Source: Streptomyces sp. PCS3-D2 (lineage in GTDB: Bacteria > Actinomycetota > Actinomycetes > Streptomycetales > Streptomycetaceae). From it: 64,000 nt of DNA. Shown here piece after piece: positions 1 to 64,000 of this stretch. The translations under genes were made by a program, and so were the position numbers. Under the pieces are notes generated by a model, which was given only the letters and a program-made list of their open reading frames with translations, ran no database searches and was not told the origin of the DNA. The first letter of the stretch is position 1; the number at the start of each line of letters is the position of its first letter. The stretch is from contig NZ_CP097801.1 in assembly GCF_000612545.2 (NCBI RefSeq), forward strand, positions 1-64,000, in the 5' to 3' direction.

Positions 1-1317
1 GAGGGGGTCGATATTCGGGCCACCGACAGCGTGGCTCTGATCGATCCGAAGGGGTCGGCCGTCGATATCGTCCAGGCGATCGGGCGGGCTCTGCGGCAGA
101 AGCCCGGTGAGGGGAAGATGGCCACCCTGATCGTGCCCGTTTTCCTGCGGGAAGGCGAAAAGCCGGAGGACATGCTTTCATCGAATTCCTATAGGCCTTT
201 GGTGCGTGTTTTGGCGGGATTTCGGGCGCATGATGAAAAGGCTGTGGAAATGCTCGCCATTCCGCAGGAACAGCAGAAAAGGATCGTGGACCCGTCACAG
301 CCGGTCGGTGAGGAGCCGGAGGAGGGTGAGGAGGAGTCGCGGCTGCTGCTGAAGTTCGCGACGCCGCGGGACCCGGCGCTGATCGCGAAGTGGATCAGCT
401 ACCAGGTGATCCACACCGAACGGCAGGACTGGCGCCGGGGAGCCGAAGCCGCCTACCGGTACCGAGAGCGGGAGGGGGATCTGGAGGTCCCGTACGAGCA
501 CGTCGAGACCGCGGGAACATTCCCCCTCGGCAGGTGGCTCTCGGACCAGCGGCGCGCGTACCGAGCCGGGACCATGACCGGGGAACGCGCGGCCGAGCTG
601 GAGGAGCTGGGGATCGTGTGGGACACCGCCGACGCCGGCTTCGAAGCCAACCTCGGGGCGGCACGCGCCTACCACGAGCTCCACGGAAGCCTCGCGGCGC
701 CGCGGGGCGCAGCGATCATGGACGTCCAGATCGGGCAGTGGCTGACGAACGTACGCCGGCCCGGCGGGCTCGGCAAGGACCCCGTACGCGCCGAGCGACG
801 GGCCGCGGCGCTGGCCGCGGTCGATCCGGACTGGAACCCCGCCGCGCTGGGATGGACGGTCGACTGGCAACGCCACTACACCTACCTGACGCAGCTCCTC
901 GCCGACGGCGCGCAGCCGGCCGCGGTCGTACCCGGGGTCACCCGACACGGAGACGACGTCGGACGCTGGCTCGCCACACAGCGCAGGAACTGGGACCGGC
1001 TAAACACCGAGCAGCAGCGCCGGCTCAGCGAACTCGGCGTGAAGAAGGCCTCACGGGCCCGCAAGACCGCGGTGAAGACGGGGGCGGCGTCCGGACCGCG
1101 GGCGGGCGGGGACGCCTTCCAGAAAGGCCTCCAAGCCCTCACGCAGTACATCGCACGGGAAGGCCGGATGCCGGGACGCAGCGCCATCGAGGAACTCCCC
1201 GACGGACCCCACCGCGTCGGCATCTGGATCGGCAACCAAAAGGCCCGCCGCAACCGACTCGACACCGCGCAGCTCGGCGCCCTCGCCGACCTCGGCATCG
1301 ACTGGGCCGCCGGATAG
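1..1317 (+). CDS. SF2 DEAD/DEAH-type helicase with helicase-associated repeats, C-terminal part
   Basis: The frame is open from base 1, so the 5' part lies outside the window. The first residues read through the end of a helicase C-terminal domain, with motif VI seen as QAIGRALR about 25 residues after the edge. The rest consists of about four helicase-associated (HA, PF03457-like) repeats of 60-75 residues, recognisable by recurring W-x-x-x-x-R and LGIDW/LGIVWD-type endings; the protein finishes in such a repeat. Helicases of this build are common near the ends of Streptomyces linear replicons and on plasmids, where they are suspected to act in DNA processing; that role is inferred from context. 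The strong hairpin just downstream fits its terminator. Confidence 0.85.
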   Translation, partial: EGVDIRATDSVALIDPKGSAVDIVQAIGRALRQKPGEGKMATLIVPVFLREGEKPEDMLSSNSYRPLVRVLAGFRAHDEKAVEMLAIPQEQQKRIVDPSQPVGEEPEEGEEESRLLLKFATPRDPALIAKWISYQVIHTERQDWRRGAEAAYRYREREGDLEVPYEHVETAGTFPLGRWLSDQRRAYRAGTMTGERAAELEELGIVWDTADAGFEANLGAARAYHELHGSLAAPRGAAIMDVQIGQWLTNVRRPGGLGKDPVRAERRAAALAAVDPDWNPAALGWTVDWQRHYTYLTQLLADGAQPAAVVPGVTRHGDDVGRWLATQRRNWDRLNTEQQRRLSELGVKKASRARKTAVKTGAASGPRAGGDAFQKGLQALTQYIAREGRMPGRSAIEELPDGPHRVGIWIGNQKARRNRLDTAQLGALADLGIDWAAG

Positions 1318-1404
1318 GGGTGCGGCGGCCTGTCAGTGCCGCCCCACGCGGTTGTCGCTGCCCGGTCAGTGCCCGGGGGACGGCTCTGCGGATGCCGGGG
1401 GCGT

Positions 1405-1444
1405 GGGGGACGGCTGCTCGGCCTGCGCCGAGCAGCCGTCCCCC
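1405..1444. terminator. Strong hairpin, 17-bp perfect arms
   Basis: Arms 1405-1421 and 1428-1444 are perfect inverted repeats with a 6-nt loop. It lies 88 bp after the helicase stop and about 110 bp beyond the 3' end of the convergent membrane-protein gene, so it probably terminates both. No U-tract follows, as is usual in streptomycetes. Confidence 0.7.
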
Positions 1445-1556
1445 AGACCGAACAGGAAGGCGAGCAGCAGCCAGAGTCCCGCGCCCACTGCTGCTGCGTT
1501 CTGGAACCAGCGGGCCGCCGGGGTGGAGGCCGGTGAGGCGCCGTCGGCGTGTCTGG

Positions 1557-2000
1557 TCAGCAGTTCTTCGTGGGCTCGATCTTCTCGACCCAGGAGGCGG
1601 GAAGTGAGATGGTCTGCGTGGCAGGCCCGTCAGTCACGCGCAGCGAGATGCGCTGGGGCGCGGGGCCGGCGGTGATGGTGCCACACAGGGACGCCTTTGC
1701 CGTGGTCTGGCCATTCTGACGGTAGGTCACCGTCACCGGTGCGGTCACAGGCTTCTTCGGCGGGCCGAGCCACACCAGCCCGGGGGAGACAATCAGGCAG
1801 GCCAGCGACCCGAGGGCCGCGCCGACCGCAATCCACAGACGTTTCGCGACTGTCAGCACAGCCTTCCGGCCCTTGGTCCCGTACCACCGCACGAGCTTGT
1901 CGTCGGTCGAGACGTCTTGGCCGTTGCCGATCCGGAGCCAGCCGAAGGCCGCGGCGTAGCCGACCACGATCGAAACGGCTGCCAGGAAGGCACCGATCAC
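1557..2000 (-). CDS. Small membrane protein of unknown function
   Basis: 147 residues from a GTG start, which is the first usable start in the frame. Hydrophobic segments at residues 1-20 and about 55-80 suggest two membrane spans with a basic stretch between them. The C-terminal 65 residues are polar with a beta-rich look and two cysteines (SLCG near residue 105 and the final NC). I do not recognise the family. It converges on the helicase gene, with a strong hairpin between them. Confidence 0.6.
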   Translation of the reverse strand: MIGAFLAAVSIVVGYAAAFGWLRIGNGQDVSTDDKLVRWYGTKGRKAVLTVAKRLWIAVGAALGSLACLIVSPGLVWLGPPKKPVTAPVTVTYRQNGQTTAKASLCGTITAGPAPQRISLRVTDGPATQTISLPASWVEKIEPTKNC

Positions 2001-2079
2001 GAGGGCGACGAAGAGCCAGTTCCGCGTGTCATCGGAAAGACCCGGGGCCGGGCGGCGGCCGGCGTACCGGGCGGGGTGG

Positions 2080-2929
2080 TCAGGGAGGTGAGGGTGGCGT
2101 CGACGAAAGGCGGCCGACCAGAGCGGGGCCGGTGGCTTCCTGCCAGGAGGTGGTGGTGGTGAGGCGGTTCAGGTGCTGGGCGACGGTGTCGGTGCCGTGG
2201 TGCTCGCCGAGCTGCTGCATACGGGCGGCGAGCAGCGGCCACGGGCGTGAGCCGATCAGGAGACCGGCTTCCCGCTCCGGCAGGACCTCCTTGATCATCG
2301 CGACCATCCGGGAGTGCGCGGCCGGCTGCACCCTGAGCTGTTTCAGGGCGCGGGGCCGGTTGCCGAGGTCGAGGTCGCGGGGAACGGTCAGGCCCTCGGT
2401 CAGCGGGCCCCATACCCGCTTCGCATCCGCACTCGCAGGCACGGACGCGGCGGGGGCCGGGGCGGGCCCGCCCGCAGGGGCGGGGGCGGGTGCCGGAACG
2501 GGGGCGGGTGCCGGAACGGGGGCGGGTGCCGGAACGGGGGCGGGTGCCGGAACGGGGACTGGGCGGGCGGGCGCGGCCCACAGGTCACCGGCCGCGCCCA
2601 TGCGTTCGGCCAGCACATCCCTCGCGGCGCCGACCGGCCCGGGAGCGGGAGCTGCCGGAGCGGGAGCAGGAGCTGGCGGGAGCGGGGATCGGTCGGGTGG
2701 GCGGTGCCCACGGGTCGTCGGCCGGTATCCGGGCGCCGGCCGCGGGTGCGGGAGCCGGAGCGGCGGCCGCCGCCGGGGCCGCGGTAGGAGCGGCCGGGGC
2801 CGCGGTGGGGGCGGCCGCGGTGACGGCGGCGACGGCCTGGTCGACGCCCGCTCCGGCTTGGTGGGCGTCGGTGAGGATCCGGGCGACGTCGATCCCGGCC
2901 GCATCAAGACCTGCCCTCACAACCGCCAA
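2080..2929 (-). pseudogene. Relic of a long Ala/Pro-linked protein, possibly a mobilization/relaxase C-terminal region
   Basis: Coding sense is seen in two frames. Residues from about 2929 to 2690 (AGLDAAGIDVARILTDAHQAG and following) join those from about 2690 to 2080 (VGAARDVLAERMGAAGDLW, then EREAGLLIGSRPWPLLAARM) if one base is removed near 2690. The linker is a Pro/Ala tract coded by an 18-bp tandem repeat. Modules with WPxLAAR-type helices are frequent in the C-terminal linkers of actinobacterial relaxases, but that assignment is tentative. The last 290 bp recur in diverged form at 3320-3600. The piece has no clear 5' start. Confidence 0.45.
2482..2553. repeat. Four perfect copies of an 18-bp tandem repeat
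   Basis: Units start at 2482, 2500, 2518 and 2536. On the minus strand each codes Val-Pro-Ala-Pro-Ala-Pro, the low-complexity linker of the relic gene. Perfect identity points to recent slippage expansion. Confidence 0.9.
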
Positions 2930-3250
2930 GGCCCAGCCACCCCGGAGGCCTCATGCACCAAACCCTCGGCACCACCCCCGTCCTGCGTCCCGCCCAACGG
3001 GAAAACACCCGCCGGACAAGAACCCGAAGTCAAAAGTGCCAGAGGTGTGCCACACACCAGACCCCACACACCAAAGACCCCCACCACCACCGCACCGCGT
3101 CGACCACCACCCCACACACCCCTCCCCCAGCCCGGCCAGCCGTGCCGGCCCCCCGCTCCGGTGCTACAGCACCGAGCGTCTACCGGAGCACGCCCGGCTC
3201 CCTTGCCCGGAACGGGCAGCCGGCGACGAGCGCGGGGCCCGCGGCCGGGG

Positions 3251-3600
3251 TCAGAGCCGACTGACCGGGCGCCGCAGCCACGGGCGCGGGGCCGAGCGGC
3301 ACCGGGCAGCCGTCGCGGAGACCCGGGGCCGGAAGGCGGGCCGGGTGGTCAGGCAGGTGAGAATCGCCTCCACGAGGCAGCCGACCACAGCCGTGCCGGT
3401 GGCTTCCATCCAGGAGGCACCGACGGTGCGGCAGTTCAGGTGCCGGGCGACGGTGTCGACGCCGTCCTGTTCGCCGAGCCGCTGCATACGGGCGGCCAAC
3501 AGCGGCCACTGACGCGAGCCGACCAGGAGACCCGCTTCCCGCTCCGGCAGAACCTCCCTGATCACCGCGACCATCCGGAAGTGCACGACCGCGGTACGGA
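3251..3600 (-). pseudogene. Second, diverged copy of the relic module
   Basis: The stretch 3320-3600 matches 2039-2330 along its length; shared features are the EREAGLL and GSRxWPLLAARM peptides and the flanking GGTCAGG DNA. The copy codes the same peptide on the minus strand (MVAVIREVLPEREAGLLVG), then drifts into low-complexity sequence. No plausible start is visible, so I read it as a duplicated fragment of the same ancestral gene. Confidence 0.45.
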
Positions 3601-3730
3601 CAGTGCGCTGCAGCACCTCACGGGCCACCACCGACCGGACCTGGCTGGTGGTATTGCACGACGTCAGCGACCCGGCCTCCATCGGGCCGTGGTGGCCGCC
3701 CTCCCGACCCAGCCCGGTACGGGATGGACC

Positions 3731-4063
3731 ATGGCCACCACCCGCCTGCACGACCCGCGCCTGACCGGGGGCGGGCGCACTCGCATCACCATCGACGTCT
3801 ACACCCCCGCTGAAGCCGTCAACTATCTGTAAGAACGCGTCACCGCTGACAGCGCGGAACACCTTCTGAACGGACGGGAGGCAGATATCGCGCGGACGCT
3901 CGGCTACCGGCCGCTCGCCCTGGGACATGCAGCCGCCCACCTCCTCGCCGAGGAACTCGCGCAGTGCAAAGCGCTGCGGACCCTGGCGCGGTCGATGTCC
4001 TCCGAGATCGCGTTGCGCCGGGCTCTGCGCCAGGCCCTTCGGGGGGCGGACCTGGACGGGTAG
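3731..4063 (+). pseudogene. Relic of an NB-ARC/STAND NTPase with in-frame stop
   Basis: The frame reads ATTRLHDPRLTG, then YTPAEAVNYL, a TAA stop at 3830-3832, and continues in the same frame with LGYRPLALGHAAAHL up to TAG at 4061-4063. This order (sensor-type TTR, TPAEAVxYL, GxxPLAL) is exactly that of the intact NB-ARC protein at 19365-21911, where it reads VTTRRRD, TPAEAVAYL and LGHLPLAL. The N-terminal P-loop part is missing. It is a degraded remnant of a related NTPase gene. Confidence 0.6.
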
Positions 4064-4257
4064 TTCACGCCGACCGGCTGGCCCGCCCGGGCGGCGGGTG
4101 ACGTTGGGGCGGCCCGGTGGTGGTGCTAACCCCGGAACGCTCTGGGCACCGGACCTCATCCGCGCACGCCATGCCGGCGCGGCTGAAGGCGACCCTCACC
4201 GCGCGTCTGGACCGCAGCCGCCCGTTCAGGCTGAGAAGCAGCCCTGGTGAGGGGCGT

Positions 4258-4358
4258 CCTGACACCTGACGCTGCCACCACGGACGTCCGCGCCAGCTGC
4301 CAACGGCGGACAGGACGCGTCAGCTGCCAACGGCGGACAGGACGCGTCAGGTGTCAGG
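4258..4358. repeat. 14-bp inverted repeat enclosing a 27-bp tandem duplication
   Basis: CCTGACACCTGACG (4258-4271) is a perfect inverted match to 4345-4358. Between them a 27-bp unit occurs twice back to back (4294-4320 and 4321-4347). The second unit overlaps the right arm. No gene is evident in 4064-4588, so this may be a regulatory site or the remnant of a small element. Confidence 0.6.
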
Positions 4359-4382
4359 CCGCGGGCCCGCTCCGGGCGGACC

Positions 4383-4421
4383 GGGGGAACGGATGGAGTG
4401 TCCGGAGCGGTGTGCGTCCCA
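4383..4421. repeat. Copy 1 of a dispersed ~39-bp element
   Basis: The sequence begins GGGGGAACGGATGGAG and ends CGGAGCGGTGTGCGTCCC. It recurs almost unchanged at 60938-60976, 56 kb away. Identity is concentrated in these two blocks, separated by 3-4 variable bases, which suggests a protein-binding site or structured RNA rather than coding homology. Confidence 0.55.
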
Positions 4422-4588
4422 GCCGTTCAACGACGGGACACACCAACGGTTTCGCGCCCAGCGCCACGGCACCGTGTCCACACCGGCGCTCGCCCGCCGT
4501 GGCCCGGGCGGCAACCGCTGGGGTCGCAGCACGCCGCGAGTTACCCTTGCGGATCTTGGTCGTCCCGGTGGGCGGTACAGTGCGCGCC

Positions 4589-4885
4589 GTGAACATACAC
4601 GGCTGGTACGTGTGGATCACTCTCGGTCTCGCCGCTCTGCAAGTTCTGGGCCTCGTCCCCATCGTCCGGCGGCTGCGTGGCGACGATCGTGCGCTGCGGT
4701 CGCAGGCTCGCCTCGAGCTGCTGGAGACCTTCGGGACCCTGATACTGATGGGCGGGCTGCTCCTGAGTCTGACGGTGGCGGAGTCCTGGTTCTGGCTCGC
4801 TGCCACCGGCTTCGCGCTCATGGCCGCCGATTACGCCGTCCAGGGCATCCGCCGGCTTCGCACCCGTCGTCACATGACTTCGTAA
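4589..4885 (+). CDS. Small membrane protein (98 aa)
   Basis: The GTG start was chosen because the hydrophobic N-terminus (MNIHGWYVWITLGL) begins there and a -10-like TACAGT lies 8 bp upstream, which would make the transcript leaderless. Hydrophobic segments at about residues 6-26, 47-63 and 66-84 suggest three membrane spans, with basic loops and a basic C-terminus (RRLRTRRH). Family unknown. A hairpin 45 bp downstream is a plausible terminator. Confidence 0.6.
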   Translation: MNIHGWYVWITLGLAALQVLGLVPIVRRLRGDDRALRSQARLELLETFGTLILMGGLLLSLTVAESWFWLAATGFALMAADYAVQGIRRLRTRRHMTS

Positions 4886-4930
4886 ACCTGGTTCGGCCTC
4901 GGGCAGGGCACGTTCTGGTGAGCCCGCGCA

Positions 4931-4970
4931 GGGCCCGGCCGGCGGTGACTACGGGGCACCGGCCGGGTCC
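4931..4970. terminator. Hairpin downstream of the small membrane protein
   Basis: Arms 4931-4942 and 4959-4970 pair with one mismatch. The whole 55-bp block, including the loop GGTGACTACGGG and the trailing CTGCGTGCGTGG, is repeated at 61019-61075 where it again follows a small gene. Confidence 0.65.
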
Positions 4971-5249
4971 TGCGTGCGTGGGTGTTCCGGCGCCACCGGA
5001 ATCCCCGCTGAAGCCTGACACGCCCGAAGTCCTCCCGCGCGGTGGAAGACCTCCGGCTGTACCGGCCGGGTGACGGGTACTCCGGAGCGGTCGACAACCC
5101 AGCCGGAAAGAGGGTGACGGTTGCCGCGTATCGATAGCGCCGTTCTCCCCCGAGCAGCGCCCAGGAAGCGCCCGCTCGCCGGGACCGGGCCGTCCGGGAG
5201 CAGAGCCCTGCTGCCCACGCACCGGCACAGCACGCGCCGACCAGCAGCC

Positions 5250-5455
5250 AGACAGAGTGGCGGCGCCGCCACGGACCTCGAACATGCCCAGCGCAGCGGT
5301 CACTTCCAGCAGACGGCGAAGCCGGGCAGGAAAGAGACCGGCCGGCCAGCACCGCCAGGCCCGATGGTGCGCAGCACGTTCAGCAACGACGAGTCCGTGA
5401 ACGCGACCTGGGCGACATTGAGGACGAACGGCTCTGCGTCGGCCGCGAACCCGCC
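5250..5455 (-). pseudogene. Relic of a STAS-domain (anti-anti-sigma factor type) gene
   Basis: The minus strand reads FVLNVAQVAFTDSSLLNVL, close to the STAS signature around the phosphorylatable serine (hydrophobic strand, then FxDSS). After a frameshift near 5310 it continues RRLLEVTAALGMFEVRGG, which matches the usual STAS C-terminal helix and strand. Both ends are missing. The remaining sequence between 4970 and 5250 shows nothing I can support. Confidence 0.5.
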
Positions 5456-5559
5456 GGATGCAGCAGTGCGGGCCGCCGCCCGGGAGAGGGGCGACGGCCC
5501 GCGTGTCCGCGGCCGGTCAGAGGCCGGCGGCCGTGTGGTGCGGCTGCGGGTGGTGTGGG

Positions 5560-6030
5560 TCAGCGGCGGCGGCCCCAGGTCTCGGTGTCGACGGTGCGGC
5601 CGCGGTCGTCGCGCAGGGTGGCGGTGTCGGAGCGGTTGTCCCAGACGTAGTCGCGGCGGCCCTGGAAGAGGTCGGTGCGGGTGTTACGGCCGATGCCGGT
5701 GTGGATGCGGATCGTGGCACGGGAGCCGATGCGGACGTTGTCGAAGCGGTAGCGGTTGCCGTCGTTGTCACGCAGGGTCCAGCCGCGGAGGTTGATCGGG
5801 TTACGGGTGGTGTTGCGGATCTCCACCCACTCCGCGTTGAGAGAGCGGTTCGAGCGGTCCTCGCGTCCGGGGCTGTCGGCCTGGACCCGGCTGATCTCCA
5901 CCCGCGGCCGCTGCTGGTGGTGGCGGTCGCCGTCGTGCGCGGCGGCCGGCAGTGCGGCGGCGGAGACGATCGCACCGGCCGCCAGGACGGTGGCGGCGAT
6001 ACGGCGTACGGAGGAAGAAGCAGAAGACAT
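5560..6030 (-). CDS. Secreted lamin-tail-domain protein
   Basis: 156 residues. The ATG at 6030 is preceded by a GGGAG ribosome-binding site. Residues 1-32 form a signal peptide (basic RR, hydrophobic core, ALPAAAH cleavage region). Residues about 48-150 carry a lamin tail domain: [11 protein letters not shown], then [15 protein letters not shown], then the strand-rich tail ending in arginines. Such domains are extracellular beta-sandwiches, often linked to surface or nuclease proteins. Stand-alone gene; the 370 bp upstream hold no other gene. Confidence 0.8.
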
Positions 6031-6451
6031 AGGTGACGCTCCCTCAAGAACAGCACCCCACCAGCCGAAACACACTGGTGAAGGTGCCTGTCGGTTCGGC
6101 CCGGTTGAGCCGAGGACCAAACTCTCGACCCGACACGACCCCCGCCGCAGCCCCCACCGACGCCGGTTACCAGACGTGGACATATCCGTCACAGTCACCT
6201 GCACGCTGCATGCGTTTCCCGCGAGCGTGCCCCTGACATTCACTGACTGCTACATCCACCCGCCCCGCAAACCGGACATCAGGGTCAACACGCTCCGGCG
6301 CACCACCGGGTGCACTTCTCGGTTGGCTCACCCGCCCGGACCAGGCGATCACGTAACAACCGTTCTGCGGAATTCTTCGCACACATGCCTACGATCCGCA
6401 CGTGTGTCGCCGTGCGGCGGGACAGGGTGGCCGGTCTCGGGCGACGGTGCT

Positions 6452-7171
6452 GTGGCCCTGCGGGAGCCGGTCCCGTACCGCTTTCGGTGGATCCCGGTAC
6501 GCCAGCACTCCGGGCGCGGCAGCCTGGAAGTCCTGGACCAGCTCTCGGACTGGCCCGATCGCGTGCTCGGCGGGGAGGGGTTGGTTGTGGTGGACAGGGT
6601 GCTCAAGGCGTCGGGGGCCGCGCACGAGGGAGCGGTGTCGGTGCTGCTGGCCGACCGCAGCGAACCGGGCCCGGTCTACTACGACGTCGGCAGCGGAAGC
6701 CACATGCCGTCCTCAACCAGATGGCACACATACGACGGCCGGTTCTCCCGACCGCGGGCCGTCCTGCTGCGGGGCAGCTGCACGTGCGGATGGCGGGGCG
6801 CAGCCGAGTACCCACTCGACCGGACCACCCTCCCCACCGACCAGCCGCTCTACGAAGCGGACATCGACCTCTCCGGGCCCATCGCCGACTACGAAGCTCA
6901 CCTGTCGGCCATCCGCGACGCGGCCGTCCCCCTCCCCGCGGGACTCGTCGGGCTCCTGGCCAAACTCGTGCGGCAGCTCGGCGACCTGGCCGCCGACGAG
7001 CCGCTCGTCGCGCTGAAGGCCCTCGCCGACCTACGGCACCTCATCGCCCAGACCGGCCAGGACGCCGCGTACGAGCTCTACGATCGGAACGTGCCGATCG
7101 AGGAGGTGGCCGCAGCACTTGGCACGAGCACGGCTGCGGCCTCCACCTACCTCAACGACTACCTGCACTGA
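6452..7171 (+). CDS. Hypothetical protein with C-terminal HTH-like segment
   Basis: About 239 residues if the GTG at 6452 is used; another in-frame GTG at 6404, 9 bp after a -10-like TACGAT (6390-6395), would give a longer leaderless product, so the start is uncertain. A CTCGWRG cysteine pair occurs near residue 110. The C-terminal 60 residues are helical and end in [18 protein letters not shown], which resembles a recognition-helix region. I do not recognise the family; a DNA-binding role is only suggested. Confidence 0.6.
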
Positions 7172-7257
7172 ACCTGCCCCGAACAGGCAGTCCCCGCGGG
7201 GCGGATGTGGTCGACGCCGGTGCGCGGCCAGCGTCGGCGGGCGTAGCGTGGCGGGGT

Positions 7258-7797
7258 ATGAGCGAGGTTGTGGAAGCCAGGGGTCCGAAGGTTCCGCCGA
7301 GTTACCCTCCGAAGTCGCCGCCGCCGCAGAAGAAGCCGGTGGAGCCGCCGCGGCCGCAGCCGGCGACGAAGCCGAAGTCGCTCACCGGGGTGCTGCCCCG
7401 GCTGGTCGTCACCAGCCGGCGGGCGCGGGTGCTGGCGTTCCGTGCGGACCGGTGGGCGGCGAAGAAGGCCGCCGCGCAGGCAGCGCTCGCCGTCGCCGAG
7501 TGGGACTACCCGCTCCTGGACGAGCACGACTTCCTCAAAGCGGTCCACGGCCTGGTGGGCGCGGCCGTGGCGGCCGGCGGGAAACGCGTCAGCGTCCACC
7601 TCGCCGACCAGGACGCCAAGATCCTCGTCATGGCCCTCAACCACCAGACCGCCGGACAGGACTCGGCAGGAGCCGTGCCGACCGAGGTGGCGGTGCTACA
7701 CACCGTGGACGCGTGCGGCGCCCACACCGACCACGACGGACACGCCTGGTGGGCCCTCCTCGACGCCCAACCCCGGCCGAAGAAGCGTCTGGCGTAG
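7258..7797 (+). CDS. Hypothetical protein with proline-rich N-terminus
   Basis: 179 residues starting at the ATG of 7258, just after a GGCGGGG stretch that can serve as ribosome-binding site. Residues 10-42 are rich in Pro and Lys and probably disordered. Residues 50-165 form a compact alpha/beta-looking domain (WDYPLLDEHDFLKAVHGLV, then VAVLHTVDACGAHTDHDGHAWWALLD). It lies 86 bp after the preceding gene in the same orientation and may be co-transcribed. No function can be assigned. Confidence 0.65.
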   Translation: MSEVVEARGPKVPPSYPPKSPPPQKKPVEPPRPQPATKPKSLTGVLPRLVVTSRRARVLAFRADRWAAKKAAAQAALAVAEWDYPLLDEHDFLKAVHGLVGAAVAAGGKRVSVHLADQDAKILVMALNHQTAGQDSAGAVPTEVAVLHTVDACGAHTDHDGHAWWALLDAQPRPKKRLA

Positions 7798-8012
7798 CAA
7801 GAGAAGCCGAGTTCACCCAGGGCCGTGAATGCGATCGTTGGTCCGAGGTCGGGTGGATGCTGTCGACCGGGGGCGGTGACCGGCTACGTGTGACGGCGGC
7901 CGGGGCCCTGCCCTCGGTCAACAGCGCCCCGGGGACCGGGAGCGGCCCGTCTGGCTTTGTTTCACGAGAACGGGCTCTGGCTCAAGTTCTGTGGAGTGGC
8001 CGCACAGCACAT

Positions 8013-8576
8013 TCAGCGTCCCGTTCTGTCACCGTTCAGGTGATCGCGGGCTGTGGTCACATAGGCGGCGATGGCCGTGGTGAGGTGATGGTGCTCATCG
8101 CGGGCAGCCTGCACGGAGGTGCTGTCGGCGTAGTCCCTTTGCCGAGCAGCGAGCCGAATCTGAAAGGCCGCGCCTGCAACCTCCTGGGCGAGCTCAGCGA
8201 TACGCTCGGGCCCTTCGAGCTGAACGACGGGGAGTGTCGCCCGCAGGGCGGCATCCCTCTCTGCAGCCTCCGCCCGCAGAACTACGGCGCGCGCATTTAT
8301 GCCCGCACTGTCGTGAGCAGCCCCACTACTGGTGAGTTCGGCACGAGCCTGCGCGAGTGTTACGGTGCGCCGTGTCCCGTACGCATACGATTCCGCGGCC
8401 TGCAGGAAGGCGGCGTAGGCGTCCCGTTGGTGCTGCCGGCGGACTGCGTCTATGGGACCGCGGTGAGCTCCGTGGCCTTGGTGACGCCCTGCCATGTAGG
8501 CCGCGAATGCGGCCACGAGTGCCGTCGGACTTGCGATGACGACGGCTATCACCTGTGGGTCCATGCCCGAGATCAT
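8013..8576 (-). CDS. Membrane-anchored hypothetical protein
   Basis: 187 residues. One N-terminal hydrophobic segment (residues 7-30, VIAVVIASPTALVAAFAAYMAG) is followed by an alanine-rich, strongly helical cytoplasmic domain rich in Glu, Arg and Gln. An alternative ATG lies four codons in. Proteins of this shape are frequent in streptomycetes but without known role. The 310 bp between this gene's start and the next gene at 8888 hold nothing I can support. Confidence 0.65.
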   Translation of the reverse strand: MISGMDPQVIAVVIASPTALVAAFAAYMAGRHQGHGAHRGPIDAVRRQHQRDAYAAFLQAAESYAYGTRRTVTLAQARAELTSSGAAHDSAGINARAVVLRAEAAERDAALRATLPVVQLEGPERIAELAQEVAGAAFQIRLAARQRDYADSTSVQAARDEHHHLTTAIAAYVTTARDHLNGDRTGR

Positions 8577-8887
8577 GCAGCAGCCGAGCTCCGGGGACTA
8601 GACAGTTACAGGCGCCACAGAAGTTGCGCCAGAGCCGGTTCTCGTGAATAGAGCCACCCGTCCGAGGACGGCTCCCAGCGGTGGCCATTGCACGCCTCTT
8701 CCGGGTCAGGCCCGGCGTTGACGCGCGGATGTGGGCGTGCGCCGCACCCGGACAGGTGCTGAGCCGAAGCACGCCAGTTGTCACCGGCAGAGCCGGATGA
8801 CGTGGCGAGTGCGACCGAACGAAGCAGTGTGGCTGTCACCAGCGAGGCACGCGGCTTGTCACAAGTACTCGTTCAGCAGCCTTTCTG

Positions 8888-9490
8888 TCACCAGTTCCTC
8901 GACGACCAGCTGCGCGGCCGTAGACGCTCGCCCTGGGGTCCGAACATGATCAGGTACTCGACCGGACCGCTGGGACTGGCGTTCGCCACCCCGTGCGGGG
9001 TGCGGGTGTCGAACTCGGCGACATCCCCGGGGGTCAGGATGAGGTCCTGGTCGCCGAGGGCGAGCCACAGCCGCCCGTACAGGACGCACAGCCACTCGTG
9101 GCCGTCGTGGGAGACCTGACGGGGCCGCGCGGGCGGGTCCTCAAGGGCGGGCAGGACGTGCTTGTGGGCGTGCAGACCGCCGACGTACCGGGTCAGCGGC
9201 AGCACCGCCTTGTCGTCACCAAAGCTCAGCGGCGCCGTAGCACGCGGCTCGGTCCCGGAGCGGGGCACGGTGCCGGCCAGCTCGTCCAAGGAGACGCCGT
9301 ATTCCTTCGACAGGTGCAGCAGCACCTCCAGGGTGGGCTTGCGCCGGCCGGTCTCGATCCGCGACAGCGTGCTGGTCGAGATGCCGGTCGCGCAGCTGAC
9401 ACCGGCGAGCGTCGCGCCGTAGTGCTCGCGCGCGGCCCGCAACCGGGGCCCCATCGCGGCCAGCGTGCCGTCCACGTCGTCGACTGCCAC
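8888..9490 (-). CDS. XRE-cupin transcriptional regulator
   Basis: 200 residues from a GTG preceded by a well-spaced GGAG. Residues about 8-70 form an XRE helix-turn-helix (LRAAREHYGATLAGVS, then STSTLSRIETGRRKPTL). The C-terminal half is a cupin with HDGHEWLCVLYGRL and the GDVAEFDTRTPHG motif. Such regulators usually sense a small molecule through the cupin and control the neighbouring operon. It is divergent from the epoxide hydrolase gene with 142 bp between starts, so control of that gene is likely. Confidence 0.85.
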   Translation of the reverse strand: MAVDDVDGTLAAMGPRLRAAREHYGATLAGVSCATGISTSTLSRIETGRRKPTLEVLLHLSKEYGVSLDELAGTVPRSGTEPRATAPLSFGDDKAVLPLTRYVGGLHAHKHVLPALEDPPARPRQVSHDGHEWLCVLYGRLWLALGDQDLILTPGDVAEFDTRTPHGVANASPSGPVEYLIMFGPQGERLRPRSWSSRNW

Positions 9491-9632
9491 CCTTCCCGCT
9501 CCTTCTTGCCGTACCGTTCCAGCGCTCTGTCCTGCGATCTTGCCAGAATGGCAACGCTGATCGCACCGAGGGGCCGCCGCGCCGCATGATCGACGGGTAC
9601 CCGCCAGCCGCCCGCGAACCGAGGAGAATCCC

Positions 9633-10619
9633 ATGCAGCCCGAGCCGACCGCCGTACTCCGCCACCGCATTGTCGAAGCCCCGGCCGGGCGCCTGCACCT
9701 GGCCGAGCAGGGCACCGGCCCGCTGGTCCTGCTCGTGCACGGCTTTCCCGAGTCCTGGTACTCCTGGCGCCGCCAGCTCCCGGCCCTCGCCGCGGCCGGG
9801 TACCGGGCAGTGGCGATCGACGTGCGCGGCTACGGCCGCTCCTCCAAGCCGGAGGCGACCGACGCCTACCGAATGCTCGACCTAGTGGAGGACAACGTCG
9901 CCGTCGTGCGCGCCCTCGGCGAGGAGGACGCGGTGATCGTCGGCCACGACTGGGGCTCCAACATCGCCGCCGCCTCCGCCCTGCTGCACCCCGGAGTCTT
10001 CCGCGCGGTCGGCCTGCTGAGCGTCCCGTACGCGCCGCCCGGCGGCCCGCGCCCGACCGACGTCTTCGGCCAGATCGGCGGCCCTGAGCAGGAGTTCTAC
10101 GTCTCCTACTTCCAGGAGCCCGGCCGCGCCGAGGCGGAGATCGAGCCCGACGTACGGAACTGGCTCGCCGGCTTCTACGCGGCCCTGTCCGCCGACACCA
10201 TGCCCGCCGAGGGCGAACCCGACCCGCACTTCGTCTCCCGCGGCTGTCAGCTGCGCGACCGCTTCCCCGCCGGCCCGCTCCCGGCATGGTTGAGCGAGGA
10301 AGACCTCGACATCTACGCCGCGGAGTTCGAGCGCACCGGTCTGACCGGCGCCCTCAACCGCTACCGCAACATGGACCGCGACTGGGCAGACCTCGCCCCC
10401 CACCGGGGAGCCCCGATCAAACAGCCCGCCTTGTTCGTCGGCGGCGCACTGGACGCGTCCACCACCTGGATGGCCGACGCCATCGACGCCTACCCCACCA
10501 CCCTCCCCGCCCTGTCCGCCTCCCACCTCCTGGACGGCTGCGGCCACTGGATCCAGCAGGAACGCCCCAACGAGGTCAACCGCCTGCTGACCGACTGGCT
10601 CGCCACCCTCCAGGACTGA
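9633..10619 (+). CDS. Epoxide hydrolase, alpha/beta-hydrolase fold
   Basis: 328 residues, the normal family length, with an ATG after a GAGGAGA site. Visible motifs are the oxyanion HGFPESW (residues 36-42), the nucleophile Asp106 in GHDWGS, and the catalytic His in GCGHWIQQERP near residue 303, where the 'QERP' is typical of epoxide hydrolases. Cap-domain tyrosines lie between residues 150 and 250. It opens epoxides to vicinal diols. The divergent XRE-cupin gene suggests inducible expression; the natural substrate is unknown. Confidence 0.88.
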   Translation: MQPEPTAVLRHRIVEAPAGRLHLAEQGTGPLVLLVHGFPESWYSWRRQLPALAAAGYRAVAIDVRGYGRSSKPEATDAYRMLDLVEDNVAVVRALGEEDAVIVGHDWGSNIAAASALLHPGVFRAVGLLSVPYAPPGGPRPTDVFGQIGGPEQEFYVSYFQEPGRAEAEIEPDVRNWLAGFYAALSADTMPAEGEPDPHFVSRGCQLRDRFPAGPLPAWLSEEDLDIYAAEFERTGLTGALNRYRNMDRDWADLAPHRGAPIKQPALFVGGALDASTTWMADAIDAYPTTLPALSASHLLDGCGHWIQQERPNEVNRLLTDWLATLQD

Positions 10620-10816
10620 ACCAGGCGGGCTGTCTGGGCAGCTTGGGGGTGCGTTTCGGGTGGCCGCGCCGAGGGCGCGTATGGCGGTCTGCTCGATGGT
10701 GCCGAACAGTCGCACCACACGTACTCCACCACGGCAGTGACAACAAGCATGCCTATGTGACAACCATCGTGCCCCGGCTCATGCGGCTCTGCCGGGAGCG
10801 GGGCCGGTGGCGGGGG

Positions 10817-11371
10817 TCAGAAGGAGACGTCGAAGTAGTCGATGTCGGTGAACTCGACCCGGAGCTGGTCGGCGCGGGTGCCGCCGTCCTTGAAGTAGAT
10901 CTCCTGCAAGCCCTCGGCGACGATCGCGCGCAGGTCGCGGTCGGCGGCGCCTCGGGCTCGGGCGTCGAAGAGACGCTGGGCGTATGCGGGCGGGAGGTGG
11001 ACGGTCAGGCGGCGGACCCGTCCGTCGTCGGTGGTGCCGATGGGTGCGGTGTAGCCGAAGCGGGCGCGGGTCTCGACGGTGATGCCGGTGCTGGTGGCGG
11101 CTTCCTTGCGGCGGCGGCCGCGGACCACGGGCTGCCAGCGGGCGCGTACGGCCGTGTCGATGCGGGTGGCGACCGGCTTGGGCGGGGTTTTGCGGTCGCC
11201 CTTGCGGTAGCGCTCGACGGACCGCTGGCTGACGCCGAGTTCGGCGGCGACCGCGCGGGTGGTCCCCAGCTGCTTGAGCAGGAAGTTGATCTGGCCCTTG
11301 AGGGTCTTGGGCGGGGCCTTGGTGAAGGCCTCCTGGTCGGCGCGGCCGATGGCGTCCTCGATCTCTCCCAC
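10817..11371 (-). CDS. tpg: Telomere terminal protein Tpg
   Basis: 184 residues, the exact size of classical Streptomyces Tpg. It starts MGEIEDAI, has the helix-turn-helix AVAAELGVSQRSVERY (residues 40-55), the conserved block STGITVETRARFGYTAPIGTTD and the C-terminal FTDIDYF. Tpg primes and is covalently bound to the 5' ends of linear Streptomyces replicons, working with Tap. It is the second gene of the tap-tpg operon, 90 bp after tap. This is strong evidence that the DNA belongs to a linear chromosome or plasmid. Confidence 0.95.
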   Translation of the reverse strand: MGEIEDAIGRADQEAFTKAPPKTLKGQINFLLKQLGTTRAVAAELGVSQRSVERYRKGDRKTPPKPVATRIDTAVRARWQPVVRGRRRKEAATSTGITVETRARFGYTAPIGTTDDGRVRRLTVHLPPAYAQRLFDARARGAADRDLRAIVAEGLQEIYFKDGGTRADQLRVEFTDIDYFDVSF

Positions 11372-11422
11372 AGCGGTTCAGCTCCTGACAGGTGTCCGGG
11401 TCGTGCACGGTGAGCGGTCGGT

Positions 11423-11457
11423 GAGCCGTGGCCTCCGGTCGCGGGAGGCCACGGCTC
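11423..11457. terminator. Perfect 14-bp hairpin between tap and tpg
   Basis: Arms 11423-11436 and 11444-11457 are perfect complements with a 7-nt loop, starting 4 bp after the tap stop and ending about 50 bp before the tpg start. It may be a terminator, attenuator or mRNA-processing/stability hairpin that sets the Tap:Tpg ratio. Confidence 0.65.
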
Positions 11458-11461
11458 GGTG

Positions 11462-13531
11462 TTATTCGCCGTCGTCGAGGACGGCGTCGCCGCCCTTGAT
11501 GTGGCGGGCGGGGTTGAGGCCCTTCTCCATCAGGTCCACCGCCCACGCCATCTCCTGCACCCCTTCCAGCTTGGCCAGCCCGGGGGTCGGGCCGAGGCGG
11601 AAGCCGCCCATCAGCGACTTGCCCGACGCCGCGTACGGCAGGAAGTCCAGCGGCGAGGCGCCGGGGCTGGGGTAGACGACGCAGTCGGAGAGCACCGCGA
11701 GCGGATACAGGCCGGTCAGCTTCACCATGTTGGCGAGCTTGCGGTGCATGTTGACCCGCGCCTTCGAGATCACGGCCGCCCGAATGTCGGGGCGCCATGT
11801 GGGGCGCTGCATGGCAGGCCAGGGGTCGCCGTCGCGGTAGGTGCGCCCCTGGGGGCGTTCACGGAGTTTGCCGATGCCGCCCTTGACCGTGGCCTTGATC
11901 GCCGCGAGGACAGCGGCCATCGCCGGGTCGGTCTGCTTGTGGTGCTCCATCGCCGCCAGGAACTCCGCGTCCGTGAGGTCGGCGGTGACGCCGAGGTCGG
12001 CGAGGGTCTCCAGGTACGCGGTCTTGAGCCGGTCGTGCCACGGGTCGAGGTACGCCCCGGTCTCGCGGCGCAGGTAGGCCTCAATCGGCTGGACGTCGTG
12101 GCCGAGTTCCTGGGCGTAGGCGAGGGTGTGGGTCTGGTACCAGGCAGGTCCCGTCGGCCGGGTGCCGTCCGGGGTGAACGGCGACGGCAGACGCGGGTCG
12201 AGTTCGATGCCGGAGAGGTCCGCCAGCCAGGAGCCGGGGATCTTCTTGTTGAACACCGGCCCGTGGAAGTGGTCGGGTGCCGACAGGCCCACCGTCAGCC
12301 GAGCGGCGGCCGCGAGGAACGCGGTGTTCAGGTCCAGGCCGACCGCGTACGGCAGCAGGCACTCCTCGTCGGAGAGGAGGGCGGGGTCGCGGACCCACTG
12401 GTAGGCCTCCTCGTTCAGGAAACCCCCGCTCCAGCCCGAGCGGACGACGACCGGGTGTTCGCCGATCGCCTCCGGGGGCGCCGGGTCCATCGGGTCCGTT
12501 CCGAGGCTGCCGGGATTGTGGCCCGAGATCCAGGTGCCGTTCTCCTGCACGGCCCGGGTGGGCGGGCGGAGCGCGGTCATCAGCTCCAGCCCGGAGACGG
12601 CGGTGGAGCCGCGCGGGGTGATGACCCGCTGGGCGTAGACGCCGAGGACGCGGGCGATGTCGGCCGGGGCCAGTTCGGCGACGCCGGGCCAGGAGCGGGT
12701 GTCGAGGGCGTCCCAGGACAGGACCGCGAGCTGCACGCACTGCCGCGCGTTCCCCTGGGCCTTGCGGTAGATCCGCGCCCACGGGCCGAAACCGCGCTGC
12801 GTGAGCTGCCACTTCGCCTTCCCGATCTGCTTCACCACCGGGTGATCGTCGGCGAGCCGCAGGGAGCGGCGCTCCTCACGGCCCTCCAGCCGTTCGGGGA
12901 GGCCGAGCTTCACGGCGGCGGAGGCGGTGAGGACGATCAGCGGGTCGGAGTCCTTGCCGTTGCGGTTCAGACGCGCAGCACCGAGACCGGACTCCTTCAG
13001 CGTCCACTCCACCAACTCCGTGATGGTGGTGGCGGGGCAGTCCAGCACGACCCCGCCTGCGGCGTACGCGTTGCCGTCGCCGTCGAGGACGGCGAGCGGG
13101 CCGTGGGGGAAGCGGGGATCGGCCGGGGTGGTGGGTTTGGCGGCCTTCTTCGCGGCGGGGCGCCGTGACGTCGCCGCCGGACGGACCGGGGCCTCGGCAA
13201 CGGCCGGGCTGACGGGCTCCGCTGACGGGGCGGCCGGTGCGGGCGTGCCGGACAGCGAGGCGGGGACGGGCGGGTTCGGGCGGGTGGGGTGCTGGGTGGC
13301 CCAGCCGTCGAGCAGCCGCTGGTAGGCCTGACGGCGCGGCGGGCGGGGTTCGGAGCGTCCTGCTTCCCAGTTCTTCACCGACTGGGTCGTGGTCTGCAGG
13401 ACCTGGGCGAGACGGGCCTGGGTGATACCGGCCGCCTCGCGCAGCCGGGCACGCTCCGCCGGCGGCGGCATCTCGGGCTCACCAGTCAGCAGGGCATCCA
13501 CGGCCGCGAACAGCTCATCCTCGGTTGGCAT
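11462..13531 (-). CDS. tap: Telomere-associated protein Tap
   Basis: 689 residues, slightly shorter than the ~740 residues typical of chromosomal Tap. The N-terminus is an XRE-type helix-turn-helix (LREAAGITQARLAQVLQ, residues about 30-60). A Pro/Ala-rich linker follows (residues 85-145), then the large conserved domain ending DFLPYAASGKSLMGGFRLG. Tap binds telomere DNA folded at the 3' overhang and recruits Tpg for end patching. The start has an AGGG site 7 bp upstream. The order tap then tpg in one transcription unit is as in known linear replicons. Confidence 0.93.
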   Translation of the reverse strand: MPTEDELFAAVDALLTGEPEMPPPAERARLREAAGITQARLAQVLQTTTQSVKNWEAGRSEPRPPRRQAYQRLLDGWATQHPTRPNPPVPASLSGTPAPAAPSAEPVSPAVAEAPVRPAATSRRPAAKKAAKPTTPADPRFPHGPLAVLDGDGNAYAAGGVVLDCPATTITELVEWTLKESGLGAARLNRNGKDSDPLIVLTASAAVKLGLPERLEGREERRSLRLADDHPVVKQIGKAKWQLTQRGFGPWARIYRKAQGNARQCVQLAVLSWDALDTRSWPGVAELAPADIARVLGVYAQRVITPRGSTAVSGLELMTALRPPTRAVQENGTWISGHNPGSLGTDPMDPAPPEAIGEHPVVVRSGWSGGFLNEEAYQWVRDPALLSDEECLLPYAVGLDLNTAFLAAAARLTVGLSAPDHFHGPVFNKKIPGSWLADLSGIELDPRLPSPFTPDGTRPTGPAWYQTHTLAYAQELGHDVQPIEAYLRRETGAYLDPWHDRLKTAYLETLADLGVTADLTDAEFLAAMEHHKQTDPAMAAVLAAIKATVKGGIGKLRERPQGRTYRDGDPWPAMQRPTWRPDIRAAVISKARVNMHRKLANMVKLTGLYPLAVLSDCVVYPSPGASPLDFLPYAASGKSLMGGFRLGPTPGLAKLEGVQEMAWAVDLMEKGLNPARHIKGGDAVLDDGE

Positions 13532-13648
13532 ACGCCAACCCTAGCATGCCTTAACCCCAGATTCCTACATTTCTTAGCCTTGGATTTAACCTTGGTTGAT
13601 TGTTCTGGACGCGAGCGCGGGGTGGCGGTGCGTGTTGACCTCTCGCAG

Positions 13649-13707
13649 CGAAGGTTGAGCGTTGTCATCGAAGGTTGGTGACCGCTAGGTTTTCTCACCG
13701 AAGGTTG
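13649..13707. repeat. Three direct repeats of CGAAGGTTG before the TnsA-like gene
   Basis: Copies start at 13649, 13669 and 13699, spaced 20 and 30 bp, with partly conserved flanks (TC-x-x-CGAAGGTTGAG). A related ACCTTGG lies further left, near 13590. Helically phased repeats next to a TnsA gene resemble transposase-binding sites at a Tn7-like end. They also sit in the divergent promoter region of tap, so an operator role is possible. Confidence 0.55.
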
Positions 13708-13741
13708 AGTGATCGTTTGAGGCTGACTGCCTGGGGAGACG

Positions 13742-14758
13742 GTGGGGGAACCGGTAGGCGCGTACGGCGATCCTGCGCTGAGCGCCTTTGACCTGGACTT
13801 CTTCGACAGCGGTCGGCGTCGACGCATTGCGCTGGGATCCGGGTGGGATGTCCGGTTCGAGGACGTAGCGCCTGTACGCGGGTTCCGGTGGAACAAGGGT
13901 GGCCGCGGCTTCGCGGGCTGGTATTACACGGTGACCACGGGCAGTCATGTGGGCTACGAGTCGTGGCTGGAGCGGGACCGGCTGATCCCGCTGGACTTCG
14001 TCCCAGATGTGGTGGGGATCGCCTCACAGCCGTTCTGGCTTCACTGGCGCGACGCGGAAGCGAAGCGGCGGCATGCGCCCGACTACTTCGTACGGCTGGC
14101 CGACGGACGTGCCCGGGTGGTCGATGTCCGCGCCGAGGACGATGTCGACGAGCGGACCGCGGAAGCGTTCGCCGCTACCGAGCGGGCCTGTTCGGCGGTG
14201 GGCTGGGAGTACGCGCACGTCGGTGTTCCGGATCCGGTGTTCATGGCGAACGTGCGGTGGCTGGCCCGCTACCGGCACGGCCGGTGCGGCCGTGAGAGCG
14301 CCATCGCTGAGCGCCTGGTGGAGGTTTTCCGGCAGCCTCAGGAACTGCGGGCAGGAGCCGAAGCGGTGGGGAACGTTCTGCGCGTCCTGCCTGTCCTGTT
14401 CCACCTGCTCTGGAAGGGGGCACTTCGCGCTGACCTTGGTGGTGCTCTGCTGAGCAGTGGCACGGTGGTCCACACGTCGGAAGGTCATGTCGTCGGGCTG
14501 CAGCGGCGAGCCGGGGGCCACGGCCTGCTTCGGCCGAGGTCGGGCATGCACGGTGATGGGAGTCAGATGCGCAAGCTGTCGAGGCCGGCAACGGTCGGTG
14601 TGGGCGATCGGGTGCGGTTCGCCGGCCAGGTCCGGGCGGTGCTCGCGGTGTCCGCTCGTGCGGTGACGCTGAGTGCGTTGTGGCAAACCGGATCTCGTTC
14701 GAATCCTGCGGTGCGGGTGATCATTCGGGCAGAGATGTCAGTGCGGTCGTGGGCATGA
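13742..14758 (+). CDS. TnsA-like endonuclease fused to a truncated TnsB-like N-terminus
   Basis: 338 residues. Residues about 40-185 match the TnsA-like endonuclease pattern used by Tn7-type heteromeric transposases: YESWLERDRL (Glu near the start), SQPFWLHW, HAPDYFVRLADG and VVDVRAEDD. From about residue 270 the sequence (TVGVGDRVRFAGQVRAVL) looks like the start of the TnsB-type subunit, normally a separate gene, and homology stops near 14690 where IS5-type DNA begins. So the TnsA and TnsB reading frames seem merged and TnsB is lost. Confidence 0.65.
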   Translation: MGEPVGAYGDPALSAFDLDFFDSGRRRRIALGSGWDVRFEDVAPVRGFRWNKGGRGFAGWYYTVTTGSHVGYESWLERDRLIPLDFVPDVVGIASQPFWLHWRDAEAKRRHAPDYFVRLADGRARVVDVRAEDDVDERTAEAFAATERACSAVGWEYAHVGVPDPVFMANVRWLARYRHGRCGRESAIAERLVEVFRQPQELRAGAEAVGNVLRVLPVLFHLLWKGALRADLGGALLSSGTVVHTSEGHVVGLQRRAGGHGLLRPRSGMHGDGSQMRKLSRPATVGVGDRVRFAGQVRAVLAVSARAVTLSALWQTGSRSNPAVRVIIRAEMSVRSWA

Positions 14759-15050
14759 AGAAACGGGCCCCTTGGTAGTGACGTGGTTGTTGAGGCCGGT
14801 CACGAGCAAGGAGACCCGTTGTGCGACGAGTTGACCATCCCTGCTGTACCCGCGTCCACCACGGTCATCCCTGAGTGTGACTGCTACGTGCACAGGTTCG
14901 GTTCGATCGCTCCGGGACGGCGGGCGCGGTGCTATCCGAGTGACATGACGGACGCGGAGTGGGCCGAGGTCCGTGCCGCGATGCCGGTACCGGCCTGGCT
15001 GCTCAAGCGGGGCGGGCGTCCGGAGGCGTACTGCCACCGCGAGATGCTCG

Positions 15051-16792
15051 ACCAATGCCACGAAGTTAAGGATTCCGTGGTGGCGTCAAGGCGTCGGGGA
15101 GGGTGAGCCTGTAGGTGTTCGGCGCGGTGCGGATGAGCCGGCCGTTGCGGGCCCAGTAGCAGAGTTGCGCGGTGAGGCTGCTGAGGGGGCGCCCAGAGGC
15201 GGGGAGTCCAAGATGTCGCGCGATGTCCCGGGTGTGCATGGCCTGGTTGGAGTTCGCGGCCATGAGCTGGCAGAGCTGGCCCCAGCGGCCGGAGAGGGTC
15301 CGGCTCGGGTCCTGCGCGCTGGGCAGGGCTGGTGGGTGCACGGTGATCTCGATGGCGGTGATCGGGGTGCTGTCGCGTGGACGCCCGTCGCGGTTCCAGA
15401 TGTTGTAGCGGGAGGTTCCGCACTTGACGATGCGGGCGGACAGTCGCAGTCGGCGCCCGGGAAGCAACGCGTGCAGGACGCGGGCGCCGATGTGTCCGAC
15501 CAGGTCGGAGTGGTTGCTCGGCCCACAGGCCGCGGCCGTCCCGACCAGGCTGACGACAGTGTCACGGGCGGCCTCCAGGGCGACGGTGAAGCTGGCCCGG
15601 TCGGGATCGCAGCCGGGCACCGTCTCCACCGCGGTCACCATGACCGAGCGCAGGGCCTGGTAGAGAGTGAGCAGTCCCCACATCTCCTGGTTGAGGCCCA
15701 CTGGGTCCTTCGACCGTAGAACTCGGCCCTTGAGCAGGGTATGACGCAACGCCAGGTAGGTGATCTCGATCTCCCAGCGCTCGTGGTAGAGACGCACCAG
15801 GTGGTCAGCTGGATCGGTGCGGTGGTCGTGGAGCGTGGTCAGCAGGCGGTAGGTGCCGCCGAAGTCGCCTCCGTCGGCAGTGCGGGCCCGGATCTCGGCC
15901 TCGATCACCCGCAGCGACAGGCCCCCGATCCGGGTCAGGTAGGAGCCGTCGGGCAGCAGCGCCAGCACGGGCGGTCGTCGGGTGCTGGTGGCGCGAATCA
16001 GGAACTGCGCTCCCTGAGCTGCGATGTCTGTGAGCAGTTCGTTGCTGTCGAAGGCGCGATCGGCGAGGAGGAGCATGTCCGAGGTCAGGTGGCCGACCAG
16101 GTCGTGGGCGTAGTCGGTCTCGCCCTTGGAGGCGGGGCCGAAGACCGCGGCTATCAGGCCGCGGGTGCCGGTTTCGCACAGGGTCAAGAGCATCAGCCGG
16201 GGGAAGCCCGCCGGCCCGTGGCGCCGTTCGGTGCGGCCGAGCCAGGACCGGTTGCGCTCGTGGTCGGGAACGTTCAGGCTCCCGCAGCCGTCGAAGGCGA
16301 CCGTGCGCCAGCGTCGGTAGCGCACTCCGGGCGTGGACGGCTGGCCCAGCGGTCCGGCCAGCACGTCGAACAGTCGCTTGAGCGGGGCCACCCCGACTCG
16401 CCGACGCAGATCGCGAAGCGCCTTCTCTGAGGGCTGCGGCACCCGGACGGCCAGTCTGGCCGCGAGTTTGCCCCACACCAGACCGGTGCCCAGATGCTCA
16501 AACAGCGCGAGTGCGAGCACGAAGTACACCCCAACGCGCGAGGGGAGGCTGCGCAGTCGTCGCTCGCGCGCCCCGGTCTCGTCCAGCACTGCATCCACCA
16601 ACTCGGGTGGGATGACCTGGCTTAACTCACCGATGTGACCGGGCGCGAACACGTCGCCGCCCGTGACAGACTGGGCCACTGAGCCTCTGCTTCCTCAGGA
16701 AGATCTTGGTCGATCCCCTGGATAGCAGAGGCCCATCCCACATCTCGCCCACCCTTGACATCACCGTTGAACGCTTAACGTCGTGGCATTGG
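15051..16792 (-). mobile_element. IS4-family insertion sequence, 1742 bp, complete
   Basis: Ends are CCAATGCCACGAAGTTAAG at the left and its inverse with one mismatch at the right (19-bp inverted repeats, 15051-15069 and 16774-16792). ATGCTCGA is duplicated directly at 15043-15050 and 16793-16800. It contains one transposase gene on the minus strand and looks intact. Confidence 0.92.
15066..16679 (-). CDS. IS4-family transposase
   Basis: 537 residues. An N-terminal transposase domain (residues about 20-110) is followed by the DDE core: FDGCGSLNVPD (first Asp), LLADRAFDSNE (second Asp), and the signature YHERWEIEITYLALR, i.e. Y-x2-R-x3-E with Arg at the usual Lys position. The C-terminal ~150 residues are an accessory region. 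It fills the element almost from end to end. The intact frame and clear target duplication suggest fairly recent movement. Confidence 0.92.
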   Translation of the reverse strand: MAQSVTGGDVFAPGHIGELSQVIPPELVDAVLDETGARERRLRSLPSRVGVYFVLALALFEHLGTGLVWGKLAARLAVRVPQPSEKALRDLRRRVGVAPLKRLFDVLAGPLGQPSTPGVRYRRWRTVAFDGCGSLNVPDHERNRSWLGRTERRHGPAGFPRLMLLTLCETGTRGLIAAVFGPASKGETDYAHDLVGHLTSDMLLLADRAFDSNELLTDIAAQGAQFLIRATSTRRPPVLALLPDGSYLTRIGGLSLRVIEAEIRARTADGGDFGGTYRLLTTLHDHRTDPADHLVRLYHERWEIEITYLALRHTLLKGRVLRSKDPVGLNQEMWGLLTLYQALRSVMVTAVETVPGCDPDRASFTVALEAARDTVVSLVGTAAACGPSNHSDLVGHIGARVLHALLPGRRLRLSARIVKCGTSRYNIWNRDGRPRDSTPITAIEITVHPPALPSAQDPSRTLSGRWGQLCQLMAANSNQAMHTRDIARHLGLPASGRPLSSLTAQLCYWARNGRLIRTAPNTYRLTLPDALTPPRNP

Positions 16793-17441
16793 ATGCTCGA
16801 CGCTGTGCGCTACCTGGTCGACAACGGCGTGAAGTGGATGGCCATGCCGGTCGACTTCCCGTACTGGCGGGCTGTCTACGACTTCTTCCGCCGCTGGCGG
16901 ACCTGCGACTACGTACGTGAACTGCACGAACGCCTGCGCCGCACGGCGAGACAACGCTCAGGCCGCAACACTGAGCCCAGCGCGGGCATCATCGACAGTC
17001 AGTCGGTCGACGCCTCCGAGACCGTCGCCGAGGACAGCCGCGGATACGACGGCGGCAAGTCACGTGACGGACGCAAGCGTCACATCCTGACCGACACCGA
17101 CGGTCTGCTGCTGGAAGTGACCGTGACCACGGCCGACGTGCACGACTCCAAAGCCGCCCCCGCGCTGCTGGAGACGTATCTGGACCAGCCGGGCCGGCTG
17201 CTGAAGCTGGTGTGGGTCGACAGTGCCTACCAGGGCCCCGCACTGGCCGAGGCGTTCGCCCGCCACGGGGTGCGCGTCGAGGTCGTACGCCGCTCCGACG
17301 GGCAGCGCGGCTTCGTCGTCCTGGCCCGCAGGTGGGTGGTGGAGCGCACGCTGAGCTGGCTGGCCCGCTCACGCCGCCTCAACCGCGACCACGAACGACG
17401 CCTCGATCACCACGCGGCGATGGTGTGGTGGGCCGCCGTGA

Positions 17442-18008
17442 TCAGGCTGTCCCGGCGCCTGGCCGGCGATGCTCCGCGCTGGCCGGAGAATCGTCCCGGC
17501 CGACCGCCCCGGGCGCGGGCATGAACCGTCCGTCCCTCGCCCGCACCAGCCAGCCCCGCTTCTCCAGCACATAGGCACGGTGCCGGATCTTCTCCACCTC
17601 GTTCTTGATCTCCGCTTCCCGGCCCACCGCCCGCGTCAGCTCCACCCCGTTCACCGGTCCCGAAGCGGTCACCGCAGCGGCGAACACCTCCCGATACAGG
17701 CCACTGAGCTCCTCCTCACCCATGCCCGACCGCCACACCGGCGGCCTCTCGCCACGACCCGTGCTGGGGCCACCCGATCCCACAGCGGTAGCCATCTCAC
17801 CGCCGGACGGCACGGCAACCGGCGCATTCATCGGGCTCTCCTCCGCCAGCACCGACACGAGCTCCTCACGCCCCACCCGGGCCCGCTCGACTCGCTCCCA
17901 CGCGGCATCCACCTCGGCCTGAGCCTGCTCCAGAACCTCCGTCCAGGACTCCAGATCCTGCCTCGCCCGCGCCTCACGCTGTTCCATCAACCCCAGCACC
18001 GACGGCAT
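17442..18008 (-). CDS. Coiled-coil protein with C-terminal winged-helix-like part
   Basis: 188 residues from an ATG with an ideal GAGGAGG site 5 bp upstream. Residues 3-55 are a highly charged coiled coil (REARARQDLESWTEVLEQ). A Pro/Gly-rich linker follows, then a domain (EELSGLYREVFAAAV, then HRAYVLEKRGWLVRARDGRF) that resembles a winged helix. I have seen this type beside Streptomyces IS elements but its function is unknown. It converges on, and overlaps by 83 bp, the 3' end of the IS5-type transposase, which may mean the IS is fused into its 3' end. Confidence 0.65.
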   Translation of the reverse strand: MPSVLGLMEQREARARQDLESWTEVLEQAQAEVDAAWERVERARVGREELVSVLAEESPMNAPVAVPSGGEMATAVGSGGPSTGRGERPPVWRSGMGEEELSGLYREVFAAAVTASGPVNGVELTRAVGREAEIKNEVEKIRHRAYVLEKRGWLVRARDGRFMPAPGAVGRDDSPASAEHRRPGAGTA

Positions 18009-18084
18009 CGCATCCTCCTCGATCCACAACAAGCCGTCCGCTGCCTGCCCCTACATCTCCGCGATCATGTCCCACACACGAAGA

Positions 18085-18109
18085 AGTCCCTGTTCATCGA
18101 ACAGGGACT
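18085..18109. repeat. 11-bp inverted repeat with 3-nt loop
   Basis: AGTCCCTGTTC (18085-18095) pairs perfectly with 18099-18109, followed by CCCTTTG. It may be a terminator from upstream plus-strand transcription or the end of a lost element. Confidence 0.45.
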
Positions 18110-18167
18110 CCCTTTGCCACAACGCACTGAGTCCAGGGATGACGAGATCCTTCAGGATCTGTACGAG

Positions 18168-18455
18168 ATGGGCGACACCGAGAACTACGTTCCCTACCCG
18201 CAGCCGGGAGGCCTTATCTCCTGGGCCTCGTCCAATTCGGGGGACACCTTCTACTGGAGGACGAGCCCTGCGGATCCGGACGCCTGGCCGGTAGTCGTCC
18301 GCACGGACAACGCCGACTGGGTCGAGTTCCCAGTCGGTGCCGTCGAGTTCCTGGCCGGCGTGTACGGGCGCACCATCGACGTGCCGGGCATGCCCAGAAA
18401 CTTCCCCAGCGACGACCCGAAGGTTCTGGGCCTGAACGACCGCATCGACTACTGA
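18168..18455 (+). CDS. SMI1/KNR4-like protein, probable 5'-truncated fragment
   Basis: 95 residues from the ATG at 18168. The sequence GGLISWASSNSGDTFYWRT, followed by DAWPVVVRT and VEFLAGVYG, is the second half of a SMI1/KNR4 (SUKH-type) domain. Full SUKH proteins have 140-180 residues, so the first half is missing and no coding continuation exists in this frame beyond the hairpin at 18085. SUKH proteins are often immunity proteins of toxin systems; no toxin gene is visible nearby. Confidence 0.5.
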   Translation: MGDTENYVPYPQPGGLISWASSNSGDTFYWRTSPADPDAWPVVVRTDNADWVEFPVGAVEFLAGVYGRTIDVPGMPRNFPSDDPKVLGLNDRIDY

Positions 18456-19024
18456 CTTCAGCTCGTCAGGGTGATTCGTTGCGAAGTGACTGAGGTGGGG
18501 CACCAGAGGCGACGCAAACTATCCGAAAACGACCTCTCAGGCCCCGGGCACGACAGCAGCGCCCCCGACGCCATCGGCATCGCCGCATCCGCTCCGTGCA
18601 GGCGGCGATGTCCTCTGGTGGACGCGACGAGCAGGGGTGCGGGGCCGCTCGTCGAAGGGCCGGAGTCGGAAACGGAGTCGAAACAGACCGGACAGCCTCG
18701 GCTGACGCTGGACCGCAAGCGGGGCCGGTCACTTCGAGCGCGGCGGGGTGGCTTGGCCCCTGCTGGGCCGGCTCGTCGTGGAGCACTGGACTCCGGAGTG
18801 GAGCGAGCCGGCCGGCTACGCCGCACACGTGGCTTTGCAGGCCTGGAAGCGCCGACGTCGACCGCGGAATCGGCTTGTGCCGCAGAGCAGTTGTGCACGC
18901 TGCCCTGACCGGGCAGCGGACAGGCCCTAGATTTGAGGAACCTGTGGTGGCCGGGGCGTGCTGCTGCTATCAGTGGAGGAGCCGTCAGTTTCTGGTGACG
19001 ACTGGTTCCGGGGAGGGAGGGGTA
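18456..19024. other. 569-bp stretch without a supported gene
   Basis: Only a faint plus-strand coding trace is seen at about 18750-18900 (GRLVVEHWTPEWSEPAGY). It has no ribosome-binding site and no recognisable family. It may be the remnant of a gene or non-coding. Confidence 0.3.
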
Positions 19025-19381
19025 TTGACACGAGGTTGGAAGATCACGGTGGCGGTGGCGGGCATCGTCTCGACACCGTTGCTCTGGCTGCTGAACAGTC
19101 CGGATACCGGGCAGCTGGTCGGGGCATCGGTCCAGGCTACAGTGGCGATCGCCGCCCTGGTCTGGGCACTGTTCCAGCAGCCGTTTTTGGGGCGGGGGCA
19201 GGGGTTGGTGGATATGGCCGTCGGGTCGGGCAAGGCCGAGGTCATCGGCGGAGGCAGAGCCAGGACCGGGGTACGGCGCCCTGCAGGTGAGGGGAGCGGG
19301 TCGGCGACGGCCGAGCGGACCGGGAACGCGCGCGCGGAAGGCCCCGGCAGCGAGGCGAGCACGGGTGTCGAGTACACCTGA
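19025..19381 (+). CDS. Small membrane protein upstream of an NB-ARC NTPase
   Basis: 118 residues from a TTG start with GGGAGGGAGGGG directly upstream. Residues 5-24 and 32-52 are hydrophobic, giving two membrane spans; the rest is polar and low-complexity with many Gly, Ala and Arg. Its stop overlaps the GTG start of the NB-ARC gene by 17 bp, so the two are translationally coupled. A membrane partner or effector for the NTPase is a reasonable guess, unproven. Confidence 0.6.
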   Translation: MTRGWKITVAVAGIVSTPLLWLLNSPDTGQLVGASVQATVAIAALVWALFQQPFLGRGQGLVDMAVGSGKAEVIGGGRARTGVRRPAGEGSGSATAERTGNARAEGPGSEASTGVEYT

Positions 19382-21911
19382 CCACCGCGGCACCCCCTCA
19401 GCCGACGGTGGTGCGGACGGTGGGCAGGCGGTATCCGGCTATCGAGGCCCCGTACCCAGCAGCGGTGGTGCGCCATCGGCCGTACTGCAGGTATTCGACA
19501 CAGGGGCGGCGATCGCGATCGGGCCCGGTGCGACCTCGGTCAGCGGGAGCCTGACCGTGCACCAGCGCGGGCCACAGGAACCGGCTTCCTGGCCGCACCA
19601 GGTCGGTGCGGTCCCGCCCCGGGTGCAATCCTTCCAGCACCGCGCCGAGGCGGACCGGCTAAGTACGGCCGTGCAGAGCGGGGGCACGGCGGCGCTGTGC
19701 CAGGTGCTGGCCGGAATGGGCGGGGTGGGCAAGACCCAGCTCGCCGCCGACTACGCGCACACGGCATGGCGGGACGACACAGTGGATGTACTGGTGTGGG
19801 TGAGCGCCGCAACCCGCTCGGCCGTGGTGACCCAGTATGCGCAGGCTGGCGTCGAGCTGTGCCGGGGCGACCCCCATGATCCGGACCGGGCCGCCGTCTC
19901 GTTCCTGGCATGGCTCGCGCCCAAGCCGGGTGCGGCGCTGTGCCGGTGGCTGGTGGTGCTGGACGACGTCGCCGAACCGGCCGACCTGCGCGGCCTGTGG
20001 CCACCGGCCAGCCCGCTGGGGCGCGTCCTGGTCACCACCCGCCGCCGCGACGCCGCGCTCACCGGCGTCGGCCGCCGTCTCATGGAGGTCGGTCTGTTCA
20101 CTCCCGCCGAGGCCGTCGCCTACCTGTCCGAGGCGCTGGCCGTGCACGACCGTGCCGAACCCGATGACCAACTCGCCACCCTCGCCGCCGACCTGGGACA
20201 CTTGCCGCTGGCCCTGTCCCAGGCAACGGCCTACCTCGTCGACGCTGGCGTCACCATCCCGGCATACAGAGCCCTGCTGGCCGACCGCGCCACCGCGCTC
20301 GCGGACGCCGCCCCCGACACCCTGCCCGACGACCAGAACCACACGACGGCCGCCGCCCTCACACTGTCCCTGGACCGCGCCGACGCTCTCCGCCCCTGCG
20401 GTCTGGCTCGCCCCATGCTGCAGCTCGCCGCCTTCCTCGACCCCAACGGCATCCCCCAGACCGTCCTGACCAGCGCCCCCGCACTCACTCACCTCACCGC
20501 CTGCCGAACCCCCACCGCGGGTGGCACACCGAAGCCTGCCCCGGTCACCGAGGCCGAGGCCACCGCCGCCCTACGCGCCCTGCACCGACTCCACCTCATC
20601 GAGCACACCCCCGACACACCCCGTCAGGCCGTCCGCGTCCACCAGCTCACTCAACGCGCCGTCCGCGACACCCTCACCCCCGATCAGCGCGACACCCTCG
20701 CCCGTACCACTGCCGCCTCCCTGGTTTCCGTCTGGCCCGAGGTCGAACGCGACACAGACCTAGCCCAGACCCTGCGTGCCAACACCACCGCCCTCACCAG
20801 CCACTCCGAAGAAGCTCTCTACCAGCCGGACGTCCATGCCGTGCTGGACCGCGACGGCCGAAGTCTCGGCGAGTCCGGTCAGGCCACCGCCGCTTGCGGC
20901 CACTTCCAGCACGTCGTAGCCGAGAGCCAGCGCCACCTCGGCCCGGACCACCCCGGCACTCTCAGCACCCGCCACCATCTCGCGCGGTGGCGGGGCGAGG
21001 CTGGGGATGCGGCCGGCGCCGTCACCGCATTCGCCGATCTGCTGACCGACCAGCTGAGGGTGCTCGGCCCGGACCACCCTCACACCCTCACCACCCGCCA
21101 CAACCTCGCACGGTGGCGGGGCCAAGCGGGGGATGCGGCCGGCGCCGTCACCGCATTCGCCGATCTGCTGACCGACCAGCTGAGGGTGCTCGGCCCGGAC
21201 CACCCCGACACGCTCATGACTCGCCACAACCTCGCGCGGTGGCGGGGCGAGGCTGGGGATGCGGCCGGCGCCGTCACCGCATTCGCCGATCTGCTGACCG
21301 ACCGGCTGAGGGTGCTGGGACCGGACCACCCCGGCACTCTCACCACCCGACACAACCTCGCACGGTGGCGGGGCCGAGCAGGGGATGTGACCGGCGCAGC
21401 CACCGCACTCGCCGATCTGCTGACCGACCAACTGAGGGTGCTCGGCCCGGACCACCCCCACACCCTCACCACCCGCCACAACCTCGCGTACTGGCGGGGC
21501 TGGGCTGGAGATGCGGCGGGCGCTGCCAGCGGATTTGCCGATCTGCTGACCGACCGGTTGCGGGTGCTGGGACCAGACCATCCCGGCACCCTCAGCAACC
21601 GCCACAACCTCGCGCGGTGGCGGGGCGAGGCTGGGGACGCGACCGGCGCTGCCACCGCACTCGCCGATCTGCTGACCGACCGGCTGAGGGTGCTCGGTCC
21701 GGACCACCCCGGCACCCTCAACACCCGCCACCATCTCGCGCGGTGGCGGGGCGAGGCTGGGGACGCGACCGGCGCCGTCACCGCATTCGCCGATCTGCTG
21801 ACCGACCAGCTGAGGGTGCTCGGCCCGGACCACCCCCACACCCTCACCACCCGCCACAACCTCGCGTACTGGCGGCATAGAGCCGATCGAAGGGATCCTG
21901 ATGTCGGGTAA
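19365..21911 (+). CDS. NB-ARC NTPase with C-terminal tetratricopeptide repeats
   Basis: 848 residues. The P-loop AGMGGVGKT (Lys123) is followed by Walker B WLVVLDDV, the sensor VTTRRRD and the GLPL-like LGHLPLAL, the order of STAND/NB-ARC ATPases. A winged-helix-like segment covers residues about 330-440. The C-terminus has eight LGPDHPxTL units in tandem 42-residue TPRs ending abruptly (NLAYWRHRADRRD). Such proteins act as signal-sensing switches; relatives serve in antiviral defence or regulation. Here it is coupled to a small membrane protein. Confidence 0.88.
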   Translation: MSSTPDHRGTPSADGGADGGQAVSGYRGPVPSSGGAPSAVLQVFDTGAAIAIGPGATSVSGSLTVHQRGPQEPASWPHQVGAVPPRVQSFQHRAEADRLSTAVQSGGTAALCQVLAGMGGVGKTQLAADYAHTAWRDDTVDVLVWVSAATRSAVVTQYAQAGVELCRGDPHDPDRAAVSFLAWLAPKPGAALCRWLVVLDDVAEPADLRGLWPPASPLGRVLVTTRRRDAALTGVGRRLMEVGLFTPAEAVAYLSEALAVHDRAEPDDQLATLAADLGHLPLALSQATAYLVDAGVTIPAYRALLADRATALADAAPDTLPDDQNHTTAAALTLSLDRADALRPCGLARPMLQLAAFLDPNGIPQTVLTSAPALTHLTACRTPTAGGTPKPAPVTEAEATAALRALHRLHLIEHTPDTPRQAVRVHQLTQRAVRDTLTPDQRDTLARTTAASLVSVWPEVERDTDLAQTLRANTTALTSHSEEALYQPDVHAVLDRDGRSLGESGQATAACGHFQHVVAESQRHLGPDHPGTLSTRHHLARWRGEAGDAAGAVTAFADLLTDQLRVLGPDHPHTLTTRHNLARWRGQAGDAAGAVTAFADLLTDQLRVLGPDHPDTLMTRHNLARWRGEAGDAAGAVTAFADLLTDRLRVLGPDHPGTLTTRHNLARWRGRAGDVTGAATALADLLTDQLRVLGPDHPHTLTTRHNLAYWRGWAGDAAGAASGFADLLTDRLRVLGPDHPGTLSNRHNLARWRGEAGDATGAATALADLLTDRLRVLGPDHPGTLNTRHHLARWRGEAGDATGAVTAFADLLTDQLRVLGPDHPHTLTTRHNLAYWRHRADRRDPDVG
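20936..21880 (+). repeat. 126-bp tandem repeats coding the TPR array
   Basis: Seven intervals of 126 bp separate the eight LGPDH codon blocks. Several units are nearly identical over long stretches (TTCGCCGATCTGCTGACCGA recurs). Such identity at synonymous sites implies recent duplication or gene conversion, not just protein-level selection. Confidence 0.85.
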
Positions 21912-21984
21912 TCCGAACCTCTTCTGCCCGCCAGTCCGGCCGGGAGGGAAGCGGCGAGGCCATCACCCAGGCGGGCGCGCTGAT

Positions 21985-22200
21985 TCACCGCAGAAACGGC
22001 ACGCCGGCGGCATCCCTGCTGGGCCGCACCCGCAGCGCCAGCGGCACTGCCTGCAGTGGAACGAGCTGGGTGACATCGTTGCGGTTGCCGCCGGTCAGGG
22101 TGACAGCGAGCGGGATGCCGGTTAGGTCCGTGATCAAGTGGTGCTTGCCAGGGTCCACCGCTGGTCCGAACGGGAAGTCGACTATGCACGGGGCGATACT
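21985..22200 (-). pseudogene. IS5-family transposase fragment
   Basis: The minus strand reads KHHLITDLTGIPLAVTLTGG followed by NRNDVTQL, the core of a Streptomyces IS5-type transposase around its catalytic Asp. Sequence on both sides is scrambled and lacks the rest of the DDE domain. Confidence 0.7.
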
Positions 22201-22234
22201 CCACTGATCTCGACTTGCTGCAGCACTGAAAGGA

Positions 22235-22402
22235 TCAGTTGATGTCGCTGTTCCGGCTGTCCTTTGTGCAGGTGCCTGCGCTGTGGCAGCCCCAGGAAAG
22301 CCGTCGCCGTGCCCAGGCAACTGTCTCGATGACAGCGGCGGCGAGCGAGCCGAGCAGATTCGGTATGGCATCGAGGATCAGGTGTCGGATGGTGTCGGAC
22401 AT
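22235..22402 (-). CDS. Small hypothetical protein (55 aa)
   Basis: The ATG at 22402 has a GAAGGGG site upstream. The product begins MSDTIRHLILDAIPNLLG and contains one hydrophobic helix (LLGSLAAAVIETVAW) followed by basic residues and a short polar tail. It could be a small membrane peptide. It lies next to the IS5 fragment, so a disrupted 3' end is possible. Confidence 0.45.
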   Translation of the reverse strand: MSDTIRHLILDAIPNLLGSLAAAVIETVAWARRRLSWGCHSAGTCTKDSRNSDIN

Positions 22403-22695
22403 GGTGCCCCTTCACAGGAGGGCTGGTGATGTGAGAGGAGCGTCGGCCGTTTGAGCTCGGTCCCCATCTGGGCAGGAACCGCCCGGGACGGCGAGGGACG
22501 TAACGGAACCCCGGCCTGGGGACCGATCCGACTGAATAAAAGGCGCGCCAAGGCCAGGCACATAGCGCCCGCCTGGCTCTGTCTGTCGACGGTCAGCGTT
22601 TTCCCCAGCGGTGACTGGTTTCGCGTCAGGTAATTCCCCACCCATGCGGTCACGTTTCCCCAAGGGGGCGCCGACCTCGCGGGCCTTGAGCGTTG

Positions 22696-23253
22696 TCAGC
22701 TGAGAGTGCGGGGCCCACGCGCGACGAGCGGGCGGCCGTCGTCCTCGGGTAGCACAGCAATGAAGCGCCAGGCGCCGTCTTCGACGCGTGCCAGGCCGAG
22801 GTTCGTGGTGGTGTTGAAGGCCTCGATGGCGGGCTCGGCCCCCTCGGTCAGCGAGTCGAGGTCTGCGTAGTGTCTGGCCAGGGTTGCGGCGGGACCGCGG
22901 AGCCATAGGCCCACTTTCACCCCTCTGCGCAAGGCGGCGAGTAGGTCGTCGCGGCCCTGTCCCGGGTCGGCGGCCTGGAGCCTGTCGTGAAGTCGCTCTT
23001 GAGCACACGGCTTTGTCGGAGCCGCTTCGGCCCGCTGGCGGCATTCCGGACACGCCTGCGGTTCTGCTGGTTCAAAGAGATGCATATAGCGGGTGACCTG
23101 GTGCTCCGGAATGCCGCAGAGCGTCCCGCTCTCGGCCATCGCATGTTCGACGCCGGGAACGCTTGTCAGCTCGCCGGCACCGAAGCTGGCTGCCTCCCGT
23201 GCGGTCGCGAAGGACCATCCGCCATCTGGGGCATGAATCACGCGGGCGAGCAT
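22696..23253 (-). CDS. Hypothetical protein with CxxC motif
   Basis: 185 residues from the ATG at 23253 (a longer in-frame start exists but lacks coding character). It contains GTLCGIPEHQVTRYMHLF and then CPECRQRAE, a possible metal-binding cysteine cluster around residues 62-85. The C-terminal half is helical and ends in WRFIAVLPEDDGRPLV. Family not identified. It is transcribed against istA and lies between the putative left end of the IS21 element and istA. Confidence 0.65.
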   Translation of the reverse strand: MLARVIHAPDGGWSFATAREAASFGAGELTSVPGVEHAMAESGTLCGIPEHQVTRYMHLFEPAEPQACPECRQRAEAAPTKPCAQERLHDRLQAADPGQGRDDLLAALRRGVKVGLWLRGPAATLARHYADLDSLTEGAEPAIEAFNTTTNLGLARVEDGAWRFIAVLPEDDGRPLVARGPRTLS

Positions 23254-23451
23254 GCCACAGCTATCTGTCCTGGTCAGCCCGGTTTCGCGGCGGGGACGTT
23301 CCCTCAATGAGTGGTTTGAAAGCTGATGAGGCTTGCGCCCCGAATCGTTCAGGATCCCCTTGGGCATGTCCGTGCCGGGTTGAGGGTCCTGACCGTCGTG
23401 GAGTCGTCACCGTCCCTCGACCGAAGGCCGAGAGGTCGGCGGACATTCCGG

Positions 23452-25077
23452 ATGGCAAGGAGAACGTTCAAGGTGGTCGATGTCGTCGAGATCTACGTCC
23501 ACTGGTATGCGGGCCGGTCGAAGAACCAGCTCGCGGCCTCGTTGGGGGTGGACCGAAAGACGGTCAGGAAGTATCTGGCGCCGGCGGAGGAGGCCGGGCT
23601 CGCCCCGGGTGGGCCGCCGATGAGCGAGGCGGACTGGGCCAAGCTGCTGAAGGTCTGGTTCCCGGACCTGGCGAGCCGCCGGTTGAACCAGGTGACATGG
23701 GCGGAGATCGAACCGCACCGCGAGTACGTCAAGGGCCTGCTGGAGACCACCACAGTCACCACGATCCACCAGCGCCTGCGGGACGAGGGGAAGTTGACGG
23801 TGTCGCTTTCGACGTTCCGCCGGTGGGTGACCGAGAACCTGCCCGATGAGTCGGCCCGGTCTCGGGTGACGGTGCTGCGGGACGACGTGGAGCCGGGCTC
23901 AGAGGCCCAGATCGACTACGGCTTCCTCGGCCAGTGGATCAACCCGGCCACCGGGAAGCGGCACCGGATCTGGGCATTCGTGATGGTGCTGCCCAGCTCA
24001 CGGCACATGTTCGTGCGACCGGTCGTCCACATGGACCAGCACGCCTGGACCCAGGCCCACGTCGAAGCGTTTCGCTTCTTCGGGGGTGTCCCGCGCCGGC
24101 TGGTGCCCGACAACCTGCGCACGGCCGTGGACCGGCCGGACCTCTACGACCCGAAGATCAACAAGTCGTATGCCGAGCTCGCGACCTACTACAGCACGCT
24201 GGTCGACCCGGCCCGCGCGGCGAAGCCGAAGGACAAACCGCGGGTTGAGCGGCCGATGCCCTATGTCCGTGACTCGTTCTGGAGCGGGCGGCAGTTCACC
24301 TCGGTCGAGCAGATGCAGGCCGAGGCCGTGACCTGGGCGAGCGGGACCGCAGGCCGCAGGCAGTGCCGGCCGCTGGGAGGGGCATCGCCGCTGGCGGTGT
24401 TCGAGGCGGTCGAGTCGGCGGCCCTGCTGCCGCTGCCGGACAAGCCGTTCGTGCTGGCCCGCTGGTCGACCGCGACCGTGGGCCCGGACATCCACATCAA
24501 GGTCGGCCGCACCCTCTACTCGGTGCCCTGGAAGCTGATCGGCCGCAAGGTCGATGTCCGCTCGACCACGACCATGGTCCAGGTCTTCCACGACGGCGAC
24601 CTCGTCAAGACCCACGCCGCCCTTGACCAGGGAAAACGCACCGATTCGGGCGACTACCCGCCGGAGAAGATCGCGTTTCAGATGAAGACGCCGATGTGGT
24701 GCCGCAGCCAGGCGTCTGAGGTCGGCGACGCCTGCCGCGAGGTGATCGACCTGCTGCTGGAGGTCAACGCGCTCTACCGGCTCCGCGCGGCCCAGGGGAT
24801 CCTCGGCCTGCGGAAGAAGTACGGCGACCAGCGCCTGGAGGCCGCCTGCACCAAGGCGATCACGGTCGGCGACCCGTCCTACCGCACCATCAAGGGCATC
24901 CTGATCGCCGGGACCGAGACCGACCCCGAGCCGGAGACCGGCGACGCCGGGGCCGCGGCCTTCCTCCACGGCCCCGAGGGCCTGTTCGCCGCGAGCATCC
25001 CCTCCCAGATCTCTGACGAACTCCACGACGACCCCGGTCACGATGACGCCGGCGATGCCGAGGAGGCCGCCCGATGA
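23452..25077 (+). CDS. istA: IS21-family transposase IstA
   Basis: 541 residues. N-terminal helix-turn-helix RSKNQLAASLGVDRKTVRKY (residues 19-38), then the integrase core from QIDYGFLGQW (first catalytic Asp, about residue 155) through VPDNLRTAV and onward, and a C-terminal beta-barrel-like part (HIKVGRTLYSVPWKLIG). It carries out DNA cleavage and strand transfer. Its stop overlaps the istB start as ATGA, giving tight coupling, which is the rule in IS21. Confidence 0.92.
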   Translation: MARRTFKVVDVVEIYVHWYAGRSKNQLAASLGVDRKTVRKYLAPAEEAGLAPGGPPMSEADWAKLLKVWFPDLASRRLNQVTWAEIEPHREYVKGLLETTTVTTIHQRLRDEGKLTVSLSTFRRWVTENLPDESARSRVTVLRDDVEPGSEAQIDYGFLGQWINPATGKRHRIWAFVMVLPSSRHMFVRPVVHMDQHAWTQAHVEAFRFFGGVPRRLVPDNLRTAVDRPDLYDPKINKSYAELATYYSTLVDPARAAKPKDKPRVERPMPYVRDSFWSGRQFTSVEQMQAEAVTWASGTAGRRQCRPLGGASPLAVFEAVESAALLPLPDKPFVLARWSTATVGPDIHIKVGRTLYSVPWKLIGRKVDVRSTTTMVQVFHDGDLVKTHAALDQGKRTDSGDYPPEKIAFQMKTPMWCRSQASEVGDACREVIDLLLEVNALYRLRAAQGILGLRKKYGDQRLEAACTKAITVGDPSYRTIKGILIAGTETDPEPETGDAGAAAFLHGPEGLFAASIPSQISDELHDDPGHDDAGDAEEAAR

Positions 25078-25847
25078 GCGTGCTGGACACCGCCCTGCGC
25101 GAGTCGCTCAAGACGCTTCGGCTGTCGGGGATGCTTGAGACCCTGGACGCCCGGCTGGCCCAGGCCCACGGCGGCGAGCTCGGACACCTGGACTTCCTTC
25201 AGGTCCTCTGCCAGGACGAGATCACCCGCCGCGAGACCGTGGCCTTCCAACGACGGCTCCAACGCGCGAAGTTCGAGCAGCAGGTGACCCTGGAGGAGTT
25301 CGACTTCACCGCCTCCTCCAAGCTGCCCGCGGCCCAGATCCGGGACCTGGCCGCACTGCGCTGGCTCCACGCCGGAGAGTCGGTGATCTTGTTCGGGCCC
25401 GTCGGCGTCGGCAAAACACACGTCGCCCAGGCCCTCGGCCATCTCTCCGTCCGGCAGGGCGCGAACGTCCGGTTCGCCAAGACCAGCCGGATCCTGGCCG
25501 AGCTGGCCGGCGGCCACGCGGACCGCACCTGGGACAAGCGCATGCGCGAGCTCATCCGCCCCGACGTCCTGATCCTCGACGACTTCGCCATGCGCCAACT
25601 GACTGCGGCCCAGGCCGACGACCTCTACGAACTCGTCTCCGAGCGGCAGGGACGCTCCCTGATCATCACCAGCAACCGGGCACCCAGCGACTGGTATCCC
25701 CTCTTCCCCAACCCCGTCGTCGCCGAGTCCCTGCTCGACCGCCTGATCAACACCAGCCACCAAGTCATCATGAACGGCCCCAGCTACCGCCCGAACAAGC
25801 GCCCAAGGAACCCCGCCGACAAGCCCGATAAGCCCTCAGCCAACTGA
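25074..25847 (+). CDS. istB: IS21-family helper ATPase IstB
   Basis: 257 residues, standard length. Walker A is GPVGVGKTHVAQAL, Walker B DVLILDDFAMR, and sensor SLIITSNRAPSDW. IstB oligomerises on DNA with ATP and directs IstA to target sites. Start ATG overlaps the istA stop. The frame is intact, so the element may still be functional if its ends are. Confidence 0.93.
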   Translation: MSVLDTALRESLKTLRLSGMLETLDARLAQAHGGELGHLDFLQVLCQDEITRRETVAFQRRLQRAKFEQQVTLEEFDFTASSKLPAAQIRDLAALRWLHAGESVILFGPVGVGKTHVAQALGHLSVRQGANVRFAKTSRILAELAGGHADRTWDKRMRELIRPDVLILDDFAMRQLTAAQADDLYELVSERQGRSLIITSNRAPSDWYPLFPNPVVAESLLDRLINTSHQVIMNGPSYRPNKRPRNPADKPDKPSAN

Positions 25848-26097
25848 TCAAGGCACCACCCCAGGGGTTGGGGAATTACGTGACCACAACCCCTGGGGAA
25901 TTACGTGATCGTCCACAGCGTTTCAAGTAGCGGCCCACCCCATCTGCACGCCACCCAAACAACCTGCACAACGCCAGGCCAAAGACCTGCAAGACCTCAC
26001 CAAGCCACGCTCAGCAGCACCAAAAACGGCCCACTACAACTGAGAAACCCCCAGCTCAGAACACGCACACTGCGCACAAAAGACGACCCACGACACC

Positions 26098-26180
26098 CGG
26101 CCCTGTTTCCAGGCCGTGATCATCGGCTCGATCAACGCCCACTGCCCATCCGACAAATCGCTGAGATACGGCTCTCTCAT
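26098..26180 (-). pseudogene. N-terminal fragment of an IS5-type transposase
   Basis: The minus strand reads MREPYLSDLSDGQWALIEP then MITAWK, the conserved N-terminus of Streptomyces IS5-type transposases (SDLTDxQWxLIEP). The match ends abruptly near 26100. Confidence 0.55.
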
Positions 26181-26285
26181 CACGCCCCGCATCTCAACAT
26201 GGACATGCCCATCGAGCAGCCCGGACCGCGATCAGTACCACGATCGAGCGATCACGAACGAAGAGAACTCGGACTTAACGACCAC

Positions 26286-26384
26286 TCAGAAGCCGTGGTC
26301 GCGGCCCTGGTAGGCGAACGCGGCGATCAGGTCGGGGCTGGCGTACTGCGTGACGGTGGGGAAGGAGAGGTCGAGGTCAGGCAC
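26286..26384 (-). CDS. Short ORF coupled to the PLP-enzyme relic, probable gene start cut short
   Basis: A GTG at 26384 overlaps the end of the upstream PLP-enzyme frame by 8 bp and opens a 32-residue frame (PDLDLSFPTVTQYASPDL and on). This arrangement looks like the first codons of the next gene in an old operon whose remainder was replaced by IS debris. Not assignable. Confidence 0.3.
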   Translation of the reverse strand: MPDLDLSFPTVTQYASPDLIAAFAYQGRDHGF

Positions 26385-27018
26385 GGGCGGGGTCCTTCCG
26401 GTGGGAGGGCTGGCTGATGAGCCGGTGGAAGGTGGGCAGGTCCACGCCGCCGCCGGAGATCACCACGCCGATCGTCCCCGACTCGTGGGGGACGTGGCCG
26501 CCAAGGACGGCGGCCAGGACGCAGGCGCCGGTCGGTTCGGCCACGACCTTCAGGTGCCGGAAGGCGAACGCCATGGCGGCGGTGATGTCCTGGTCCGTCA
26601 GGGTCACGACGGCGTCCAGGAGCAGGGAGTTGACGGCCCAGGTCAGCGGGGAGGGGCTGGTGTGGCCGAGGCCGTCGGCGATGGTGGCGGGCGCCTCGGG
26701 CAGGGCGATGCGCCAGTTGCAGCGCATCGACAGCAGGGTGTCGGCGCCGTCCTCGGGTTCCACGCCGATGACCTTGATGCCGGGGTTCAGGTGCTTGGCG
26801 ATGGTGGCGGATCCAGCGGCCAGTTCGCCGCCGACTACGGGGACAACGAGGGTCTCGATCTCGGGGTGCTCGGTGAGGAGTTCCAGGGCGGCGGTCCCGG
26901 CCCCGGCCATCACGTGGCGGGACCCCGCCGAGGGGACGACGGCCAGGCCGTCGCGGGTGGCGATCTCGGCGACCAGGGCATCACGGTCCTCCGTCCCGCG
27001 TCCCGTCGTGAGGACCGA
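26377..27018 (-). pseudogene. C-terminal part of a PLP-dependent threonine-dehydratase-like enzyme
   Basis: The open frame contains SAGSRHVMAGAGTAALELL, then the strand of the phosphate-binding loop seen as VVPVVGGELAAGSA, then VIGVEPEDGADTLL and DGLGHTSPS. This is the second half of a fold-type II PLP enzyme (threonine dehydratase/serine racemase type). The N-terminal half with the PLP lysine is absent, and the usual GGGG loop is altered to VGGEL. It borders leuC and may mark a recombination edge of the biosynthetic cluster. Confidence 0.7.
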
Positions 27019-27094
27019 TCAAGGACGGGGCGGGGAGATCGCCTTCTAGCGTCGACCGGTATGACACGGATCTTCGTCGGCCGGAGGGAAAGCG

Positions 27095-28519
27095 ATGGGT
27101 AGGACACTCGCGGAGAAGGTCTGGGACGACCATGTCGTCCGGCGCGCCGAGGGCGAGCCCGACCTCCTCTTCATCGATCTGCACCTGCTGCACGAGGTGA
27201 CCAGCCCGCAGGCCTTCGAGGGGCTGCGCCAGGCCGGCCGCAAGGTCCGGCGCCTCGACCTCACCATCGCGACCGAGGACCACAACACCCCCACCCTCGA
27301 CATCGACAAGCCGATCGCGGACCCGGTCTCCCGGGCGCAGCTGGAGACGCTGCGCAGGAACTGTGCCGAGTTCGGTGTGCGCCTGCATCCGCTGGGCGAC
27401 GTCGAGCAGGGCGTGGTCCACGTCGTGGGGCCGCAGCTGGGGTTGACCCAGCCGGGCATGACGGTGGTCTGCGGTGACTCGCACACCTCCACGCACGGTG
27501 CCTTCGGTGCGCTGGCCTTCGGTATCGGCACGAGTCAGGTCGAGCACGTGCTGGCCACCCAGACCCTGCCGCTGGCCCGTCCGAAGACCATGGCGATCAC
27601 GGTCACCGGCGAGCTGGCCGACGGGGTCACCGCGAAGGACCTGATCCTGGCGATCATCGCGAGGATCGGCACCGGCGGTGGCCAGGGCTACATCCTGGAG
27701 TACCGCGGCGAGGCCGTCGAGAAGCTCTCGATGGAAGCCCGCATGACCATCTGCAACATGTCGATCGAGGCCGGCGCCCGGGCGGGCATGATCGCCCCCG
27801 ATCAGACCACCTTCGACTACCTCCGGGGCCGCGACCACGCCCCGGTGGGCGAGGACTGGGACGCGGCCGTCGCGTACTGGAAGACCCTGCGCACCGACGA
27901 GGACGCGGTCTTCGACGCCGAGGTCGTCATCGACGGCTCCGCGCTGTCCCCGTTCGTCACCTGGGGCACCAACCCGGGCCAGGGCGCGCCGCTGTCGGCC
28001 AGCGTCCCCGACCCGGCTTCGTACGAGGACGCTTCGGAGCGCCTCGCCGCCGAAAAGGCCCTGGAGTACATGGGGTTGACCGCCGGGCAGCCGCTGCGCG
28101 ACATCACGGTCGACACCGTCTTCGTAGGTTCCTGCACCAACGGCCGCATCGAGGACCTGCGCGCCGTGGCCGGGATCATCGAGGGCCGCAAAGTCGCCGA
28201 CGGGGTACGGATGCTCGTCGTTCCGGGGTCGGTCCGCGTGGCCCTCCAGGCCGTGGAAGAGGGTCTGGACAAGGTCTTCAAGGAGGCCGGGGCCGAGTGG
28301 CGGCACGCGGGCTGTTCGATGTGCCTGGGCATGAACCCCGACCAACTGGCGCCCGGTGAACGCTCCGCGTCCACCTCCAACCGCAACTTCGAGGGCCGGC
28401 AGGGCAAGGGCGGGCGTACCCACCTGGTGTCCCCGCAGGTGGCCGCCGCCACAGCGGTGCTGGGCCATCTGGCCTCGCCCGCCGACCTGTCCGCCGCCGA
28501 CGCGACCGCCGGAGTCTGA
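27095..28519 (+). CDS. leuC: Isopropylmalate/citramalate isomerase large subunit (LeuC-like)
   Basis: 474 residues, normal LeuC length, ATG with GGAGGG upstream. The three 4Fe-4S cysteines are present: Cys347 in GSCTNGR, and Cys407 and Cys410 in [29 protein letters not shown] is the standard substrate-site block. With LeuD it isomerises 2-alkylmalate to 3-alkylmalate. It is followed by the LeuD-LeuB fusion after 3 bp. Because it stands inside an NRPS-type cluster with its own LeuA homologue, it is probably a dedicated paralogue for 2-oxo acid chain extension. Confidence 0.93.
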
Positions 28520-28522
28520 ACC

Positions 28523-30154
28523 ATGGAAGCCTTCACCGTCCACACCGGCCGGGCCGTCCCGCTGCGCCGCAGCAACGTCGACACCGACCAGATCATCCCG
28601 GCCCACTGGCTCAAGAAGATCACCCGCGACGGCTTCGAGGACGGGCTCTTCGAGGCCTGGCGCAAGGACCCGGAGTTCGTCACGAACCGTCCGGAGCGCG
28701 CCGGTGCGACCGTGCTCGTCGCCGGCCCCGACTTCGGCACCGGATCCTCGCGCGAGCACGCCGTCTGGGCCCTGCAGAACTTCGGCTTCAAGGCGGTCAT
28801 CTCCTCCCGCTTCGCCGACATCTTCCGCGGGAACTCGCTGAAGAACGGCCTGCTGACCGTGGTCCTGCCGCAGGAGACCGTCGAGCGTCTGTGGAAGCTG
28901 ACCGAGGCCGACCCCACCGCCGAGATCACCGTCGACCTCGTCGACCGCCAGGTGCGCGCCGAAGGCGTCGTGGCCGAGTTCGAACTCGACGACAACGCCC
29001 GCTGGCGCCTCCTCGAAGGCCTCGACGACATCTCGCTCACCCTTCAGAACGAAGCGGACATCGCCACCTACGAAAGCACCCGCCCCGCCTTCAAACCGAG
29101 CACCGAGCAGTTGGGGCCTTCCGTGCTGAACCTCGCAGTGATCCCCGGTGATGGCATCGGCCAGGAAGTCGTGGCTCAGGGACTCAAGGTCCTTACCGCG
29201 GTCCTGCCCCAGGATGTGAAGCTGGAGACCAAGCAATACGATCTCGGCGCCCAGCGCTGGCACCGCACCGGCGAGACCCTCCCGGACGCGGAACTCGAAG
29301 CCCTGGCGCGCCACGACGCGATCCTGCTGGGCGCCATCGGCGACCCCTCGGTCCCGTCCGGCGTGCTGGAGCGCGGCCTGCTGCTGAAGCTGCGCTTCGC
29401 GTTCGACCACTTCATCAACCTGCGGCCGTCGAAGCTGTTCCCCAACACCGCCACCCCCCTGGCGGGCCGCCCGGACATCGACTTCGTCGTCGTCCGCGAG
29501 GGCACCGAGGGTCCGTACACCGGCAACGGCGGCAGCCTGCGCACCGGCACCCCCGCCGAGGTGGCCACCGAGGTCAGCGTCAACACCGCGTACGGTGTCG
29601 AGCGCGTCGTCCGCGACGCCTACGAGCGGGCCAATGCCCGCCCCCGCAAGAAGCTGACGCTCGTTCACAAGAACAACGTCCTCGTGTACGCGGGCCACCT
29701 GTGGAAGAACATCTTCGACAAGGTCGGCCGGGAGTACCCCGAGGTCACCACCGACTACCTGCACGTGGACGCCGCGACGATCTTCTTCGTCACGCAGCCG
29801 GAGCGCTTCGACGTCATCGTCACGGACAACCTCTTCGGTGACATCCTCACCGACCTGGCCGCGGCCGTCACGGGCGGAATCGGCCTGGCCGCCTCCGGGA
29901 ACATCAATCCGACCGGCGCCTTCCCGTCCATGTTCGAGCCCGTCCACGGCTCGGCCCCGGACATCGCCGGCACCGGGAAGGCGGACCCGACCGCGACGAT
30001 CCTCTCGGTCGCCCTCCTGCTGCGCCACCTCGGCTACGAGGACGAGGCCGTCCGCATCGAGGACGCGGTCTCCGCCGACCTCACCGAACGAGACGGAACC
30101 TTCCGCTCCACCGACGCGATCGGCGACGCCCTCGCCGCGCGCGCAGCCGGCTGA
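28523..30154 (+). CDS. leuDB: LeuD-LeuB fusion: isomerase small subunit plus 3-isopropylmalate dehydrogenase
   Basis: 543 residues in one uninterrupted frame. Residues 1-~198 are a complete LeuD ([33 protein letters not shown] at the end). A ~5-residue joint (STEQLG) leads into a complete LeuB from about residue 202 ([57 protein letters not shown]). The dehydrogenase oxidatively decarboxylates 3-alkylmalate to the extended 2-oxo acid. LeuD and LeuB are normally separate proteins; fusion would channel consecutive steps. Confidence 0.93.
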
Positions 30155-30299
30155 CACCCCGGTACCAGCGCTGCCGCCCGATTCCCCGCACAGGAGAAAC
30201 GGGCGGCGTGCACTTTTCCCTTCCGGCAGGGCAGGGAATTCCGATTGCCTTCCATCGACCCCCTTGATCGGGACCGTCAATTCGGACAGGATGAAAATC

Positions 30300-30692
30300 A
30301 TGACGAGTAAGCCAGTGAACATCAAGGCAACGCTTGATTCGTTCAGCGACCTGTGGAGTCCGCGTATCGTCGCCCAATTCAACGACTACGACGTACGCGT
30401 GGCGAAATTTCATGGCGAATATATCTGGCACGCACACCACGACACGGACGAATTGTTCATCGTGATGTCCGGCCGGCTGGTCATCCATCTGCGCGAGGCG
30501 GATGCCGAGCGGTCCGTCACCCTCGATCAGGGCGACACGTACGTGGTCCCGCTGGGCACCGAGCACAAACCGGTGGCCGACGAGGAGGCGCACATCCTCA
30601 TGGTCGAGCCCACCGGGACGCTCACCGTCGGGGACACCCACGAAGAGGTCCCCGACTATGTCGACGCCACGACCGGGCACCGCGTGATCTGA
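30300..30692 (+). CDS. Small single-domain cupin protein
   Basis: 130 residues; an alternative ATG lies three codons upstream. The two cupin motifs are clear: WHAHHDTDELFIVMSG (HxH-x4-E-x6-G) and GDTYVVPLGTEHKP. The metal ligands His, His, Glu and His are all present. Cupins of this kind may be isomerases, oxygenases or metal-binding chaperones; the role here is unknown. It lies about 145 bp after leuDB in the same direction and ends before the bidirectional hairpin, so it belongs to the leuC-leuDB operon or has its own promoter. Confidence 0.82.
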   Translation: MTSKPVNIKATLDSFSDLWSPRIVAQFNDYDVRVAKFHGEYIWHAHHDTDELFIVMSGRLVIHLREADAERSVTLDQGDTYVVPLGTEHKPVADEEAHILMVEPTGTLTVGDTHEEVPDYVDATTGHRVI

Positions 30693-30711
30693 TTTCCGTA
30701 CGTGAAAACTT

Positions 30712-30744
30712 GCGGGGCCCGCCCCTTTGGGGGGCGGGTCCCGC
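30712..30744. terminator. Bidirectional hairpin between convergent operons
   Basis: Arms 30712-30725 and 30731-30744 pair over 14 bp with one G-T wobble and a 5-nt loop. It sits between the stop codons of the cupin gene and the thioesterase gene. Confidence 0.8.
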
Positions 30745-30763
30745 GGCACGTCTTCCATCGGGG

Positions 30764-31519
30764 CTATCGCCGGGAATCCGCGGCCGTCAGTTCGGCGGAG
30801 ACGAGGCGGACGATATCCGTCTCGCATTCCCGGAGATAGTGGTGTCCGCCTGGGAATGTCTCCACCCGGGTGGGTGCTGTGGTGGCCTCGGACCAGGACC
30901 GGAGTTCCTCGACCGAGCAGGTGTGGTCGTCCGCCCCGCCGAGCACCGTGATAGGCGCGCTCAGCGGAGTGAGGGCCTCCGGCCGGTAGCGGTCTAGGAG
31001 GGCGAGGTCCGCACGCAGCGGCGGGAGGATGATCGGCAGCAGGCCCGCGTGGTCGTAGACCGCGGCGTCGGGCCCGCCCAGGCTCCGCATCGCGGCGACG
31101 AGTTCCGCGTCGTCGAGGCGGTGCCGGTGCTCGCCGTCGATCCGGTGCGGGGCCGGCCTCGCGGAGACGAACACGTGGCTCATGACGAAGCCGTCCGTGT
31201 CCTCCAGGCGGCGGGCGACCTCGTAGGACAGGCCGGTGCCCATGCTGTGGCCGAAGAGGTGGACCGGAACGTCTAGGAGCGGGCGCAGTGCCTCGGCCAG
31301 CCGGTCGGCCATCTGCCCCATCTCCTCGATGGGCTGTTCGGCGATCCGGTCCTGCCGGCCCGGGTACTGGACGGCGATCAGCTCGGTTCCGCCGGGGAGC
31401 AGTGCGGCCCATGAGGCGAAGGAGCCCGCGGTGCCGCCGGCATGGGGCAGGCAGACGAGCCGGCTGCGCACCGGGCCATCGACGGGGTGCCGGCGCAGCC
31501 AGCGGCCGGAGCCGCTCAC
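30764..31519 (-). CDS. Type II thioesterase
   Basis: 251 residues from a GTG that overlaps the aminotransferase stop as GTGA. Catalytic triad: Ser92 in GHSMG, Asp in GGADDH near residue 195, and His in PGGHHYL near residue 224. LPHAGGTAGSF is the oxyanion loop of NRPS/PKS type II thioesterases. In a cluster with one stand-alone carrier protein and no condensation domain it most likely releases the finished amino acid from the carrier, as CytC4 is thought to do; an editing role is the alternative. Confidence 0.92.
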   Translation of the reverse strand: MSGSGRWLRRHPVDGPVRSRLVCLPHAGGTAGSFASWAALLPGGTELIAVQYPGRQDRIAEQPIEEMGQMADRLAEALRPLLDVPVHLFGHSMGTGLSYEVARRLEDTDGFVMSHVFVSARPAPHRIDGEHRHRLDDAELVAAMRSLGGPDAAVYDHAGLLPIILPPLRADLALLDRYRPEALTPLSAPITVLGGADDHTCSVEELRSWSEATTAPTRVETFPGGHHYLRECETDIVRLVSAELTAADSRR

Positions 31520-32793
31520 CGAGCGCTCCGCGCGTCGCGCAGTTCCAGGAGAGTCTCGGCGAGCCGGTTGATGCCCTCGGCGATGTCCCACTCGTCGGGG
31601 CTGAGGCTGAGGCGGATGCAGCTGCGGCCGTGGGTGCGCAGGAAGGGCGTGTCGAGGGGCTGTACGAAGAAGTGGCGGCCGGGGACCACGAACATCTTCT
31701 TGCGCTTGAGCAGTTCGTACACTTCGAGGTCGTCGAACCAGTCGTGGTCGAAGGACAGCCAGCAGAACATGCCCCCGTCGCTGGTGTGCAGGCGCCAGTT
31801 CAGGTCGTCGGGGAGGGCCTCCGCGAGGAGGGTTTCCGCCATGGTCCGTTTGGCCCTGTAGTACGGCTTGATGTGCTGGGTGGTCAGCACGTCGATGCGG
31901 CGCGTGGCGAGCATCTCCTCGGCGACCGTCTGGAAGAGCTGCGGGGTGTGCAGTGCCGAGTTGGCGATGAAGGACACCATCGGGTCGATGAGCTCGGCGG
32001 GGCCGATCGCGAATGCTATGCGCTCGCCGGGGAGTCCGGCTTTGGACAGCGTGAAGAGGTTGATCACCTGGGGGTGGAGTACGGGTGCGACGCGGGTCTG
32101 CACCACGCCGGGGAATGGTTCTCCGTACGCGTGGTCGATGACCAGCGGGGCGTCGTGCTGTTCGGCGATGGAGATGAGGAACTTGAGTTCGGCTGTCTCG
32201 ATGCTGCTGCCGGTGGGGTTGGCCGGGTTGGACAGCAGCATGAGGCCGATGTCGCGCTGCCGGGCGAGGGCGTCAAGGTTGACGGCGTACCGGAAGGCGT
32301 GTCTGCCTTCTTCTACGATCAGGGGCTCGATGCCGATGATCCCGCCGGGGTCGAGGCCGAGTCCCTGGTAGCCGGTGTAGTCGGGAAGCCGCGGTAGGAC
32401 CAGGGGACGAACGGGGCCGTCCGAGGACGGGCCGGTGAAGAGCGTGGTCGCGACGAAGGACAGCATCTGGCTGCCGGGGCCGACGACGACGTTCTCCGGG
32501 CCGATGGACCACCCGTAGGTGAGGTTGAAGTAGTCGACGACGGCGTCGACCAGTCCGGTGGTTCCCCGGGAGGGTCCGTAGCTGGTGCTGGCCTCCACGA
32601 ACCGTTCCTCGACCGCCGCGCGGGTCATCTCCTGCCAGGCCGCGACGACTTTGGGGATGTGGGAGGGGTTGCCGGGACTGAGGTTCAGCCATGCGCCGTC
32701 GTCTGCGTCCTGACCGGCTGCAGCGATGTCCTCCATGATGCTGCGGATGCCCGACAGCCGGTACATTTGCCGGCCCCGACTCGATAGCTGCAC
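31516..32793 (-). CDS. PLP aminotransferase, AvtA-like (class I/II)
   Basis: 425 residues from the GTG at 32793, where the sequence MQLSSRGRQMYRLSGIRSIMED aligns with the start of alanine-valine transaminase AvtA; GGAAGAG lies upstream. PLP lysine is Lys251 (TLSKAG), with NPANPTG (Asn192) and VIDHAYGE (Asp220). The C-terminal arginine for the substrate carboxylate is in SCIRLSLS. It would aminate the 2-oxo acid made by the Leu-type enzymes, for instance 2-oxobutyrate to 2-aminobutyrate. Coupled with the thioesterase gene. Confidence 0.9.
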   Translation of the reverse strand: MQLSSRGRQMYRLSGIRSIMEDIAAAGQDADDGAWLNLSPGNPSHIPKVVAAWQEMTRAAVEERFVEASTSYGPSRGTTGLVDAVVDYFNLTYGWSIGPENVVVGPGSQMLSFVATTLFTGPSSDGPVRPLVLPRLPDYTGYQGLGLDPGGIIGIEPLIVEEGRHAFRYAVNLDALARQRDIGLMLLSNPANPTGSSIETAELKFLISIAEQHDAPLVIDHAYGEPFPGVVQTRVAPVLHPQVINLFTLSKAGLPGERIAFAIGPAELIDPMVSFIANSALHTPQLFQTVAEEMLATRRIDVLTTQHIKPYYRAKRTMAETLLAEALPDDLNWRLHTSDGGMFCWLSFDHDWFDDLEVYELLKRKKMFVVPGRHFFVQPLDTPFLRTHGRSCIRLSLSPDEWDIAEGINRLAETLLELRDARSAR

Positions 32794-32906
32794 TGGGTGC
32801 TCTTCCTTGTGGTGGATGGGATGCACGACTGCCGGGGACCGGGCCCTGGGGGCCGGCCCCCGGCGGACGGGTGCGTGGTGCGGGAATGGACTGCGGCGAT
32901 CGGCCG

Positions 32907-33134
32907 TCAGGCGGCCGAGCGGGCGGCCTCGATGTGCTCGGAGATTTGCTGGACCGTGGACTTGCGGAACAGCTGGTCCATCGGGATCTCGATGCCGAGC
33001 TCGGTGAGGATCGCGACCTGGATCTGGGTCATGATCAGCGAGTGGCCGCCCAGGTCGAAGAAGTCGTCGGTGTCGGAGAATTCTGCCAGCTTGAGCTCGC
33101 GGCTCCAGATGGCGTGGATCTGCTCGGCGATCAT
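32907..33134 (-). CDS. Stand-alone peptidyl carrier protein
   Basis: 75 residues. The phosphopantetheine site is Ser32 in DDFFDLGGHSLIMTQ. Start ATG with AAAGGA upstream. Size and sequence fit a discrete carrier that is charged by the neighbouring adenylation protein and presents the aminoacyl thioester to the iron enzyme. It lies 41 bp downstream of the iron enzyme gene and 113 bp upstream of the aminotransferase. Confidence 0.93.
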   Translation of the reverse strand: MIAEQIHAIWSRELKLAEFSDTDDFFDLGGHSLIMTQIQVAILTELGIEIPMDQLFRKSTVQQISEHIEAARSAA

Positions 33135-33175
33135 GGCGGGGTCCTTTCGGGACTCGTTCGTCGGGAAGGGCGGGG

Positions 33176-34135
33176 TCAGCTCTGGGTCCAGCCGAACGGC
33201 GTCCCGTGGTTGTTCTCGGTGCGGATGCGGTTGTGGTCGTAGCGGTTCTCGCCCGCCACGAGGACGCTGCCGTAGTCGGCGAGGTCGAACGTGGCGCCGT
33301 GGGCGCTGAAGGAGTCCTGGCCGGGGTAGACGCGGACGTGGGTGGGTACGTAGCGGCTGGCGATCGCGAAGCGAGTCTCGCGCTCGGTCAGGTTCGGGGT
33401 GGAGCCGTGCACGCAGGAGGCCGTGAAGATGACCGCCTCGCCGGGCTGCATCTCCATCTCGACGACATCCTCGGAGCGGGGCTCCCACTTCGGGTCGATC
33501 TTGAAGTCGGCGAAGTCATAGCCGAAGAAGCCGGTGTTGGCGTGGGCCACGTCGTAGTCGGCGCCGCGGCCGGCCTCGGTCGCCTTGTGCTCGTCGAAGA
33601 TCCACTCGCGCTGCGAGCCCTTGACGAACTTCATGCACGCCCGGTCCCGGGTGGCCGGGGTGAAGGTCGTCCAGACGGTGATGTCGATGAAGGCGTTCCA
33701 CTCCGACTCGGTCGGCAGGAGCTGCGGCTTGCCGTTGGCGTAGCTGTAGTCGCGGACCTGGTGCCACTCGGTCGCCTTGGCTCCCGGGAACTTGGGGAAC
33801 CACTCGGTGCGCCAGTTCAGGACGTCGGGGCCAAGGATCGCCGTGAGGTACTTGATGATTGTCGGGTGGGTGACGTGCCGGCTGAGCTCAGGGATGTCGA
33901 AGTGCCGGTCGTAGTTGACGCTGTTCTGGTAGAGCGCCTTCGAGGAGTCCTGGTTGTTGATCCGGATCTCCCGGATCAGGGCCGCGGCCTCCTCGGGCTC
34001 GTACAGCTTGATCGGGCCGGTGAAGCCGTCGATGCCGAACTGCTTGATGTCGGCCTTGATGTCATCGGGGATGACCGCGTTGTTCGCGATCTGCGCGGCG
34101 GGAGTGGGGCGCTGCTGGTCGATCTCGGTGGTCAT
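33176..34135 (-). CDS. SyrB2/CytC3-type non-haem iron, 2-oxoglutarate-dependent enzyme with altered ligand site
   Basis: 319 residues. It aligns without gaps to SyrB2 around the active site as I remember it: ILGPDVLNWRTEWFPKFPG, then TEWHQVRDY. Iron ligands are His125 and His243 (CVHGSTP); Arg255 and Arg261 (ASRYVP) match residues for 2-oxoglutarate and second-sphere contacts. The second residue after His125 is Val127, coded GTC at 33757-33755, where SyrB2 has Ala118, halogenases have Ala/Gly and hydroxylases Asp/Glu. The substrate is presumably the aminoacyl-carrier thioester. Chlorination, other halide/azide transfer, oxidation without halide, or loss of activity are all possible. Confidence 0.9.
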   Translation of the reverse strand: MTTEIDQQRPTPAAQIANNAVIPDDIKADIKQFGIDGFTGPIKLYEPEEAAALIREIRINNQDSSKALYQNSVNYDRHFDIPELSRHVTHPTIIKYLTAILGPDVLNWRTEWFPKFPGAKATEWHQVRDYSYANGKPQLLPTESEWNAFIDITVWTTFTPATRDRACMKFVKGSQREWIFDEHKATEAGRGADYDVAHANTGFFGYDFADFKIDPKWEPRSEDVVEMEMQPGEAVIFTASCVHGSTPNLTERETRFAIASRYVPTHVRVYPGQDSFSAHGATFDLADYGSVLVAGENRYDHNRIRTENNHGTPFGWTQS

Positions 34136-34191
34136 GGTGATGTCGTTCCTCTGCTCTGCGTGTGTGGTGTGCGGAAGGACAGGAGTGCTGG

Positions 34192-35754
34192 TCAGGGACG
34201 CGCCAGGGTCGCGAGGGCCCGGCGGTCGGTCTTGCCGTTGGGGTTCAGGGGGAAGGCGTCGAGGACCGTGAACACCTGCGGGACCATGTTTCGCGGCAGG
34301 GTCCGCAGCAGGTCCTGGGACAGGGCTCGCGGTTCGAGCACGGCGCCGGCGACCGGCACCACGAAGCCGACGAGACCCAGTTCGCCTCTGCCGTCGGGCA
34401 GGGCTAGGACGACCGCGTCCTGGACGAGGCCGTGGCCCCGGACACCGTGCTCCACGTCGCCGAGGTCCATGCGCATGCCGCGGATCTTGACCTGGGCGTC
34501 GGACCGGCCGACGATCACCAGTTCCCCGTCCGGGGTGAGGTAGCCGCGGTCGCCGGTCCGGTAGATCCGCAGGGGACCGCCGGGGGTCTCGATCGAGGTG
34601 AAGCGGGCGGAGTCGGCGGGCGAGGCGCCCAGGTATCCGGCGCTGACGCTGCGGCCGGAGATGCAGATCTCCCCGGTCTCGCCGTCCTGTACCTCTGCCA
34701 GGTCCTCGTCCAGCAGGTGGATCTCCGTGTTGTACACGGGCTCACCGACCGGGGTTGCCGTGCCCTTGTAGCGCGGGTAATCGGCCAGGAGGTGCGAGGT
34801 GGCGACGTCGGTGCACTCGGCCACGCCGTACTGGTGCAGGAGGGCACAGGTGTTGTCTGGCTGGGTGGCCCACTCCTCGATACGGGCCACATTGAGTGGC
34901 TCGCCGCCGATGAACACGTGGCCGACCTTGGTGAGCGCGTCCCCGCCGAGCGCCCGCTCGTAGTCGATGAGGACGTACAGGGTGCTGGGCGCGCAGTGCA
35001 GCTGGCGCACGCCGTGGGCGGCGATGAGCCGGTAGGCCATGCCGGTGTCGAAGACCCGGCTGGGCAGCAGGTGCAGGGCCGCGCCGCAGAACAGCGGTGC
35101 CATCAGGCCACGCTGGCTGATGTCGAAGCCGAAGGAGCTGACGGTCAGGCCGCTGGAGTGCGAGCCCAGTCCGTACGCGACGCGCAGCCATTCGAGCAGG
35201 TTGTACCAGCCGTCGTGGCGGACCGCGGTGGCCTTGGGCCTGCCGGTCGACCCGGACGTGAACACCACGTAGCACAGGTCGTCGGAGGCAAGGTCCACCA
35301 CCGGGTCGGTGGTCGGCTGGAGGACGAGTTCCGTACGCAGTTCGTCGATGGCGAGCAGTTCGCCCGGGGCATCGGCGATGAGCTCGCGGGTCTCCGCGGA
35401 GGCCACGTTGAACTTGAGGACGTCGAGCTGGGAGACCATCAGGCGCAGGCGTTCCGCCGGGTAGGTCGGGTCCAGCGGCACGTAGGCGGCCCCCGCCTTG
35501 AGGATGCCGAGGATGGCGGTGAGCAGGTCGGGGGTCCGGTCGAGGCAGACGCCGACGACCGAGCCGCGGCCGGCTCCGAGGCCGATGAGGTGGTGGGCGA
35601 ACCGGTTGGCCCGCTCGTTCAGCTCGGCGTACGTGACGCGCTCGTCGCCGCAGGTCAGTGCCGTCTGGTCGGGGGCGCGGCGAACGTGGGCCTCGAAGAC
35701 GCGGTGGACGAGGAGATCATCCGGCAGGGGCAGCTGTCGGCCCTTGAGGGACAT
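34192..35754 (-). CDS. Stand-alone NRPS adenylation domain
   Basis: 520 residues, one A domain without C or T domains. Core motifs: A3 VVFTSGSTGRPKA, A5 YGVAECTDVA, A7 YRTGDRGY, A8 VKIRGMRMDLGDVE and A10 NPNGKTDRR. The key Asp for the alpha-amino group is kept (FGFDISQRG). My manual reading of the ten specificity positions is D-I-R-C-F-G-Q-D-V-K, which matches no code I know; position 239 is unsure. It activates an amino acid and loads the neighbouring carrier protein. Same role as CytC1. Confidence 0.92.
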   Translation of the reverse strand: MSLKGRQLPLPDDLLVHRVFEAHVRRAPDQTALTCGDERVTYAELNERANRFAHHLIGLGAGRGSVVGVCLDRTPDLLTAILGILKAGAAYVPLDPTYPAERLRLMVSQLDVLKFNVASAETRELIADAPGELLAIDELRTELVLQPTTDPVVDLASDDLCYVVFTSGSTGRPKATAVRHDGWYNLLEWLRVAYGLGSHSSGLTVSSFGFDISQRGLMAPLFCGAALHLLPSRVFDTGMAYRLIAAHGVRQLHCAPSTLYVLIDYERALGGDALTKVGHVFIGGEPLNVARIEEWATQPDNTCALLHQYGVAECTDVATSHLLADYPRYKGTATPVGEPVYNTEIHLLDEDLAEVQDGETGEICISGRSVSAGYLGASPADSARFTSIETPGGPLRIYRTGDRGYLTPDGELVIVGRSDAQVKIRGMRMDLGDVEHGVRGHGLVQDAVVLALPDGRGELGLVGFVVPVAGAVLEPRALSQDLLRTLPRNMVPQVFTVLDAFPLNPNGKTDRRALATLARP

Positions 35755-35792
35755 CGGAAGGGTTCCCTTCGAGGTACGGGGTAGGAAGACGC

Positions 35793-36449
35793 TCAGGCGA
35801 GGGCTGAGACGGGCGCGCCGAGCAGGAGGCTCTTGTCGCTGGCGAGCAGATAGCTGTAGAAGGGGTTCCCGGGGTGGAACCCGCGGGCCACGAGCTCGCT
35901 CACGCCGATCCGGCGGGTCCGTACCGGTCCCGTCGACCGGGCGCCGGCGACGGGTATGAACCCCAGCTCGGCCAGGCGTGACGCGGCCCGGCCTGTGGCC
36001 ACTTCGGCCACGACCTCACCGACGTCGTGCGACACGGCCCACTGCAGACAGCCCTTGACGAGTCCGCCGACCGCCCCGAAGGGCAGTTCGGGCAGGGCCC
36101 GGTCCGCGTATCCGGGCCGGACGAAGGGCCGTCGGACCTGGACGAGGCGACGGCTGCGGCGCAGGACGCCGTCGAGGTCCGGCCACTCGCAGAGCGGCAG
36201 TCCAAGCGGCGAGTAGGCGACGAGCTCGGCGCCAGCCACCAGCTCGCCCTCGACGAGGACCAGCATGTGGGAGGTGTGGAACCGGTGGGGATCCGATGCC
36301 TCGGTCGCAGCGGTGGCGATGCCGAACAGGTCTGTTGCGGTCTGCTCCCGCAGCGCCTCGATCGCGAGGAGGTCGAGTTCGCTGTGGGCGGTGTAGACGA
36401 AGCAGTCGCGGCCGGGGTCCTCGTCGCTCTCGTTGAAGGTGAAGTCCAT
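35793..36449 (-). CDS. GNAT-like acyltransferase
   Basis: 218 residues from the ATG at 36449. The sequence HMLVLVEGELVAGAELVAYSPLG, then RLVQVRRPFVRPGY, and LVKGCLQWAVSHDVGEVVAEV fits a GNAT fold related to N-acyltransferases and autoinducer-synthase-like proteins. A plausible role is N-acetylation of the toxic amino acid product, giving self-resistance. A biosynthetic acylation or signal synthesis cannot be excluded. It lies between the LeuA and adenylation genes with short gaps (38-64 bp). Confidence 0.65.
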   Translation of the reverse strand: MDFTFNESDEDPGRDCFVYTAHSELDLLAIEALREQTATDLFGIATAATEASDPHRFHTSHMLVLVEGELVAGAELVAYSPLGLPLCEWPDLDGVLRRSRRLVQVRRPFVRPGYADRALPELPFGAVGGLVKGCLQWAVSHDVGEVVAEVATGRAASRLAELGFIPVAGARSTGPVRTRRIGVSELVARGFHPGNPFYSYLLASDKSLLLGAPVSALA

Positions 36450-36513
36450 CTCTCGGCTCGCGCGGGTGGAGGGGTGGGCGGGGAGGGAGGGTTCGCGGCC
36501 GGGACGGCCCTGT

Positions 36514-38304
36514 TCAGGCACGGGCCCGGTTCACGGCCGAGGTGACGGCGGCCAGCCGTGCCGTGTCCTCGTCGCCGGCCAGGGCGGCTCCGTACCAGGT
36601 GGCGCCGGCGAGGGCGAGCCGTGCGTAGGCGGCGTAGCGGGTACCGAGGCTGTCGCTGACCGGGTGGGCCGTGATCTCGGTCAGGGCTGCGTCGATGCCG
36701 TGTGCGGCGAGGGCGGCAGTGTAGGCGGCTGCGATGTCGGGGCCCGTGCCGGTGATCCGGGTCTGCAGGCCCGAGGCGTCCACGACGAGGGCGTCGACAA
36801 CGGTGGCCGCTGCCTCCCTGGTCGCCTCGAACTCCTTGAGCACCAGGGCCGGGGTGTCCGTGTCGAGGTACATGCGGGAGAAGACGGCGTGCAGTTGCCG
36901 GGAGGTGAGCTCGATGCCGTCGCCGTCGGCGACCGCCTGCACCTCCTTCGCCAGCTCCACGCGCATCCCGCGCGGCAGGTCGAGGCCGTAGACGCTCTTG
37001 AGTACGTGGGCGACGCCGCCCTTGCCGGACTGGCTGTTGACGCGGACGACGGACTCGTAGGTGCGGCCGACGTCCTTGGGGTCGATGGGCAGGTACGGGA
37101 CGTCCCACGGGATCTGCTCGGTGGTGGTCCCGGCTTCCGCGGCCTGCCGTTCGATGTCGGCGAGGCCCTTGGCGATGGCGTCCTGGTGGGTTCCCGAGAA
37201 AGCGGTGTAGACGAGGTCGCCGACATAGGGATGGCGGGCGCCGATGGGCATCTGGTTGGCGAACTCGACCGTGGAGCGGATCTGGTCGATGTCGGAGAAG
37301 TCGAGCTGGGGGTCGACGCCCTGGCTGAACAGGTTCAGGCCGAGGGTGGCCAGGCAAACGTTGCCGGTGCGCTCGCCGTTCCCGAAGAGGGTGCCCTCGA
37401 TGCGGTCGGCACCGGCGAGGACCGCGAGCTCCGCGGCGGCCACGGCCGTGCCGCGGTCGTTGTGCGGGTGCACGGACAGGACGACGGCGTCGCGCCGCTC
37501 GAGGTTGCGATGCATCCACTCGACCTGGTCGGCGAAGACGTGCGGCGAGTCGGTCTCCACGGTGGTCGGCAGGTTGAGGGTGACCGGCCGGTCGGGGCTC
37601 GCGTCCCAGAGAGAGATGATGGAATTCGAGACCTCGAGTACGAACTCCGGCTCGGTGACGTTGAACGTTTCCGGAGAGTATTCGAAGCGCAGTCGTGTTC
37701 CCTTGGCGGCGTCCGCGTGGCGGGCTATCCGCTCGGCCGAACGGAGCGCCATCTGCTGGACCTCGTCGGCGGTCATCCCGAATACGACGTCCCGCCACAG
37801 GCAGGCGGTCGCATTGCACAGGTGCACCATGGCCCGGTCGGCGCCCTCGATGGCTTCGAAGGTCCGGTCGATCAGCTCGGGCCGGGCCGGGGTGAAGACC
37901 GAGATCGTGACGTCGTCGGGGATCCGGTCCTGCTTTATCAGTGTACGGAGAAAGGAGAAGTCGGCCTCGCTGGCGGATGGGTATCCGACCTCGATGTCCT
38001 TGAATCCCATGCGGACGAGCAGGTCGAACATCCGGGTCTTGCGCTCGATGTCCATGGGGCTGCTCAGCGCCTGGTTTCCGTCCCGCAGGTCGACCGAAGC
38101 CCACAGGGGGGCCTTGACCAGGGTGTTCGACGGCCAGGTCCGGTCGGTGAGCTCCTGTGGCAGCCGGGGTGCGGTCCGGTTGTAGCGCTGGAACGGCATG
38201 GCGGATCCGCGTTGCGCGTTCCACCAGGGCTGGTCGGTGCGGTGAGGACCGGCAGGAGTCCTGATTCCCGGAGCGGTGAGGGGCGACGGGGGTGCCTCGG
38301 TCAT
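36514..38304 (-). CDS. leuA: 2-isopropylmalate synthase / citramalate synthase-like (LeuA paralogue)
   Basis: 596 residues, full length including the C-terminal regulatory domain. The (beta/alpha)8 catalytic domain has SVDLRDGNQALSSPM, the metal-binding SVHPHNDRGTA and GTLFGNGERTGNV. A substrate-pocket segment reads VHLCNATACLWRDVVF where ordinary actinobacterial LeuA, as I recall it, has VHxYNSTSxLQRRVVF. That suggests a changed 2-oxo acid substrate, for example pyruvate (giving citramalate). It condenses the oxo acid with acetyl-CoA to start chain extension by LeuC and LeuD-LeuB. First gene after the antiporter in the leftward operon. Confidence 0.9.
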   Translation of the reverse strand: MTEAPPSPLTAPGIRTPAGPHRTDQPWWNAQRGSAMPFQRYNRTAPRLPQELTDRTWPSNTLVKAPLWASVDLRDGNQALSSPMDIERKTRMFDLLVRMGFKDIEVGYPSASEADFSFLRTLIKQDRIPDDVTISVFTPARPELIDRTFEAIEGADRAMVHLCNATACLWRDVVFGMTADEVQQMALRSAERIARHADAAKGTRLRFEYSPETFNVTEPEFVLEVSNSIISLWDASPDRPVTLNLPTTVETDSPHVFADQVEWMHRNLERRDAVVLSVHPHNDRGTAVAAAELAVLAGADRIEGTLFGNGERTGNVCLATLGLNLFSQGVDPQLDFSDIDQIRSTVEFANQMPIGARHPYVGDLVYTAFSGTHQDAIAKGLADIERQAAEAGTTTEQIPWDVPYLPIDPKDVGRTYESVVRVNSQSGKGGVAHVLKSVYGLDLPRGMRVELAKEVQAVADGDGIELTSRQLHAVFSRMYLDTDTPALVLKEFEATREAAATVVDALVVDASGLQTRITGTGPDIAAAYTAALAAHGIDAALTEITAHPVSDSLGTRYAAYARLALAGATWYGAALAGDEDTARLAAVTSAVNRARA

Positions 38305-38433
38305 TCTATGCCTCCCTTTGACGTCGGTAAGATGCGGCCGGCAACGAGCGGAAAGGACCTCTCGACCGGTTCTTGATTCAAAATGTAGGAGGGGGTGTCC
38401 TCATCCCATCCCCGGCCGGTCCTCGGGACGGCC

Positions 38434-39762
38434 TCAGGAGCTCTTTCGGGCCGATTCCGCGAGCGGTTCGGTGCCGGACACGGGGAATTCGGCGAAAATC
38501 TCCGGGGAGGTCATCTCCGGTGCAGCCGCCTCCAGTGGCGTGCCGGTCTCCGCGCGGTCCTTTTCCTGTCCGCGCACACCGAACAGGTTGAGTAGCGGCC
38601 CGGTCATGGCGGTCGTGACGACGGCCATGACGACCATCATGGAATAGAAGCCCTCGTTGATCAGGCCCATGTCGAGGGCCACGGCCACGATGACGATCTC
38701 GGTCAGGCCGCGGGTGTTCATGAGGACCGCGGCCGGCAGGGCGGCGGCGTGCGGGAGTCCTGCCAGCCGGGCACCGGCATAGGTGCCGCCCGCCTTGGAC
38801 ACGATGGCCACGCCGATCACGGCGAGGAGGGTGAGCACGGCGGAGACGGAGAACGCGGACAGGTCCACCTTGGTCCCGACGATCACGAAGTAGAGGGGAA
38901 GCAGGATGTGCCCGACCTGGCTCATCTGCCGCATGATCTGCTTACGCAGCCCGCCCAGTTCGCCGCGGGGCATGACCGCGCCGAAGGCAAAGGCGCCGAA
39001 GACGAAGTGGATGCCGATCCACTCGGTCGCGGCGCAGGAGAGCATCAGTGCGACGACGAGGACGGGCACGACCCGTTCGGCAGGCGTGCCGCGGTCGGCG
39101 GCCCGCTGGGCCATCACGCGCAGCAGCGGCTTCACGACGGCGATCAGGACGAGGAGGTAAACGGGCACCAGGGCCATGCGCCACTGCCCGGAGGTCCCGG
39201 CGTAGCCGACCACACCCGCGAGGCAGATCCAGGCAATGAGGTCGCCGACCGCAGCGGCAGCGAGGGTGAGCGCGCCGACGGGGTGCCGGGCCAGGTCTCG
39301 GTCGGAGAGGATCCGGGCGAGGACCGGGAAGGCCGTTACGGACATGGCCACGCCGACGAAGAGCACGAACGCGCCCTTGCTGTCGGGGGCGTACGCGTCG
39401 GCGAGCGGCACGGCGAGTGCGGCGCCGGCGACGAGGGGCACGACGACGGATCCGGCGGCGACTCCGAGGGTGGCCTTGCGGCGGTTGCGGCCGAATCCGC
39501 CCTCGATCTCGTAGCCGACGATGAACATGAACGTGGCCAGGCCCACGTTGGCGAGGGCGCCGAGCAGAGGTTGCACGACTGCGGGCAGAATCGTTTCTGC
39601 TCCTGCGGCGGCGATGATCATCGGGCTGGCGAGCAGCCCGGCGCAGATCTCGCCGACGACGGCTGGCTGGCCGACCCGCTGGGCGAGCGCGCCGAGCACC
39701 CGGGCGGCTCCGAGGGCCAGGGCGAAGGCGAGGAAGAAATCGACGAGTAGGTGTCCGGTCAT
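38434..39762 (-). CDS. Cation/proton antiporter (CPA2, Kef/NapA-type)
   Basis: 442 residues with about twelve hydrophobic segments. Typical features are VGEICAGLLASPMI near the N-terminus, the helix GLATFMFIVGYEIE, and MNTRGLTEIVIVAVALDMGL toward the end. Members exchange K+ or Na+ for protons at the plasma membrane. The cytoplasmic tail of ~55 residues is short, without RCK domain. It lies 129 bp upstream of leuA in the same direction and may help tolerance or export of an amino acid antibiotic; its link to the pathway is positional only. Confidence 0.88.
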   Translation of the reverse strand: MTGHLLVDFFLAFALALGAARVLGALAQRVGQPAVVGEICAGLLASPMIIAAAGAETILPAVVQPLLGALANVGLATFMFIVGYEIEGGFGRNRRKATLGVAAGSVVVPLVAGAALAVPLADAYAPDSKGAFVLFVGVAMSVTAFPVLARILSDRDLARHPVGALTLAAAAVGDLIAWICLAGVVGYAGTSGQWRMALVPVYLLVLIAVVKPLLRVMAQRAADRGTPAERVVPVLVVALMLSCAATEWIGIHFVFGAFAFGAVMPRGELGGLRKQIMRQMSQVGHILLPLYFVIVGTKVDLSAFSVSAVLTLLAVIGVAIVSKAGGTYAGARLAGLPHAAALPAAVLMNTRGLTEIVIVAVALDMGLINEGFYSMMVVMAVVTTAMTGPLLNLFGVRGQEKDRAETGTPLEAAAPEMTSPEIFAEFPVSGTEPLAESARKSS

Positions 39763-39812
39763 GGGACGACTCCGAGGAAGGTGGTCGTACGGGGGACGGA
39801 GAAGGGTGCTGA

Positions 39813-41834
39813 TCAGGCGGCCAGGAGCCGCGCCCCGCAGTCCGCAGCGGAGCCTGCGGCAGCCGCAGGTGCGGCATCGGCCGTCGGCCGTGCGGTGCTG
39901 AAGGCCGGCGGTGCCGGAGCGGCTCGCTTCTCGCCGTCCTCGTCGGGGTCGCGCAGCTGGGCGCAGTACGTCTTCACCAGCGGGTGCATGCAGTACCGGC
40001 CGGGCTCGGGGTGGGACAACAAGTGCTCGTCGACCAGGTCTTCGAGCATGTGCTCAGCGACGTACACGGGAAGTCCAGCCAGGACGGAGGCCGTGGCCAC
40101 GTCGGTGTGGTGGTCCCCGGCGACCCCGAGGAGGCGCATCAGCCGCTGCTGGCCTGCGTTGAGCCGGTGGTACGAGTCGTCGAAGCGGTCGGCGACACCG
40201 CCCTGTTCGGTCCGCAGGTCGGAGAGCCGGCAGACGGGATCGGCCAGCCGTGCGGCCAGATGGGACAGCTGCCACGACGGCCGACGGCGCAGCCGTGCGG
40301 CTGCGGCGGAGATCGCCAGGGGCAGGTGGCCGCAGAGTTCGAGGACTGGCGCGGCCTCGTGCTGATCGGGCCGGACATGGCGCTTGCCGAGGACCCTGCA
40401 GAACAGCTCGTGGCTGTCGGCCGGGGTGAGTACGTCGAGGGAGAGGACCTGGGTCGCGGACCACGTGGTCATGGTCAGCCGGCGCCTGCTGGAGACCAGC
40501 GTCAGCCCCGCGTCCCCGGCGGGGAGCAGGGGGCGTATCTGCTCGGCGCAGGTGGCGTTGTCGAGGACCACGAGCAGGCGCCGGCCTTCGGTGCGCGCCC
40601 GCCAGGCCGCGCCCAGCTCCTCGTCTGTGTCGGGGAGTTCGCGCTCGGCCATCCCGGACAAGGTCAGGAGCCTGCGGAGCGCCTCGCGGTGGTCGAGCGG
40701 GTCGGGGTACGGGCCGTGAGCACGCAGGTCCAGGAAGTACCGGCCGTCCGGGTAGTCGCCCGCGATGCGGTGGGCGACGTGCAGGAGCAGGGCGGTCTTG
40801 CCGACCCCGGCCATTCCGTCGACGGCGAGAACGCGCCGCGGTCCGGGCTGGCCCGCTTCGCCGAGGAGGGTCCCGACTTCTGCCTCGCGTCCCACAAAGT
40901 GGACGATGTCCGGCGGCAGACTGTCGGGTAAGGGCGGAGCAGGGGGCCGGCCGGGGCTCGCCGCGGTGACCGGATCCGTTCGGGGGGCGGTGTCCTGTGA
41001 GCCCTCCGGCAGGGGGGTGAGCCGTGCTACGACCGGCTGCGGGGCTGAGATCCGAGCGCCGCGGTGCGGGGAGGCGCTGTCCGGCGGGGTGTCGGTGTCC
41101 TCGCGCAGCATCAGCTGGTGGATCTCCATCAGCTCGGGGCCGGGACTGAGGCCGAGCTGATCCACGAGGCGGCGGCGCGCCTGTTCGTACACGGCGAAGG
41201 CGCGGGCCCGGGAACCGGACCGGTACAGGGCGAGGACGTACTGGGCGACCATGCGCTCGCGCAGCGGGTACTCGGCAACCCACGCGGCGAGCTCGCTGAT
41301 GAGGCTGGTGTGCCGGTCGCGGGCGAGTTCGAGGTCGATGCATTCCTCGACCACCGACAGCCGCACTTCATTCACGCCCGCGACCTGGGCCTGAAGTGCG
41401 TCACTGTGAATCCCCGAAAGCATCGGACCGCTCCACAGGGACAACGCCGCGCGAAACTCGACGATGGCGTCCGCCGGGCGTTGCTCGCCCAGATGAGTGC
41501 GGGCGCGGGCCACGTGCTGGTCGAACTGGTGGAGATCCAGCCTGGCCGGGAGTATGTCGAGTCTGTAGCCGTCCGCGACCGCGATGATGGCCGCGCCCGA
41601 GGGAGCGATGACCGTGCGCAGGTCGGAGACGGCATTGCGGATCTGTTTCTCGGCGGTGCTGGGCGGTGTAGGGCCCCAGACCGCGTCGACGAGCCGGCCA
41701 ATGGAGGCGCGTCGGTTCTCCGAGAGCAGCAATGAGGCGAGAACGATCTGGTGTTTCATCCCCCTGAGGGGCACCGAGCGTCCGCTGAGTGTGAGCTCCA
41801 GCGGACCCAGTACCCGAAACTCCACGTCGTGCAT
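39813..41834 (-). CDS. SARP-family pathway regulator with NB-ARC domain (AfsR-like)
   Basis: 673 residues. N-terminal OmpR-type winged helix (FRVLGPLELTLSGRSVPL; SIGRLVDAVWG), bacterial transcriptional activation domain to about residue 255, then a Pro/Ala-rich linker and NB-ARC ATPase with P-loop GMAGVGKTALL. No TPR array follows, so it is a mid-size AfsR-like form. SARPs activate antibiotic clusters by binding direct heptamer repeats upstream of -10 sites. It is probably the activator of this cluster. Confidence 0.92.
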   Translation of the reverse strand: MHDVEFRVLGPLELTLSGRSVPLRGMKHQIVLASLLLSENRRASIGRLVDAVWGPTPPSTAEKQIRNAVSDLRTVIAPSGAAIIAVADGYRLDILPARLDLHQFDQHVARARTHLGEQRPADAIVEFRAALSLWSGPMLSGIHSDALQAQVAGVNEVRLSVVEECIDLELARDRHTSLISELAAWVAEYPLRERMVAQYVLALYRSGSRARAFAVYEQARRRLVDQLGLSPGPELMEIHQLMLREDTDTPPDSASPHRGARISAPQPVVARLTPLPEGSQDTAPRTDPVTAASPGRPPAPPLPDSLPPDIVHFVGREAEVGTLLGEAGQPGPRRVLAVDGMAGVGKTALLLHVAHRIAGDYPDGRYFLDLRAHGPYPDPLDHREALRRLLTLSGMAERELPDTDEELGAAWRARTEGRRLLVVLDNATCAEQIRPLLPAGDAGLTLVSSRRRLTMTTWSATQVLSLDVLTPADSHELFCRVLGKRHVRPDQHEAAPVLELCGHLPLAISAAAARLRRRPSWQLSHLAARLADPVCRLSDLRTEQGGVADRFDDSYHRLNAGQQRLMRLLGVAGDHHTDVATASVLAGLPVYVAEHMLEDLVDEHLLSHPEPGRYCMHPLVKTYCAQLRDPDEDGEKRAAPAPPAFSTARPTADAAPAAAAGSAADCGARLLAA

Positions 41835-41963
41835 GAAGTTGAGACCCCGATCTTGCATTCTGAACAGTGGGCGATTGCCGTCGCCCGCGTCGTTGCATGG
41901 CGACGGGGGGAGGAATGGGAAGCCCGCCCAGGCTGGGGTGAAGCCTGGGACGGGACGCGGGAT

Positions 41964-41990
41964 GCATCACCATCCCCCCGATGGTGACGC
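41964..41990. repeat. Inverted repeat between SARP and EamA genes
   Basis: GCATCACCATC (41964-41974) and 41980-41990 pair with one mismatch around a C5 loop. It is 130 bp upstream of the SARP start and 40 bp after the EamA stop, so it is either the terminator of the DUF2000-EamA unit or an operator for the SARP gene. Confidence 0.5.
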
Positions 41991-42029
41991 GTTGCCGCTG
42001 GGTGGCCTGAAAGCACCTGTATGCAGGTG

Positions 42030-43040
42030 TCAGTTGCCTATCGGCTCGGTCGCCCGGACCTGTTGGCCCGGCGCCCCGGAGCCCACGGGGCCGGTCGGCG
42101 TCTCCGCCGGCGGTCGCCGGAACCTGCCTTGGGTGACGGCCAGGAGGGCGCCGGCCAGCATGACGGCGGCGCCTACGGCCTGGAGGCCGGTGAAGGACTC
42201 CCCCAGGAAGATGACGGCACAGGTCACTCCGAAGACCGGGACGGTGAACATGATCACTGTCGCCGTCGAGGGGCTGACGACGCGCAGCCCGCGGTAGTAG
42301 CAGAGGTAGGCCACGGCGGTCGGTCCGATGGCCAGGTAGACGACGTTGGCCCAGGTGTGGCCGGACAGTCTGCTCCAGTCGACCTCAGGCAGGGACGGGA
42401 TGGCGAAAACCAGCAGCCCCAGGGCGCCCGTGAGCGTGCCGAAAGTCGTCGCCCGCAGCGGGTCCATTCCCACCAGGACCTTCTTCGAGGCGATGCTGTA
42501 CACCGCCCACGACAAGGCTCCGAGGAGGAAGACGAGGTCGCCCGCCAACCGCGATCCCCGGGCGTCGACGCCGGCACCTCCGGCCCCGACGAAAAAGACC
42601 ACCGCACCCGCGAGCCCCAGCGCGAGGCCCCCTATTCGGGGAGCCGACGCCTTTTCCCGCCCGAGGGCGAGAAGGATGGCCGTCGTGATGACGGGGCTCA
42701 GCACCGGAACAATGATGCTCCCATCGATGGAGGGGGCGAGAGAAAGCCCCCAGAAGAAGAACAGATTATACGCGAAGACTCCGATGAGACCCACTGCCGC
42801 CGCCCTGCACACTTGACGGAACGTGATCTTCGGTCCTTTTGGCTTCCGGCTCATGAAAACGAGCAGGAGAAGCAGGATGAGCGCACCGCCCCCGAATCTG
42901 AGAACCGCCGCGACTTGATGAGGCATGTTCCCGACCACCATCTTCGAACTGGCGAATGCACTGCCGAAGAAGGCCATGGTCGCGAGGAGATAGAAATGCG
43001 CGTTGACGGATTCACTCCGCGATGTCGTCTGGTTGTGCAT
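42030..43040 (-). CDS. EamA/DMT-family exporter
   Basis: 336 residues starting at MHNQTTSRSE, giving a short polar N-terminus before the first span. Ten membrane segments in two EamA repeats are visible (for example MAFFGSAFASSKMVVG; FGLSLAPSIDGSIIVPVLSP-like helices; FTVPVFGVTCAVIFLGE). DMT transporters of this type export amino acids and small metabolites. It is the second gene after DUF2000 (19-bp gap) and the likely exporter of the product. Confidence 0.9.
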   Translation of the reverse strand: MHNQTTSRSESVNAHFYLLATMAFFGSAFASSKMVVGNMPHQVAAVLRFGGGALILLLLLVFMSRKPKGPKITFRQVCRAAAVGLIGVFAYNLFFFWGLSLAPSIDGSIIVPVLSPVITTAILLALGREKASAPRIGGLALGLAGAVVFFVGAGGAGVDARGSRLAGDLVFLLGALSWAVYSIASKKVLVGMDPLRATTFGTLTGALGLLVFAIPSLPEVDWSRLSGHTWANVVYLAIGPTAVAYLCYYRGLRVVSPSTATVIMFTVPVFGVTCAVIFLGESFTGLQAVGAAVMLAGALLAVTQGRFRRPPAETPTGPVGSGAPGQQVRATEPIGN

Positions 43041-43059
43041 GATGCGCCCCCGGGGTGCG

Positions 43060-43491
43060 TCAGGGATGCATCCTGGCACCCTTGATGATCTTGTCCACGG
43101 CATTGCGGGGTCCGTAGACGGCCATGCCCACGAGGTCCAGGTTGTCCCGGTGCACGGCGCGCACGGCGGCACGGTTGTCCCGGTCGTTGTTGGTGGTGAA
43201 GAGGTCCGAGGTGAACACCGACAGGGGAACCCCGCGGGTCACGGCACGCTGGTGGGCCGTGACGAGGGCCTCCTTGCCAGCCTCGAAGACCAGCACGGGC
43301 TGGCGGAACATGGGCAGGTACTCGGTGTCGTCGGCGTCGGAATAGGGCTCTCCGATTACCTCCGGCACCTTTCGGCCAATGCCACTGACCAGGAAGGCGG
43401 TCATGTTCAGCCGCTGCCATGTCTGAAGATCGTCCCTCAGGACGACCGCGATCTTTGTCTCGAAACGAACGGGTTCGCTGGCGTTTTCCAT
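43060..43491 (-). CDS. DUF2000 family protein
   Basis: 143 residues from the ATG at 43491 (a GTG two codons upstream is an alternative). The pattern KIAVVLRDDLQTWQRLNMTAF, VIGEPYSDADDTEYLPMFRQP and AVYGPRNAVDKIIKG is that of DUF2000 (PF09391). Such proteins have an alpha/beta fold resembling peptidyl-tRNA hydrolase II and no proven reaction; I have the impression that they often sit with EamA transporters and AraC regulators. It starts 51 bp from the divergent AraC gene. Confidence 0.8.
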   Translation of the reverse strand: MENASEPVRFETKIAVVLRDDLQTWQRLNMTAFLVSGIGRKVPEVIGEPYSDADDTEYLPMFRQPVLVFEAGKEALVTAHQRAVTRGVPLSVFTSDLFTTNNDRDNRAAVRAVHRDNLDLVGMAVYGPRNAVDKIIKGARMHP

Positions 43492-43529
43492 GGACACGAT
43501 TCAACTCTTTCCCGCGCCGGGGAGTCTTG

Positions 43530-43541
43530 TACGATCTTTGC
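43530..43541 (+). promoter_or_regulatory. -10 element and leaderless start of the AraC gene
   Basis: TACGAT at 43530-43535 is followed after 6 bp by the ATG at 43542. There is no ribosome-binding site, so the transcript probably begins at or next to the start codon. No convincing -35 is seen. Confidence 0.55.
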
Positions 43542-44366
43542 ATGGTTGATCAACCAGAGCTCCGGGCCTGGCATCCGCCCCTCGTCGGAATCGAAGAGGT
43601 ATTCCACGCCCGCATCACCGACCACGTCTACCCCATGCACACACACGAGACCTGGACGTTGCTGATCGTCGACGACGGCATGGTCCGATACAACCTGGGA
43701 CGCCACGAGCACGGTGCCCTGGACCAGATAGTCACACTGCTTCCCCCGCACGTCCCACATAATGGACGCTCGGTCACCCCGGGCGGTTTTCAAAAGCGCG
43801 TGATGTACCTCGACTCGACCCAGCTGGGAGACGATCTCATCGGGCTGGCGGTCGACTCCCCCGTCCTTCAGGACCCCCTGCTGCGCCAGCGGATCCACCA
43901 GCTCCACGAGGCCCTGGAGTGCCGCGGGGACGAGCTGGAGGTCGAGAGCCGGCTGGCGCTGGTCTCCGAACGGCTGCGCGACCACCTGCGCCAGCGTGTG
44001 CAGGACCGCTCCGCGGTCAGGGAGCCCGGGATCGCGCACCGGCTGCGCGAGCTGCTCGACGCCCGGTTCGTGGAGGGGGTCAGCCTCCAGCAGGCCTCGG
44101 CTGCGCTGCACGTCCATCCGGCCCACCTGGTACGGGTGTTCAGCCGCGAGTTCGGGATGGGGGTGCACCAGTACGTGACCAGTCGGCGGGTCGACCTGGC
44201 GCGCAAGCTGCTGCTCAGCGGCATGTCACCCCGTCAGGTCGCGGTCGCCGCCGGGTTCTACGACCAGTCGCACTTCCACCGGCACTTCAAACGCGTCCTC
44301 GGCACGAGCCCGGGTCGCTACGCGGGCAGTGCGCCGGCCGTACAGGCGACCGCCCACCTGCTGTGA
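43542..44366 (+). CDS. AraC-family transcriptional regulator
   Basis: 274 residues. The N-terminal cupin-like sensor domain (YPMHTHETWTLLIVDDG) is followed by a C-terminal double helix-turn-helix (SLQQASAALHVHPAHLVRVF; SPRQVAVAAGFYDQSHFHRHFK). It is divergent from DUF2000-eamA across a 50-bp gap. This arrangement, sensor regulator next to exporter, suggests that it induces export in response to an amino acid or the product. Confidence 0.9.
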   Translation: MVDQPELRAWHPPLVGIEEVFHARITDHVYPMHTHETWTLLIVDDGMVRYNLGRHEHGALDQIVTLLPPHVPHNGRSVTPGGFQKRVMYLDSTQLGDDLIGLAVDSPVLQDPLLRQRIHQLHEALECRGDELEVESRLALVSERLRDHLRQRVQDRSAVREPGIAHRLRELLDARFVEGVSLQQASAALHVHPAHLVRVFSREFGMGVHQYVTSRRVDLARKLLLSGMSPRQVAVAAGFYDQSHFHRHFKRVLGTSPGRYAGSAPAVQATAHLL

Positions 44367-44424
44367 CGCCGGGTGTCCGGCACGCCGATCCGGGCCGCCT
44401 CCTGCTCCTCCCCCACGCCCGGCT

Positions 44425-44820
44425 ACAGCAGGACCGCGACGCCGTCGAGTTCGACGAGGGCCTGATGCTCCCAGAGGCGGACCACGCCGACCACGGCCAT
44501 CGCCGGGTAGTCCCGGCCACCAGCCTCCGCCAGATCCCGCCGGGTTCCCCCGCGCAGCCGCGGTACGCCTCCACGTCCACCGCGTAGACGGTGACACGGC
44601 CAGGTCCGCCGGGGCGCCCCCGGCCACCGCGAGGGCCGTCAGCAAGGTGGACAGGGCCTGCTCGAACTGCTCCGGCAGGGTCTCTCCCCCACCGCCTTCC
44701 CCGCCGTGTCCAGGGCGGTCTGCCCAGCCAGGAACACCAGCCGAAAGCCGGTCGCTGCCACCGCGTGCGAGAAGCCCTTCGCCGGCGACAGCTCCGCCGG
44801 GTTGACTCACTCGAGGCTCT
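44425..44820 (-). pseudogene. RidA (YjgF/L-PSP) family gene with frameshifts
   Basis: Pieces in three minus-strand frames line up as a RidA protein: NPAELSPAKGFSHAVAATGF, LVFLAGQTALDTAGK-like, LPEQFEQALSTLLTALAVAG, VTVYAVDVEAYRGCA, and DYPAMAVVGVVRLWEHQALV ending GVAVLL-stop. At least three frame changes are needed. RidA hydrolyses reactive enamines from PLP enzymes; the gene is broken here. Confidence 0.7.
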
Positions 44821-44884
44821 TCTCGCGGCCACCCCGGTACAGCACCTTCGCAATGATCGTGCGCTGCGTTCGTGCGGCCGGTGG

Positions 44885-45286
44885 TCACCGGCGGGCGGTC
44901 TCCGCCTGGTCCGGGGCGACGTCGTCGCCGCCGCCGGCGGGGCCGCAGTCCCACTCCGCGACCACGGTGCCGGTCTCCCGGTAGCGGGCGATGGCGCCCT
45001 GGTCGAGGTTGCCGTCGGCGTCGGTGAACCAGATCTCCGGCAGCGGCCCGTCCGCCTCTTCGTAGGCGGCGACCCAGGCGATGGGGCCGTGTCCGTTGTT
45101 CGCGACGTGGCGGATGGGCTGGCCGGCGGTCTCCAGGCACAGGGCCTTGTAGGCGGGGGTGCCCAGCAGTTCGTGCCACGCCTTGTCGACGGCCGGGGAG
45201 AACATCTCGGGTGCGGACTGGCCGGTGCGGAAGCGCTGGCCGGTGATGGTCAGGAACCGTCCCAGTTCGGTGGTTGCGGTGCTTAC
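44885..45286 (-). CDS. Conserved hypothetical protein with apparent GTA start
   Basis: 133 residues beginning (V)STATTELGRFLTITGQ. An AGGGG ribosome-binding site sits 6-7 bp before a GTA codon at 45286-45284, exactly where the family-like N-terminus starts; no ATG, GTG or TTG fits near it. Either GTA is a mutated start or translation starts elsewhere. The body (AWHELLGTPAYKALCLETAG; GPLPEIWFTDADGNLDQG) is well formed. Function unknown. Confidence 0.6.
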   Translation of the reverse strand, partial: VSTATTELGRFLTITGQRFRTGQSAPEMFSPAVDKAWHELLGTPAYKALCLETAGQPIRHVANNGHGPIAWVAAYEEADGPLPEIWFTDADGNLDQGAIARYRETGTVVAEWDCGPAGGGDDVAPDQAETARR

Positions 45287-45399
45287 GGTGGCGCCCCTCT
45301 CGATGTCGAGTGGTGCTCCCCCGGCCCGGGTTGGGCCAGGGGTGGTGCCGTGCACCGCGCACCCGAAGGGATCCGGTCCCGGTCGGGTGCGCGGTGGTC

Positions 45400-45798
45400 T
45401 CAGGGGGCCATGGCGGCCTGGGGTGCGACGCCCGCGAGGCGGTCCAGGCGCTCGTACAGGGCGCGGACGAGCCGGGCCCGGTTCTGGGCGCAGCGGGCGG
45501 TGCCGTCCGGCGGAACGGACAGGCAGCGGTCGGCTTCGGCGAGGACGACGTCGGCCAGAGCGCGGGCGGCGTGGTCTTCGGGCAGCAGGTCGGCGGCGCG
45601 GCGGACATCGGCAGCGACGGCGCGGGCGGTGCCGGTGAGCAGCAGGGCGATCTGCTGGAGGTCCGCAGGCGGCAGGCTGGGGTTCCCGGTCCATCCGAGC
45701 ACGGCTTTGACCAGAGCCTTGTGGAGCTCCCGGTCGAGGGGGAGTTCAGTGTCGAGGCGCCCCTCGGGGTCGTGGAGGACCAGGTGTGTGCTGCTCAT
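45400..45798 (-). CDS. Helical hypothetical protein
   Basis: 132 residues from an ATG that overlaps the stop of the upstream fragment by ATGA. It is mostly helical (LHKALVKAVLG; LQQIALLLTGTARAVAADVRRAADLL). No family recognised. It is 113 bp from the next gene downstream and may form one transcription unit with it. Confidence 0.6.
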   Translation of the reverse strand: MSSTHLVLHDPEGRLDTELPLDRELHKALVKAVLGWTGNPSLPPADLQQIALLLTGTARAVAADVRRAADLLPEDHAARALADVVLAEADRCLSVPPDGTARCAQNRARLVRALYERLDRLAGVAPQAAMAP

Positions 45799-45940
45799 CG
45801 GGCGCCCGCCGCGTCGTCGTCCTGGTCGTGGTCGCCGGTGTCGGCGTCCGGGGCCTGGACGACGAGGAAGCGGGCGTAGCCGCGGTCGGCGCGGGCTAGG
45901 AGCGCCGGGGAGAGCCGGCCGAAGGCGGGCGGTTCCTCGG
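45795..45940 (-). pseudogene. 3' remnant of a gene disrupted by an IS3 fragment
   Basis: The last ~45 codons (AFGRLSPALLARADRGYARF, then LVVQAPDADTGDHDQ) end in TGA coupled to the next ATG. Upstream the frame runs directly into IS3 transposase sequence, so the 5' part has been lost or displaced. Confidence 0.5.
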
Positions 45941-46330
45941 CACTGAAGTCACGGCGGACGAAGTCCGGGGCGGCCTGCCCGGCCTGTTCAGCGACCGGCG
46001 GCGCTTGGCCTTCCGGCCCGCCAGCCCGAGCTCGGCCATCAGTTCGCGACGGTGTTCACCGATACCCGCCAGGCCCGGCGCACCAGCTCGATGAACACAT
46101 TCGGTTAGCCATAGGTGCCCCCGGACCGATCGAAGATCTCCTCGATCTCTTCCGCCAGGTGCTGCCGGCGCAGCTCCCGCTCAGTCGGCGGCCGGTCGCG
46201 CTACTTGTAACACCACGACTCCGACACCCCCAGAGCCCGGCAGACGACGCGATGCGGTATGCCCTCCTCGGCCGTGCAGCTGCTGATCACCCCGACCGCC
46301 ACGGCCGGGTCCGCCTCAGCTACTTCACCC
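45941..46330 (-). pseudogene. IS3-family OrfB transposase, N-terminal fragment with stops
   Basis: The minus strand reads VISSCTAEEGIPHRVVCRALG, VSESWCYK, stop, RDRPPTERELRRQHLAEEI, FDRSGGTYG, stop, and then APDFVRRDFSAEEP: the first ~110 residues of IS3 OrfB with two in-frame stops and a frame change. The catalytic core is absent. Confidence 0.75.
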
Positions 46331-46782
46331 ACAAGGAGCGGCTCCCCGCGACGTAGGTTCGCCAAGCGAGCCCTCAGCAGGAGCAGGACGATCCGGTGGA
46401 GCGTCTCGCGTTCCGTCTCGATGCCGTCCTGCAGGTGGAGTCTCCACATGAACCACTCTCGGCAGAGGGCGAGTCGGAGCTCCCGAGACTGGTAGGCGAT
46501 CCAGGCACCGTGCGGCTGCCGGGGCACTCCGGAGGGCAGCACGGGGCCGGGCTCGCCCTTGTTGTAGCGAGGCTGCTCCCAGAAGATCGCCTCGCTCTCC
46601 GCGGCTCGAGCCAGCCGTTACGAGGCGTACCACTGGCGCTCGTGGCGGACGACCTCTCGCCACCAGAACATCTCCTTGTGGTGCTCGCGCCAGCGGCGGG
46701 TGGGATCACCGGATGAGCCGATGTAGAGCAGGTAGCCGGCCGCGTCGTAGAGCCGGTACACGGCTGTGGGGGTCTCGGTCAC
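46331..46782 (-). pseudogene. GIY-YIG nuclease-domain gene with stop, cut by IS3
   Basis: From the GTG at 46782 the frame reads TPTAVYRLYDAAGYLLYIGSS, the GIY-YIG-type core (here VYRLY...LLYIG), then GDPTRRWREHHKEMFWWREV. A TAA at 46618-46620 stops it after 54 residues. The same frame continues ESEAIFWEQPRYNKGEPGPV and SRELRLALCREWFMW until it meets IS3 sequence near 46330. Homologues act as small DNA endonucleases; this copy is broken. Confidence 0.65.
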
Positions 46783-46807
46783 GGGGTGAGCCTTGCAGCT
46801 GGTACTG

Positions 46808-46900
46808 CTCCTTCCCCCGGGAAGCTGGAGCAGTTCTTCCGCCTCGACGCGAAAGCGCTGGAGGCGGCGCGGTCGAAGCGGGCGCTGGCGAACTCGATGG
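46808..46900 (+). pseudogene. Possible fragment of a Tn3-type transposase (DUF4158 region)
   Basis: The plus strand reads LEQFFRLDAKALEAARSKR, resembling the N-terminal DUF4158 part of Tn3-family transposases (ELERFFxLDxxD...RR). Only about 30 codons are recognisable. Confidence 0.3.
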
Positions 46901-47223
46901 AAGAGTTCGAGCTGAGCGTGTGCGCCCCGCCGACCGCGACATTTCCTGTACGTCAACTACTCACGCCCGAGTCAGGACACCGGTACCGGAGACACGGACA
47001 GTTCCGCCCCGCTGTTCCCGGAACCCTGTACGCGATAACCCCGTTGGACTGCTCCCGACACCCCTTCAGGATGCGCCATCGCCATGAGCGCCGAACCCGG
47101 CCCGCTGTGATCCACGGGGCGGGAATTGCCTGCGCACGCCGTCTCTCCGGTCTGTAGGGTGGCCGGCGACCAGTACCTCAGAGCTCGCCTCGGGCGGCTC
47201 TGCCCACAGGGGGATCTACCACC

Positions 47224-47796
47224 ATGCGCACGTTCGCAGCCGCTGCCGCGGTCTCGTCCGCGATCATTCTCGGCCTCTCCACCGCCGTGCCCGCCCACGC
47301 CGCCGAACCCGATGGGCCGGCGGACGCGGGCTTCGTCTCCGAAGCCCTCACACCCGGCGACCTTTCCGAGGAGGGGTCCATTTTCGGCGAGGAGGGCCCT
47401 GACTCCGCCGCGGTCTCGCAGCCGCAGGGCGCTCCGAGCGCCGGTGTCTTCTACACCAACGGCGACAACGTCCACATATCCAGCACGGCCCCGGCCGCCG
47501 CGTCCGGGCACGGTTGGTGGGTCAAGATCAGCGGTCCCGGCACCAAGGCCAAGGTCACCATCGAGCTCCAGGCACTGGACTACCGCGACAACAAGTGGAA
47601 GACCGTCGCCACCGGCAGCAAGACGGTGTACTCCGGTACCGGCAGCGCCAACCGGGCCGCCGCCCGCAAGGTCTGCACGAACCGCATCATGCAGGTGCAG
47701 TGGCGCAGCCGGATCGACGTGGACATCATCGGTGTCAATGACTCGCCGGAGAAGGCCGTCACCAAGACCCAGAAGCTGTGGTGCGGCGCGTTCTGA
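47224..47796 (+). CDS. Secreted hypothetical protein
   Basis: 190 residues. Residues 1-26 form a signal peptide (MRTFAAAAAVSSAIILGL, cleavage at AHA-AE). The mature part has an acidic low-complexity segment (residues 30-65) and a beta-rich domain with two cysteines (KVCTNR, LWCGAF) that could form a disulfide, and many Lys. Ribosome-binding site GGGGG upstream. Extracellular; function unknown. A perfect hairpin follows the stop. Confidence 0.75.
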   Translation: MRTFAAAAAVSSAIILGLSTAVPAHAAEPDGPADAGFVSEALTPGDLSEEGSIFGEEGPDSAAVSQPQGAPSAGVFYTNGDNVHISSTAPAAASGHGWWVKISGPGTKAKVTIELQALDYRDNKWKTVATGSKTVYSGTGSANRAAARKVCTNRIMQVQWRSRIDVDIIGVNDSPEKAVTKTQKLWCGAF

Positions 47797-47826
47797 CGCC
47801 CGGCGTGTCGTTCTGACGCAACCTCG

Positions 47827-47857
47827 GTGTCCTGCCCCTGCGATCGGGGCAGGACAC
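47827..47857. terminator. Perfect 12-bp hairpin after the secreted protein gene
   Basis: Arms 47827-47838 and 47846-47857 are fully complementary with a 7-nt loop, 30 bp after the stop at 47796 and 28 bp before the next start. Confidence 0.8.
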
Positions 47858-47884
47858 CGCCTTATCGAGCACGAGGAGAGCGCC

Positions 47885-48721
47885 GTGCCGGAAGCCTCCA
47901 TTCCCGCACCCATGATCATGGGGGTCCACGGCGTACTCGCCCTGCACCCCTGGGTGGACGCCGAGACCCAGGACGTCTTCGCACTCGCGGTCAGGCGTAC
48001 GGTCGCCTACGGCTGGAGCTCCTTCCACGCCGCAGGGCCGCACGGCGTGCGCTGGGGCCACAACGACGCGGGTGGCGATTGGGGACAGCAGGGGCGCGAC
48101 CGTCGGACGGGCGAGGGCGAGAGGGTGCGCCAACTCGCCTGGCTCCAGGTCGACGTCGCCGACGCACCGCCGGGGCAGCGCCTGCCCGTGCTCCCGATGG
48201 CCACCGTGCTCGGTGACGCCCTCCACCGCGTCGGCGACTTCCGCCTCACTGGCCTGCACACCGTAGCCCCCTTGTACGAGGCACAGGACGCCCGCGCCGA
48301 CCTGGCCGTGGCCGCCGAGTGGTTCGCCCTGGCCGATCCCGTCGGCTCGGCCGGGTTCACCGTGTCGGTCGCCGGCACGAAGACCGCCGACCTCCAAGGT
48401 CGGATGCCCGAGATTCTCGCGGCCGCCCTTGAGAGCTCGTACGGGCAACTCACCATCGAGCCGGAGCCGTCCGATGATGCCATCCCGGAGTCCGGGCTGG
48501 CGCTGCCCCTGGCCGGGGAGACGGAAGCGGGCCACCTCCGGTACGGGCAGTCCTTCCGCTGCACCGCCCGCGAGTGGTCGCTGGACTGCGCCACCTGGGT
48601 CACTGAGATCCTCATCGACGCTCTTCGCGCGACAGGCGTCACCCAGCCGGCGCTCATCAAGGTGTCGAGGACCCCGCGCGTCGGCGGCGCCCAGGTCCTG
48701 TCCGGCGGATCAGGGCCGTAG
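47885..48721 (+). CDS. Hypothetical protein, ~278 aa
   Basis: Starts at a GTG with a well-placed GAGGAGAG. The product (MPEASIPAPMIMGVHGVLALHP and onward; WSSFHAAGPHGVRWGHND; SLDCATWVTEILIDALRATG) is soluble, without signal peptide or membrane segment, and has balanced composition. I do not recognise the family. A 1.2-kb stretch of mostly non-coding DNA follows. Confidence 0.72.
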   Translation: MPEASIPAPMIMGVHGVLALHPWVDAETQDVFALAVRRTVAYGWSSFHAAGPHGVRWGHNDAGGDWGQQGRDRRTGEGERVRQLAWLQVDVADAPPGQRLPVLPMATVLGDALHRVGDFRLTGLHTVAPLYEAQDARADLAVAAEWFALADPVGSAGFTVSVAGTKTADLQGRMPEILAAALESSYGQLTIEPEPSDDAIPESGLALPLAGETEAGHLRYGQSFRCTAREWSLDCATWVTEILIDALRATGVTQPALIKVSRTPRVGGAQVLSGGSGP

Positions 48722-49264
48722 CCATAGTCGTTCTACGGGATCCGTTGAAGCGTCCGAACTCGTGGGCCGGCCCGCTGGCAGACGGCCGCGGCCGTCCCGT
48801 ACCGGGAGCCGTCGTGACGCTTCCGGTATGTGCGCCAGGGTGCGCCCGCCGACGCCGTACGGGCTGGTGTGGGACCAGCAGGCGGGCCGGGCCTGCGTCA
48901 TCTGCGGCCTCCGGCTCACGACCGGCGGGGCGTCCTCGACATCGTGGCCGCGGTCCTCGCGCCGCTCTTCGCCCTCAGGCTGACGGCCATACAGCGCACC
49001 AGGTCCGCCCAGGGGCCCGTCGTTGCGGCCGTGTAGTTGTAGCTGTTTCGCTCAGGCGGCCGGAACGACCGAGGCGCGCATGGCCGCAGCCCCTTCCTGG
49101 AGGAGGGCGTGGGTTCCCCACCTCGGAACGTTCACGGCCAGCTACCGCAAGCGTACGGGGGGACGCCGTCGCAGACACTCCGTCGCACGAACGCTCGTTC
49201 CGTATAGCCGCACGGCCATTGGCGCACTATCCGTCAGTGGGACGGCCATCGGCGCCAAGTTCCC

Positions 49265-49480
49265 GCCTAGTACTCCAGCAGGATTTCGGTGTCTGACCTG
49301 GTCTTTCGCTGGGTGGCGGGAGTGTAGCGGGACTTCGGTCGTGCGGGGGCGGTCTCATGGAGACCGCCCCTCGATCGTGGGACAACGCCGCAGGTAGTGA
49401 CAGCGGCGGGCGACTGCTTGGCGTCTGCGGCGCCAGTTCAACCAGCTCAGTGCGTGGTGTCGTCCGGCGTGCCTTGTCTC
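49265..49480 (-). pseudogene. C-terminal remnant of an IS transposase (IS701-like)
   Basis: Minus-strand pieces LNWRRRRQAVARRCHYLRR and, after a frame change, RKTRSDTEILLEY-stop look like the tail of a Streptomyces IS701-type transposase. The catalytic part is not visible. Confidence 0.4.
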
Positions 49481-49866
49481 CTTCGGGCAGCGTCCCGGGC
49501 AGCGGCGCGATCGACGAGTCGCGCAGCCCATCGGAGTGAACGTGGAGGCCGGCAGAGGCTTTCCGCCCGGCCGGGTGGCTGCGGCCTGCGGTCGCCTTGC
49601 CTCCTGTGGCCTGACGGGGGGCTCGGCTGCAGCACCGTCGTCCGGGGCCGCGTCCCGGCCCCACCGCTCCGCACGCCGGTCGGCTAAGCCGGGCCGTGAG
49701 TTCGGCCGGGGCGCCGGGGGCGGGCGCGGACGGGGTGGCTGCCGCGTCTTCATGCCCTGAGGCCACGTGCCCGGGAGCTCCGCCCTGGTGCCCCTGGTGG
49801 GGTGGCGGCCGCCAGATCCGGGACCGTGCGCGGTCTCGTCAGCCGGTCCTCCGCCACCCCGACGAG

Positions 49867-49894
49867 CGGGCCCCGCAGGACAGTGCGGGGCCCG
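49867..49894. terminator. Perfect 11-bp hairpin after the LPMO-like gene
   Basis: Arms 49867-49877 and 49884-49894 with a 6-nt loop, 20 bp beyond the stop of the minus-strand gene. Confidence 0.8.
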
Positions 49895-49914
49895 ATCGGG
49901 GTGCGTGGTGACCG

Positions 49915-51009
49915 CTAGCGCAGCATCACGTCGCAGGTGGACAGGAAGAACTCGCCCGTCTTGCCGCCGTTCTCACCGTGCGGCGTATCGGGGCCTCCGT
50001 GGCCGCCCCAGATACCCACGATCGCCGCCCGCCCGGTCCGGCGCGGGAGGGACGCGAACTCCCAGCTGGTGGAGTCCTCCTCGTTCGGCGAACCGTGTAC
50101 CTCGACCAGGAACGGGGTCGGCTCCAGGTCATGCCAGCTGAGGCCGTCGGCCGGGACCCAGTCGGGGCGGGTGATGAACCACCGGTGGGACCAGGTCTCG
50201 CCCCAGTGGTAGGCCATGTAGTCGTAGGTGAAGGTCTGGGTGGGTGCCGAGGTGTCCAGCTCCGTCAGGGGCCAGTCCCCGAGCGTGCCGTCCGGTGCCA
50301 GGTCCAGGCCGCGGAAGGCCGGGTTCCCCGTGGACGCGAGCGCGCCGTCCTCGAAGAACTTGCGGTACTCCAGGTACTTCTGGGCGTTGTTCCACGGGTA
50401 GTCGGCGAGCATCCTGTCGGCCCCCGGCAGTACTTCCTGCCAGTCGGTGCTGGTGTTGAGACGGCGTGCCTCGACGCAGATCGGTGAGGAGTCCTTGTCC
50501 CTGATCGCGGCGCCGGCCCGGCTGCCCGGGTGGTTGGCCGTGCCGTGCCGCGGATCCGCGTTGGCGGTTCCGGCAGCGAGGGGTGCCCTGTGGCGCGGCT
50601 GACGCACCACCCACTTGGGGATCAAGCTCTGCTGCGAGCCGATGGTGACCTCGTTGGTGAACGGCGTGTACTGATCGCCCACCTTGGCGCGGATCTTCAC
50701 CTGGAAGACCCCTTCCGGCTCCTCGTCACCCAGGTCCACCCAGTGGGAGTTGGACTGCATCCAGTTCCACGCCGACCAGTGCAGGAAGACCGTCTGGCGC
50801 AGCTCGTCGTTCAGCCACACCTCGTACACGCGCGGGTAGGGCGCGTTGCCCTCGTCCCAGTCCGCCGGAGGCGGCCACGTCCCATGGTCGGGGCTGTTCT
50901 GACCGATCTGCCAGCGCAGGCTGATCCCGTACATCGTGTACTTGCCGTCGTCGCGGTACCTGACCTCGGCACGAAGGTCAGACGGTCCCGTCGCGTTCCT
51001 GCTGCCCAC
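49915..51009 (-). CDS. LPMO-like (AA10/chitin-binding type) protein with extra N-terminal domain and no signal peptide
   Basis: 364 residues from a GTG with GAGGAGG 5 bp upstream. Residues 1-~125 form a beta-sandwich-like domain (WLNDELRQTVFLHWSAW; GVFQVKIRAKVGDQYTPF). Residues ~155-364 match AA10 LPMOs: HGTANHPGSRAGAA, SPICVEARRL, FFEDGALAST, FRGLDLAPDG, then the Trp/Tyr-rich SHRWFITRPDW and LEPTPFLVEV, ending FFLSTCDVML. True LPMOs bind copper with an N-terminal His after export; here the candidate His155 is internal. So copper activity would need cleavage, or the domain is a binding module. Confidence 0.75.
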   Translation of the reverse strand: MGSRNATGPSDLRAEVRYRDDGKYTMYGISLRWQIGQNSPDHGTWPPPADWDEGNAPYPRVYEVWLNDELRQTVFLHWSAWNWMQSNSHWVDLGDEEPEGVFQVKIRAKVGDQYTPFTNEVTIGSQQSLIPKWVVRQPRHRAPLAAGTANADPRHGTANHPGSRAGAAIRDKDSSPICVEARRLNTSTDWQEVLPGADRMLADYPWNNAQKYLEYRKFFEDGALASTGNPAFRGLDLAPDGTLGDWPLTELDTSAPTQTFTYDYMAYHWGETWSHRWFITRPDWVPADGLSWHDLEPTPFLVEVHGSPNEEDSTSWEFASLPRRTGRAAIVGIWGGHGGPDTPHGENGGKTGEFFLSTCDVMLR

Positions 51010-51089
51010 TACGCCTCCTCTTCTTGGTCGAACCCGTCCTGCAGGCCGCCACCGCGGAGAAACGCACACAACCCACAGTGACTAGACTG

Positions 51090-51108
51090 CTACAGAAAGT
51101 GACTGTAG
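51090..51108. promoter_or_regulatory. Inverted repeat CTACAG-N7-CTGTAG upstream of the LPMO-like gene
   Basis: Arms 51090-51095 and 51103-51108, with AGTGACT repeated on both sides. It lies about 80 bp upstream of the LPMO-like start and could be an operator. Confidence 0.35.
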
Positions 51109-51700
51109 ATCATGTGGGCCCTCTCCGACAGACGAACCCCACGCCCACCTCCACCTCGCCGACCACGCCCACACCCGTCACCCGTCACCCGAGCGCACGG
51201 CTTCCGCCACGGCGCCGGTACGCCCGCAGGCCGGCGGGGGTGGTCCAGCGTCAGGCGCAGGCCACCCGACCCCGACCGGAACCGTTCGATCACCCGCACC
51301 GCGCCCGGCACCGCCAACGGTCCGGTGCCCTGCGCCGCCAGCCGGCGCAGCACCGACCCGAACTCCCCGGCCGCCAGGGCGGCCGGTCGAACGCGGCCTC
51401 GCCCGCTTGAGGTCCTGGCGGATCCTCCGCAGATCCCGATGCAGTCCGACCCGCATGGCGTCAATCGCCAAAGCCGTCCTCGCCTTGGAGCGGCAACGCT
51501 GACGGAGTCCACTGACGATCAGCGGCACCTCCCCGGTCGTGCCTATGACAGCGAGTGAGGCTCTACGGTCCGGCTGATCGCCGGTTCTGGCGGAAGGCGT
51601 ACCCTGCTGAGCTACGACCTGAGCAGGGTGCGCCCTCCGCCGCACGGTGGAGACGACCCGCCGTAGTGGACGATGCGCGGCTGCCACGTCCGCGGCCAGC
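51109..51700. other. 590-bp region with a frameshifted minus-strand relic
   Basis: Coding trace on the minus strand: TALAIDAMRVGLHRDLRRIR then, in another frame, ALAAGEFGSVLRRLAAQGTG and VRVIERFRSGSGGLRLTLDH. It needs a frame change near 51400. Unidentified small gene, probably broken. Confidence 0.35.
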
Positions 51701-51709
51701 ATGGGGTTC

Positions 51710-52219
51710 ATGACGACAGCGCCCGCTCCGCTCCCCGCCGCCTCTACCGCCCCCGCGCCCGTCTGGGCCCGCCGCGCCGCCCACGCCATCGCCCTCTGCG
51801 CCGTCCCGTCCGGTCTCTGGCGCATCGCCATGACATCCGGTGTCTACGTCGGCTACAGCGACGAGGTCCTGCGCGACGTCTTCGACATCCCGGGATGGGG
51901 CATCGCCTACGTCGTCGGGCTCTCCGTCATCGCCGAGGTGGCCGCCCTGTTCCCGCTGCTCCTTGTGAGCGACCGGTGGCGGCCGCTGCGCCCCCGGACT
52001 CTCGCCGCGCTGGCCTGGACCGCCTCGGCCGTCTTGGTCCTGGTGGCACTGGGGCAACTCGTGGCTGCCTTCGTCGTCGAGAGCCAGACGTACATGTCAA
52101 GTGGTACGGCACAGACCGTCTGGGGCTTCGCCTTCGCCCCGCTGTTCGCCATCCCGGCGTTGATGACGGCCGTGACCTGGTCGTACACGAAGCGGCACCG
52201 GGCTCAGGGCCGGGTATGA
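51710..52219 (+). CDS. Four-span membrane protein
   Basis: 169 residues; ATG at 51710 chosen for the GGGG three bases upstream (another in-frame ATG is at 51701). Hydrophobic segments at about residues 22-38, 62-85, 97-118 and 132-152 suggest four membrane spans. An Ala/Pro N-terminus precedes them. C-terminus is basic (YTKRHRAQGRV). No family assignment. Confidence 0.7.
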   Translation: MTTAPAPLPAASTAPAPVWARRAAHAIALCAVPSGLWRIAMTSGVYVGYSDEVLRDVFDIPGWGIAYVVGLSVIAEVAALFPLLLVSDRWRPLRPRTLAALAWTASAVLVLVALGQLVAAFVVESQTYMSSGTAQTVWGFAFAPLFAIPALMTAVTWSYTKRHRAQGRV

Positions 52220-52505
52220 CCCCGGCCACGTGCACCCGGGGACGCTGGGGAGGAGCCCAACGAAGGACCTCAGGATCGAGGTACGGGTCGACGGCGGCGA
52301 GGACCCGGCGCTGGAGTTCGTCGGGTTCGAGGACTTCGCCTTCCCACTGCACGGGGCGGTCGGTGTCGAAGCCTGAGCGTCGGGCGACGGCCGGCCGTCT
52401 CGGGGCGTTGCGCTTGCCCTCGGTCGTGGGCAGGACGTACCGCTGGACCTGTTCGTGAGCGAGTAGGACGCGGGTGACCCGTCTCCACCACCCGGTGTGT
52501 TCCAC
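52220..52505 (-). CDS. Hypothetical protein fragment, 3' end unresolved
   Basis: From the GTG at 52505 the frame has good coding character: VTRVLLAHEQVQRYVLPTTE, SGFDTDRPVQWEGEVLEPDE, LQRRVLAAVDPYLDPEVLRW. There is no stop until 51927, which would overlap the convergent membrane-protein gene by nearly 300 bp. I therefore mark only the part with coding character. It may be truncated or frameshifted near 52220. Confidence 0.4.
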
Positions 52506-52636
52506 CCGGTCCGGTTCGTCATCCTCACCTCTTGGATGCGGGCCACCACCTTGCGCCGGGCGGCTGCGAGCGGCGGGCTCGAAACCCGCTACGCGGGTCC
52601 TGGTCGAAGCGCATAGGGTGCGCGTACCGCGGCGGG

Positions 52637-52711
52637 GTAGCTGTAGCGCAGAGGTCGACGTGCCCTCTTGCTCAGAGGGAGGACGCCGGTTCGATTCCGG
52701 CGCGCTCCCCC
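52637..52711 (+). other. tRNA-like sequence without acceptor stem
   Basis: A D-arm-like GCGC/GTGC pairing (52646-52665 region), an anticodon-arm-like CCCTC/GAGGG with 7-base loop TTGCTCA, a 5-nt variable region and a perfect T-arm GCCGG-TTCGATT-CCGGC (52685-52701) occur in tRNA order. The 3' acceptor strand GCGCTCC has no complement at the 5' side (GTAGCTG), and the loop position after the anticodon is C. I read it as a decayed tRNA or attachment-site remnant. Confidence 0.4.
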
Positions 52712-52879
52712 GCCGGCAGGTTGCGGCCGCCGGGCCGGGCGCAGCGCGCAGTCCGGCACGGTCGTGTGGCGGCCGGTGCAGCCGCGCGCCGGCAGTCCGA
52801 CCCCGAGCGCGGGGCGCTGTCCTGACGCCTCGTACGCTCTTTCCCGCCATCCGCTCCGTCCTCGCTGAAGAGAGTCTCC

Positions 52880-53575
52880 GTGCACACCGCTCACCGCCTG
52901 CTCGCCGCCGTCGCCCTGACCGGTGCCGGGGCCCTCGGGCTCACCGGCTGCCTGTCGTCCGAAGCGTTCCCCGGTCAGCCGGGCTCCCGCGTGCTGAACG
53001 ACTCCGTGACCGCGCTGCGCGGCGCGTCCACGTTCACCATGAGCGGGAAAGCGTCCGGCCAGGGGCAGGTGAACCTGTCGGTCAGCGAGACCGGCGAGTG
53101 CAAGGGCACCGTCGATGCCCGGGTCGGCGGCACCATCGACGTGGTCCGCACCCGGGATCACACCTTCCTCCGGGGCGACGAGGCCCACATCCTCGCCCTG
53201 ACCAAGGACATGCCCGAGGAGCAGGCGAGCCTGACCCGCAAGGACATGACGGGCCGCTGGATACGCACGGAGGCCACGGACCCCGCCATGAAGGGACTGA
53301 CCAGTCTGTGCGACCGCGACGGCCTGCTCAAGGAGATCTACGGCATCCAGGGCGCGGAAAAAGACGCACTGACCCAGGTCGACGGCCAGGAGGCGGTCAC
53401 GGTCAACACGCCCGAAGGGGTCTTCCTCGTGGCCACCAAAGGTGAACCGTTTCTCCTCAAGATGACCACCAGCGGACCGAACCCGCTCGATCTCACCTTC
53501 ACCGGCATCAACCAGCCCGTACAGGTGGACGTCCCGGCCGACCAGGACGTCTACAACCCGGACGGCAACGGCTGA
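52880..53575 (+). CDS. Lipoprotein, LppX/LprG-like size
   Basis: 231 residues, GTG start after GAGAG. Lipobox LTGC with Cys24, so a mature lipoprotein attached outside the membrane. The mature domain (SVTALRGASTFTMSGKASGQ; RVGGTIDVVRTRDHTFLRG; PLDLTFTGINQPVQVDVP) has the pattern of actinobacterial beta-sheet lipoproteins that resemble LolA/LppX folds. No signal for a specific ligand. Confidence 0.82.
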   Translation: MHTAHRLLAAVALTGAGALGLTGCLSSEAFPGQPGSRVLNDSVTALRGASTFTMSGKASGQGQVNLSVSETGECKGTVDARVGGTIDVVRTRDHTFLRGDEAHILALTKDMPEEQASLTRKDMTGRWIRTEATDPAMKGLTSLCDRDGLLKEIYGIQGAEKDALTQVDGQEAVTVNTPEGVFLVATKGEPFLLKMTTSGPNPLDLTFTGINQPVQVDVPADQDVYNPDGNG

Positions 53576-53859
53576 CCTCCGCCCCGGCGCGCCCTGCGCC
53601 GGGCCTCAGGTCGGACTCGGCGTGCGCACGGGCCGGGCCATCCGGCCGGTGCGGGGCGGCGCACCCGGCCGTGCTGCGGCTCCTCGTGCGGTACCCGATG
53701 GGGTGCGAGGAGGTTGAAGGGCGTGGGAGGCGACTCCAGGCGGCGGCCTGCGTCGTCCCCGGCGTACCGGCCGCCGCAGGAGCAGAAGCTGCCCCCGTAG
53801 GCGTAGCAGTGCCGGAAGTGGGTGGCCGGGAAGCATGTCCACGGGCTTCGTCCCTTCAT
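53551..53859 (-). CDS. Doubtful small protein
   Basis: 102 residues from an ATG with GAGGA 8 bp upstream. It begins MKGRSPWTCFPATHFRHCYA and has a CxC pair, then turns into Arg/Pro-rich low-complexity sequence and overlaps the 3' end of the lipoprotein gene by 25 bp. It may be non-coding. Confidence 0.3.
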   Translation of the reverse strand: MKGRSPWTCFPATHFRHCYAYGGSFCSCGGRYAGDDAGRRLESPPTPFNLLAPHRVPHEEPQHGRVRRPAPAGWPGPCARRVRPEARRRARRGGGQPLPSGL

Positions 53860-54072
53860 ACGGTGTCGTCCTCACAACGCCGAACAGGGGGTGAACGGTC
53901 GCCCTCGCGGAGGCCCGGCGCAACACCTGTGCGTGTCTGGCGCCGGTGGCCGCCAAGGGGCGTCAGCCGTCGGGAGGCGCTTGCGGCCCGGCCGTACTGC
54001 GTCCCATGAATGGGGACCGGGGCCTGTTCCGGCGCGGGCCGGAATGGAGCCTGAGCCGTGGCGTCATTGCAG

Positions 54073-54108
54073 TTCAGCAGGTTCTCGGTCGCATGTACGA
54101 TCCCGGAC
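54073..54108 (+). promoter_or_regulatory. Promoter and leaderless start of the 54109 gene
   Basis: TTCAGC (54073-54078), a 17-bp spacer and TACGAT (54096-54101), followed after 7 bp by the GTG at 54109. No ribosome-binding site. Confidence 0.5.
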
Positions 54109-54873
54109 GTGATCGTTGCTTCTTCCCTTGACCCCACCTCGCAGTCCTGGGCCTTCGGCGAGGTCGTCGGCTACCTGCTCCCCGCCGCCATAGGCATCGG
54201 CGTGCTGTGGCGGCTGACCCGCGCCTGGCGCAAGCAGTCCACTCCGCCCGGCAGCGATCCGGCCCAAACGGCGCGGGCGAAGAAGAAACGGACCTGGTTC
54301 ATCGCGGGCGTGAGCGTGTTCATCGCCGCCGTCGCAAGCGTGAAGGCGTTCACCGAGTACGACCCAGAACCCCGCGCCGTCGAGACGGTCGCCGCGGACG
54401 GGACCGAGGAGTACCCCGTCATCGTCCTCCCGGAGCTCTTCGACCGCTTCCGCCTGCTGAAGGGCGAGGACGCCACACGCGCCGAGGACGAGGTACTGGC
54501 CGGCCGGAAACTGCCGCACAGCATCCGGACCGGCTTCTACGACCAAGACGCCGACGGGGCCTATGACCTCTTCGTCATGGTCAACAGCGCCGACTGGGAC
54601 CCCAAGGTCGCCGATTCCAAGGCCACCAAGTCCATCTCCCAGGAGTTCCGCAACCTCTTCGCCGGCGCCAAGGCCCGCGACGTGACCCGCTTCGACCCCG
54701 GCAAGCACGGCGGCGGCCTCGCCTGCGGCCACGTCACCGGCCCTGACGGCGACCAAACCCTCTGTGCATGGAGCGACGCCGCCAACCTCGTCGGCGTACG
54801 CCACGTCCACGAAACCGACCTCGCCGCCGCGGCCCGCACCACCCTCGCCCTGCGCAACGCAGCCAGCAGCTGA
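54109..54873 (+). CDS. Membrane protein with soluble C-terminal domain
   Basis: 254 residues. Two hydrophobic spans at about residues 20-37 and 63-82 flank a basic cytoplasmic loop (AKKKRTW). The remaining 170 residues form an extracytoplasmic or cytoplasmic domain (LPHSIRTGFYDQDADGAYDL; FDPGKHGGGLACGHVTG; TLCAWSD), with two cysteines. The pattern is familiar from streptomycete genomes but has no known function. The start follows the leaderless promoter immediately upstream. Confidence 0.75.
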   Translation: MIVASSLDPTSQSWAFGEVVGYLLPAAIGIGVLWRLTRAWRKQSTPPGSDPAQTARAKKKRTWFIAGVSVFIAAVASVKAFTEYDPEPRAVETVAADGTEEYPVIVLPELFDRFRLLKGEDATRAEDEVLAGRKLPHSIRTGFYDQDADGAYDLFVMVNSADWDPKVADSKATKSISQEFRNLFAGAKARDVTRFDPGKHGGGLACGHVTGPDGDQTLCAWSDAANLVGVRHVHETDLAAAARTTLALRNAASS

Positions 54874-55245
54874 CAGGCATGCTCCGCTCCCCCGAAGGGG
54901 GCGACCTTGTGCGAGGTGAGCCCCGCAGTTTCTCCCCGTGCCCGCTCTCCTGGACCTTCTGCAGTCTCTCGACGAACAGCCCGCTGAGGGGCTGATCTAC
55001 GCAGCCGAGCGCTGTGCGCAGGGCCTTGGGAGCAGACGTCGGAGCGTGGTGCTGCAGGAGGCCGGGCGTGGCCGGCGTCGACGTACGGGGGCGGGCAGAG
55101 GACGGGGCATCGTCGGTGGGGCTGGTCTGCGGGAATATGCAACGACAGCCCGGCAACTCCCGTTTTCCAGAGGGGCACGCGCGCTGTTCTGCCAGCGGCA
55201 GAACAGCGGCCGGTCCGGGCTCGATGATCACTACAGTCCGGTCTC

Positions 55246-56004
55246 ATGGCGACGATTACCACGCGCACGGTCGAGTACCCGGCGGACGGTGTGACGATGA
55301 TCGGGCACCTCGCTCTTCCGGCCGGTGTCGACCGCCGGCCCGCGGTACTGATCGGACCAGAGGGCATGGGGCTCAGCGACGTCGAGCGCCGCCGGGCCGA
55401 TGCTCTCGCCGAGCTGGGGTACATGGCGCTGGCCTTCGATCTTCACGGCGGGCGCTATTGGGGCGACCCCGAGGAGATGCTGGCCCGTTGCCTACCGTTG
55501 CTCGCCGATCCCGACCGGATGCGGGGCATCGGTCAGGCTGCCCTCGACGTGCTGCGCACCGAACCGCGCACCGACCCCGACCGGATCGCCGTCGTCGGCT
55601 ACGGCACCGGGGGCGCCGTCGGGCTGGAACTCGGGCGCGGCGGCGCACACCTGTGCGGGATCGGGACGGTCAACGCACTGACCACGGGCCGGCCGGGCGA
55701 GGCGGCGCGCATTCGCTGCCCGGTGTGGGCCGGGGTCGGCTCGGAAGACCCGATCATGCCGCCCGCGCAATGGAACGCGTTCACCACCGAGATGCAGGCC
55801 GCGGGCGTCGACTGGCGCCTGACGGTCTACGGCGGCGCTCTGCACGCCTTCCACCACCCGCCGGTCGACCACCCCACGGTCCCCGGCGTCGGCTACCACC
55901 CACAGCACGCACAGCGAGCCTGGCGCGACGTCGTCAACCTGCTCGCCGAATGCCTGCCCGTGACGGAGGCTCCAACGAGTTGTTCCGGCCCGGGGCGCGT
56001 GTGA
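55246..56004 (+). CDS. Dienelactone-hydrolase-like protein lacking the usual nucleophile
   Basis: 252 residues of alpha/beta-hydrolase fold. The DLH elbow GYCxGG reads GYGTGG here, so Gly120 replaces the catalytic Cys. The acid (GSEDPIMPP) and His (GALHAFHHP) are kept. Other DLH features, LGYMALAFDLHGG and DPDRIAVVGYG, are intact. The protein may be catalytically dead or use another residue. Its stop overlaps the GTG of the DUF4241 gene as GTGA. The 370 bp upstream show only an unassigned coding trace near 54940-55030. Confidence 0.8.
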   Translation: MATITTRTVEYPADGVTMIGHLALPAGVDRRPAVLIGPEGMGLSDVERRRADALAELGYMALAFDLHGGRYWGDPEEMLARCLPLLADPDRMRGIGQAALDVLRTEPRTDPDRIAVVGYGTGGAVGLELGRGGAHLCGIGTVNALTTGRPGEAARIRCPVWAGVGSEDPIMPPAQWNAFTTEMQAAGVDWRLTVYGGALHAFHHPPVDHPTVPGVGYHPQHAQRAWRDVVNLLAECLPVTEAPTSCSGPGRV

Positions 56005-56662
56005 CCGACGGGTACCACCCCGAGATGACCGTCGTGGAGCCGCGCCGGGTCGGCACCCTGCGCGTACCCGGCGGGCTGCTGGCCGTCTCCGGCCCGGGCA
56101 CCGGTCACGGCGACGGGCCGCGCATCACGGTCCCTGGTCCGGCCCGGGGAGTACGTACTCGACGAGGCGCGGGTCCGCTTCAGCTACCACTGCGAGTGGC
56201 GGGACGCCGAGGTCACGAGCACGGAACCCACGGCCGTCCGCCTGCTCGTCAGCGAGACCCCCGCCGCGACCTGGGAGATGGCCCTCGGTCCGGATGACGA
56301 TCCCCGGCTGTTCCATCGAGCAGCGGATAGTCGGCTTCGCCACCGACAGCGCCACTGGCTGCTTCGCTGACGCCGGCGCCTGGGAGCCGCTCATCGCGCT
56401 CTTCCAGCAGGGGTTGTTCGAGGGGGAGCAGGACCTGGGCGGCTGCGAGGACATCGACGACGGTTCCATGTTCATGCAGCGCACCCGGGACGAGGCTTCC
56501 GGCGGCGAGCTCATGGCCTTCGCGACGGCCGGGGACGGTACCTACCCGGTGTGGGTCGGCCGTTGCGAGGCCGGTGAGGTGGTCGGCGTCGTGGTGCTGG
56601 TGGAGGGGATGCCCGAGTTGCTCCCGGAGCGGGACGGAACCCCCACCGGTCCGGCTGCGTAG
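56001..56662 (+). pseudogene. DUF4241 family gene with two single-base insertions
   Basis: Starts GTG (MTDGYHPEMTVVEPRRVG), then changes frame near 56136 (extra G in CCTGG) to PGEYVLDEARVRFSYHCEW and TPAATWEMALGPDDDPRLF, and again near 56311 (extra C after TTC) to EQRIVGFATDSATGCFAD and the normal DUF4241 end MPELLPERDG. With both bases removed a full ~220-residue protein is restored. Coupled to the DLH gene. Either a young pseudogene or sequencing error. Confidence 0.75.
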
Positions 56663-56704
56663 GCAGGGAAGCCCCGGGGTGCGGCGGCGACCGGGGCCGG
56701 CTTA

Positions 56705-56733
56705 CCGGTGCCCCGCGAGCCGCGGGGCACCGG
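56705..56733. terminator. Perfect 12-bp hairpin between convergent genes
   Basis: Arms 56705-56716 and 56722-56733 with a 5-nt loop, between the DUF4241 gene and the convergent snapalysin gene. Confidence 0.8.
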
Positions 56734-56833
56734 ACTGCGTCTTCGGGTGCGGTCCACCCGGGTACGGAGCTGCCGAGTTGGGCGGGGTGCGAACGGCCCG
56801 CGGCGGCGCCGTCGCCTGCTTCCGGCTCGCCGG

Positions 56834-57406
56834 TCAGGGGGCGTCGATGAGTACCCGGCCGTCGGTCGGAACGGGTGCTGCGAGCCTGTTGGCGTAGGCG
56901 TTCTGCACGCGGGACCGCTCCGTCGCGTTGGGCACGGCGTTGGTGCAGGCCGTCCCGGCGCTGGACCCGGACATCAGTTGGGAGCACGGCCCCGGCTTGG
57001 TGTCCGGGAGGCCCAGGCTGTGGCCCAGCTCGTGCGCGGCGATGCGCGTCTTGTCGTATCCCTGGCTCACGGCCTGCGCGCCGAGTTCGACTCGGACCTG
57101 TCGCCCCGGGCGGACCGGGCCGAGGGTGGCTTGCGGCCAGCCGGTGGTGGCCACGATGACGATCTCGGCCCGGGTTCCGGGCGCGGCCTCCACCAGCCGT
57201 ACGTTGGTGACGTTCGCGTTCCAGGAAGCGACTCCGGCCGCGATGGCCGCTTCCCAGCCGCCGGCCCGACTGTCGTCGTAACGGAGTGTCACTACCGCTG
57301 TGGTGGCGTCCGGTATCGGCGTGGGTGCCGCAGTCGCGGCGGGTGCCGCCGTGAGGACCAGTGCGGCGGCGGAGGTGCCGACCTTCAGCCAGGTGCCCAG
57401 AGACAT
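56834..57406 (-). CDS. Snapalysin-type secreted metalloprotease
   Basis: 190 residues, normal for family M7. Signal peptide residues 1-27 (ALVLTAAPAATA-AP). Zinc site HELGHSLGLPD: His125, Glu126, His129 and Asp135 as third ligand. Cys141 and Cys154 likely form the family disulfide. Snapalysins are small extracellular neutral proteases of streptomycetes, often next to a LysR regulator; none is present here. GGAAG ribosome-binding site. Confidence 0.93.
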   Translation of the reverse strand: MSLGTWLKVGTSAAALVLTAAPAATAAPTPIPDATTAVVTLRYDDSRAGGWEAAIAAGVASWNANVTNVRLVEAAPGTRAEIVIVATTGWPQATLGPVRPGRQVRVELGAQAVSQGYDKTRIAAHELGHSLGLPDTKPGPCSQLMSGSSAGTACTNAVPNATERSRVQNAYANRLAAPVPTDGRVLIDAP

Positions 57407-57695
57407 GGTCGTCTTCCTTCAGGTGGGGGGACCCGGCCCCTCGGCGGAGCCGGGGCGCTGGAGGCGTCGCCACCGCCCGCCTGTGACGCGCGAGTTCGGA
57501 CAGCCGCCTCGCAGGAGCCCTAAGAAGGTAGTCCCGCGCCCCACTTTCCCGTCATGCACCTGCCAGTCAATTCCTGGGGGCACTCCAGCCGGTGCCCGGT
57601 CAGCGGGCGGCCGGGCCACGAGGCTGCGTTCGTACGGGTCCGGGTACGGCACGTCGGGTGCAAGTGCGCGGCAATCGGGTTCGAAGAGTGGGGGC

Positions 57696-58130
57696 ATGGC
57701 CACGAACCATGCTTCGGATTGCGCCGTTCACCCCTACACCCGCGAGATGGCGATGATCCACCAGGTGTTCCGTCGCGAGTCGCGGCTGCTGGCCGAGCTC
57801 GTCCAGGACGTTCGGCCCGAACACCGCCCGTGCCCGGATCCTCGTCGAGCACTGACGTCTCTGTTCGATCGGCCTGCGCGCCCACCACACCGGGAAGGAC
57901 GAGATGCTCCGGCCGGTCCTGCTACCCCATCTGGACCTCGATGCCGAGCAGGTGCCGGCCATGGAGGCGCAGCACCGGGAGCTCTCCGCAGGGATCCGCG
58001 AGGTTCAGGCGCTCATCGAGCGGTGGCAGGCGCAGGCCCTGTCGGAGGACCGTGACGAGTTGACCGAGGCGCTGCGTCGGCATCACCGGCAGCTGTGCGC
58101 CCCTCTCTCGACCCGCTGCTCGTGCTGGGC
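57696..58130 (+). pseudogene. Hemerythrin-domain gene with stop and frameshifts
   Basis: The start MATNHASDCAVHPYTREMAM followed by IHQVFRRESRLLAELV is in one frame; the remainder, RILVEH-stop-RLCSIGLRAHHTGKDEML and MEAQHRELSAGIREVQALIE, is in another. The TGA at 57853-57855 replaces the Trp of a conserved EHW. HH and E metal ligands (AHHTGKDE) survive, but the last helices are lost near 58120. Non-functional oxygen- or iron-binding protein relic. Confidence 0.75.
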
Positions 58131-58504
58131 GTGGCCGCCGAGGCGACCGAACGGGCGGGCCGGGACCCGGCAGGGCTGTGGCGGGTGCTGCGCATGACCC
58201 CTGGTATCACCACGTCCGCGGCCGACCTGGCGGAGGGCCGCAGCTCGTCCTCGGCGTACTCGCGCGGTCCGCACGCCACATCAGCCTCCCGATACAACGG
58301 ACTCTCCGTGGCGCGGTACCGGACCGCCCCGAGGGCACACCCTCCTGGCGACCGCGGAGTCTCTGGTCGGTGAACCCGACCAGGCTCGGCCGGGGCCTCG
58401 CGGTCGACGAGGCGGAGAAGGACCGGCCGCGCGGCATCGTGGCCGGCATCGTGGCCGGCTGCGGTGGTACGGACGTGGGGTTCGCGTCCGTACCGTGGGG
58501 CGGC
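58131..58504. other. Stretch with an unassigned coding trace
   Basis: Plus-strand trace LLVLGVAAEATERAGRDPAG and LWRVLRMTPGITTSAADLAE at 58110-58230, then nothing. Probably the tail of another decayed gene. Confidence 0.3.
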
Positions 58505-59155
58505 TCAGGCGTTGCGCTGGTCGTTGCTGTCCTGGCGGAGCCGGTCGGTGTGGCGGGTCATGGCGTCGATGCGGTCGGCGAGTTCGCCGTCGTCGGGCCC
58601 GAGGTGGGGCCGGGTGCCGGACAGGGGGCCGACCAGGCGGGCGGCGTCGTTGTCGGAGAGCGCCAGGTTGAGTTCGCCGAGCGCTCCTGCGGCGTCGGCG
58701 GGAAGGCCGGTGAGGGAGGTCACCTGTCCTGCGAGGCGCCGCAGGTCGGCCGCGTTGTCGCGGGCCCAGGCGGTGACGGTGCGGTCGGCGGCCCGCGCGT
58801 CGCGGGTCGCCTGGACCCGCTGTTCGCCCGTGCTTCCCGCCGCGCCGGGGCGCAGCCGCAGGTAGCGGCGTTCGGCGGCCTGGCGGCTGGCGACCCCGAG
58901 GGGTCCGGCGAGCTCGGCCCAGCTGGCGCCCTCGCCGCGGGCCGTCTCGATCAGGACGCTCTCCCAGCCGGCGAGCTGCTCGCGGACCTCGCGGAGCATC
59001 AGCAGAGCGGCCAGGGCCTGCTGGCCGGCAGGCCCGGTCGCCGGTGCGCCGGGGGGAGGCCCCTGCGCGTCCTGGACCGCCCGGCGGATGGTCTCCAGCG
59101 CGGTGACGGCCTCTCGGGCGCGTACCGGTGCGGTGGGGGGAGCGGTCTCGTTCAC
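58505..59155 (-). CDS. Putative Hsp18 regulator
   Basis: 216 residues from a GTG with GGAGG 5 bp upstream. The N-terminal half contains a helix-turn-helix-like segment (SWAELAGPLGVASRQAAERRYL, residues about 78-98) within a helical domain; the C-terminal half is helical with LRRLAGQVTSLTGLPADA. Proteins of this type are commonly placed next to hsp18 in Streptomyces and annotated as its regulator. Divergent from hsp18 with a palindromic operator in between, which supports that role. Confidence 0.75.
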   Translation of the reverse strand: MNETAPPTAPVRAREAVTALETIRRAVQDAQGPPPGAPATGPAGQQALAALLMLREVREQLAGWESVLIETARGEGASWAELAGPLGVASRQAAERRYLRLRPGAAGSTGEQRVQATRDARAADRTVTAWARDNAADLRRLAGQVTSLTGLPADAAGALGELNLALSDNDAARLVGPLSGTRPHLGPDDGELADRIDAMTRHTDRLRQDSNDQRNA

Positions 59156-59197
59156 GGCGCCTCCAACATTCTGTCGTCCATCCGGCGACATCACATT

Positions 59198-59216
59198 TGT
59201 CATCGTTTTGATGACA
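59198..59216. promoter_or_regulatory. Operator-like palindrome TGTCATC-N5-GATGACA
   Basis: Perfect 7-bp arms (59198-59204 and 59210-59216) in the divergent region between the regulator and hsp18. The surrounding TCACATTT...CATC.TTTTG pattern recurs at 61333 upstream of another small gene. Confidence 0.65.
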
Positions 59217-59283
59217 TGTTACAACGGTGGCACGTTGAAGCGCATTGGCAGTTCCTGCCTGAACCAACTGGAGGTGTTTCGCG

Positions 59284-59718
59284 ATGTTGATGCGCACCGA
59301 CCCGTTCCGCGAGATGGACCGCATCGTCCAGCAGCTCTCGGGTACGTCCGGGACCTGGTCGAAGCCGTCGGTGATGCCCATGGACGCCTACCGGCAGGGC
59401 GACACGTACGTGATCGCCTTCGACCTCCCCGGAGTGAGCACCGAGGCGATCGATATCGACGTCGAGCGGAACATGCTCACGGTGAAGGCCGAGCGTCGAC
59501 CCGCGGGGAAGTCCGACGGTGTGCAGATGGAGCTCTCCGAGCGGCCCCTCGGTGTCTTCTCCCGCCAGGTCATGCTGGCCGACACCCTCGACACCGAGCA
59601 CATCGAGGCCGACTACGACGCGGGGGTGCTGACCCTGCGGATCCCGATCGCCGAGCGCGCCAAGCCGCGGAAGGTCACCATCGGCGGCGCGTCCGGCCGC
59701 AAGCAGATCTCCGGCTGA
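59284..59718 (+). CDS. hsp18: Small heat shock protein Hsp18 (Hsp20/alpha-crystallin family)
   Basis: 144 residues, normal length. GGAGG site upstream. N-terminus MLMRTDPFREMDRIVQQL, alpha-crystallin domain from residue ~40 (MDAYRQGDTYVIAFDLPGVS; RPLGVFSRQVMLADTLD; GVLTLRIPIAERAKPRKV), including the GVLTLRIP strand. It binds unfolding proteins in an ATP-independent way. Expression is probably controlled by the divergent regulator at the palindrome 59198-59216. Confidence 0.93.
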   Translation: MLMRTDPFREMDRIVQQLSGTSGTWSKPSVMPMDAYRQGDTYVIAFDLPGVSTEAIDIDVERNMLTVKAERRPAGKSDGVQMELSERPLGVFSRQVMLADTLDTEHIEADYDAGVLTLRIPIAERAKPRKVTIGGASGRKQISG

Positions 59719-59821
59719 CCGGGCCGGCACCGGCGGCGGAGGACGGGGAACCCGATCCCCCTCCGGCACCCCGTCCTCCGCGCCTCTTCCCCTTCGCCCC
59801 CTTTCATGGAGGTGACGTGAG

Positions 59822-60218
59822 ATGCCGATGCGCCGGGAAGCGTTCCTGGACCACGTCCAAGAACGCGGCGAGTACCGGACCCGGGACGAAGCCGAACGCG
59901 CGGCCCGCGTCGTCCTGGCCCTGCTGGGCGCACACCTGGTCGGCACCGTGCGGGCCGACCTCGCCGCCCGTCTCCCCGAGAGCTACGCCCTCATCCTCCT
60001 CAACCCCCTACAGGCCGCGGAGCCGCTCTCCGCCGAACGCTTCGTCCGCGCGACAGCGGCCTGGGATCGAGGGCGCGACCGAGCGGACGGCCCTGTGGGA
60101 CATCGGAGCGGTCCTGTCCACCGTGGCCGCGGCGGCCGGCGACGCCCTCACCCACGAGGTCCTGCTCCAGCTGCCGCCGGGCTACGACCTCCTCTTCGGC
60201 CGCCCCCGGCCCACCTGA
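59822..60218 (+). pseudogene. DUF2267 protein with one-base frameshift
   Basis: Begins MPMRREAFLDHVQERGEYRT and has ARVVLALLGAHLVGTVRADLA, the DUF2267 pattern. Near 60062 an extra G in CCTGGGATCG shifts the frame; the expected continuation EGATERTALWDIGAVLSTVA and LQLPPGYDLLFGRP is in the next frame and ends at 60218. Unshifted, the frame runs on into the second DUF2267 gene and would give a 294-residue fusion. Confidence 0.75.
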
Positions 60219-60256
60219 CGCCCGCCGCCATCGACGAGAAAGGCACCCGCAGCACC

Positions 60257-60706
60257 ATGTACGACCAGCCTCGAGCGAACCCGGCCCGGCCCGCCATGAC
60301 GTTCGAGCAGATGCTGGAACGCGTGCGCTACGAAGGCGCCTACCCCACCCGTGAACGCGCCGAGGAAGCCGTCCGCACCGTCCTCGCCGCCCTCGGCCGG
60401 CAACTCGTCGGAGACGAACGCGCCGACCTCGCCCAGCGCCTGCCCGTCGAAGCCGCCCTCGCCCTGACCGCCCAGATCCCCGACACCGGACATCTCACCG
60501 GCTGGGGCTTCGTCAAAGACATCGCCACCCGCGCCGACACCACCCCCGCCGCAGCCCGCTGGGACACAGGAGCCGTACTCGCCGTCGTCGCCCGCCTCGC
60601 CGGACCCGACCTCCTCGCCCGCATCCTCCGCCGCCTTCCGGGCGGCTACGCCCTCCTCTTCGGCCAGGCCGAACTGCGCCAGCCCCAGCCCCAGCCCGCC
60701 GCCTGA
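60257..60706 (+). CDS. DUF2267 domain protein
   Basis: 149 residues from the ATG at 60257. One DUF2267 domain: MTFEQMLERVRYEGAYPTRE, VLAALGRQLVGDERADLAQR, and LPGGYALLFGQAEL. Members are often linked to stress and CBS/Hsp20 loci in actinomycetes; function unknown. Second of a tandem pair after hsp18, and in the same frame as the start of the first. Confidence 0.85.
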   Translation: MYDQPRANPARPAMTFEQMLERVRYEGAYPTRERAEEAVRTVLAALGRQLVGDERADLAQRLPVEAALALTAQIPDTGHLTGWGFVKDIATRADTTPAAARWDTGAVLAVVARLAGPDLLARILRRLPGGYALLFGQAELRQPQPQPAA

Positions 60707-60978
60707 TCCCGCATGCGGGCGTAGCGCTCGGCGGTGTTCGGCCCGAGGCAGGGGCGGCGGGATCCGTCCAGCAGCCCGACGCCCCGGCCGGGCAGGGCGT
60801 AGAGCCTGCTCCAGCGTTCACGGGTGGTCTGCTCGCGCACCCCACCGGGCAGCGGCGGATCGAGGGCAGCGGCCAGGCAGCCGTGGGCGCGGGGCAGGTG
60901 GCCAGGGCCCGGGCCTGGGCCCGCCCCGGGCAGGCTTGGGGGAACGGATGGAGCCTGCGGAGCGGTGTGCGTCCCCAC
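60646..60978 (-). CDS. Possible hypothetical protein
   Basis: The middle and C-terminus have coding character (PLPGGVREQTTRERWSRLYA; GVGLLDGSRRPCLGPNTAER; YARMRDQAAGWG), but it overlaps the 3' end of the DUF2267 gene by 61 bp and its N-terminus is Pro-rich and crosses the dispersed repeat at 60938-60976. Confidence 0.35.
   Translation of the reverse strand: MGTHTAPQAPSVPPSLPGAGPGPGPGHLPRAHGCLAAALDPPLPGGVREQTTRERWSRLYALPGRGVGLLDGSRRPCLGPNTAERYARMRDQAAGWGWGWRSSAWPKRRA
60938..60976. repeat. Copy 2 of the dispersed ~39-bp element
   Basis: Matches 4383-4421 except for a few bases in the middle (TGTC versus CCTG) and at the end. Here the second repeated block (hairpin 61019-61061) follows after only 42 bp. 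Confidence 0.55.
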
Positions 60979-61018
60979 TCCTCCAACGGCGCGGCATGGC
61001 CGGGGGGGGTGGCACGGA

Positions 61019-61061
61019 CAGAGCCCGGCCGGGGTGACTACGGGCGCCTGGCCGGGCTCTG
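61019..61061. terminator. Perfect 12-bp hairpin after the small hydrophilic protein gene
   Basis: Arms 61019-61030 and 61050-61061 are complementary. It lies 22 bp beyond the stop of the minus-strand gene, and is a near copy of the hairpin at 4931-4970. Confidence 0.75.
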
Positions 61062-61083
61062 CGTGCGTGGGGTCGCGCTGGGG

Positions 61084-61275
61084 TCAGAAGTCCTCGCGCA
61101 GGTCGTCGTACTCGTTGCGGCGCCGCTCCCCCTCGTCGGGGCGCCGGCCGCCGTGCGAGGGGGTGCCGGGCTCGGGGTGGACCGGGTCCTGACCGGGCCG
61201 CTGCGGGCGGTGGGGGTGCTGCTGTTCCTCGCGACCCTTGCCCGGTTCCTGGCGCTTGTCCTGCATACCGCCCAT
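61084..61275 (-). CDS. Small hydrophilic protein (63 aa)
   Basis: ATG at 61275 with AAGGAG 8 bp upstream. The product is almost entirely polar (Gln, Arg, Pro, Glu, Gly) and probably disordered, ending NEYDDLREDF. Such small hydrophilic proteins are common in Streptomyces, without known role. Its upstream region shares a motif with the hsp18 promoter region, hinting at common stress control. Confidence 0.6.
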   Translation of the reverse strand: MGGMQDKRQEPGKGREEQQHPHRPQRPGQDPVHPEPGTPSHGGRRPDEGERRRNEYDDLREDF

Positions 61276-61332
61276 GACGGCGACTCCTTGGTGCGTGGGG
61301 TGGCACTTCCTCTGCCACACTGACACCAAGAG

Positions 61333-61365
61333 TCACATTTCGCATCATTTTGGATACGTATCGTA
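61333..61365 (-). promoter_or_regulatory. Promoter region sharing the hsp18 motif
   Basis: TCACATTT-CG-CATC-A-TTTTG (61333-61352) matches the motif at 59191-59210. It overlaps the palindrome GATACGTATC (61353-61362) and a minus-strand -10 TACGAT (61365-61360). Confidence 0.45.
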
Positions 61366-61464
61366 GCGGAAGGGTGAGTGGTGGCCGGTGCGGATGCGTC
61401 ACGAGGCCGGGGTGCCGAGGATGAGCGCACTCCCCGTCCCCGCACCGTCAGGAGCAGGATTCAC

Positions 61465-61674
61465 ATGCTGGAGCGCACCCTGCGCACGGACCGCACCGCA
61501 GTCACTTCCGTCCTTCCCGCCGGCACCCCGGCCGGGGACGGGAAGGGGGCTGTCACCGCCGAGCCGCCTACCGCGAGCAGCCGCTGCTGTCGTTATCTGA
61601 CGGCCGGGGACTACTGGTTCGACGATTCCGGCGCCCAGGGCGGGGACGGGTCCGACAGCCGCCTGCGCACCTGA
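61465..61674 (+). CDS. Small protein (69 aa) next to an XRE regulator
   Basis: ATG at 61465 with AGGAG upstream. The product begins MLERTLRTDRTAVTSVL and has SSRCCRYLTAGDYWFDDSG near the C-terminus with two adjacent cysteines and an acidic tail. No signal peptide. It could be a small regulator or a precursor-type peptide, but no modification enzyme is nearby. It converges on the XRE-type regulator. Confidence 0.5.
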   Translation: MLERTLRTDRTAVTSVLPAGTPAGDGKGAVTAEPPTASSRCCRYLTAGDYWFDDSGAQGGDGSDSRLRT

Positions 61675-61902
61675 CGCCCAGGCCGGGCCGGCGCTTGGGC
61701 CACCGGCCCCCGGGCAGTGTCTCGATCCGGGCCGCCGCTTCGTCCGGGGTGGCCGTCGGCCGGCGTCGTGGTGTCGGGGACCGGCCCGAGAGCCCGCGCT
61801 CGCCGACGGGCAACGGCGCGGTGCTGTTCGCCCACGGGCCGCGGGCCGCCCCCGCAGGCCGGGGCAGCGGCGCCTCCGCCCTCGCCGCACCCGGACCGCC
61901 GC

Positions 61903-62505
61903 TCACCAGGGAACCGCAGCAGGGGCCGCGGCGCGGTGCCAGGCGGCTTCCCAGGCAGGGAAGTCGGCCGGGGGCGTGTCGCAGGCCTTGAGGAACAGGC
62001 GCAGTTGGTCGAGGGTGGGGACGCGGCGGCCCGACAGGATGTCGTGCAGGGTGCTGCGCGGCAGGTAGCTGACCGGGGTGCCCGCGACAGCATGGCGGGA
62101 GGCCATCGCCCGCAGCGTCGGCTCTCCCGCGGTGGTCCTGACGGCACGCATGGCCTGCAGGAGGTGGGCGGGTTCGGTGACCAGGGGCAGGGGTCGTCGT
62201 GCGAGCCGCCGGTGCGGGGAGTGACAGGCCGGGCAGCAGCGGCTGTGAGCGGCGGACCGCCACAGCCTGGCCGCACGGCGGACGTCCCCGCGGCACACGG
62301 TCACGAAGGCCTCCACCGTCGCCCAGCGCGGCAGGCCGACGCCCTGCTCGGCGCGCCAGAGCGTGGTGTGGGTGACGGACCGGCCGTGTTCGGCGAGCAG
62401 GCCGGACATCTGACGGTGGGTGAGGCGCGAACGCCGGCGCAGGGCGGCGAGCCACTGCGCCAGCGCGGCCGCGGCGTGCGCCGCGGCCGGGCCGGTACGG
62501 CACAT
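61903..62505 (-). CDS. Helix-turn-helix regulator with second DNA-binding-like segment
   Basis: 200 residues from the ATG at 62505. An XRE-like helix-turn-helix at residues about 18-50 (LRRRSRLTHRQMSGLLAEHG; TTLWRAEQGVGLPRW), a central CPACHSPHRR metal-site-like motif, and a second helix-turn-helix-like stretch near residue 160 (LPRSTLHDILSGRRVPTLDQ). The two similar halves suggest an internal duplication of XRE domains. Starts 19 bp after a small membrane protein gene, in one operon. Confidence 0.7.
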   Translation of the reverse strand: MCRTGPAAAHAAAALAQWLAALRRRSRLTHRQMSGLLAEHGRSVTHTTLWRAEQGVGLPRWATVEAFVTVCRGDVRRAARLWRSAAHSRCCPACHSPHRRLARRPLPLVTEPAHLLQAMRAVRTTAGEPTLRAMASRHAVAGTPVSYLPRSTLHDILSGRRVPTLDQLRLFLKACDTPPADFPAWEAAWHRAAAPAAVPW

Positions 62506-62524
62506 CAGGTGCGTACCGCGGGTG

Positions 62525-62794
62525 TCAGGCGCGGCGCCGGACGACCCGGCGCAGCACCGGGGACGCGGGAGCCGCGACGGCCCCGCGGGTGGGCGGACGG
62601 TGCGCCGCGAGCACACCCGAGGCCGTCAGCAGCGCCGCCACCGGCTCGGCCGGCACTCCGCATGCGACCATCACGGCCGCACACACCACCACGACCACGA
62701 CCACGATCCGCGACGGGAACGCGGCCACGGTGCGGCCGCCCCACGCCCAGACCCCGCATACGGCCCGGCCCGTACCCGCTAGGTTCATGTCCAC
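62525..62794 (-). CDS. Small membrane protein (89 aa)
   Basis: GTG start with AAGGAG 7 bp upstream. One strong hydrophobic segment, RIVVVVVVVCAAVMVACGV (residues 29-47), and a second weaker one after it; basic C-terminus VLRRVVRRRA. Operon partner of the downstream regulator; it could act as its membrane anchor or sensor. Confidence 0.6.
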   Translation of the reverse strand: MDMNLAGTGRAVCGVWAWGGRTVAAFPSRIVVVVVVVCAAVMVACGVPAEPVAALLTASGVLAAHRPPTRGAVAAPASPVLRRVVRRRA

Positions 62795-62899
62795 GGGAAA
62801 GCTCCTTCACTGCCTGCTTTGCTCACGGCTGTCGCCACTCGACATCCGGCCCCGCCAGGAACAGCGCCTGGGATCTTGCAGGACCCCGTGGCACGGAGA

Positions 62900-63533
62900 C
62901 CGGAAAAGGAATGTGCCCCGTTCGCGACGCTTTTAGAGACCTTTCATCAGGAACGTTGCATTCCGTCCGGTCTCCCCTGCACCACCCGCAGAGCGGATTT
63001 CCGCAGGCCGCTCCCCCGCCCCGGCCTCCTTGAGGGGCGTCCGTACGCCCGGATGTCCGTACCCGTCCACCACCGTGCAGGGTTCGCCCCGCGGCCGGAC
63101 GGGCACCCTGCCTCCTAAGCTCTTCCCGCATCTCTTGCGGAGCAGGCAGCAGAGCCACGGCAATCGGAGGCCGCACCCAGCGGCCGCCCGTGCGGCCACC
63201 CCAGCCGCCGCCACTCGACACCCCAGGGGAACCGATCAGCGTGCGTTGCAGCGCACCACGATCACCGGCGGCCGCCCCAGGCGGCCGCCCCACCTGCTCC
63301 CCTCCGCTCCCCTGTTGCCCCACCACCCGAACCCTCAAGCCCGCCCCGTTCAGGCAGCACCCGTGCCGCCAGGCGCGTTCCCCGGCGCGCCGCCCGGTCA
63401 TCCGCTCCACAACACGTTCGGCGACGGCGGCTTCCTCGCTCAGCAGGATTGCGTACCTCACCAGCGATGCCTGCTCCCGTTCGAAGAACGCGGCCACTTC
63501 GTCGACGTACTCGGGTGAGATCCGTCGCGTCAC
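62900..63533 (-). pseudogene. Relic of a sigma-factor-like gene
   Basis: A GTG at 63533 with GGAGGGGAGGAGGGG starts TRRISPEYVDEVAAFFEREQ and then ASLVRYAILLSEEAAVAERV, the N-terminus of an ECF-type sigma factor region 2. After about 50 codons the frame loses coding character and no shifted continuation is clear. The rest of the interval (62900-63380) shows no supported gene. Confidence 0.45.
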
Positions 63534-63672
63534 GCCCCTCCTCCCCTCCGGTGGGTCCGCCGGCTGCTGTACGTGCGGCTGCTTCGCCGGGGGCGGGCCG
63601 GCGGAGCGGTTCGGGGGAAGCCGCCGCCTTTTCGGTGACAACGCTTCGCGGCGGCCCGGCTACTCATATGCT

Positions 63673-63688
63673 TCTACATGTGTGTAGA
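63673..63688. promoter_or_regulatory. Palindrome TCTACA-N4-TGTAGA
   Basis: Perfect 6-bp arms 63673-63678 and 63683-63688. The form resembles a BlaI/MecI-type operator core (TACA...TGTA). It lies 128 bp upstream of the last gene. Confidence 0.4.
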
Positions 63689-63815
63689 TTCCGCTATTGG
63701 TGATCTTCGCGCACTGCTCCGCCGGCATGCCCGCATGTCGGCGGCGGTGGGTGGGGAGAAGGCTGGTGGCGGATGGACGTGTTGGCTGTTTGTTCTTCAG
63801 GGAGGGACCCTTTTC

Positions 63816-64000
63816 ATGGCGTCGATCGATCTCGACAAGGTGCTGGACAAGGCGTGGGCGGACAAGAGCGTGGCGGAGGTGCTGGCGGCCCCGGTGGACG
63901 CGCTCAAGGGCGTGAGTGAGCGGCAGGGAGATCTGCTGAAGGAGGCGTTCGGGATCAAGACGGTCGCCGACCTGGCTGACCTGAAGTTCGCCCGCTGGGC
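63816..64000 (+). CDS. Hypothetical protein, 5' part only
   Basis: ATG at 63816 with GGAGGG 7 bp upstream; the gene runs off the right edge after 61 codons. The visible part (LDKVLDKAWADKSVAEVLAA; LLKEAFGIKTVADLADLKFA) is helical and the second half resembles a helix-hairpin-helix-like segment. Not identified. Confidence 0.65.
   Translation, partial: MASIDLDKVLDKAWADKSVAEVLAAPVDALKGVSERQGDLLKEAFGIKTVADLADLKFARW

What the first reader, a model, noticed from the sequence alone, without database searches (positions are those of the whole stretch)
27095..44366. Cluster for a free non-protein amino acid built by leucine-type chain extension and carrier-bound C-H modification
Seen: LeuA-like, LeuC, LeuD-LeuB, AvtA-like aminotransferase, lone A domain, lone carrier protein, SyrB2-type iron enzyme and type II thioesterase, with exporter, SARP and AraC regulators; no condensation domain. 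Known: CytC1-C4 (A, T, halogenase, thioesterase) make gamma,gamma-dichloroaminobutyrate (armentomycin) from 2-aminobutyrate. Inference: this locus makes its own 2-oxobutyrate (pyruvate + acetyl-CoA via citramalate) or a related oxo acid, aminates it, modifies it on the carrier and releases it as a small antimetabolite. The dedicated precursor set beside the A/T/iron-enzyme/TE cassette may be undescribed.
Basis: partly seen in the sequence, partly recalled or inferred. Interest (0 to 1): 0.92.

Follow-up and report, generated by a model that had tools for sequence, protein, structure and literature searches.

The report
Plasmid cluster making a leucine-mimic amino acid
A Streptomyces replicon that looks like a plasmid carries genes that probably build a small, free amino acid resembling leucine; they include extra leucine-making genes that match the chromosome's own copies almost letter for letter, apparently because the two sets keep overwriting each other.

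Summary
The same core (LeuA, A domain, iron enzyme, carrier, AvtA, thioesterase, cupin, DUF2000, EamA, SARP, AraC) recurs in nine other actinobacterial loci, four on related 320-530 kb plasmids. None of the host's 50 condensation-domain matches lies on this contig. I read it as a pathway to a free, carrier-modified leucine mimic, probably from norvaline; gamma-chloronorvaline is the best single guess, unproven.

Four additions. (1) leuC-leuD-leuB is 99.5-99.8% identical to the host's chromosomal genes, yet its fusion and linker are shared by clusters whose copies are only 82-93% identical: old duplication plus gene conversion. (2) leuA and leuC share SARP-type promoter repeats (leuC's weak alone). 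(3) The LeuA has changed pocket residues and a decayed leucine-sensing domain. (4) The iron enzyme has His-x-Val where SyrB2 and CytC3 have His-x-Ala, so chlorination is not assured. Sister clusters hold citramalate synthase or 4-hydroxy-2-oxovalerate aldolase plus a LeuRS-editing-like protein, supporting a leucine mimic.

The parts
27009..27041 (+). SARP-type operator upstream of leuC: three heptamers at 11-bp steps
   Evidence: Score 16.5 with a matrix trained on the NBC_01296 leuA promoter only; third best place in the window after two overlapping leuA ones; below the 95% level of simulated sequences (18.1) taken alone. The repeat is also before leuC in NBC_01296 and persists in G095 (L110).
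27095..28519 (+). leuC, 3-isopropylmalate dehydratase large subunit, near-exact copy of the chromosomal gene
   Evidence: 100% aa to the chromosome C1 copy; 99.8% DNA
28523..30154 (+). leuD-leuB fused ORF (leuD part to 29103, 25-nt linker 29104-29128, leuB part from 29129)
   Evidence: the only match over the whole junction query (1-111) in one open frame among 393 Streptomyces genomes at E<=1e-30
30291..30692 (+). cupin-domain protein
   Evidence: Cupin_2 37 bits, cut-off 27.2; conserved in the leu-type clusters
30764..31519 (-). stand-alone (type II) thioesterase
   Evidence: PF00975 159 bits; start inferred from the overlap with the aminotransferase stop
31516..32826 (-). AvtA-like aminotransferase
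   Evidence: valine-pyruvate transaminase model NF006967 392 bits, cut-off 402
32907..33134 (-). stand-alone carrier protein
   Evidence: PF00550 62 bits
33176..34135 (-). non-haem iron/2-oxoglutarate enzyme of the aliphatic halogenase family, HxV subfamily
   Evidence: TIGR01762 292 bits; V127 aligned with the Ala of CytC3 and SyrB2; V in 36 of 36 rows with at least 50% identity
34192..35754 (-). stand-alone adenylation domain, code DIRCFGQDVK
   Evidence: positions read from motif anchors chosen by eye, not from a structure
35793..36521 (-). 242-aa protein of unknown family
   Evidence: no credible Pfam, NCBIfam or PDB match; present in L013, L014, L076-L079, truncated in L110, not detected in L034 or L015; model unusable, pLDDT 42
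36514..38304 (-). LeuA paralogue, 2-isopropylmalate-synthase type, specialised
   Evidence: 52% to host housekeeping LeuA; pocket-region changes; LeuA_dimer 30 bits against 103 in the host housekeeping enzyme
38393..38436 (-). SARP-type operator upstream of leuA: four heptamers at 11-bp steps
   Evidence: score 22.7, best in the window; best of 60 simulated sequences 19.6
38434..39762 (-). CPA2 cation/proton antiporter
   Evidence: PF00999 139 bits
39813..41858 (-). SARP regulator with NB-ARC domain
   Evidence: BTAD 134 bits, NB-ARC 32 bits
42030..43040 (-). EamA/DMT-family transporter
   Evidence: PF00892 135 bits
43060..43491 (-). DUF2000 protein
   Evidence: PF09391 165 bits; in the 10 leu-type clusters and in none of the other 33 sources searched at E<=1e-4
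43500..44366 (+). AraC-family regulator (start uncertain)
   Evidence: HTH_18 and AraC_binding; homology begins at residue 36 of the longest ORF in L013 and L014

Best explanation
A secreted, free leucine-mimic amino acid is made in four stages. (1) The cluster's re-pocketed and predicted leucine-insensitive LeuA adds acetyl-CoA to a small 2-oxo acid (most likely 2-oxobutyrate), and LeuC plus the LeuD-LeuB fusion finish the one-carbon extension to 2-oxovalerate. (2) The AvtA-like enzyme aminates it to norvaline. (3) The A domain loads it on the lone carrier, where the HxV iron enzyme functionalises an unactivated C-H; gamma-chlorination, giving gamma-chloronorvaline, is the best single guess. 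(4) The thioesterase frees it and EamA and/or the CPA2 protein export it. The SARP switches on the leuA and leuC operons together through shared 11-bp repeats. leuCDB is an old duplication of the housekeeping genes whose sequence is repeatedly overwritten by gene conversion with the chromosome. Shown by sequence: gene content, conservation, fusion, homogenisation, promoter repeats, LeuA and iron-enzyme changes. Inferred: every chemical step, the regulation itself and the product.
For: Core set in ten clusters. LeuA: 52% to housekeeping; M. tuberculosis L143->F and Y169->C in all seven cluster LeuAs aligned; LeuA_dimer 26-49 bits in those seven against 103 in the one housekeeping LeuA scored. 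Repeats before leuA and leuC. Sister clusters with the same A/iron-enzyme/carrier core hold other short 2-oxo-acid makers: citramalate synthase, acetaldehyde dehydrogenase plus 4-hydroxy-2-oxovalerate aldolase, and a protein with part of a LeuRS editing domain; LeuRS editing protects cells from norvaline (PMC8535176, passages). LeuABCD make norvaline from 2-oxobutyrate (PMC5595793, PMC2579280, passages). Gamma-chloronorvaline is a known Streptomyces product, titled 'a leucine analog' (PMC8659048, passages). Gene conversion.
Against: The HxV motif is not the HxA/HxG of characterised halogenases, so chloride binding is unproven. The A-domain code has R239, Q322 and D330, polar for a norvaline pocket. 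leuCDB is not seen beside two of the ten clusters and is decayed in a third, so it is not essential. The leuC operator alone does not pass the 95% level. The window has no LeuRS editing-like gene, and the match in the sister proteins covers only about half of the domain profile (81-178 of 185). No chemistry was tested. S. griseosporeus is not among the named hits, and I cannot tell whether its genome is held.
Confidence: 0.55

Rival explanations
1. The leu genes are a resistance device: the feedback-insensitive LeuA and extra LeuCDB raise the leucine pool so that the producer out-competes its own leucine-mimic toxin, whose precursor is an ordinary amino acid.
For: LeuA_dimer domain decayed; leuCDB are unspecialised housekeeping copies; leucine-antagonist product class plausible.
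Against: LeuA pocket-region positions changed alike in all seven cluster LeuAs aligned, not needed for making more leucine; in the fetched stretches of sister clusters CimA or MhpE/F stand in its place, which do not make leucine.
Confidence: 0.2
2. Armentomycin-type pathway: LeuA-CDB turns pyruvate into 2-oxobutyrate, aminated to 2-aminobutyrate and chlorinated on the carrier.
For: Same A/T/iron-enzyme/TE logic as the CytC cassette (CytC3 on carrier-bound 2-aminobutyrate: passages of PMC8407142; the four-gene cassette is recalled); a sister cluster has a real citramalate synthase; L143F could favour a smaller keto acid.
Against: LeuA is far below the citramalate synthase cut-off; HxV not HxA; the LeuRS editing-like protein of sister clusters points to a leucine-size mimic.
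Confidence: 0.15
3. The HxV enzyme is not a halogenase but a carrier-bound hydroxylase, desaturase or cyclase, so the product carries no chlorine. (This can be true together with the best explanation apart from its product guess.)
For: Val at the chloride-site position in 36 of 36 rows with at least 50% identity and 5 of 33 rows below. SyrB2 acting on norvaline already gives more hydroxylation (PMC4019311, passages).
Against: No Asp/Glu ligand, so not a facial-triad hydroxylase; TIGR01762 score above cut-off.
Confidence: 0.35
4. leuCDB was captured from the chromosome recently and independently in each strain rather than homogenised by gene conversion.
For: 99.5-99.8% identity within the genome.
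Against: Shared fusion point and linker, shared upstream repeat, and a leuD stretch next to the linker in NBRC 110611 that is only 82% identical over 101 nt to the other leuD copy of that genome while leuB beside it is 99.4%.
Confidence: 0.08

Closest known systems
CytC cassette / armentomycin (gamma,gamma-dichloroaminobutyrate; CytC3 3GJA, CytC1 3VNQ)
   Same: stand-alone A domain, carrier, iron/2OG enzyme and thioesterase acting on a carrier-bound small amino acid (cassette make-up recalled; CytC3 chemistry in passages of PMC8407142)
   Different: here a dedicated LeuA (+LeuCDB, AvtA) supply, HxV instead of HxA, A-domain code of its own
Gamma-chloronorvaline, Streptomyces griseosporeus (Narayanan 1980; seen only through passages of PMC8659048)
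   Same: product class and producer genus fit the gene logic
   Different: no gene cluster for it came up in my searches; identity of products unproven
SyrB1/SyrB2 (syringomycin)
   Same: same iron-enzyme family, carrier-bound substrate
   Different: SyrB2 serves an NRPS (recalled) and chlorinates Thr; HxA
Coronamic acid pathway (CmaA-E) (recalled)
   Same: aminoacyl modification by a SyrB2-type enzyme outside a peptide module
   Different: no Leu-type supply there; no CmaC-like cyclase noticed here, not searched for
Pseudomonas and S. ficellus clusters found here (L021, L017)
   Same: A domain, HxV enzyme and carrier; cupin and TE in Pseudomonas; AvtA and CPA2 in S. ficellus
   Different: MhpF/MhpE or CimA supply; LeuRS editing-like protein; LysE-type exporter in Pseudomonas

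Membership tests
Aliphatic iron/2OG halogenases (TIGR01762) | score above the family cut-off | tested here: met
   291.6 bits, cut-off 226.3
Aliphatic iron/2OG halogenases (TIGR01762) | two His iron ligands, no Asp/Glu third ligand | tested here: met
   aligned with CytC3 and SyrB2; both His conserved in the relatives
Aliphatic iron/2OG halogenases (TIGR01762) | small residue (Ala/Gly; the Gly variant recalled) at the carboxylate position | tested here: not met
   Val at 127; I therefore do not call it a proven halogenase
Aliphatic iron/2OG halogenases (TIGR01762) | chloride binding and chlorination | not testable with these tools
   needs biochemistry
CytC (armentomycin) cassette | stand-alone A, T, iron enzyme, TE and no C domain | tested here: met
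CytC (armentomycin) cassette | 2-aminobutyrate-specific A domain | not testable with these tools
   code DIRCFGQDVK by anchor motifs only; not compared residue by residue with CytC1
2-isopropylmalate synthase | family score and catalytic motifs | tested here: met
   NF002991 752 bits; DLRDGNQ, HPHNDRG, NLP-TVE aligned with 1sr9
2-isopropylmalate synthase | intact leucine-sensing domain | tested here: not met
   PF08502 29.8 bits (still above the 24.9 cut-off) against 102.9 in the host housekeeping LeuA
Citramalate synthase CimA | TIGR00977 cut-off | tested here: not met
   68.6 bits against 450; the S. ficellus relative scores 607.6
SARP regulon | BTAD regulator plus heptamer direct repeats at 11-bp steps before leuA | tested here: met
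   binding itself not tested; the SARP site geometry is recalled
SARP regulon | the same repeats before leuC | tested here: inconclusive
   third best in the window (16.5) but under the 95% level of simulated sequences (18.1); supported by position and by recurrence in NBC_01296 and G095
Gene-converted paralogues | within-genome identity above between-strain identity, with shared old junctions | tested here: met
   shown in two genomes, suggestive in a third (S. katrae)

The most novel reading that the evidence does not exclude
A family of mobile pathways assembles leucine mimics around an A-domain/carrier/HxV-iron-enzyme core, swapping in three different 2-oxo-acid modules (LeuA, CimA, MhpE/F). 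Its HxV enzymes do a C-H reaction other than chlorination. The leu-type branch keeps housekeeping leuCDB on its plasmid in lasting gene conversion with the host chromosome, and the other branches protect themselves with a LeuRS-editing-like protein that strips the mimic from tRNA.
Probability: 0.25. Interest if true: 0.82.

Novelty: new variant of a known kind. Interest (0 to 1): 0.62.

Why it matters
It joins a dedicated chain-extension supply to the stand-alone A/T/iron-enzyme/TE logic, gives a candidate cluster for a class of leucine antagonists for which my searches found none, exposes an HxV branch of the halogenase family, and shows housekeeping genes inside a specialised cluster that stay near-identical to the host's own copies. 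The LeuRS-editing-like protein in sister clusters suggests a tRNA-clearing self-resistance that can be tested directly.

Tried and rejected
Citramalate synthase for the window LeuA: rejected on score. NRPS membership: rejected for this contig. Recent capture of leuCDB: disfavoured. Structure models of DUF2000 (pLDDT 47) and of the 242-aa protein (pLDDT 42) were too poor for a fold search, so none was run. PDB searches for the 242-aa protein gave nothing credible. Second LeuRS in the host as resistance: one strong LeuRS editing match plus a weak one (30 bits) in another long frame that I take for ValRS. Literature searches for a published cluster of this make-up gave nothing usable; the library holds open-licence papers only. 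A generic repeat finder did not detect the degenerate promoter repeats, and a simple two-heptamer pattern was only weakly enriched: 20 matches, 12.2 expected, 2 of 100 shuffles as many.
Full report
Observation. The window is bases 1-64000 of contig 2 (100,620 bases) of its genome; contig 1 is 7.51 Mb. None of the 50 condensation-domain matches in the genome lies on this contig. The sequence on either side matches Streptomyces plasmids (208 and 104 records), but the best places cover only 10-15% of the queries and chromosomes were not searched as a control; with the separate 100-kb contig this makes a plasmid likely, not certain.

Distribution. Nine other loci hold the leu-type core: S. katrae (L013), NBRC 110611 (L014), S. 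morookaense (L034), Actinoplanes TBRC 11911 (L015), an unnamed Streptomyces chromosome (L110/G095), and plasmids of NBC_01296, NBC_00998, NBC_00069 and NBC_00161 (L076-L079). The NBC plasmid clusters are close to each other (99.4% and 99.6% in leuCDB for the two pairs measured), so they are not independent. In a sample of 393 Streptomyces genomes, four (window included) have the iron enzyme at 69% identity or more. In one of these, G051, the 11.3-kb contig has core genes but no LeuA match and ends near the A domain.

leuCDB. Window 27075-29103 matches chromosomal leuCD at 99.8% over 2029 nt and 29129-30155 matches chromosomal leuB at 99.5% over 1027 nt. Between them lies a linker absent from the host's chromosomal leuD and leuB but shared, with the same fusion point, by NBC and NBRC 110611 clusters. 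In NBRC 110611 cluster leuB is 99.4% identical to that genome's other leuB over 1007 nt, but the leuD end beside the linker is only 82% identical over 101 nt to its other leuD. The leuB tree pairs window with its own chromosome and the NBRC cluster with its own genome (support 1.0 each), while the two cluster copies are 82.8% identical. In S. katrae 125 nt are 97.6% identical, and the contig with the cluster and the contig with the other leuB copy break off at the same leuB residue, which suggests but does not prove near-identity beyond. Between window and NBC_01296 leuC, leuD and leuB are 91-93% identical and the 13 other genes compared 71-90%; the iron enzyme, at 90%, shows that this contrast alone proves nothing. 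I conclude an old duplication homogenised by gene conversion. The direction is not known, and the NBC chromosomes could not be examined. In G095 the leuC promoter repeat persists while only a 30-nt trace of leuC and remnants of leuB are found; L034 and L015 show no leuCDB in the stretch fetched. Among 393 Streptomyces genomes only the window matches the whole LeuD-LeuB junction query in one open frame at E<=1e-30; the other matches are LeuB with little or nothing of LeuD, or are broken by stops.

Regulation. A matrix from the six heptamers before NBC_01296 leuA, applied to the window, ranks the leuA upstream region first and second (22.7, 19.3) and the leuC upstream region third (16.5). In 60 simulated sequences the best score had median 14.7, 95% level 18.1 and maximum 19.6, so leuA is significant alone and leuC only by its position and its recurrence in NBC and G095. 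Similar repeats precede leuA in L013, L014 and L110, leuA and the iron enzyme in L015, and the iron enzyme in L112; L034 scores weakly (14.5), L016 and L017 have none convincing. L077 and L079 resemble the training sequence too closely to count.

LeuA. It is 52% identical to the host's housekeeping LeuA. Against the M. tuberculosis enzyme (1sr9) L143 becomes F and Y169 becomes C (numbering counted by me), and the same changes are in all seven cluster LeuAs aligned (window, L013, L014, L015, L034, L076, L110). That L143 lines the keto-acid pocket is recalled. The leucine-sensing domain scores 25.9-48.8 bits in these seven and 102.9 in the one housekeeping LeuA scored.

Iron enzyme and A domain. 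Of 69 rows read, 36 have at least 50% identity and all 36 have Val at the position of the SyrB2/CytC3 Ala; of the 33 below 50%, 5 have Val and 28 Ala. Some rows are the same gene fetched twice (L081/L110, L083/L112); the window itself (L080) and the matches without a locus were not read. None of the peptide patterns covers this motif. The A code is DIRCFGQDVK in nine of the ten leu-type clusters (L078 not read) and in L112, DIRLFGQDVK in six Pseudomonas loci and Xenorhabdus, DIRCFGVDVK in S. ficellus and Actinoplanes TFC3, DIRCFGVDIK in Microbispora. Its polar residues speak somewhat against norvaline.

Sister clusters. Eight loci (seven Pseudomonas, two of them from one strain, and one Xenorhabdus) carry acetaldehyde dehydrogenase and 4-hydroxy-2-oxovalerate aldolase genes. 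S. ficellus carries a citramalate synthase (607.6 bits, cut-off 450). A protein with a LeuRS editing-domain match (PF13603, 65-67 bits, cut-off 25, covering about half of the profile) sits in the seven Pseudomonas loci and S. ficellus, 8 of 43 sources searched, not in the 8.6-kb Xenorhabdus contig. By eye its PAHxxxD motif differs from LeuRS at one of the acidic positions, so activity is unproven. DUF2000 is in the ten leu-type clusters only; its PDB relative is 2gax, and that this has a peptidyl-tRNA-hydrolase-like fold is recalled; the model made here was unusable.

Literature seen. PMC8659048, PMC8407142, PMC4019311, PMC8535176, PMC5595793 and PMC2579280: matching passages only. Other papers: search listings only. 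No paper on this gene set came up in those searches.

Verdict. Product identity and chlorination are open. The gene-converted leuCDB and the modular sister clusters are the most surprising parts.

Noticed in passing
window 23326-25847 (+): IS21-type istA/istB element upstream of the cluster; in the NBC plasmids a phosphopantetheinyl transferase gene lies directly upstream of leuC.
   Followed up: partly
window 26377-26913 (-): Truncated PLP-dependent (PALP) dehydratase-like fragment between the IS element and leuC.
   Followed up: no
L110 8483-8837, 10838-11188, 17036-17342: In the chromosomal G095 cluster the antiporter, the 242-aa gene and leuCDB look degenerate while the core is present.
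   Followed up: partly
L020 and L026: Pseudomonas sp. FEN holds two copies of the Mhp-type cluster; in L026 the A-domain and aldolase matches are split.
   Followed up: no
G004 C25:42028 and C23:151131: The Actinoplanes strain with a leu-type cluster has two long frames with strong LeuRS editing-domain matches, a possible second LeuRS.
   Followed up: no
G004 C37:24069-25680: The same Actinoplanes strain has a second adjacent leuD and leuB pair, not within the cluster stretch L015.
   Followed up: no
L037, L038, L046, L031, L036: HxV iron enzymes also occur in Pandoraea, Burkholderia and Mycobacterium loci with A and T domains; no function assigned.
   Followed up: no
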